Part shown: positions 1-24,562 of the stretch, one piece after another
How the letters are laid out: the number at the start of each line of letters is the position of its first letter
Numbering within the stretch: the first letter of the stretch is position 1
From: a virus
Virus record (IMG/VR): IMGVR_UViG_3300045421_000618
Coordinates: 1-24,562 of that record
Strand: one strand, 5' to 3'
Length of the DNA: 24,562 bases
Program-made: the position numbers and the translations under genes
Notes under the pieces: model-generated
The model's database searches: none
What the model saw: only the letters and a program-made list of their open reading frames with translations
What the model was told of the DNA's origin: nothing

Positions 1-561
1 TTTAAGTATACAGGTGTTGAAGTTGTACGTACAACAATGCCTACTCCAATTAAACCTAAAGTAAAAAAGATTATTGAAACCATGCTTTTAACAAAAGATT
101 TACATGAAACGAATAAAATTTTTAATGAAACTTATGAAATATTTAAACAGCTGCCAGTTGAAGATATAGCTTTTACCATGGGAATAAAAGGCTATGAAAA
201 ATATGGATCTCAATGTGACGGCTTTAAAACAGCTAAGCACATGCCTATCCATGTTAAATCTGCATATTATCATAACAAACTTTTAGAAAAATTTGGAATA
301 GATAAAAAATACGAAAAACTTGCATCCGGAGATAAAGTAAGGTTTTTTTACACCCAACAACCAAATAAATTTGGGATTTCTGTATTAGGATACAAATATT
401 ACTATCCAAAAGAATTCAAGGATAATTTTAAGCCTGATCATGAGCTTATGTTTCAGAAAATTATTTACAGTGTAATTGACCGTTTTTATTCTGCTGTGAA
501 TTGGAAGCTGAAATCTCCCGGTAATCAAGTTAAGACAGATTTATTTGAATTACTAAAATAA
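1..561 (+). CDS. 43: DNA polymerase (family B, T4 gp43-like), C-terminal fragment
   Basis: The reading frame is open from base 1, so the gene begins upstream and only about 186 C-terminal residues are visible. They resemble the thumb/C-terminal region of T4 gp43: an early TTMPTPIKP segment (T4 has SSTPKAVQ), a long helical stretch, an ECGxFK-like turn (QCDGFKTAKHMPIHVK, compare PGPKCPFHIR in T4) and a K(V/I)RF-type strand. The extreme C-terminus, TDLFELLK, has the hydrophobic LFxLL shape expected of a sliding-clamp-binding tail, as in T4 SLFDMFDF. The clamp partner is encoded at 9856-10587. The protein would be the replicative polymerase with 3'-5' proofreading in its missing N-terminal part. 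ATG codons inside this fragment are not real starts. The family assignment is by recalled similarity and is confident; the clamp-binding role is inferred. Confidence 0.88.
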   Translation, partial: FKYTGVEVVRTTMPTPIKPKVKKIIETMLLTKDLHETNKIFNETYEIFKQLPVEDIAFTMGIKGYEKYGSQCDGFKTAKHMPIHVKSAYYHNKLLEKFGIDKKYEKLASGDKVRFFYTQQPNKFGISVLGYKYYYPKEFKDNFKPDHELMFQKIIYSVIDRFYSAVNWKLKSPGNQVKTDLFELLK

Positions 562-566
562 AAGCG

Positions 567-594
567 TTGATTTTTAAAACCTATCTCATAACAT
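567..594 (+). promoter_or_regulatory. Early-type promoter upstream of 602
   Basis: TTGATT (567-572), a 16-nt spacer and TAACAT (589-594) end 7 nt before the ATG at 602. The -10 match is weaker than at the other members of this class, but the position is the same. Confidence 0.45.
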
Positions 595-601
595 AAGATA
601 T

Positions 602-979
602 ATGAGCAAAACAAATAATATTGTCACATTCGTAGATCATATTGGCAGAACTATTATCGGTACTTCTGAAGGGGACATTGATAAGGGAGCTGCTTTTTTA
701 GTTAGAAACCCTGCCATTATTCACGTTCAGCCGACCCAAACAGGTCAGCTGAATGTACAAACTATTCCTATGTACTTTAGAGAGTTTTTAGGTGAGAAAT
801 CTCGTGAAGCTGGTACCGTATGGAAGTTTAATTATGCCAGCGTAGTAATGGGAACCGATGTACGAAATGATGAAAGGCTTATTACTCAGTATGAGAGGCT
901 TTTTTCAAATGCTCCTGGAGAAGCTCCAAAACAAGCCGAACAAAAAGACGAGCGTGTTATAAAGTTATTTGACGAATAA
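602..979 (+). CDS. Conserved hypothetical phage protein, 125 aa
   Basis: Function unknown. The protein is about 125 aa, predicted mostly beta in the first 90 residues (IVTFVDHIGRTIIG, AAFLVRNPAIIHVQP, LNVQTIPMYFREFL), with a charged, proline-containing tail ending VIKLFDE. The strand-rich N-terminus with a G-rich turn followed by NPAIIHV recalls small Sm-like proteins annotated as hypothetical in marine T4-like phages, but that is a weak recollection. It lies between polymerase and UvsX in the replication block. It has its own promoter-like boxes (TTGATT at 567, TAACAT at 589) ending 7 nt before the ATG, and a strong terminator follows. It is therefore probably a monocistronic early transcript. 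It is not RegA, which occupies a similar place in T4 but has a different sequence. Confidence 0.85.
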   Translation: MSKTNNIVTFVDHIGRTIIGTSEGDIDKGAAFLVRNPAIIHVQPTQTGQLNVQTIPMYFREFLGEKSREAGTVWKFNYASVVMGTDVRNDERLITQYERLFSNAPGEAPKQAEQKDERVIKLFDE

Positions 980-993
980 GTTAAGCTTGTATT

Positions 994-1028
994 AACGCCC
1001 TACATAATAAAATATGTAGGGCGTTTTT
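994..1028 (+). terminator. Rho-independent terminator
   Basis: A perfect 13-bp stem (994-1006 pairs with 1013-1025) with a 6-nt loop (ATAAAA) is followed by a T run at 1024-1028. It lies 14 bases after the stop of the 125-aa gene and before the uvsX promoter, so it should isolate the two transcripts. It is the strongest forward terminator I see in the window. Confidence 0.92.
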
Positions 1029-1029
1029 A

Positions 1030-1056
1030 TTGATTTTTTAAAAAATATATTAAAAT
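1030..1056 (+). promoter_or_regulatory. Early-type promoter of uvsX, predicted leaderless
   Basis: TTGATT (1030-1035), a 15-nt spacer and TAAAAT (1051-1056) lie 6 nt before the ATG at 1063. The predicted transcription start coincides with the start codon. No Shine-Dalgarno sequence is present. Confidence 0.6.
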
Positions 1057-1062
1057 AGAATA

Positions 1063-2169
1063 ATGAAAGATCTTAATAAGATATTCGCGTCTTTGGACAG
1101 TCTCAATAGTGAGGCTTCGTTTTTAAATGAAAATGCTTTAAGCAAAGTTGATACTTGGTATGATACTGGTTGCTATGCTCTAAATGCAATTTTGGGTGGC
1201 AGTTGTATTAAGGGCGGAGTACCTAAAGGCCGTATAGTTGGTTTTTCTGGTCCAAGTCAAACAGGTAAAACGTTTATAGTAAATAAAATTTTAGCAAATG
1301 CACAAAAACAAGGCTTGTACCCTGTTATTTTTGATACTGAAATTGCTATTGATGAAAATAGTACGAAAGGTGTCGGTCTTAATGCGGAAGGCACAAAGTA
1401 TGTCCCGGTAGATACTATTGATCAATGTCGTAATCAAATTTCTACTTTTTTAGATAGTGTTATAGAAAATAATGCTAAAGGTAAATTTATTATTAGTATT
1501 GATAGTTTAGGTAATCTTGCATCTCAAAAAGAACTTGATGATGTAGTGAAAGATAAATCTGCAGCAGATATGGGTCTGAGAGCTAAGTCTCTTAAAAGTA
1601 TGTTTCGAGTACTAACTTTTAAGGCTGCTAAAGCAGGAGTTACAATTTTATTTACCAACCATACATATGACGACCCAGCTTCAATGTATCCAAGCTTAGT
1701 TAAAAACCAAGCCGGCGGATCCGGTCCTCTCTACATGTCTAGTATTTTAGTTCAACTAGCCAAACGAAACGAAAAAGAAGGCGAAGGAGATAGTTTACTG
1801 GATGATGTTAAGTTAGCAGAAGCGAACAAATATACCGGTACTACTATTCGAGCTCTTACAGTTAAAAATAGGTTTTTACCGCCATTTCTAGAAGCTGAAA
1901 TGTACTTATCTTTTAAAACAGGTCTTAACAAGTACAGCGGTTTGCTCGCTATGGCATCAGCTCGTAATATTGTTGTTCAGAGCGGGCCTACTTTTACTGT
2001 TGGTATTGATTGTGGTAAATATAAAAAAGGTGATAAACTTGGTTATGCAAAAAACTTTGCTAAAGATGCAGCTTTTTATGACGGGTTTATTATTCCTGAG
2101 CTTGACAAGATACTTCAAAACGAATACTCATACCATTCTAATACATCTGTAGATGAGCCGGTTGAGTAG
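1063..2169 (+). CDS. uvsX: UvsX RecA-like recombinase
   Basis: RecA/Rad51-family strand-exchange ATPase, which pairs ssDNA with homologous duplex for recombination-dependent replication and repair. At 368 aa it is close to T4 UvsX (391 aa). Walker A is GPSQTGKT (residues 63-70). The DTE motif with catalytic glutamate is at about 91-93. Walker B is IISIDS, ending at D147. The TNHTYDD segment (about 199-205) fits the L2-region switch, and the NQAGGSGP run after it fits the DNA-binding loop. It is the first gene after a terminator, with its own early-type promoter, and its 3' end overlaps queC by 17 nt, suggesting a shared transcript. No SD precedes the ATG. Identification is confident from motifs and context. 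Confidence 0.95.
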   Translation: MKDLNKIFASLDSLNSEASFLNENALSKVDTWYDTGCYALNAILGGSCIKGGVPKGRIVGFSGPSQTGKTFIVNKILANAQKQGLYPVIFDTEIAIDENSTKGVGLNAEGTKYVPVDTIDQCRNQISTFLDSVIENNAKGKFIISIDSLGNLASQKELDDVVKDKSAADMGLRAKSLKSMFRVLTFKAAKAGVTILFTNHTYDDPASMYPSLVKNQAGGSGPLYMSSILVQLAKRNEKEGEGDSLLDDVKLAEANKYTGTTIRALTVKNRFLPPFLEAEMYLSFKTGLNKYSGLLAMASARNIVVQSGPTFTVGIDCGKYKKGDKLGYAKNFAKDAAFYDGFIIPELDKILQNEYSYHSNTSVDEPVE

Positions 2170-2890
2170 AGTTGTAGTTCCTGTCAGCGGAGGAATGGAT
2201 AGTTCTGTATTGCTGCATTACGCAGTCAAAATCTATAGTCATACAGATGCTATATCATTTAATTATGATCAAAAACATAAAAAAGAGTTGAAGTGTGCAA
2301 AACTTCAAATTGATTCTGTTAGGGAAAAATATGGTACTAAAAAAACAAATCATACTATTGTTCCAATTTCATTTTTTAAGGATATAGCCCGCACTAGTGC
2401 TTTAACGAATAAAAAAATTAAAGTAGCCTATGCTAAGAATGTTATGGGTGATCCTCAAACAGTTAATTATGTACCGTTTAGAAACATAATGCTTTTAAGT
2501 ATTTGTCTTGCATATGCAGAGAGTAATAATGCTGCAAAAATTATTCATGGAGCGGCGCAAGCTGATAGTGTCGCTGGATACTGGGATGGAAGCCCGGAAT
2601 TTTTAGACAAAATAAACGAATTATCCTCTTTAAATCGACGGACTAAAATAGAAGTTATTGCACCTCTTCTAACTAAATCAAAAGCAGATATTGTTAAAAC
2701 GGGTATTAGCTTAGGTGTCGATTTTAGTAAAACCTGGACATGCTATGAAGGTAAAAATATTGCATGCGGTAAATGTACGGCTTGTTCGCTTAGGATAAAG
2801 GGATTTCTAGATGCTGGATATATTGATCCTTTACCATATAAAATTGAAATACCTTGGGAGAAAAATAACTGTAAAAAAATTAATATATAG
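2153..2890 (+). CDS. queC: QueC-like 7-cyano-7-deazaguanine (preQ0) synthase
   Basis: QueC converts 7-carboxy-7-deazaguanine to preQ0 using ATP and ammonia, supplying queuosine/archaeosine pathways and, in some phages, deazaguanine DNA modification. The PP-loop SGGMDSS is at residues 12-18. The family's YxQxH segment appears as NYDQKH. YVPFRN and a SKADIVKTGISLG segment follow. Four zinc ligands are visible: C197, C205, C208 and C211 (CY...CGxCxxCxLR). One family position is altered: the usual Y-P-D-C-R reads YWDGSPEF, so the DCR becomes DGS. Length (245 aa) is normal. The start lies inside uvsX (17-nt overlap), and the 3' end overlaps the inverted next gene by 11 nt. No queD, queE, folE or DNA transglycosylase gene lies in this window. 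The family is confident; the pathway endpoint is open. Confidence 0.9.
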   Translation: MSRLSRVVVPVSGGMDSSVLLHYAVKIYSHTDAISFNYDQKHKKELKCAKLQIDSVREKYGTKKTNHTIVPISFFKDIARTSALTNKKIKVAYAKNVMGDPQTVNYVPFRNIMLLSICLAYAESNNAAKIIHGAAQADSVAGYWDGSPEFLDKINELSSLNRRTKIEVIAPLLTKSKADIVKTGISLGVDFSKTWTCYEGKNIACGKCTACSLRIKGFLDAGYIDPLPYKIEIPWEKNNCKKINI

Positions 2891-3752
2891 CTTCTCTTGA
2901 CTTCTGTCTTAGCATTTCTTTATATGAAGGTAGCTCTCTAATTGCATCCTCTATATCTCTATCAGATGTAGGTATTGGACCGATAGCTAACCCGTCCACA
3001 TCATCAAGCATTCTAGTATCTTTTTTTCTTTCAAAAAAAGCCTTATTTTTTAATAAACCTGTAACAACATCCCAAAACTGGCGTCTATCTACTCCAGCTA
3101 TAATCATGTTTTTCTTAATAGAAGTAGACATATCATCGCCGTCTATTTCATCGCTCATTCCCTTAAAAATTTCATTTAATTTTCCTTCTAGAACAGCTTC
3201 ATTATTTTTGTAATAAATAAATCCGCTTTCGTATCCTTCTTCTTCAGTAGGAAATTTTTTATCGACCACAACAGGCTGGTCTGGTAATGTTTCAGGGTTC
3301 GATATATTTTTAGTATTTAGTTTGACTAACCCTCCCAAAGTTTTTTTAGCATGAAGAATATATATTAAAATATAATTAATTGTATATTTTGCCATAGTAG
3401 GGCTTATACCATATTTTTGTTTAAATTCTGGTACTAAGCTATTGATAAATGCATCCGGTTCTCCAGAAAAATAATGCACCATTTTGCCATTAACTTCTTT
3501 TTTATCGCCAGTTTTTGCTATAATAGTTTTAGCCATGTCTTCAGCAACTTCATTCTCTGATTTACCCTGTATTTCAGCTACTTTCTTTATTGCCCCTGCG
3601 CCATATTGCTTTCCTTGCCCCGGCAAAGTCTTGTTTACAACAGGGCCTACATCAATACCGCCCTCCATTTCTACTGGAGACAACTCATTTAACAGGTTTG
3701 GATTACGAGATCTAACATAATTCTCATATATTAAATGTATATCTCTATTCAT
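2880..3752 (-). CDS. Unknown late protein, 290 aa, inverted between queC and GATase
   Basis: I do not recognise this family. The protein is soluble and charged, with no signal peptide. One hydrophobic helical stretch (YTINYILIYILHAKK) is probably buried core rather than a membrane span. The N-terminus MNRDIHLIYENYVRS followed by LLNELSP resembles the short helical capsid-targeting leaders of T4-like internal proteins, with an LxE-type site (L-N-E) where gp21-like protease could cut. It has a T4-late-type octamer AATAAATA (3767-3760 on the minus strand) 7 nt before the ATG and no -35 box, unlike its neighbours, so it is probably expressed late and may be a virion or prohead component. It separates the two halves of a possible Gat-QueC system. 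The virion role is inferred. Confidence 0.85.
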   Translation of the reverse strand: MNRDIHLIYENYVRSRNPNLLNELSPVEMEGGIDVGPVVNKTLPGQGKQYGAGAIKKVAEIQGKSENEVAEDMAKTIIAKTGDKKEVNGKMVHYFSGEPDAFINSLVPEFKQKYGISPTMAKYTINYILIYILHAKKTLGGLVKLNTKNISNPETLPDQPVVVDKKFPTEEEGYESGFIYYKNNEAVLEGKLNEIFKGMSDEIDGDDMSTSIKKNMIIAGVDRRQFWDVVTGLLKNKAFFERKKDTRMLDDVDGLAIGPIPTSDRDIEDAIRELPSYKEMLRQKSREAIY

Positions 3753-3753
3753 C

Positions 3754-3781
3754 TTGAAATATTTATTCTCTCAAATAAAAT
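3754..3781 (+). promoter_or_regulatory. Early-type promoter of the GATase operon, predicted leaderless
   Basis: TTGAAA (3754-3759), a 16-nt spacer and TAAAAT (3776-3781) lie 6 nt before the ATG at 3788. The predicted start of transcription falls on the start codon. Confidence 0.6.
3760..3767 (-). promoter_or_regulatory. Late-type octamer for the 290-aa minus-strand gene
   Basis: AATAAATA on the minus strand lies 7 nt before the ATG at 3752 with no -35 box. It lies inside the spacer of the divergent early-type promoter at 3754-3781, so the two may interfere. Confidence 0.55.
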
Positions 3782-3787
3782 AATTTT

Positions 3788-4474
3788 ATGTGTGGAATCT
3801 TTGGTTCTAAAAACTTTAAAACATATACAAGTCTTTACAATAAAAACAAAAAACGCGGTACTTTTGCGTTTGGCGGTATCTTTGTTACTGCAAATATTTA
3901 CGCAACCCTCAGGTCGCCAGGCAAAATAACCTTATCAAAAAATCTAGTTATTAAATATTCAAAATTTAAAAGGAAAATAGACGATTTTGAGTATTTTCTC
4001 GGTCATACTCAAGCTCCGACATCATCTATTAGAAAATATGATCATAAAACATCACATCCCTTTAATGTAGAGGATTGGGTTGTTGCCCATAATGGTGTAC
4101 TAACAAACCATCTTGAATTAAAGAAAAATATTAAAAATAAAAAATTGTTTAACGAAGTTGACTCTTCCATTATACCTGCTCTGCTACATTTACAGCGCAA
4201 AAAATTTCCCAAAAAAGATGAAGCCAGCCTCATTTCATCTATTTTAGGGCTACTACAAGGTAATTTCGGTCTTTGGATATATAACTCTAGATCTCAAAAC
4301 GTTTATATTGCACGCTCGGGTGCTACTCTTTATGCAGATTTTTTAAATAATAGCTTTTCTTCATTATCTGAAAAAGGCTTTAAAGCTATTGAAGAAGGTG
4401 TTTTATATTTGTTAACACCGGAAGGTATTACTGAAGTCGGTGAGTTTAAATCAAACTCGCCTTTCTATACATGA
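3788..4474 (+). CDS. Class-II glutamine amidotransferase (stand-alone GATase-II domain)
   Basis: N-terminal-nucleophile glutaminase that releases ammonia from glutamine for a partner synthetase. The catalytic cysteine follows Met1 directly (MCGIFG). Other landmarks keep GlmS-like spacing: R23-G24, G72-H73-T74, AHNG at about 100-103 and VDSS with D125. The GHTR arginine that binds the glutamine carboxylate in GlmS reads Q75 here, which may alter substrate binding. At 228 aa it is only the glutaminase domain, with no SIS, phosphoribosyltransferase or asparagine-synthetase domain, so it needs a partner in trans. QueC, less than 1 kb away, is a natural candidate because fused Gat-QueC proteins exist. 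It overlaps the glycosyltransferase by ATGA (translational coupling). Family confident; partner inferred. Confidence 0.88.
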   Translation: MCGIFGSKNFKTYTSLYNKNKKRGTFAFGGIFVTANIYATLRSPGKITLSKNLVIKYSKFKRKIDDFEYFLGHTQAPTSSIRKYDHKTSHPFNVEDWVVAHNGVLTNHLELKKNIKNKKLFNEVDSSIIPALLHLQRKKFPKKDEASLISSILGLLQGNFGLWIYNSRSQNVYIARSGATLYADFLNNSFSSLSEKGFKAIEEGVLYLLTPEGITEVGEFKSNSPFYT

Positions 4475-5157
4475 AATTTGCTTTCTATTTTTGTACTCGT
4501 AAAAAAGCTGAAGATACTTTAACCTATCAATCTTTAAATAAGATTTTTAAAAAAGCTCTTTTTAAATTTAAGCTTTTTTATGATTTTAATAATGAAAAAG
4601 GGTTAAGCGAAAACTATAATCAAATTCTAAAAAATTACAAAAACGAATTTGATTATATTATTTTCTTACATGATGACTTGATAGTTGATGATGCAAACAT
4701 TTGTGAAAAACTAATACAAGCCCACAAAGATTACGATATCGTTGGACTCGCCGGTGGTATTAATCCAGTTGTTGCAAAACCAGCTTTATGGCATCTAATG
4801 TGCGGTGGTTTTGGTAGTGGGAATTTAAGAGGAGCAGTTGCCCACCCAGCATCTTTACTGCATCAAGATAATCAAATTCTTATGACATGCTTTGGACCAA
4901 CTCCCGCTCGCGTTACTATTTTAGACGGCCTATTTTTAAGTATAAATTGTAAGCGAGTTATTGAAACAAACTGGAAATTCAACGAAAACTATAAATTTCA
5001 TCATTATGATATAGCAAGTAGCATAGATGCAAATAACAAAAAATTAAAACTCGGTGTAACACCTATTTGGGCGGTACATAGTTCACCCGGTCTTTTAAAT
5101 CCGGGCGACAGTTCATTTTTGCAGAGCCAGGAAAAGTTTATTCAAGAATACTCTTGA
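4471..5157 (+). CDS. GT-A-type (family 2-like) glycosyltransferase
   Basis: Probable nucleotide-sugar-dependent glycosyltransferase. After an N-terminal beta-alpha segment, the pattern NEKGLSENYNQILK leads to YIIFLHDDL (H67-D68-D69), the DxD-equivalent metal/nucleotide site of GT-A enzymes. VGLAGG (91-96) and a later LDGLFLSIN (151-159) match the acceptor-side core of this family. FHHYDIASS (176-184) gives a histidine/aspartate typical of the C-terminal active-site wall. No signal peptide or membrane span is seen, so it is cytoplasmic. It overlaps the GATase by ATGA and ends just before gp41 helicase, so it is likely cotranscribed early with DNA replication genes. The acceptor could be modified phage DNA, a virion protein or the host surface; the sequence does not decide this. 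Confidence 0.85.
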   Translation: MKFAFYFCTRKKAEDTLTYQSLNKIFKKALFKFKLFYDFNNEKGLSENYNQILKNYKNEFDYIIFLHDDLIVDDANICEKLIQAHKDYDIVGLAGGINPVVAKPALWHLMCGGFGSGNLRGAVAHPASLLHQDNQILMTCFGPTPARVTILDGLFLSINCKRVIETNWKFNENYKFHHYDIASSIDANNKKLKLGVTPIWAVHSSPGLLNPGDSSFLQSQEKFIQEYS

Positions 5158-5174
5158 ATAACTATTTACGTAAC

Positions 5175-6500
5175 ATGGCAAAACTAGACCTAGATTTTTT
5201 TGAAACGGTTATTGTTTATAAATGCTTAACGGATGAATTATATCTTTCTTCTGTTATTGATTATATTAATTTAAAGTACCTTAAAAATACAGATAATAAA
5301 AACATCTATTCTATTATAAAAGATTTTTATACGAAGCGCGGAACAAAACCGACATTAACAGAAATAAAAACTTATCTAGATACCGATAATTTAAAAAAAT
5401 CTTTTAAAAACGTTGCTAATAGTTTTTTAGATTTAGACAAAAAATTTAATGTTGATGAACTATACAGTAACACCGAAACATTTTTAAAAGAAAAAGCAGT
5501 TTATCATACAATGATGGATGTGGTGGATGATATTGGAAAAAACAGTGTGGATACATCAGCCGTTCTAAGTAAGTTTGAAAAAGCATGTAATATAAGCCTT
5601 GCAACAGATACCGGATTAGATCTCTTTCCTGATGTTGATAAGGTTATTGATGATCTTAATAAGGAGGACAATTATATTTCTAGTAAATGGAAATGGCTTG
5701 ATGACAGGCTCGGTGGAGGTTTTTTAGAATCTGGCAGATCGATCTATGTATTTGCAGGTGAAACAAATATCGGTAAAAGTATTTTTCTTGGTAACGCTGC
5801 GGTGAATATTGCAAGTCAAAATAAAACAGTATTACTTATAACTCTTGAAATGCCTGAAATGGTATATGCAAAACGTCTCTTTACAAATATTACTAAAATA
5901 CCCTTTAATCACTTAAAACCAGAATGTATAACTTTAAAAAATACTATTGAAGGCTATACAGTAGAAAAACCAGGCGCAAAAATTCTTATAAAAGAGTTTC
6001 CACCATCTACAGTTACCACAAACCATCTTAAAGCATTTATTAAAAAACTTACAAGCAAAGGATTGAAAATTGATGCAATTATACTCGATTACATTAATCT
6101 TTTACATACTACGCTCGGTAACAATACCTATGAACGTATAAAATACTGTACAGAGCAACTAAGAGCATTAAGCTACGTCTTTAATTGCCCTATAGTTAGC
6201 GCCACTCAATTAAACCGTGAAGGTTATAATACTACAGATCCCGGTCTTAATACAATTTCCGAAAGCATGGGTCTAGCAGCTACAGCTGATGTTATAATGA
6301 GTATTTGGCAAGAAGATACAGACAGAGAGCTAGGTGTTATAAAACTCGGCATAATGAAGAATAGATTTGGAGCAAATTTCGGTCATTGTATTATGCGTAT
6401 AGATTACAGTACTTTAACTATTTCAGAAGATGAACATGTTAATGATACGGAAGCAAGTGCATCAACTATCAATACACTTGCTTCACTTTCAAATAATTAG
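5175..6500 (+). CDS. 41: Replicative DNA helicase (T4 gp41-like, DnaB family)
   Basis: RecA-fold hexameric helicase that unwinds the fork ahead of the polymerase and works with the primase at 12703. Numbered from ATG 5175 (441 aa), Walker A is GETNIGKS (195-202). The catalytic-glutamate segment LITLEMPE is at about 221-228. Walker B is AIILDYINLL with D305, followed by a TQLNRE motif. The N-terminal helical domain is short, as in T4 gp41. The frame extends to a TTG at 5154 that would overlap the glycosyltransferase stop by 4 nt. I prefer the ATG because it precedes the family-like segment LDLDFFETVIV, but the TTG cannot be excluded. Neither has an SD. Family certain; start uncertain. Confidence 0.93.
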   Translation: MAKLDLDFFETVIVYKCLTDELYLSSVIDYINLKYLKNTDNKNIYSIIKDFYTKRGTKPTLTEIKTYLDTDNLKKSFKNVANSFLDLDKKFNVDELYSNTETFLKEKAVYHTMMDVVDDIGKNSVDTSAVLSKFEKACNISLATDTGLDLFPDVDKVIDDLNKEDNYISSKWKWLDDRLGGGFLESGRSIYVFAGETNIGKSIFLGNAAVNIASQNKTVLLITLEMPEMVYAKRLFTNITKIPFNHLKPECITLKNTIEGYTVEKPGAKILIKEFPPSTVTTNHLKAFIKKLTSKGLKIDAIILDYINLLHTTLGNNTYERIKYCTEQLRALSYVFNCPIVSATQLNREGYNTTDPGLNTISESMGLAATADVIMSIWQEDTDRELGVIKLGIMKNRFGANFGHCIMRIDYSTLTISEDEHVNDTEASASTINTLASLSNN

Positions 6501-6502
6501 AA

Positions 6503-6530
6503 TTGATTTTTATAAGTTAAAAACTAAATA
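6503..6530 (+). promoter_or_regulatory. Early-type promoter of the DHH gene, predicted leaderless
   Basis: TTGATT (6503-6508), a 16-nt spacer and TAAATA (6525-6530; extended form ACTAAATA at 6523-6530) lie 5 nt before the ATG at 6536. It shows features of both promoter classes seen here. Confidence 0.55.
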
Positions 6531-6535
6531 AATTT

Positions 6536-7450
6536 ATGGCAGAAAAGCCTATTGACAATATCTTTATTTTTACAGATGCAGATCTCGACGGTGCATGCTG
6601 CTACTCTGTATTTAGATGGTATACAAAGCTTATATGCCCATATAAATCTTGTACGGAAAAAACATTTAGAAAAGATTTTGAAAATTTTTTAAAAAATAAT
6701 AAAGCGGAAAGTTTTAAAAAAATTTATATTTTTGATTTATCTATTTTAAATAAAAATGAAGATATTGCCGATCTTCCTAATTTAACATACATTAACCACG
6801 GTGAAGATGACCCTGATGATATAAAAAAATTTAAAAATGCTAAAATTATAACCGAAAATAGCTCAAGCTGCGCTTTAATGCTTTATAAAAGATTAAAAGA
6901 TAAATACGGAGACATTCTTACCGAACAACAAAAACTTTTAATATCTCTTGTTAACGACTACGACAGCTACAATTTAAAACATCCCCTGTCAAAAGATCTT
7001 AATTTTTTATTTTGGAGCTATCAGGGTGATAGAATAGAAAAATTTTACAATGATTTTAAAAATGGCTTTACAGTGTTTACCCAGCAGCATAAAAATTTAA
7101 TTAAGTTTTACAAAGAAAATTTAAATAAAGTATTAGAAGGTTTAACAGTATTCAAAACAAATACTGAATATAAAAATTTAAACTACAAAGTAGTTAGTAC
7201 ATTTACGAATACGGCTCCCAGTGAAGTTGCCCACTATATTTTAGAAAAACACAATGGCGATATAGCTATTGTAGTAAATTTAAATACAAAATATATAAGC
7301 TTAAGAAAAGATAAAAACAAAAACGATAATCTTCATATTGGTAACTTTACAAAAACGAATTTCAAAGGCGGTGGAACTAAAAATATAGGCGGTGGATTTA
7401 TCAATGAAGAATTTTTAACTTTTAGTAAAAAGCTGGAGGCCTGTAAATGA
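6536..7450 (+). CDS. DHH-superfamily phosphoesterase, degenerate DHH motif
   Basis: RecJ/NrnA-like fold predicted to act on single-stranded DNA ends or small (oligo/cyclic) nucleotides. Motif I is FTDADLDGACC (D14, D16, D18). Motif II is YIFDLSI (D67). The signature DHH motif reads INHGEDD (87-92), so only one histidine is kept. Motif IV is LVNDYDSY (D141). The C-terminus has a glycine-rich GGGTKNIGGGF segment like the substrate-binding DHHA1 GGGH element. At 304 aa it is NrnA-sized, smaller than RecJ. It heads an operon with tight overlaps (ATGA to the next gene). Activity is uncertain because motif III normally binds metal, so it may be altered, inactive or regulatory. Confidence 0.85.
   Translation: MAEKPIDNIFIFTDADLDGACCYSVFRWYTKLICPYKSCTEKTFRKDFENFLKNNKAESFKKIYIFDLSILNKNEDIADLPNLTYINHGEDDPDDIKKFKNAKIITENSSSCALMLYKRLKDKYGDILTEQQKLLISLVNDYDSYNLKHPLSKDLNFLFWSYQGDRIEKFYNDFKNGFTVFTQQHKNLIKFYKENLNKVLEGLTVFKTNTEYKNLNYKVVSTFTNTAPSEVAHYILEKHNGDIAIVVNLNTKYISLRKDKNKNDNLHIGNFTKTNFKGGGTKNIGGGFINEEFLTFSKKLEACK
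7435..7439 (+). promoter_or_regulatory. Shine-Dalgarno site for 7447
   Basis: GGAGG with a 7-nt spacer to ATG 7447. This is one of only two convincing SD sites I found, and it belongs to an internal operon gene overlapping its neighbour by ATGA. Confidence 0.75.
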
Positions 7451-7728
7451 AAGTAGACCCCTCCTATTCAATCACAGCATATGAGTTTAATCATTTGTTT
7501 TACTCTTTTTGTACTTTAATAAGTTTACTACAAACTAAAAAAATGAATCTAGCAAACATATTTTTACTTCTTTTACAGAATTCAAACGTAAGAATTTTGT
7601 TTAAAGAATATTGTGATTTTGAAAATGATTATCTTGCCGTAAAAAGCTTTTTACAATTTGATACTGGATTATATAAGAGTAAATATATAATGAAATATCT
7701 TAACGCAAACAAAAAAGCACTACTATGA
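7447..7728 (+). CDS. Hypothetical protein, 93 aa
   Basis: Not recognised. It is a small, predicted helical protein rich in F, L and N (NHLFYSFCTLISLL, ANIFLLLLQNSNVRILF) with a basic C-terminus. The hydrophobic stretches are broken by polar residues and are more likely a helical core than membrane spans. It starts with a clear SD (GGAGG, 7-nt spacing), overlaps the DHH gene by ATGA and the bS21 gene by ATGA. It sits in the replication block, so an accessory replication or translation role is possible, but nothing in the sequence shows it. Confidence 0.8.
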   Translation: MKVDPSYSITAYEFNHLFYSFCTLISLLQTKKMNLANIFLLLLQNSNVRILFKEYCDFENDYLAVKSFLQFDTGLYKSKYIMKYLNANKKALL

Positions 7729-7928
7729 TTAACGTAAACGCAGAAATAACGCTAGATAGAAAGAAATCCCTAGATAAGGATTATTTTGCAAGAAAATACA
7801 ACAAGTTTGCTCGTGAGGTTCAAAAGTCTTTAGTATTAGAAACAATTCGGTTTTTTAAATATGGATACAAGCCAAGTGTTAAAAAGCGAGTCAAAAAAGA
7901 ATTCGCTCGTTACAAATGGCGGTACTAG
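7725..7928 (+). CDS. rpsU: Ribosomal protein bS21 homologue
   Basis: A 67-aa basic protein matching the bS21 pattern: an N-terminal strand (INVNAEITLD), then a helix with KYNKFAREVQKSLVLETIRFF, then YGYKPSVKKRVKKEFAR. The last segment corresponds to the family's YEKPSxKRxRKxxxA signature, with E changed to Y in YGYKPS. Length is normal for bS21. bS21 sits on the 30S platform next to the 16S 3' end (anti-SD) and affects mRNA selection; phage-encoded bS21 is known from several marine and metagenomic phages. It overlaps upstream (ATGA) and downstream (13 nt) genes in an early-type operon. It ends in an aromatic YKWRY, which differs from typical RRxxRLY tails. Most of this phage's genes lack SD sites, so a role in biasing initiation is plausible but inferred. 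Confidence 0.8.
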   Translation: MINVNAEITLDRKKSLDKDYFARKYNKFAREVQKSLVLETIRFFKYGYKPSVKKRVKKEFARYKWRY

Positions 7929-8566
7929 AATTTTCTGATTTTGAAAAGTATATTTACAATACTTTTTTAAGGGTCTCTCGTAACGGCAAACCTTACAAAA
8001 ATAGAAAAAATTTTGCGGAGTTATTAGATAAAAAAGAATATGTTTATTTAAAAAAACTGTCAAATTTTTTCAATCGTTTTAAACACATTGACGTTCAAAG
8101 CTTTTTTAAAGCACCTTATGAACTTTACCAAGATGAAAATTATTTTGGATTGGATTATTATATCAGTCTTAAAGCGATTAACGCCTATACTACACTTTTG
8201 AAGAAAAACGAGCTCTTAGATCCAGACGAAAAACAACAACTTAAAAATATTTTAAAATCATTTAAGTTTATTAAACAGTTTTGCAGCGAGCAAAATATTA
8301 ATGTAGACAGCTATGTAAACCATAGAACAAACAACATGTTTTCTTTTTTACTTCATTTACAAGAGCATAAAATCAATTTTTATTCTTTATTAGAATTCAA
8401 AGACACAATTCGCAACATAAGATTGGTGGGGCCCGAGGTTTTAGAGTTTATGCTAGGTAAAGATTTTTATTCAAAAATAGAAATTTTTAGAACAAAATAT
8501 ATTGTCTCGAGAAAAGCCAAATTACTCTGTTCTTATGCCTATAAAAAAATTAAAAATAACGCTTGA
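7916..8566 (+). CDS. Hypothetical protein, 216 aa; possible gp59-like helicase loader
   Basis: Predicted almost all-helical, aromatic- and lysine-rich, 216 aa. T4 gp59 (helicase assembly protein) is also all-helical, 217 aa, and encoded next to gene 32; here the gene ends 30 nt before gp32. By eye, weak shared patterning is visible: VYLKKLSNFF against gp59 YFFQKLSEKY, a central DYY...LK segment, and a C-terminal segment with KxxIFRTKYIVSRKAK. I consider this suggestive only. It overlaps the bS21 gene by 13 nt and lacks an SD. The gene itself is well supported; the function is a guess from size, fold and neighbourhood. Confidence 0.8.
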   Translation: MAVLEFSDFEKYIYNTFLRVSRNGKPYKNRKNFAELLDKKEYVYLKKLSNFFNRFKHIDVQSFFKAPYELYQDENYFGLDYYISLKAINAYTTLLKKNELLDPDEKQQLKNILKSFKFIKQFCSEQNINVDSYVNHRTNNMFSFLLHLQEHKINFYSLLEFKDTIRNIRLVGPEVLEFMLGKDFYSKIEIFRTKYIVSRKAKLLCSYAYKKIKNNA

Positions 8567-8590
8567 ATTAGGTGTTGCTCATTATAAAAT
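8563..8590 (+). promoter_or_regulatory. Early-type promoter of gene 32, predicted leaderless
   Basis: TTGAAT (8563-8568, overlapping the upstream stop), a 16-nt spacer and TAAAAT (8585-8590) lie 6 nt before the ATG at 8597. It is the best example of the class. Confidence 0.65.
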
Positions 8591-8596
8591 TTTAAT

Positions 8597-9469
8597 ATGA
8601 GTACATTTACCAATTCAATGTTTGAAAGCATTAAGTCTGCTTTAACTAAAGAAACAACAGCTTCTCGTACTAGAGACTTCCTAAGGACAGAGGTGGGCAA
8701 TATATACACAGTTCGTTTATTGCCTAATATAAAGGACCCCTCAAAGACGTTTTTTCACTATTATTCTTATGGATGGAATAGCTATAGCACCGGCCAGTTA
8801 GTAACATTTGTAAGCCCTTCTACCTGGGGTCAACGTGATCCGATTGGTGAAGAGCGCTACCGTGTTTTGCGCAATGGTAGTGAAGAGGAAAAGAAAAAGA
8901 TGTCCGTTATTTTGAGAAGAGAAAACTGGTTAGTTAATACTTATGTTATTAACGACCCTGTTAACTCTGATAACAACGGTAAAACTAAGTTAATTCGGTT
9001 TGGTAAACAACTCCATAAAATTATCATGGATGCTATAGAGGGAGAAGATGCAGAAGAATTTGGCCCGCGCATTTTTGACTTGTCTTCTAAAGGTTGCAGC
9101 TTAAAAATTAAAGTAGAAAAGCAAGGAGACTATCCTACTTATGTTTCTTCTAAGTTTCAATCTCCTAAGGAAATTGAAGGACTGGATGAAGCTGATTATG
9201 ATAAAATTTATAAAGGAGTATTTGATTTAGAGTCTTACGTGAGTGCTAAAACATACGACGAGCTTAAGACTTTATTTAACCAACATTACTATTGTAAAGA
9301 AGATGCGATAGAAGAAGTAACTGCTGCCGTTGAGGTTCCTCAAATTGTTACAGAAGTCAAATCTGTTAAAAGGTCTTCTGCACCAGAACCCAAGGCTTCT
9401 AAAAAGCAGCAAGAAGATGACTTGACAGATGATTCTATTAATAATCTTCTTAAAGAACTCGATGAGTAA
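8597..9469 (+). CDS. 32: Single-stranded DNA-binding protein (T4 gp32-like)
   Basis: Coats ssDNA at the phage replication fork and in recombination, and recruits UvsX, helicase loader and polymerase. The core shows the gp32 OB-fold pattern (NIYTVRLLPNIKDPSKTFFHYYSYGW, VTFVSPSTWGQRDPIGEERYRV, ENWLVNTYVINDP...GKTKLIRFGKQLHKII), ending with an acidic tail (DDLTDDSINNLLKELDE) used for protein contacts. A basic N-terminal segment for cooperativity is present. At 290 aa it is near T4 length (301). The zinc-binding ligands of T4 gp32 (one His, three Cys in the core) are absent: only two cysteines remain and neither is in the core. It has its own promoter, no SD, and overlaps the next start by one base. 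Confidence 0.93.
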   Translation: MSTFTNSMFESIKSALTKETTASRTRDFLRTEVGNIYTVRLLPNIKDPSKTFFHYYSYGWNSYSTGQLVTFVSPSTWGQRDPIGEERYRVLRNGSEEEKKKMSVILRRENWLVNTYVINDPVNSDNNGKTKLIRFGKQLHKIIMDAIEGEDAEEFGPRIFDLSSKGCSLKIKVEKQGDYPTYVSSKFQSPKEIEGLDEADYDKIYKGVFDLESYVSAKTYDELKTLFNQHYYCKEDAIEEVTAAVEVPQIVTEVKSVKRSSAPEPKASKKQQEDDLTDDSINNLLKELDE

Positions 9470-9852
9470 TGAGCGACGCTTTTAGAGAATCTACACCAGA
9501 AGAGATACGTTTGGCTACGCTTCAGTTTATGGGGCAAAATTTAGGCGATTTAAAACAATTAGATAGCCACATTGTTAATAAAAACCCCACTCTTCAGGGA
9601 CTCAATTTAAAAGCGGAAGAAATTATTCGTAATTTGCCTCAAGGTCAAAGTCGAGGAATACCTCAGCATAATTCTGTTGGTGCGTCTGCACCAAATATAC
9701 GAACTCAACCTCAAATTATGGTAGCTCCTAGAGTTGGTTCTGATGATTCTGGTAAAATAGTTGATAGTTTATATAAAATAGCCGCGACGTTGGAAAAAAT
9801 TGAACAACTTTTAAAAGACGCCCTTTTTTATCTTAAAAAAGAGCCTAATTAA
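9469..9852 (+). CDS. Hypothetical protein between gp32 and clamp, 127 aa
   Basis: Not recognised. It has an N-terminal helical part (PEEIRLATLQFMGQ, LGDLKQLDSHIV), a central disordered stretch rich in Q, P and G (QGQSRGIPQHNS, RTQPQIMVAPR), and a C-terminal amphipathic helix (KIVDSLYKIAATLEKIEQLLKDALFYL) that could form a coiled coil. It overlaps the gp32 stop by one base, so it is translated from the gp32 transcript, and the clamp gene follows immediately. Position suggests a replisome or late-transcription accessory, but the sequence does not match T4 gp33 or gp59 as I recall them. Confidence 0.82.
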   Translation: MSDAFRESTPEEIRLATLQFMGQNLGDLKQLDSHIVNKNPTLQGLNLKAEEIIRNLPQGQSRGIPQHNSVGASAPNIRTQPQIMVAPRVGSDDSGKIVDSLYKIAATLEKIEQLLKDALFYLKKEPN

Positions 9853-9855
9853 TTG

Positions 9856-10587
9856 ATGACGGTTACGATTTCTAATAAAGATTGTTTTTTAGACAGCTTC
9901 TTAGGTTTTATTAGTAAAGTTTCTGAGAATGCCGTTCTAACTGTAGCAGATAAAAATATATCTTCCTTACTTTCTACTAGTGATAGTACTGTAATTGTAC
10001 ATTCTCTTTATTCTGATGATAAAATTAAAGGTAGCCATACTCTAAATATTCCCGATTTAAAAAAATTACATAGATTATTTTCATGTATCGGATCTAAAGA
10101 TTTTGAGATTACAATTAATACAAATAATATAAGTTATAGCTCTGACGATATTCGTTTTAAATATCATTTGTTTGATGACGGTATTATTTCAACACCTAAA
10201 TTAAACATGGATAAATTAAATGATTTAAAATTTGATGGTAGTTTTTCTATATCTCAACCTATATTGATTAATTTAATTAAGGCCAGTTCTATTAACATAG
10301 ATTCTAGTAAGCTTTATCTAACTTTTAAAAATAATAGTGTATTCGGTGAATTAACAGATAAAAGTAAGCCAAATATTGACTCTTTTGATTTAAAACTCAC
10401 GGAAGATTATGTAGGTTCACCAGTAATAAATAGTATGCCCTTGAATTTTGAAATTTTTAGAATAATCTCTTCCATAAGGGCTAAGACCTTTAATGTTAAA
10501 ATTCACTCTAAAATGAGTATAGTCTTACTTGAAATATCTGATAATTTTGCTACTCATAAAATTGTAATATCTGCCCTGGCAAATTAA
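9856..10587 (+). CDS. 45: Sliding clamp (T4 gp45-like)
   Basis: Trimeric DNA-tracking clamp that gives polymerase processivity and, in T4, activates late transcription through gp55/gp33. It has two-domain beta/alpha clamp architecture at 243 aa (T4 gp45 is 228): an N-terminal ISNKDCFLDSFLGFISKVSENAVLTV, the middle strand set with SLYSDDKIKGSHTLNIPDLKKLHRLF (compare DLKxLxxLL in gp45), a second domain starting FSISQPILINLIKASSI, and a C-terminal MSIVLLEISDNFATHKIVIS strand pair. The frame could extend one codon to a TTG at 9853; the ATG at 9856 is preferred. No SD is present. Its likely clients include the polymerase tail TDLFELLK. A late-promoter system, as proposed here, would also need it. 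Confidence 0.92.
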   Translation: MTVTISNKDCFLDSFLGFISKVSENAVLTVADKNISSLLSTSDSTVIVHSLYSDDKIKGSHTLNIPDLKKLHRLFSCIGSKDFEITINTNNISYSSDDIRFKYHLFDDGIISTPKLNMDKLNDLKFDGSFSISQPILINLIKASSINIDSSKLYLTFKNNSVFGELTDKSKPNIDSFDLKLTEDYVGSPVINSMPLNFEIFRIISSIRAKTFNVKIHSKMSIVLLEISDNFATHKIVISALAN

Positions 10588-10974
10588 ATGAGCAAAAATA
10601 AAATTAGAACACCGGGTTACTTTATAAAGCGTCTTAAAGATAACGGCTTTATTGTTCTTAAAGTTTTTTCTATTTACAATAAAGCTGATCCTAGAAGATG
10701 GACTGTTCTTGTAAACCCAAGTGAGGTGTCTGTTTATATCACATGCTTTAACGATGGCAGCGACAATAACGCTACTTGCTTTGAATTTAATGATGGTGGT
10801 AATAGATTTCCTAGAAATTTAACACTTAAAACAGAAAGCATTGAAACCGTAGTTGATTATTTGTTAAAATACGGTGCGTCATGTAACAAGGATTATTCTG
10901 GTCGCTGTAGATTTGTATCAAAGAGAATAAATAATAATGATGAAGAAGGCAAACCAGAACGAGTCAAAGGATAA
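10588..10974 (+). CDS. Conserved hypothetical, 128 aa, directly after the clamp
   Basis: Unrecognised function. It is compact, alpha/beta, 128 aa: N-terminal KIRTPGYFIKRLKDNGFIVLKVF, then strands (RRWTVLVNPSEVSVYITCF, CFEFNDGGNRFP) and a helix (SIETVVDYLLKYG). GYFIKRLKDNGF reads like a helix-turn-strand opening seen in small T4-like phage proteins, but I cannot name a family. The start codon follows the clamp stop with no gap, so it is probably co-translated with gp45 on a shared transcript. Its last 35 bases contain the start and late-type octamer of the next gene. Confidence 0.83.
   Translation: MSKNKIRTPGYFIKRLKDNGFIVLKVFSIYNKADPRRWTVLVNPSEVSVYITCFNDGSDNNATCFEFNDGGNRFPRNLTLKTESIETVVDYLLKYGASCNKDYSGRCRFVSKRINNNDEEGKPERVKG
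10926..10933 (+). promoter_or_regulatory. Late-type octamer inside the end of the 128-aa gene
   Basis: AATAAATA lies 6 nt before the second of two tandem ATGs (10937 and 10940). The geometry matches the other late boxes, giving the next gene its own late transcript. Confidence 0.45.
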
Positions 10975-11266
10975 TAACGACTTTGACCCAAATAATAGCG
11001 AAACTAAAGATTTAGCTAGAAAAGCCTTTGCTGCTTTTATTCAAAATCAGCTAAAAGAAGACAACTCTGCCCGTAAAAACACCGAAGCGTTAGTTAATAC
11101 AGTTCAAGAATTTTTAAATTCTTTTATAATCTTAGGTTACACAATGGATGGCGAGCCCGTTAATTTTATATTTGCTCACAATCAACAAGAAGCAGATTCT
11201 CTTGCTACATTACTTAATAAATTTTTCATGAAAAATGTCCGGGGCGGTCCTGGAGATATAGAATAA
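10940..11266 (+). CDS. Hypothetical protein, 108-109 aa
   Basis: Not recognised. A charged, polar N-terminus (KKANQNESKDNNDFDPNNSET) is probably disordered. A helical region (KDLARKAFAAFIQNQLKED, RKNTEALVNTVQEFLNSFIILGY) and MDGEPVNFIFAHNQQEADSLATLLNKFF follow. The start is one of two adjacent ATGs. 10940 fits the late-octamer spacing; 10937 would add one Met. It overlaps the previous gene by about 35 nt, which is longer than other overlaps here and consistent with an independent start. The late-type box hints at a morphogenesis or virion-related role rather than replication; this is inference. Confidence 0.8.
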   Translation: MKKANQNESKDNNDFDPNNSETKDLARKAFAAFIQNQLKEDNSARKNTEALVNTVQEFLNSFIILGYTMDGEPVNFIFAHNQQEADSLATLLNKFFMKNVRGGPGDIE

Positions 11267-11283
11267 TTTTAATAAGTTTTATT

Positions 11284-12159
11284 GTGCGCGACTCTATTAT
11301 AATCCTAGGTAAAGGATTTATTGGTAACAAGCTTTTTTCGTTTTTGCACAACGAAAATTTAGATGTTTACCATATTTCCAGGAAAGAATGTGACTATTTT
11401 AATTTAGAAAAATTAGAAGAATACATCAATACAACAGTAAAAAATAATTACGTTACTATTATTAATTGCTCAGGTTATACCGGTAATCCAAACGTAGAGA
11501 GCTGTGAGGATAATAAAGAGATATGTTTCGAATATAACGTTAAACTACAATCTCTGCTAAATTATTTTTGTATTCAACACAACTTTGCATTAATCACCAT
11601 TTCTAGCGGTTGCATATATACCGGATATCTTAAAGAATATAGCGAGACAGATACACCTAATTTTGGATTGTTTGATACTGAGAGTAGTTTTTATTCTAAA
11701 ACAAAACATGCAGCTGAATTAATAACAAACTTTGTAAACACAAGCATTTTACGAATTCGCATACCCTTCACGAGTGAGATAAACAGAAAAAATTATTTTA
11801 TAAAAATCTTAAATTACGATACACTCATTGACATGCCTAATAGCTGTACATGCGTCGAGGACCTTTGTGTTTTTATTTATAAATTTATATCTTTGAATTA
11901 TCAATATATAAGGCCTGGTATCTACAATGTCGCCAATAAGGGTGGTATTAAAGCGTCAACGGTTGTAGATATTTTAAAAAGAAATAGCATGCAAAATTTG
12001 AAATGGCAGTTTAAAGATTACAGTGAATTAAATTTTAAGGTAAATCGATCAAATTGCTTGCTATCAACAGATAAAATATCTAAAATAGGACTAGAGTTAC
12101 CAGACATTTATGACTCATCTGAAAAATGTATTACAGCGCTTAAAGAGCAGCTTTTCTAA
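11284..12159 (+). CDS. Extended SDR sugar-nucleotide reductase/epimerase (RmlD-like)
   Basis: NAD(P)-dependent short-chain dehydrogenase of the RmlD/NAD-dependent epimerase type, expected to reduce or epimerise a nucleotide sugar. The Rossmann motif ILGKGFIG (7-14) begins directly after the start. INCSGYTGNPNVESCEDN (60-77) matches the RmlD segment with its VDxCE turn. The serine catalytic segment is ISSGCIYTG (106-114), and Y137-xxx-K141 (YSKTK) is the catalytic pair. At 291 aa the length is typical. The start is GTG with AATAAGTT 5 nt upstream, a weak late-type match. It is unusually rich in cysteines. It may supply the glycosyltransferase at 4471 or a surface-polysaccharide process; there is no direct link. 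Confidence 0.85.
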   Translation: MRDSIIILGKGFIGNKLFSFLHNENLDVYHISRKECDYFNLEKLEEYINTTVKNNYVTIINCSGYTGNPNVESCEDNKEICFEYNVKLQSLLNYFCIQHNFALITISSGCIYTGYLKEYSETDTPNFGLFDTESSFYSKTKHAAELITNFVNTSILRIRIPFTSEINRKNYFIKILNYDTLIDMPNSCTCVEDLCVFIYKFISLNYQYIRPGIYNVANKGGIKASTVVDILKRNSMQNLKWQFKDYSELNFKVNRSNCLLSTDKISKIGLELPDIYDSSEKCITALKEQLF

Positions 12160-12406
12160 GATACACCCAAGACCAAGATACATTTATGCGGTAATTAAAG
12201 GAACTTATCTTGGAGAGTTGCTGGTTTATTGCAAAGATTTAAAAGAAAGCGCAGGGTTTTTATCAATGCCAAAAATGATTAATAGACATATACCTAAAGA
12301 AAAGTTTTATTTTGGTGTCGAAAACGGTATAGTTGATGTTGTACAAAAATTGCCTAGATCAGTATATGATATTTGCCTCCGTCAATATAAAAAGAATGGA
12401 TTGTAA
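12110..12406 (+). CDS. Hypothetical protein, 98 aa
   Basis: Not recognised. It is small and basic (many K/R), with core segment RYIYAVIKGTYLGELLVYCKDL, a helical CGFL-like stretch and KFYFGVENGIVDVVQKLPRSVYDICLRQYKK. I recall similar YxYAVxKGTYLGE openings in hypothetical proteins of marine T4-like phages, without a function. It overlaps the SDR gene by 50 nt, and no later in-frame ATG precedes the conserved-looking core. Possibly the true start is a non-ATG codon downstream. No SD or promoter box is apparent, so it likely rides on the SDR transcript. Confidence 0.75.
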   Translation: MTHLKNVLQRLKSSFSKIHPRPRYIYAVIKGTYLGELLVYCKDLKESAGFLSMPKMINRHIPKEKFYFGVENGIVDVVQKLPRSVYDICLRQYKKNGL

Positions 12407-12419
12407 TTTAAAGTTTATT

Positions 12420-12427
12420 TATAAATA
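12420..12427 (+). promoter_or_regulatory. Perfect T4-late-type octamer, predicted leaderless
   Basis: TATAAATA with a TTTTT spacer, 5 nt before the ATG at 12433. A TTGTAA at 12401 is present but is probably only the preceding stop region. Confidence 0.65.
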
Positions 12428-12432
12428 TTTTT

Positions 12433-12699
12433 ATGGACTTTATACAACCTAGAAAAATTACATCACCCATATCAGGTCAACCGGTTACCCCTCGTTTAAA
12501 AACATATATTCGCAACGGAAAAGAAGTTGTAGAAGCTGAGTATATTGATCCTGCAAGCGGTACTTTTATTCGAAAAGGTATAGTGTCTGTAAAAGATATA
12601 AAACAGTCTACTAATAATCAACCCTACATACATACACCGGACACAGACCCTAAGCCAGGTTCTTCTGAACCTGAACCCTTACCTATTCCAAAACCTTAA
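12433..12699 (+). CDS. Small late protein with proline-rich tail, 88 aa
   Basis: Not recognised. The N-terminal two thirds look like a small beta domain (KITSPISGQPVTPRLKTYIRNGKEVVEAEYIDPASGTFIRKGIVSVKDI). The last 25 residues are rich in P, E, D and S (TPDTDPKPGSSEPEPLPIPKP) and are surely disordered. It carries the strongest late octamer of the window and no -35 element, so late expression is predicted although primase follows only 3 nt downstream. A late promoter ahead of a replication gene is odd; primase may also be read from upstream early transcripts. A minor virion or assembly role is possible. Confidence 0.8.
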   Translation: MDFIQPRKITSPISGQPVTPRLKTYIRNGKEVVEAEYIDPASGTFIRKGIVSVKDIKQSTNNQPYIHTPDTDPKPGSSEPEPLPIPKP

Positions 12700-12702
12700 A
12701 TT

Positions 12703-13728
12703 GTGGAAATACCCCAAGAGTACATAGTACAAAAATACTATCAGTATGCTGGTTACCCGCGGTTTAAAAAGTTATTACAAACATATGAGGCTGGTTGCCC
12801 TGTGTGCAGAGAAGGTAATTCTTGGGGAAAGAAACGTCGCTGCTATTATATTTTAAATAAAAACATTATATGTTGTCATAATTGTGGTTGGTATGGCTCT
12901 CCTGTAAAATGGATACAAGAAGTTTCTGGTTTAACTATTGGAGAAATTTTAAAAGAGGCCTCTTCTTATGATATTATACCTGTTGAAATTAAAGACGAAT
13001 TACAACCTTCAATTAAGCAAGTTGAATCTCTACCTACGGACAGCATTAACTTATTTGATAAGTCGCAGATTTCCTTTTTTAAAGATAATAAAGTAGTTAG
13101 AAAAGCATTAGATATTATTAAGAATCGTAGATTAGATACAGCAATCAACCGTCCTGGTGCACTCTATATTTCTCTTAACGATAAAGTACATAAAAATAGA
13201 ATCATACTTCCGTTTTATGATAAAAATAACAATATAATTTTTTATCAGTCTAGAGCTATTTTTGATAGTGATTTAAAATTTAAACCTAGATATTTGAGTA
13301 AAGTTAGGGGAGAAAAATCATTGTTTAATATAAATCAAATTGATGTTGATTTAAATTATATATTTATTTTTGAAGGACCTATTGATTCTTTTTTTATAAG
13401 AAACGGTGTGGGTGTAGCTGGCATTCAAGAAGATTCGTCAACCAGCCTTTCACTATTTCAAGAAAGACAGTTATTTGAGTTTAACTTGTTGAAAAAAATT
13501 TGGGTTTTAGATAGTCAATGGATTGATAAAGCTAGTAGGAAGAAAACTGAAAAGCTTATCTCAAATGATGAGACGGTTTTTTTATGGCCTGAAAATTACG
13601 GTAAAAACTATAAAGATATTAATGAACTATGTATTGATTTAGGTAAAAACGAAATAGATACACCATTTATTTTAGATAATATTGCGAGCGGTATTAGAGC
13701 AAAGCTGCTTTTAACTAAAATTAAGTAG
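12703..13728 (+). CDS. 61: DNA primase (T4 gp61-like)
   Basis: Synthesises RNA primers for lagging-strand replication with the gp41 helicase. The N-terminal zinc finger is C32-xx-C35 with C58-xx-C61 (CPVC...CHNCGW). TOPRIM-type catalytic residues are FIFEGPIDSFF (E224, D228), followed by GVAGIQE and WVLDSQ (D270). At 341 aa it matches T4 gp61 (342). The start is GTG, 3 nt after the previous stop. The next Met lies far inside, so GTG is required to keep the zinc finger. No SD is present. The stop overlaps the inverted gene at 13721 by 8 bp with no terminator between. Confidence 0.93.
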   Translation: MEIPQEYIVQKYYQYAGYPRFKKLLQTYEAGCPVCREGNSWGKKRRCYYILNKNIICCHNCGWYGSPVKWIQEVSGLTIGEILKEASSYDIIPVEIKDELQPSIKQVESLPTDSINLFDKSQISFFKDNKVVRKALDIIKNRRLDTAINRPGALYISLNDKVHKNRIILPFYDKNNNIIFYQSRAIFDSDLKFKPRYLSKVRGEKSLFNINQIDVDLNYIFIFEGPIDSFFIRNGVGVAGIQEDSSTSLSLFQERQLFEFNLLKKIWVLDSQWIDKASRKKTEKLISNDETVFLWPENYGKNYKDINELCIDLGKNEIDTPFILDNIASGIRAKLLLTKIK

Positions 13729-14140
13729 ACGTCATCGATATTAGATAACCTTTAAATGCTTCGCTTAATGAACTAAGCTCTGCAGCGATTCTAGCTATCT
13801 TTTTCTTTTCACTTCTTGCTACATCTTCAAATACAGAATCACATCTAGCAGCGTGTAGTTTAGATTGAACCGATCCATTATCTGTACCATTTAAATAACC
13901 TATAAATTTATCTATTTCACTTATCCAAGATGTTAATTCAGCTTTTTGGTGTACTTTTTCTCTTTCTAATTCACCGCCACCATGTGGTACCTCTACGTCA
14001 AAATCCTCAGGAGTTGTTGATTTTAAAGTCTGTGCCATAGCCTCTCTATCGGATTCTGGTGTTTTGTCTACATCAGTAGGAATTACTGTAGTGTCTGCTT
14101 CTAGAATATTAAAAAAGCGTTTTTCAAAAATATTACTCAT
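13721..14140 (-). CDS. Unknown late protein with capsid-targeting-like leader, 139 aa
   Basis: Not recognised as a family. It begins MSNIFEKRFFNILEADTT, an amphipathic helix ending in I-L-E-A, which fits the T4 gp21 prohead-protease rule (I/L-x-E, cut before A/G). A proline- and acid-rich stretch (TPESDRE, TPEDFDVEVPHGGGE) follows, then a helical C-terminal domain (KVHQKAELTSWISEIDKFIGYL, SEKKKIARIAAELSSLSEAFKGYL). A late octamer GATAAATA (14155-14148, minus) lies 7 nt before the ATG. Late timing plus the leader suggests a prohead core or internal virion protein, possibly packaged and cleaved; this is inferred and not homology-based. Confidence 0.83.
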   Translation of the reverse strand: MSNIFEKRFFNILEADTTVIPTDVDKTPESDREAMAQTLKSTTPEDFDVEVPHGGGELEREKVHQKAELTSWISEIDKFIGYLNGTDNGSVQSKLHAARCDSVFEDVARSEKKKIARIAAELSSLSEAFKGYLISMTST

Positions 14141-14147
14141 ACATTAT

Positions 14148-14155
14148 TATTTATC
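14148..14155 (-). promoter_or_regulatory. Late-type octamer for the 139-aa gene
   Basis: GATAAATA on the minus strand lies 7 nt before the ATG at 14140 and has no -35 box. It is divergent from the late octamer at 14160-14167, only 4 bp away. Confidence 0.55.
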
Positions 14156-14159
14156 CTCG

Positions 14160-14167
14160 AATAAATA
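14160..14167 (+). promoter_or_regulatory. Late-type octamer for 14174
   Basis: AATAAATA lies 6 nt before the GTG at 14174 (ATAAATAT with 5 nt is an equivalent register). No -35 box and no SD are present. Confidence 0.55.
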
Positions 14168-14173
14168 TATTTA

Positions 14174-14548
14174 GTGAAGAAAAAGTTAATGTTCGAGGAT
14201 GCTATTGAATATTATAATAAATGGACAACAGGTATGGCTGCAAGAGAAATTGCTGCACAACAAGTTACACTTAAAGACCTGTTTAACAAATCCATGTCTC
14301 AATTTCCTAATCAAATTAAATTAAGAAAGAATTTACCTTTTCCACTAACAACAGTTACAGATTCTTTAGGACAAATTTATGTAGATGCATCAAATGCTTT
14401 ACAGCTCTTTGAAACTGCATTAAATTTCCCTCTTGTATCAGAGAATACTAAAGCAAAGCATGAAGTACAAGATGCTATTCAAAAACTGAGAGCTATAGTA
14501 GACACAGTTAAGTATATTGGTAATGGCTTAGATAAAATTATTGATTAG
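14174..14548 (+). CDS. Hypothetical late protein, 124 aa
   Basis: Not recognised. All-helical in appearance: MFEDAIEYYNKWTTGMAAREIAAQQ, TLKDLFNKSMSQF, then a C-terminal helix pair (NALQLFETALNF, HEVQDAIQKLRAIVDTVKYIG). The start is GTG with a late octamer upstream; an ATG six codons in (MFEDAIEYY) is an alternative. I looked for gp16 small-terminase features because the large terminase is nearby, and found no convincing match. Late timing and the strand-switch position beside inverted morphogenesis genes make an assembly function more likely than replication, but nothing in the sequence proves it. Confidence 0.82.
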   Translation: MKKKLMFEDAIEYYNKWTTGMAAREIAAQQVTLKDLFNKSMSQFPNQIKLRKNLPFPLTTVTDSLGQIYVDASNALQLFETALNFPLVSENTKAKHEVQDAIQKLRAIVDTVKYIGNGLDKIID

Positions 14549-14568
14549 TTTCTTTGTTCTTATAAAAT
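14541..14568 (+). promoter_or_regulatory. Early-type promoter for 14573
   Basis: TTGATT (14541-14546, overlapping the upstream stop), a 16-nt spacer and TAAAAT (14563-14568) lie 4 nt before the GTG at 14573. Confidence 0.5.
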
Positions 14569-14572
14569 AATT

Positions 14573-15010
14573 GTGAACTTGAGACCTTTTATTCAGACTA
14601 CTATTTTAATTTTTGTTTCTGTTCTAGCAGGATTTGTTTGTGATGAACTTGGTATTAATTTTTGGGTAGGGTTATTTTTGGGACTAGCATTACAGTTTTT
14701 AATTTTTAATATCTACAGCAACATCCTGACCATCTATGTAAATCTTAAAAATAAAAAGCTAGAAAATGAAAGAATAAAGGAATTTTCTTATCAAGGTTCA
14801 GAAGTAACATGCCCTTGTTATAAAAAAATTAAATCATTCGTTCCCATTCGTCTTAACACAGATAATTCATACTTATGTCAAGAGTGTAAAAAAGAAATAG
14901 CTGTTTACATAGATGTGTCTACAGCTATTACAACACAACCTATAGATAATACTAAAGAGGCATTAAAAACTATAGTAGATAGTTATGTTCCGGAAAGCGA
15001 TCGTGCCTAA
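14573..15010 (+). CDS. Two-TM membrane protein with C-terminal zinc ribbon, 145 aa
   Basis: Not recognised. There are two predicted membrane helices (about residues 7-23, IQTTILIFVSVLAGFVC, and 29-51, NFWVGLFLGLALQFLIFNIY) separated by a short loop with D and E. A basic linker follows (LKNKKLENERIKEF). The zinc-ribbon-like module has C80-P-C82 and C102-xx-C105 (TCPCYKK...YLCQECKKE). With both termini probably cytoplasmic, the ribbon would face the cytoplasm. An early-type promoter suggests expression with replication genes, so host takeover or membrane anchoring of a phage process is plausible. The start is GTG with no SD. The last 26 nt overlap the next gene. Confidence 0.82.
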   Translation: MNLRPFIQTTILIFVSVLAGFVCDELGINFWVGLFLGLALQFLIFNIYSNILTIYVNLKNKKLENERIKEFSYQGSEVTCPCYKKIKSFVPIRLNTDNSYLCQECKKEIAVYIDVSTAITTQPIDNTKEALKTIVDSYVPESDRA

Positions 15011-15452
15011 TTCAATAAATTCTCTAATTGACGCTAAATTAGCTGACCCGTTCGTACCGGTTACAGAAATAATAAAAAGAGATCCAAAAGAAATTTACGA
15101 TTTTTTAAGACTAAATTTAAATGATAATGTTCTTAACAAGCTTTTAGAAAATAGTTTTTATTATTACAAGTGCGATATTTCAAATTCAAAAGATCTAATA
15201 AAAAATACCTTATCCCTTTTACTAGATTATATTTTAGATAAGGTAAAAAATTCATCGATTGAAGAGGAAAAAAAACACGATATTCTCGATTTTTGTAGGA
15301 ATTATTTTAGAATTTTTTCTTCTCAATCAGAAGTTTTTTGTGATTTATTAGATTTTTTAGGAAAAAAACAAGTAATACTTGAACCTAAGGAAATTATTAT
15401 TATAATATTAGGATATGCAACAGGAACATTCAAAAAAATATATTCAAATTAA
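14985..15452 (+). CDS. Hypothetical protein, 155 aa
   Basis: Not recognised. Helical and strongly acidic/lysine-rich (LIDAKLADPFVPVTEIIKRDPKEIYDFLRLNL, KNTLSLLLDYILDKVK, HDILDFCRNYFRIF, ending IIIIILGYATGTFKKIYSN). It overlaps the previous gene by 26 nt if ATG 14985 is used. An in-frame GTG at 15003 would still overlap its last 8 nt and give MPNSINSL, a natural-looking N-terminus; I cannot decide. No SD is seen. It belongs to a chain of four forward genes with overlaps of 26-38 nt, likely one transcript. Confidence 0.78.
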   Translation: MFRKAIVPNSINSLIDAKLADPFVPVTEIIKRDPKEIYDFLRLNLNDNVLNKLLENSFYYYKCDISNSKDLIKNTLSLLLDYILDKVKNSSIEEEKKHDILDFCRNYFRIFSSQSEVFCDLLDFLGKKQVILEPKEIIIIILGYATGTFKKIYSN

Positions 15453-15741
15453 ATCTAGCGATAAAGAATATAATTTAACCTTACACGAGTATAGTCGATG
15501 GTTATGTCTTATAGAGGCTTTAGATCATATTACAGTGAAAGCTAAGCAACTTAAACAAGATATGGAAAAAACTAGTGAATGGATTAAACCCCTTTCATTT
15601 CAAAAATACATAGATGAAAGATTCGATACTATGATTGAAGAGATATCGAATCTTGAAAAAAATACTTATACCGCGACATTTCCTACAGTTGAAATAAGTA
15701 ATAACATATGCACTACATTGTCGGAACCAATTTTACAGTAG
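15415..15741 (+). CDS. Hypothetical protein, 108 aa
   Basis: Not recognised. A helical core (HEYSRWLCLIEALDHITVKAKQLKQDMEK) is followed by a second helix (KYIDERFDTMIEEISNLEKN) and a less structured tail (TYTATFPTVEIS). The first helix is long and heptad-like, so self-association is possible. It overlaps genes on both sides (38 nt upstream, 34 nt downstream). A weak AGGAT precedes the ATG at 2 nt, too close for an SD. No functional motif is visible. Confidence 0.75.
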   Translation: MQQEHSKKYIQIKSSDKEYNLTLHEYSRWLCLIEALDHITVKAKQLKQDMEKTSEWIKPLSFQKYIDERFDTMIEEISNLEKNTYTATFPTVEISNNICTTLSEPILQ

Positions 15742-15971
15742 GCAGAAAAAAAAATATTGTTTTAGACAGCAATAACGCTTCTAGTACGCGTTATGAAAGA
15801 CAACTTAATGCAGGGTGTAATTATGTTATTATAAATATCAGAAAAGAAGAAGATAAACTTGTTTATAAGTTAAGAGAAAATACTGGTAAAATATTAGAAC
15901 TGTCCTTTAACAGTGCACGAGAGGCAGATATTTTAATCGCTTCTTTTAGAAATGAACTAATACAAGCTTAG
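15708..15971 (+). CDS. Hypothetical protein, 87 aa
   Basis: Not recognised. A small beta-rich protein (YIVGTNFTVGRKKNIVLD, GCNYVIINIRKEEDKLVYKLREN, GKILELSF) ends in a helix (AREADILIASFRNELI). Pairs of strands ending in a short helix resemble small DNA/RNA-binding or phage accessory folds, but no motif supports this. It starts inside the upstream gene and its stop overlaps the inverted gp14-like gene by 4 bp (TTAG), with no terminator between the convergent transcripts. Confidence 0.75.
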   Translation: MHYIVGTNFTVGRKKNIVLDSNNASSTRYERQLNAGCNYVIINIRKEEDKLVYKLRENTGKILELSFNSAREADILIASFRNELIQA

Positions 15972-16687
15972 TACCCACCGTAAACGTTATCGTAATTTTT
16001 TGTTGAATAATCAAATATATTTTGCGAATCATCACTATATTCATAAGGTTTATTAGCACCTGAAACCGTATTATTTTTCGTATCATCAAAAATCTGATCG
16101 TTGACTGTCTCGCCTCCTGATAGACCTGGTTCGAATGAATATTCAAATCTCTTAGCTTTTATCAACCATACATAGTGACCTGCAAGAGGATTAATTTGAG
16201 CAATATCTTGATCTAATCTCTCTGTTATTTCATAAAACCGCCCATTTCTACCACCTGGACGATCTAATCCATATTCATAGAGTTGGAATAAATCACCTGA
16301 TTTAGGTTCTGAATAACGGCCAAACACAGTGTAAAAAGAGGTTATATGGACAAATGCTGTTACTTCATCCTCTGACAATAGGCCATATTTACTAAGCATT
16401 AAAGCATTTTCATTTAAATTAACTGCTATTTTTAAAAACTTAGGTTCTTGGTATTTTTGTGTAGGGTGCTCTCCATATAAATTATCAGAAGCAGATAAAT
16501 TAAAACTATTAACATAATACAGTACTTTTTGCCCATATAAATTTATTTGCTCTTGCCAATAATTTGAATATATTAATCTTTCACATTCGTTTTGTGTTTT
16601 ATCCGTAAAACTAAAACATTGATTAACTGGATCTATACCAGGGTATACCTGTATACCGTTCATACCTGTATAAAAATCGTTAGACAT
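15968..16687 (-). CDS. 14: Neck protein (T4 gp14-like)
   Basis: Neck/collar protein that in T4 joins head and tail with gp13 after DNA packaging. The pattern agrees with gp14 as I recall it: an early QINLYGQKVLYYVNSF (T4 MRGVECYYVPREY), SDNLYGEHPTQKYQEPKFLKIAVNLNE (T4 DLIFGED...), LSEDEVTAFVHITSF (T4 MQVQDEVTLSI), PKSGDLFQLYEYG (T4 PKEGDLIYFP), and NGRFYEITERLDQ (T4 NSLFEINWVEP). At 239 aa it is close to T4 (256). The start is ATG 16687, preceded by AAGGGG with an 8-nt spacer; an upstream in-frame GTG (16696) is less likely. It is inverted relative to gp17-19. The assignment is by pattern, not tested. Confidence 0.82.
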   Translation of the reverse strand: MSNDFYTGMNGIQVYPGIDPVNQCFSFTDKTQNECERLIYSNYWQEQINLYGQKVLYYVNSFNLSASDNLYGEHPTQKYQEPKFLKIAVNLNENALMLSKYGLLSEDEVTAFVHITSFYTVFGRYSEPKSGDLFQLYEYGLDRPGGRNGRFYEITERLDQDIAQINPLAGHYVWLIKAKRFEYSFEPGLSGGETVNDQIFDDTKNNTVSGANKPYEYSDDSQNIFDYSTKNYDNVYGGY

Positions 16688-17069
16688 TTTTAACACCCCT
16701 TATTTTTGTTAATTTATATCTTTTAGATGTTTGATCGAAACTAAGAATAATTCGTGTACCGTCTTTTTCACTTGGCTTGCCTATATCTTTAATCTCTGAT
16801 TTAAAATTACTACTAAAATATTCTTTTCCAAAATCTGCTTTTGTAGGAAACAAACCTTCAATCTCTTTAACATCTAAAGGTGTAAGATAAACAGATCTGC
16901 CTACTTCCATGTTTTTAATAGCTTCTAATTTAGAATTTGTTTTTTTAGATCTAACATAATCTGGAACAGTTTTTCCAGGAGATTGAGAATGAGAAGAAGG
17001 ATCCGGTACAACATCCTTCATATGGCGATGTTCTACTCCAGTTTTAATAAATTCAAGAAAAGTCATCAC
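16680..17069 (-). CDS. Hypothetical late protein with capsid-targeting-like leader, 129 aa
   Basis: Not recognised. It begins MMTFLEFIKTGVEH, which looks like the T4 internal-protein leader (MKTYQEFIxEA) with MTFLEFI. A proline/serine-rich, disordered region (VPDPSSHSQSPGKTVPDY) follows, then a compact C-terminal alpha/beta part (MEVGRSVYLTPLDVKEIEGLFPTKADFG, DGTRIILSFDQTSKRYKLTKIRG). The start is GTG at 17069 immediately followed by ATG; the late box CTTAAATA sits 5 nt before the GTG, so GTG fits leaderless initiation. The stop lies inside the gp14-like gene's start region (8-nt overlap), so the two form a late operon. A virion or prohead role is inferred. Confidence 0.82.
   Translation of the reverse strand: MMTFLEFIKTGVEHRHMKDVVPDPSSHSQSPGKTVPDYVRSKKTNSKLEAIKNMEVGRSVYLTPLDVKEIEGLFPTKADFGKEYFSSNFKSEIKDIGKPSEKDGTRIILSFDQTSKRYKLTKIRGVKNV
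16696..16701 (-). promoter_or_regulatory. Shine-Dalgarno site for the gp14-like gene
   Basis: AAGGGG on the minus strand lies 8 nt before ATG 16687. It decides the start against the GTG three codons upstream. It is the second of the two clear SD sites. Confidence 0.7.
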
Positions 17070-17074
17070 AAATA

Positions 17075-17082
17075 TATTTAAG
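17075..17082 (-). promoter_or_regulatory. Late-type octamer for the 129-aa / gp14 operon
   Basis: CTTAAATA on the minus strand lies 5 nt (TATTT) before GTG 17069. The same octamer CTTAAATA occurs upstream of gp17. Confidence 0.6.
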
Positions 17083-17083
17083 C

Positions 17084-17115
17084 AAAAAAAGAGCCTAACT
17101 TACGTCAGGCTCTTT
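17084..17115 (-). terminator. Rho-independent terminator for the 279-aa minus-strand gene
   Basis: A 9-bp stem (17088-17096 with 17107-17115) has a 10-nt loop and, on the minus strand, a run of seven T (17090-17084). It lies 20 bases after the stop at 17136 and just upstream of the next late octamer, so it separates two minus-strand transcripts. Confidence 0.85.
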
Positions 17116-17135
17116 CATTTATAATCTATTTTATA

Positions 17136-17975
17136 TTACTTTTGATATATATAAGCCCCGACATTGGATGCTTTACCAGCAACTTTATTGCTCTTACCAG
17201 TAAGCGATTTTCCTTTGCTATCCGCTAAGTTACCGTCATTACCTACTTTGTCAGTAACCTTACCATCACCATGACCTTTAGCAACCAAGTTAGTAACTGT
17301 ACCATGTACTTTATTATCTTTCTTAGTTAACGATTCACCAGCAGAAGGCTTAAGCTCTGTCATTTCAGTAGCTTCTTTATGAGCACATTCTTCTTTCTCG
17401 TCGTCGGCTTCTTCATTTGCTTCGCTGGGCTTAAGACCACCGAGATCTTCTGATTCACCGCCTAAATCTTCTTCACCACCATGATCTTCTTCTCCGCTAC
17501 CTAAAGCAGAATGAAGAACATCACAAAGTTGCTGAGCAACATCGCGAGGTAATGTGAAGCTTACTTCACCGCCTTCTTCGTCTTTATTAATATCTATATC
17601 TAATGCCTCCGCATCAGCCATATCGTCTTTAACTGTCGGCTCACCGCCGAGAACTTCCTCGTAAAGCTTATCAAAAATAGACTTATTATTCATAAAATTA
17701 TTTATTCTTTTTACTTCTGTTTTTTCTAAATTTTGTGAATATTTTTTAGGCTCGAAGTGATTATCTTCTTTAGTATCATGCTCAGGGTCTACTAATGCAT
17801 TTTTGTCAAAATTCTGCGAACTCTCCGGACCCGTATTTTTTATAAAAGCCTTAGGATCAGCTTTTGCATCGGTTAATTTCTTATCTTCTGCCTTTTTAAA
17901 TGTAGACAGCTTATTTTTAGATACTGTTTTTTCATACAATAACCCTATATCTACTAGTGTCTTTGCGTTATTCAC
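17136..17975 (-). CDS. Acidic low-complexity late protein, 279 aa, with internal start
   Basis: Family unknown; probably virion or prohead-core. Residues 1-94 are charged and look disordered. Residues 95-160 begin MNNKSIFDKLYEEVLGG, a leader-like amphipathic helix, followed by a small folded-looking part (VSFTLPRDVAQQLCDVLHSAL). Residues 160-180 are an acidic G/E/D repeat (GEEDHGGEED LGGESEDLGG). The C-terminus carries degenerate K/G/N repeats (SLTKKDNKVHG, SLTGKSNKVAG). The start is GTG 17975 with a perfect TATAAATA 5 nt upstream. A second late box, AATAAATA, lies 5 nt before the in-frame ATG at residue 95 (17693), so a 185-aa product is predicted too. A terminator follows. Scaffold-like composition is seen; function is inferred. 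Confidence 0.82.
   Translation of the reverse strand: MNNAKTLVDIGLLYEKTVSKNKLSTFKKAEDKKLTDAKADPKAFIKNTGPESSQNFDKNALVDPEHDTKEDNHFEPKKYSQNLEKTEVKRINNFMNNKSIFDKLYEEVLGGEPTVKDDMADAEALDIDINKDEEGGEVSFTLPRDVAQQLCDVLHSALGSGEEDHGGEEDLGGESEDLGGLKPSEANEEADDEKEECAHKEATEMTELKPSAGESLTKKDNKVHGTVTNLVAKGHGDGKVTDKVGNDGNLADSKGKSLTGKSNKVAGKASNVGAYIYQK
17699..17706 (-). promoter_or_regulatory. Internal late-type octamer within the 279-aa gene
   Basis: AATAAATA on the minus strand with an ATTTT spacer, exactly 5 nt before the in-frame ATG at 17693. The spacer and ATG are identical to those of the gp19 promoter. Confidence 0.6.
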
Positions 17976-17982
17976 TTAAATA
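17975..17982 (+). promoter_or_regulatory. Candidate late-type octamer for gp17
   Basis: CTTAAATA lies 11 nt before ATG 17994, giving a predicted leader of about 6 nt. The longer distance makes it weaker than the other late boxes. Confidence 0.4.
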
Positions 17983-17988
17983 TTTATA
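17981..17988 (-). promoter_or_regulatory. Perfect late-type octamer TATAAATA, predicted leaderless
   Basis: TATAAATA on the minus strand with a TTTAA spacer lies 5 nt before GTG 17975. It overlaps by two bases the forward CTTAAATA that precedes gp17. Confidence 0.65.
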
Positions 17989-17993
17989 TCTAT

Positions 17994-19700
17994 ATGCTTC
18001 AAAAAAATGAAAAACAATTTTATCTAGGAAATTCAAATTTACCACGACCAGACGCAACGTTTGATTATGCATCTAACCCTCAGTGGATCAAGGATATACG
18101 AAAATGTACAAAGAATATACTTTATTTTGCAGAGAACTTTTTTTATATAGTAAATCTCGATCAAGGTAAAATAAAGATAGAACTATTTCCATGTCAAAAA
18201 AGAGTACTTAGATCTTTAAGAGATAACCGTTTTTGTAATTTACTTGCATCTCGTCAAATTGGTAAAACAACTTTAATGACCATATATGCTCTTTGGTTGG
18301 CTTGTTTTCACGAAGATCAAAGAGTGCTTATCGTAGCAAATAAAGAACAGACAGCTATTAATATTTTTAAAAGAGTTAGAATAGCATATGAACAGCTTCC
18401 CAATTATTTAAAACCTGGAACAGTTGAGTATGGTAAAACTTCAATGACTTTAGGCAACGGTAGTAGCATTGGTATTTCTACTACAAGTAGCGACGCTGGC
18501 AGAGGTGAATCCGTAAATTGTGTTATTCTTGATGAGCTAGCTTTTATTGATAATCACTTAGTAGAAGAATTCTGGAAATCAGTTTACCCTATAATTTCTA
18601 GTTCTAAAAAATCAAAAATTTTTATTGCAAGCACGCCTAACGGTACTGGAAACCTTTTTCACGAAATATATACAGGAGCCTTGGAGGGGAAAAACGGCTG
18701 GAAGCCTGAACGAGTAGACTGGTGGGAAGTTCCCGGCAGAGATGAATCATGGAAAGAGCTTACTATAAGATCTATAGGCAGTAAAGAGGCATTCGATCAA
18801 GAGTATGGTAACGTGTTTTTTCAATCAGGTGAAAGTTCAATTAATGATATTGTATTCGATAAGCTAAAAACTGATTGTGTAGAACCAAAATTTGTTTACG
18901 ACGAAGGTAAATATTTTCTATGGTCAGAACCTAAACAGGATTTAATATATGTAGCAGGAGTTGATGTTAGTGAGGGTGTAGGAGAGGCTGCCAGCGTAGT
19001 ACAAATTTTCGATATAACAGATTTAAAAAACATAGAACAGGTAGCTGTATATTACGATAAGCATACTTCACCTTATAATTTTACCTCTAAACTTCATGAA
19101 GTATTAAAACACTGGGGATCACCTTTGGCCATGATCGAAAGAAATAATTGTGGAGCACAAGTAGTAGATCAACTTAAGTTCACATTAGGATATGAAAATA
19201 TTGTATCGTACGGAACGAAAGCAGGTACATCTGAATTCAAGAAAGTAGGTATTAGTGCTCACACAAATACAAAATACAAAGGTGTCATGAATATGCGTTA
19301 TTGGATTAATGAATTAAATTCTGTAAAAATTCGTGATCTAAAAACATTACAAGAGTTAAGAGATTTTGTGCGCTATCCCAATGGCACGTGGGCAGCTAAA
19401 CCCGGGGCAGATTTGCATGATGACCGGGTTATGGGTTTAATATGGGCTTTAATAATTTTAGAAAACGAATTAGCAGAAAAATATTTTGAAATATTAGAGT
19501 TAGATTCAAATAAAAAACCTTTAAGAATACGATCTCTAGATTACGGTATAAAATATTTTGTTAATCCGGGATCAATTTACAGTAATGAAAAAGACGGTAC
19601 TGGTTTCAAACCTTTACCGATTATTATTCCAGCTTCTGAATCTGATGCTATTTCTGATATGCAAGAATTAGAATCCCAAGGCTGGAAGAGATTAAATTAA
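17994..19700 (+). CDS. 17: Large terminase subunit (T4 gp17-like)
   Basis: ATP-driven DNA packaging motor and headful nuclease docked at the portal. Walker A is SRQIGKT (residues 86-92), Walker B CVILDE (176-181), and the coupling motif is ASTPNGTG (212-219). The RNase-H-type nuclease domain has AGVDVSEG (D324), AMIERNNCG (E382) and LHDDRV (D476/D477). At 568 aa it is near T4 gp17 (610). The start is ATG, 18 nt from the divergent GTG of the 279-aa gene, with no SD. No gp16-like small terminase precedes it, unlike T4. It is the first gene of the forward structural block that continues with tube and sheath genes. Confidence 0.95.
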   Translation: MLQKNEKQFYLGNSNLPRPDATFDYASNPQWIKDIRKCTKNILYFAENFFYIVNLDQGKIKIELFPCQKRVLRSLRDNRFCNLLASRQIGKTTLMTIYALWLACFHEDQRVLIVANKEQTAINIFKRVRIAYEQLPNYLKPGTVEYGKTSMTLGNGSSIGISTTSSDAGRGESVNCVILDELAFIDNHLVEEFWKSVYPIISSSKKSKIFIASTPNGTGNLFHEIYTGALEGKNGWKPERVDWWEVPGRDESWKELTIRSIGSKEAFDQEYGNVFFQSGESSINDIVFDKLKTDCVEPKFVYDEGKYFLWSEPKQDLIYVAGVDVSEGVGEAASVVQIFDITDLKNIEQVAVYYDKHTSPYNFTSKLHEVLKHWGSPLAMIERNNCGAQVVDQLKFTLGYENIVSYGTKAGTSEFKKVGISAHTNTKYKGVMNMRYWINELNSVKIRDLKTLQELRDFVRYPNGTWAAKPGADLHDDRVMGLIWALIILENELAEKYFEILELDSNKKPLRIRSLDYGIKYFVNPGSIYSNEKDGTGFKPLPIIIPASESDAISDMQELESQGWKRLN

Positions 19701-19703
19701 TAT

Positions 19704-20351
19704 ATGAGTATTCTTACTCCTTTACAGCAGAGCCCTTTTAATAAATCACGCCGCGATAAATTTTTAATGTCGTTTAATGTACCGCCCGCTCTTAAACAAA
19801 TTTCTACAAAAGATGTAAGAGATAACAATATTATTATACCGGATACTCTTCAGTTTTCAGTATTTGGTATTATTGTTCCAGACATTGAAATAAGTGCCTC
19901 AGTAGTTAGATATGGGGGTCAAACATTGACAACTAGCAGTTATAATAGAAATCCTTATCCTCCCATGGTTGTAAACTTTACGGTTGATAATAGATTTAAT
20001 AATTATTGGGTCATTTATACATGGTTAAACTTATTTAATGACGAAAAACAAGGAACATTCGATATAGATAATTTGACTAAAACTCCTAAAGCTCTTAAAG
20101 AATTCGGTATCTCTAAACCTGAAGATATAAACTTAGTTAGAGAAGTCAACTTAAACTATAGAGCCGATATTTCTATATATGCTTTAGATGAATATAACAA
20201 AAAAACCGTACAGTTTAAATATATTCAGTCATTCCCTACATTCCTAGGTGGCATAAATTTTAACTACCGGGATGGTACTGAAATAGAAACAAGCTTTGCG
20301 TTTAGTTACTCCCAGTTTTATGTCTCCTTAGTAAAAGATGTAGATATGTAA
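19704..20351 (+). CDS. Tail-tube-fold structural protein (gp19/gp54-like), 215 aa
   Basis: Probable tail tube-fold protein located between terminase and sheath. After an N-terminal arm, it shows strands LQFSVFGIIVPDIEISASVVRYGG and the recurring motif VNFTVDNRFNNYWVIYTWLNLF (hydrophobic-x-F-x-x-D-x-x-x-x-x-Y...W). That motif resembles T4 gp54 ISFRMDSEACNYRAMQDW and the analogous segment in the gp19 gene here. The C-terminus SFPTFLGGINFNYRDGTEIETSFAFSYSQF matches the closing beta pair. It could form a tube terminator, tube-cap or a baseplate-proximal ring; the sequence does not choose. It starts 4 nt after gp17 with no SD; an ATTAAATT box 5 nt upstream is weak. Confidence 0.82.
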   Translation: MSILTPLQQSPFNKSRRDKFLMSFNVPPALKQISTKDVRDNNIIIPDTLQFSVFGIIVPDIEISASVVRYGGQTLTTSSYNRNPYPPMVVNFTVDNRFNNYWVIYTWLNLFNDEKQGTFDIDNLTKTPKALKEFGISKPEDINLVREVNLNYRADISIYALDEYNKKTVQFKYIQSFPTFLGGINFNYRDGTEIETSFAFSYSQFYVSLVKDVDM

Positions 20352-20382
20352 AGAAAAAAGTAAAAAACTTTATCCAAAAAAA

Positions 20383-20390
20383 CATAAATA
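20383..20390 (+). promoter_or_regulatory. Late-type octamer of gene 18
   Basis: CATAAATA lies 6 nt before ATG 20397, with no -35 box or SD. Confidence 0.6.
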
Positions 20391-20396
20391 ATTTAT

Positions 20397-22682
20397 ATGG
20401 CACGTACGATCCAAAGCCCCGGTGTTGAAATTAAAGAAGTAGACCTTTCATTAGCAGCTATAGGACAAGCTGCAACCACAGTTTTTGTACCTGGTTTTGC
20501 TTCAAGAGGTCCTGTTGCCGAGCCTTTTAAAATTGCAAGTATTTCACAATTTGAACAAATCTTTGGCCAACCCACAAATGCTGCTGAGAGATATTTTTAT
20601 CATACTGTAAAAGCAGTTTTTCAGAGCCCTGCTGATGTTCTTGTGTATCGCCTACCTTATGGTGGTGGCGCCGGAGTAGGTACAAGTCAAAATTTTAGTG
20701 CATTAGTATATCCAGTGGTTTCATATGTTAACAGTGCTTCAAGCACATCACTTACAACTGCAAATTCTCATTATTATTTTGGTAAACCGACACATGTAAG
20801 ATTATCTGAAGTAGAATATCTAGATATTTTAAGAGGTAACGCTTTTAATTGGAGCGCTGATACGGGTGGTGTTGCAACATTTGAAACTGTACCTTCTTTA
20901 AGTGCTGCTGGTTTAATTATTCTCAACAAATCGCAGTCATCTATTAATTCTCGTTACGAAGGTTATTATGTAGGTATCGTTGATAATACTAATCTTGATC
21001 CGGCTACTCCTTTTAACGATATAAATGCTATTAAAACAATTAATAATAGCAACCTATTTATCAATAACTATATTGATATACCTAGCGTTAGATTAAACTT
21101 CCCTCTCAGTGCTGCTCCCGCTGGTGTAGCCGGGAGTATATCAGAAGTACTTGAAAATATCCCTACATTTAATATTTATAATCCACAATTTAATGATACC
21201 GCTATTGTAGGCTTATTCAAACTACGTCAATCTATCTTTTCACCAGATACAATCGCTCTTGATTATGTTCTAGAAGAAGGCTTTATTGGTTCATTTGATA
21301 ATTTTAGGCAGATCAATAACGTAAATGGCGGACCACCCACCAGCTTCTTTTTAGAAAATCTTGATGATACGTCTTTAAATATAACGACGCTTGTTAATCC
21401 CTATATTTCTAATAAAGCTACAACAACATGGTTAGATCTCTCTGGTATACCTTCAAAAATGGTAAGGTTCTTGAGTGAACCCATAGCAACTCCGAAAGTT
21501 GATGAAAGTGCAGATGAATATGAAACCCGTCTTGGCGCTCCTTCCGCATCTTTACAAGCTTTTATTAATACATACGGTACAACAAACGCATTGTTTTCAC
21601 TAGGCGACTACGAGAGCACAGATCTTACTACTAAGGTTATTGGTAATGTTCCTGCTAAATTAGTAGCAGCCTTTGATAAACTTGAAAATGCAGATGTATA
21701 TCCGATTAACATAACGGTTGAAGCCGGCTTAGGTACCGTTTATATCAATTCGTTTAACCCATTAACAGACGGTTACTTCGATGATTCTATTGTATACGGT
21801 GCGATCAACGCGTTAAGTGCATCCGATCTTCGAGTAATTCCTTCTGTCATACAAAATTATTTAGGTGTTGCAAATGAATTTATTAACTTTGCTTCTAACA
21901 AGCGTAAAGATCATATTTATATTGCAGATCCTATTACAAATATTTTTGTACAGGGACTTAATGTTAAGACGCTAGATGATCCTACAAAGAGCTTTTCAAC
22001 AAATATCTACTGGCCTTTACGTAATCAATTTAATGCCATTAATACAAACTATGCTTGTACCTTTGCAAATTGTGGTCGGACGGTAGATGTTATTACAAAT
22101 CAACAAATCTGGGTACCGTTCTCTGGATTTGCTGCTGCTAACTTTGCAAATACAGACTCAACATATCAGCCTTGGTATGCACCTGCAGGATTTACACGCG
22201 GTATTGTAACAGGCCTTAATGATTTAGCGTTTTATCCGAAACAAAAACAGCGCGATCAGTTGTATAAGATCGGTATTAATCCGATTGCGTTCTTCCCTGC
22301 CGAAGGATTCGTAATCTTTGGTCAAAAGACCCTGCAGCAAAAGCCCAGCGTATTTGATCGCATTAACGTCCGTAGGTTATTCTTAAGCTTAGAGAACAGA
22401 ACACGTGAGACCGTCAAGTTTTTTGTGTTCGAACCGAATACACTGTTTACACGTACTAATGTGGTTAATACAATCACACCGATATTTGATAATGCAAAGA
22501 ATACACAGGGTATATTTGATTACTTAATTATCTGTGACGAACGTAATAACACACCAGAAATTATTGATGACGGGGTACTTGTAATTGATATTTATGTGAA
22601 GCCGGTACGTACAGCAGAATTTATATTATGTAACTTCTATGCTACGAGAACTGGTACAAACTTCCAGGAGATCGTAACGTAA
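20397..22682 (+). CDS. 18: Tail sheath protein (T4 gp18-like)
   Basis: Contractile sheath subunit that surrounds the tail tube and contracts to drive it through the host envelope. The N-terminus MARTIQSPGVEIKEVDLS and VFVPGFASRGPVAEPFKIASISQFEQIFGQP match the sheath family's conserved opening. The C-terminal domain has GRTVDVITNQQIWVPFSGFAAANF, PWYAPAGFTRG, NDLAFYPKQKQRDQLYKIGINPIAFFPAEGFVIFGQKTLQQKPSVFDRINVRRLFLSLE, the hallmark sheath core, ending in TRTGTNFQEIVT. At 761 aa it is somewhat longer than T4 gp18 (659). The inserted middle region is poorly conserved and may be a surface-exposed protrusion. It has its own late octamer. Confidence 0.95.
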   Translation: MARTIQSPGVEIKEVDLSLAAIGQAATTVFVPGFASRGPVAEPFKIASISQFEQIFGQPTNAAERYFYHTVKAVFQSPADVLVYRLPYGGGAGVGTSQNFSALVYPVVSYVNSASSTSLTTANSHYYFGKPTHVRLSEVEYLDILRGNAFNWSADTGGVATFETVPSLSAAGLIILNKSQSSINSRYEGYYVGIVDNTNLDPATPFNDINAIKTINNSNLFINNYIDIPSVRLNFPLSAAPAGVAGSISEVLENIPTFNIYNPQFNDTAIVGLFKLRQSIFSPDTIALDYVLEEGFIGSFDNFRQINNVNGGPPTSFFLENLDDTSLNITTLVNPYISNKATTTWLDLSGIPSKMVRFLSEPIATPKVDESADEYETRLGAPSASLQAFINTYGTTNALFSLGDYESTDLTTKVIGNVPAKLVAAFDKLENADVYPINITVEAGLGTVYINSFNPLTDGYFDDSIVYGAINALSASDLRVIPSVIQNYLGVANEFINFASNKRKDHIYIADPITNIFVQGLNVKTLDDPTKSFSTNIYWPLRNQFNAINTNYACTFANCGRTVDVITNQQIWVPFSGFAAANFANTDSTYQPWYAPAGFTRGIVTGLNDLAFYPKQKQRDQLYKIGINPIAFFPAEGFVIFGQKTLQQKPSVFDRINVRRLFLSLENRTRETVKFFVFEPNTLFTRTNVVNTITPIFDNAKNTQGIFDYLIICDERNNTPEIIDDGVLVIDIYVKPVRTAEFILCNFYATRTGTNFQEIVT

Positions 22683-22684
22683 GG

Positions 22685-22692
22685 GATAAATA
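22685..22692 (+). promoter_or_regulatory. Late-type octamer of gene 19, predicted leaderless
   Basis: GATAAATA with an ATTTT spacer, 5 nt before ATG 22698, lies 3 bases after the sheath stop. Confidence 0.62.
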
Positions 22693-22697
22693 ATTTT

Positions 22698-23246
22698 ATG
22701 GCCGATGTAAATCAACTTATAACCGACTTTTACAGAGTAGCAACATCAAGAGAATTTGCACGCGACTTTAATTTTCGTGTATTAAACATTAACGCCGGTG
22801 GTGCCAGTGGCGTAACATTCGATAACAACGATTTAGTCTATATTAAATCAACTTCATTACCAGCGCGTTCAATTACAAATATTACGGTTCCTTACATGGG
22901 TCTCAATTTTAATATACCAGGTACTGCAACATACCCGGGGAGCGATGCATGGGACGTAACGTTCTATGCAGATGCAAATTCCCAAATTCGTCAAAAGTTT
23001 GAACAATGGACAAGAGACACGTTTGATGATGCCACCAGCACGGGAAATTATTTTACACCAAACCAAACATCTGTTATTGACTTGGTACAGCTTGACAATC
23101 AGTTGAACCGTGTACAGCAGTATCAGTTAGTTGGTGTTTCCCCTCGTCAAGTAGGTGCACTTACATATAATATTGCTACCGGTACAGGCGATACAATAGA
23201 ATTTACAGGTACATTAGCCTATCATTACTATAGAATTGTGAGCTAA
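22698..23246 (+). CDS. 19: Tail tube protein (T4 gp19-like)
   Basis: Major inner tail tube subunit through which DNA is ejected. It opens MADVNQLITDFYRVATSREFARDFNFRV, with the gp19-type tube strands PARSITNITVPYMGLNFNIPGTATYPGSDAWDVTFYADANSQIRQKFEQW (the F-x-D...W motif of this fold) and a closing segment LVGVSPRQVGALTYNIATGTGDTIEFTGTLAYHYYRI. At 182 aa it is close to T4 gp19 (163). It has its own leaderless-type late octamer, 15 nt after gp18, so sheath and tube can be made at independent rates. The position directly after sheath is the standard T4 order. Confidence 0.93.
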   Translation: MADVNQLITDFYRVATSREFARDFNFRVLNINAGGASGVTFDNNDLVYIKSTSLPARSITNITVPYMGLNFNIPGTATYPGSDAWDVTFYADANSQIRQKFEQWTRDTFDDATSTGNYFTPNQTSVIDLVQLDNQLNRVQQYQLVGVSPRQVGALTYNIATGTGDTIEFTGTLAYHYYRIVS

Positions 23247-23258
23247 TTAGGTTTCCCT

Positions 23259-23266
23259 AATAAATA
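23259..23266 (+). promoter_or_regulatory. Late-type octamer for 23272, predicted leaderless
   Basis: AATAAATA lies 5 nt (ATTAG) before GTG 23272. A short inverted repeat precedes it. Confidence 0.6.
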
Positions 23267-23271
23267 ATTAG

Positions 23272-24165
23272 GTGATATCGGACCCGAATAGTTCCTTTCT
23301 AGGAGGAATTTCACAAAATCTTAATCAGTTTACTTTTGCACCTCAGTTCGCTAGTTTATTTGGTTTTAATCTCCCTGCTGTACCTATTATAAGCGTACGA
23401 GATTATTTCTTAGTACAAATGGAATCTTGGTTTTCTTCTATACCAACATCAACACAATGGGTAATGGTAGTAGATAATTACCCTAAAGCATTACGCACAA
23501 GTATTATACAAGGCTTAGAACGTATAGATGGCGGGCGTCGAGGGTTTGATATAAACCCGGCAACAACTCTTTTGAATAGTTTATTTTATCAAAAGATAAT
23601 TGGGTGCTTATTTGCTAGTTCTATAACACTACCATCAGAAGAATTTGATCCCGAATCCGTTTCAGTTTCTAATAACCGTGGTTATTTACCTGGTGTATTA
23701 GGAGGCCCTAGAACGAATACCCCTAAAACTTTAACAATTGATTTTAGAGAAACCAATACATCGTTTATAGACTTTGTCATACGTCCTTGGACAATTTTAG
23801 CTTCACATTACGGAATGGTGGCTCGCCCGGGCGATAATGGGCAGCGCAAAGATGATAAAAATATTAAATGTAATATTCAAATTTTTCAATATACACGCAC
23901 ATTGAGAGCTATTTCTATGATTCCTCGTAAGATATGGACGTTTTATAACTGTATTCCCTACAATATTGGTGAGGAAACATTTGATTATGATACCGATAAA
24001 TTAGATATCTTTAGTACTAGATGGACATTTTCAAATTATACTGTAGAAAATAACAATTATTTAGCCTTAGCAGACATTATTAACCGTATTCAGCAGGGTG
24101 CTATACCGCGCGTTACAACATTTCAAAATGGTATTGGTAGTATTAATCCCATAGGATTTATCTAA
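23272..24165 (+). CDS. Tube-fold baseplate/tail protein (gp54-like)
   Basis: Probable tube-initiator or baseplate-tube junction protein of the T4 gp54/gp48 group (tube-fold proteins). An N-terminal helical part precedes the beta core: CLFASSITLPSEEFDPESVSVSNNRGYLP, then TLTIDFRETNTSFIDFVIRPWTIL, whose F-R-x-x-x-x-x-F...W layout matches gp54 and the two other tube-fold proteins here. SMIPRKIWTFYNCIPYNIGEETFDYDTDKLDIFSTRWTFSNYTV matches the C-terminal strands (T4 gp54 HTAVMFTGCIPISVSAPELSYDGDN). At 297 aa it is near gp54 (320). The start is GTG; there is no alternative near it and no SD. Confidence 0.82.
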   Translation: MISDPNSSFLGGISQNLNQFTFAPQFASLFGFNLPAVPIISVRDYFLVQMESWFSSIPTSTQWVMVVDNYPKALRTSIIQGLERIDGGRRGFDINPATTLLNSLFYQKIIGCLFASSITLPSEEFDPESVSVSNNRGYLPGVLGGPRTNTPKTLTIDFRETNTSFIDFVIRPWTILASHYGMVARPGDNGQRKDDKNIKCNIQIFQYTRTLRAISMIPRKIWTFYNCIPYNIGEETFDYDTDKLDIFSTRWTFSNYTVENNNYLALADIINRIQQGAIPRVTTFQNGIGSINPIGFI

Positions 24166-24170
24166 ACCCT

Positions 24171-24178
24171 AATAAATT
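24171..24178 (+). promoter_or_regulatory. Late-type octamer for the last gene
   Basis: AATAAATT (ending T instead of A) lies 5 nt before ATG 24184, with no -35 box. Confidence 0.5.
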
Positions 24179-24183
24179 ATTAC

Positions 24184-24562
24184 ATGGGTGATTTTTTCTT
24201 TAATGGCTATGCTCCTACCCTACAAAAGGACATTAAGTTAAAAGAACTTTCGTTTGCTCAATACAAAACTCTTAACAAGTTTATTACTAACAACAACGAT
24301 ACGCATATTTCTGATTATTTTACAAAAATTTTACAAGAAAATATAGTAGAAAAAGATGTCTTATCGCAGTTAACTAGCTATGACAAATTTTGTTCATTAC
24401 TAATGCTTAGATGTATATCTGTTTCTCCTAATGTTGAGTACAAAAAAGAGGGCGGTAACTACAAATTCCCTCTTATACCCTTTCTTCAACAGTGTCTTGA
24501 CATTAAAACAGAGTTTTCAAACGAAATAAATATAGATAATATTTCTTTTTTACTTGGTCTTC
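24184..24562 (+). CDS. Partial late gene, possible baseplate hub/assembly protein
   Basis: The frame stays open to the window end (about 126 codons), so the C-terminus is missing. The visible part reads MGDFFFNGYAPTLQKDIKLKELSFAQYKTLNKFI, then a charged helical stretch and YDKFCSLLMLRCISVSPN. The pattern of an initial K-E-L-S-F-x-x-Y, followed by DKF...LL-LR, recalls the T4 baseplate hub-assembly group (gp26/gp51 type, T4_baseplate family) of marine myoviruses. I hold this loosely. It has a late box 5 nt upstream and follows the tube-fold genes, which fits a baseplate role. Confidence 0.75.
   Translation, partial: MGDFFFNGYAPTLQKDIKLKELSFAQYKTLNKFITNNNDTHISDYFTKILQENIVEKDVLSQLTSYDKFCSLLMLRCISVSPNVEYKKEGGNYKFPLIPFLQQCLDIKTEFSNEINIDNISFLLGL

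Follow-up and report, generated by a model that had tools for sequence, protein, structure and literature searches.

Late transcription in bacteriophage T4 is a textbook system, in which the mRNAs are leadered and carry a Shine-Dalgarno (SD) sequence. The T4 late octamer begins at -13 in the accessible part of PMC2988020, in agreement with the geometry from which the initial annotation of the DNA studied here had placed transcription starts at the start codon itself. The lineage described below resembles the T4 gp55/gp33/gp45 system in having a wwTAAATA octamer without a -35 element, a gp55 homolog in relatives, and placement of the octamer before structural genes. In the T4 late region, however, the 8 nt next to any start are free of octamers, TAAATA is generally found at distances of 12-28 nt, and SD-like motifs precede 32 of 46 genes; in this lineage the octamer adjoins the start codon and SD-like motifs are rare (64/748 genes in five long related contigs).

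Leaderless messages are described in other systems. The middle and late mRNAs of the Thermus thermophilus phage phiYS40 are leaderless, and IF2 rises and IF3 falls, as far as the available text of PMC3594737 goes. That case differs in phage and host, and here a sigma70-type early class would also be leaderless by the same geometry. In Deinococcus-Thermus, a -10 box directly before an open reading frame gives a leaderless mRNA, with experimental support there (PMC12340547, available in part), but this concerns bacterial chromosomes and a host sigma factor, with no gp55 octamer class. Also comparable are the freshwater myoviruses that encode bS21 and have Bacteroidetes as predicted hosts (Chen et al. 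2022, PMC9723584); the terms 'leaderless' and 'promoter' do not occur in the portion of that paper that was accessible. A full-text literature search, whose coverage excluded most subscription papers, found no T4-like, gp55-linked leaderless lineage and no T4-like leaderless late mRNAs.

Our analysis makes it likely that the window, the whole stretch of 24,562 nt analysed here, is part of a lineage of uncultured T4-like myoviruses whose mRNAs are largely leaderless. Leaderlessness is inferred from sequence, without any mapped RNA 5' end.

Two classes of start-adjacent boxes in the window

All 15 boxes that had been reported next to start codons are present at the spacing claimed when re-read on their respective strands. 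The distance to the start codon is 5 nt for eight of them (12420, 17981-, 22685, 23259, 17699-, 17075-, 6523 and 24171), 6 nt for five (20383, 14160, and TAAAAT at 1051, 3776 and 8585) and 7 nt for two (3760- and 14148-). TAAATA is found 5-7 nt upstream of 10 of the 36 window starts (six at 5, two at 6 and two at 7). One reading of these counts is base composition alone, since an AT-rich genome would place TAAATA near starts by chance; G+C is about 32%, and TAAATA as such shows no enrichment in the window (60 sites; shuffle mean 74.3). What stands out is its position: 2000 dinucleotide shuffles of the 40-nt upstream regions averaged 0.33 such starts and never exceeded 4. Together with the gene-by-gene conservation and the AT-rich Campylobacter phage control described below, the shuffles refute the chance reading, which we regard as extremely improbable.

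The initial annotation had treated the boxes as a single promoter class, which does not hold: two classes were merged, and the three TAAAAT boxes are of sigma70 type. Its statement that the arrangement covers most transcription units stands for the window, where 14 of the 18 genes preceded by an intergenic gap of 13 nt or more conform. Ten of these have TAAATA at 5-7 nt, four more have a hexamer with at most one mismatch from TATAAT at 6 nt together with a TTGA -35 element, and the remaining four (602, 11284, 17994 and 24184) have weaker or displaced boxes. In the long contigs the share is only about half of the leading genes, when recognised boxes at the leaderless spacing are counted conservatively.

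Structural genes mostly carry the T4-type late octamer without a -35 element, 5 nt being its commonest spacing. The tail sheath gene (ATG 20397) is preceded at 6 nt by CATAAATA (20383..20390, +), and the tail tube gene (ATG 22698) at 5 nt by GATAAATA (22685..22692, +). A tail-tube-like gene with a GTG start at 23272 has AATAAATA at 5 nt (23259..23266, +), and its family has TAAATA at 5 nt in 25/30 members. The octamer TATAAATA (12420..12427, +) lies 5 nt before ATG 12433, and 18 of the 24 distinct homolog upstreams also have TAAATA at this spacing. Further late octamers are AATAAATA (14160..14167, +), 6 nt before GTG 14174 (family TAAATA at 5-7 nt in 25/26); GATAAATA (14148..14155, -), 7 nt before ATG 14140(-) (27/30 at 5-7 nt); and AATAAATA (3760..3767, -), 7 nt before ATG 3752(-), a gene without homologs among the fetched loci. 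The variant AATAAATT (24171..24178, +) stands 5 nt before ATG 24184 and is poorly conserved in its family, which has TAAATA at 5-6 nt in 3/18. The ACTAAATA box (6523..6530, +), 5 nt before ATG 6536, is ambiguous in class, as TTGATT occupies the -35 position and ends 27 nt before the start; this gene also has no homologs among the fetched loci.

Replication genes carry TTGA...TATAAT promoters of sigma70 type, with the -10 box most often at 6 nt. Those predicted in the window lie 6 nt before the UvsX-like gene (ATG 1063; TTGATT...TAAAAT, 1030..1056, +, -10 at 1051-1056), before a glutamine amidotransferase-like gene (ATG 3788; TTGAAA...TAAAAT, 3754..3781, +, -10 at 3776-3781) and before the gp32-like SSB gene (ATG 8597; TTGAAT...TAAAAT, 8563..8590, +, -10 at 8585-8590). 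A fourth, TTGATT...TATAAA (14541..14566, +), is 6 nt before GTG 14573, in a family with -10-like hexamers at 6 nt in 5/31 and at 7 nt in 5/31. The class of box tracks gene function. TAAATA occurs at 5-7 nt in 33/44 members of the sheath family (26 of them at 6), and in the tube family at 5-6 nt in 25/36 and at 10 nt in 9/36. The SSB and primase families have no TAAATA and show -10-like boxes at 6 nt in 5/14 (TATAAT, TATACT or TATTAT) and 11/26, respectively. The 8-bp TATAAATA-type box, the lack of a conserved -35 and the use before structural genes are all features of T4-type late promoters; activity, and dependence on gp55, gp33 and the sliding clamp, would be inferred by analogy only.

Three particular arrangements lie around 17-18 kb. 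Starts at 17975(-) and 17994(+) are separated by an 18-bp space (17976..17993) consisting of 5 nt, TATTTATA and 5 nt, which we interpret as overlapping divergent late promoters; the minus-strand octamer, TATAAATA (17981..17988, -), is 5 nt before GTG 17975(-), and its family has TAAATA at 5-7 nt in 27/43. Among 54 divergent pairs in relatives, 44 have a 16-23 bp gap around a core of the TAAATATTTAT or TAAGTATTTAT type. The octamer CTTAAATA (17075..17082, -), 5 nt before GTG 17069(-), has TAAATA at 5 nt in 8/12 of its family and adjoins the T tract of a predicted intrinsic terminator (17087..17116, -), a layout repeated in 14 relatives. The octamer AATAAATA at 17699..17706(-), which had been listed with the others, is indeed at 5 nt, but no separate open reading frame follows it; instead it opens an in-frame internal start, ATG 17693(-), within the ORF 17136-17975(-). 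The predicted nested gene (17136..17693, -) comprises the C-terminal ~185 residues of the 279-aa product. The internal octamer and start are kept in all 45 distinct homologs examined, with a spacing of 5 in 43 and 8 in two. The constraint acts at the nucleotide level, the ATA AAT codons being invariant with their synonymous choice fixed. The nested product begins with the type M-N/S-K-S-I-F-D-K-L, and Pfam and PHROG searches gave no match for it.

Spacing in related loci and in T4-like references

The spacing is conserved across the lineage. In 52 related loci (69-100% terminase identity), the distance from a NATAAATA box to an ATG ORF is 5-6 nt for 177 of 381 boxes and 7-12 nt for 49/381; in 28 more distant loci (60-67% identity), 79 of 178 are at 5-6 nt. 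The corresponding figure for the T4 late region is 0/28. These conservation counts pool related sequences and are hence not independent. In the five long contigs, where genes were called by codon usage alone, TAAATA ends 5, 6 or 7 nt before the start in 92, 44 and 31 genes, and nearly every distance beyond 12 nt has 0-3 such genes per contig. Thus, the pattern that would have refuted the initial annotation, an octamer equally frequent at other distances, is not seen.

Five of seven T4-like reference regions show no octamer-start spacing of this kind. It is not exclusive to the lineage, as the Pelagibacter phages HTVC008M (two genes) and Mosig (one gene) also have boxes at 5 nt. The Campylobacter phage CP220 (27% G+C) has TAAATA at 5-7 nt in 0/46 genes and SD-like motifs before 37/46. 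Cyanophage S-MS29 has few SD-like motifs (11/39), yet lacks such an architecture.

In the five long contigs the TAAATA peak is at 5 nt and the TATAAT-like peak at 6 nt, a difference in register that is expected if transcription begins at the first base of the start codon. The two box types also differ in their -35 region: TTGA is observed there in 35 of the 65 genes whose -10 lies at 6 nt, as against 6 of 92 octamer genes. Of 19 related contigs, nine encode a homolog of the gp55-type late sigma factor. One of the nine is G013, in which a terminase fragment matches that of the window at 100% identity over 539 residues. The homolog was not seen in the other ten, most of them short fragments, or in the 24.6-kb window record, itself a fragment.

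On this basis we propose that late structural genes would be transcribed from an octamer of gp55 type, with the consensus wwTAAATA and without a -35 element, that ends 5, sometimes 6 or 7, nt before the start, and replication and other genes from TTGA-N-TATAAT promoters of sigma70 type whose -10 ends 6 nt before it. The predicted +1 coincides with the start codon's first base or falls no more than 1-2 nt from it. Both this +1 and the promoter activity of the boxes are inferred. The boxes could instead be late and early promoters whose start-site choice leaves a leader some 2-8 nt long. In certain families the box is often 6-12 nt from the start (mostly 6 for gp18, 10 in 9/36 tube members, 9-12 for terminase), and for terminase-family genes, where TAAATA is mostly at 9-12 nt (18/53) or no box is recognised (19/53), leaders of several nt are likely. 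Against short leaders as the general rule, the modal spacing is 5 nt (92/167 octamer genes at 5-7 nt in the five contigs), which by T4 geometry leaves no room for a leader. GTG starts are almost confined to this spacing (53 at 5, five at 6, none at 7), while ATG starts are more spread (136, 96 and 29). We therefore consider general short leaders quite unlikely.

Translation signals, bS21 and the host

The lack of SD sequences noted earlier for the window is borne out, SD-like motifs occurring at 3/35 starts. In the long contigs they precede 3/123 octamer-led genes with a gap of at least 13 nt and 22/325 other leading genes. At stop-start overlaps they are found in 13/50 cases against 4.8 expected from shuffles, which indicates that host ribosomes are not wholly SD-blind.

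This scarcity, which is observed directly, would also fit a different role for the A/T-rich box, namely an RNA-level translation signal of the kind used by Bacteroidota, in which SD-less leaders have favourable A at -3, -6 and -12/-13 and the promoters lie further upstream. A(-3) is the key determinant of translation in F. johnsoniae (PMC6847099, in the part available), SD-blindness of the Bacteroidia ribosome involves bS21 according to the accessible text of PMC9976891, and relatives of the window encode bS21; in addition, one distant relative falls in a Bacteroidota MAG. However, genes with spacing 5 disfavour A at -3, where T makes up 71% and A 22%, against 37% A in all 748 genes. With T dominant there, these starts do not conform to the Bacteroidota type (A at -3 and -6, A-rich from -14 to -11). 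The box and the T-rich stretch behind it shift together relative to the start, and the two box types are one base apart in register, one of them with TTGA at -35. None of the 50 overlaps has a box; we give this little weight as a decisive point, because at spacing 5 the box would introduce an in-frame TAA into the gene before it. We judge an RNA-level signal unlikely. Leaderless mRNAs are the favoured reading, supported by a positional, lineage-wide spacing conserved gene by gene with loss of the SD, and remain an inference while the 5' ends are unmapped. Such mRNAs would be translated without an SD helix, probably by the 5'-terminal-AUG/GUG route, which is likewise inferred, and operon-internal genes, with no promoter and mostly no SD, may depend on coupling.

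bS21-like genes occur in 6 of 15 viral contigs, and no phiYS40-like IF3 or S1 domains were found in these 15. In the window, a small gene related to the bS21-like proteins of the lineage (7725..7928, +) matches Pfam Ribosomal_S21 with E 0.056, below cut-off; its product is 43% identical over 67 aa to a homolog in G004 that passes it. This gene is possibly part of the translation strategy. The SD before gene 7447, just upstream, was considered as a sign of autoregulation and rejected, as the homologs in G002, G003 and G004 lack it.

A scan of genome contigs for hosts recovered only two relatives, one at 42% on a 375-kb contig in a Paludibacteraceae MAG and the other at 20% in an alphaproteobacterial MAG. 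The contig of the former is low in SD (29/271 genes with table 11, 25/236 with TAG read through); its -10 boxes peak 6 nt before the start, in 22 or 23 genes, and TAAATA is scattered between 5 and 9 nt. We did not accept a Bacteroidota host from MAG binning, which is weak evidence, and the early promoters are unlike Bacteroidota sigma-A; the sigma-A -7 box TAnnTTTG shows no positional peak in 278 leading upstreams without an octamer. In F. psychrophilum, 5.5% of mRNAs are leaderless, as given in the available part of PMC9723704.

Meaning for phage gene expression

A broader reading, which we put forward only as a doubtful possibility, is that the lineage has committed both host-sigma and gp55 promoters to leaderless mRNAs, that a bS21-like protein, possibly with others, biases host ribosomes towards 5'-terminal starts, and that in-frame nested late genes with their own leaderless promoters are routine. 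Should the hosts be Bacteroidota, whose mRNAs also lack an SD but do have leaders, the missing leader would in itself single out phage messages for translation. A connection of phage bS21 with translation that needs no SD becomes directly testable. Transcription start sites may be predicted at base resolution from sequence alone, and start calling may be improved, including for GTG starts and nested genes. With the octamer and a gp55 homolog kept and the promoter fused to the start codon, this widespread lineage suggests that the two halves of gene expression in phages can be coupled anew.

Predicted promoter boxes in the window and its relatives

The window, a 24,562-base virus record in IMG/VR, is a fragment of a T4-like myovirus that encodes UvsX-, DnaB-helicase-, gp32-, terminase- and sheath-like proteins and a tail tube protein. 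Megablast against 50,697 phage records gave no match, and the closest named terminases (Sinorhizobium phage phiM9) are 38.9% identical. The related set consists of 80 uncultured loci, the best 80 of 267, with terminase identity of 60-100%. Three proteins flanking the sheath gene (19704-20351, 22698-23246 and 23272-24165) match the tail-tube PHROG phrog_45. Near the UvsX gene, 2153-2890 and 3788-4474 encode a QueC-like and a glutamine amidotransferase-like protein, a pair possibly involved in 7-deazaguanine or nucleotide-sugar metabolism. Among related contigs, G001 has 17 tRNA genes, the fetched part of G004 has 4, and G002 has a predicted tmRNA gene (L105:283-688(-)).

The initial annotation had proposed that promoter boxes are fused to start codons, giving leaderless mRNAs; all 15 of its boxes lie where it placed them. 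The TAAATA core of the T4-type late octamer is not enriched as a word (60 sites; shuffle mean 74.3). Its position is non-random: it ends 5-7 nt before 10 of 36 window starts, compared with 0.33 expected and a maximum of 4 in 2000 shuffles. The 18-bp space between two divergent starts (17976-17993) holds a near-palindromic late box in a 5+8+5 layout, possibly a single box used in both directions or two overlapping boxes; in relatives, 44 of 54 divergent start pairs have gaps of 16-23 bp. At 17087-17116(-) an intrinsic terminator leads straight into a late octamer at 17075-17082(-), a layout seen in all 14 relatives displayed.

The lineage-wide count took NATAAATA boxes with an ATG ORF of 60 codons or more downstream. 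In 52 loci (terminase identity 69-100%), 177 of 381 such boxes lie at 5-6 nt, 49 at 7-12 nt and 88 at 13-44 nt, 33 of the last sharing one distance, 44. In 28 loci at 60-67% identity, the numbers are 79, 43 and 33 of 178 boxes. The T4 late region has 0, 1 and 15 of 28, the same count finds no boxes at 5-6 nt in phiM9, phiM12 or cyanophage S-MS29, and Pelagibacter phage HTVC008M has 2 of 15 there. TAAATA occurs only at 9-31 nt in the AT-rich Campylobacter phage CP220 (27% G+C) and once at 5 nt in Pelagibacter phage Mosig.

Gene by gene, distinct homolog-anchored upstreams from the 80 loci (best 80 of 267) carry the octamer core at 5-7 nt in the sheath (33/44), tube (25/36, with 9 further at 10 nt) and tube-like 23272 (28/30) families, and in families 14174 (25/26), 13721(-) (27/30), 17136(-) (27/43), 12433 (19/24) and 16680(-) (9/12), named by window coordinates. 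No TAAATA was found upstream of the SSB and primase families, which have -10-like hexamers at 6 nt (5/14 and 11/26). Families 19704 and 15968(-) are mostly boxless (52/57 and 33/38) and, in the window, begin at or close to the neighbouring gene's end. The terminase family is an exception, with TAAATA at 9-12 nt in 18/53 and no recognised box in 19/53. The 80 fetched loci yielded no homologs of families 602, 1063, 2880(-), 3788 and 6536.

Two predicted promoter classes and their register

Genes in five long related contigs were called from codon usage alone, without a promoter or SD term; tried on 33 hand-picked T4 genes, the caller got all 33 stops and placed 30 starts exactly. Among the 748 genes, TAAATA lies at 5, 6 and 7 nt in 92, 44 and 31. 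In every one of the five contigs, a more loosely defined TATAAT-like hexamer is commonest at 6 nt (23, 22, 14, 5 and 7 genes). TAAATA at 5-7 nt occurs in 99 of the 377 leading genes, defined by a gap of at least 25 nt. Position-specific k-mers in the 278 octamer-less leading genes include TATACT and TATAAT (14 of each) at 6 nt, and TTGA with its end some 30-31 nt upstream of the start. Hexamers within one mismatch of TATAAT lie at exactly 6 nt in 52 of these 278, where distant positions predict about 7, and at 5-8 nt in 116, where they predict about 29. Altogether, about half of the 377 leading genes have a recognised box at the leaderless register; this is a minimum, since boxes further from the consensus do not enter the count. 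At the -35 position, TTGA accompanies 35 of the 65 genes that have a -10 at 6 nt, compared with 3 at a control distance; for octamer genes the figures are 6 of 92 and 2, and for genes lacking both boxes 57 of 441 and 19. Since TTGA tracks the -10 boxes and not the octamers, the lineage has two promoter classes. T4 also has two; in this lineage, unlike T4, both adjoin the start codon.

A sigma70 -10 hexamer spans -12 to -7, 6 nt from +1. The T4 octamer begins at -13, according to the available part of PMC2988020, and therefore spans -13 to -6, 5 nt from +1. The modal spacings observed are 5 for the octamer and 6 for the -10. The A/T-rich box could instead be a ribosome-binding signal, but such a signal offers no reason for the one-base shift. 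A Kozak-like signal of the Bacteroidota type (compared from excerpts of PMC6847099) is disfavoured by the base at -3, which at spacing 5 is T in 71% and A in 22% (40% and 37% across all genes), and by the joint shift of the box and the T-rich stretch 3' of it. Start codons bear on the promoter reading as well. GTG and ATG differ in spacing (Fisher p 6e-9, with independence overstated because the sequences are related): GTG is nearly confined to spacing 5 (53 at 5, 5 at 6, 0 at 7), whereas ATG is spread (136, 96 and 29). The five contigs give 27, 6 and 1 for GTG and 65, 38 and 30 for ATG, and the preference recurs within families 14174 and 17136(-). This would fit GTG having to be the exact 5' end, although no 5' ends have been mapped.

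A nested in-frame start

One annotated octamer, at 17699(-), does stand 5 nt before an ATG (17693(-)), which is, however, an in-frame internal start within ORF 17136-17975(-). An internal TAAATA precedes an in-frame ATG in every one of the 45 distinct homologs examined (at least 200 aa), with a spacing of 5 nt in 43 and of 8 nt in the other 2; comparable internal pairs occur in 1/69 terminase and 2/57 sheath homologs. The box reads ATA AAT A in the coding frame. Its Ile codon is ATA in 43/43 (118/349 Ile codons across these genes) and its Asn codon AAT in 45/45 (451/685), while conserved codons beside it vary synonymously; selection therefore acts on the nucleotides. The alignment turns conserved where the nested product begins, and the ORF likely yields two products. 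The nested product has no match in Pfam or PHROG. Lambda Nu3 is a scaffold-type protein nested in gene C; by analogy, a similar role here would be only a guess.

Translation, host clues and implications

In the five contigs, 64 of the 748 genes have an SD-like motif before the start; reference values are 32/46 in T4, 33/52 in phiM9, 21/40 in phiM12, 23/45 in HTVC008M, 11/39 in S-MS29, 37/46 in CP220 and 32/46 in Mosig. At stop-start overlaps the motifs exceed shuffles (13/50 vs 4.8 in the closer group, 8/28 vs 3.1 in the other), so some SD use persists. In 15 viral contigs, bS21-like genes pass the Pfam cut-off in 6, and no IF3 or S1 domains were found. The window carries a divergent relative of the lineage's bS21-like genes (7725-7928) and its small conserved partner (7447-7728), which also lies beside bS21 in contigs G002, G003 and G004. 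At the position of Bacteroidia Tyr54, judged by eye, the window copy has Tyr and the G002-G004 copies Asn.

The SD-blindness of Bacteroidia ribosomes is partly due to bS21, as far as the accessible text of PMC9976891 goes, and lake bS21 myoviruses have Bacteroidetes as predicted hosts in the sections available of PMC9723584. Against a Bacteroidota host, no TAnnTTTG signal was found in the 278 octamer-less leading upstreams, and Flavobacterium mRNAs are mostly leadered, judging from portions of PMC9723704 and PMC6847099. A phage-like contig in a Paludibacteraceae MAG (L129, JAGBVI010000001.1; 375,692 bp) carries a 42% terminase relative and shares the -10 peak at 6 nt. Its gp55-like frame contains an in-frame TAG. 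When TAG is not treated as a stop, genes become longer and coverage goes up from 0.83 to 0.90, which suggests TAG recoding.

The leaderless reading is thus supported by sequence evidence and widened from the window to the lineage, with RNA 5' ends still unmapped. Leaderless mRNAs, as predicted here, are already known in phage phiYS40 (PMC3594737, partial text), and -10 boxes adjoining ORFs, as here, in Deinococcus-Thermus (PMC12340547, likewise partial). The evidence supports a T4-like lineage in which late and early promoters would both end at the start codon.
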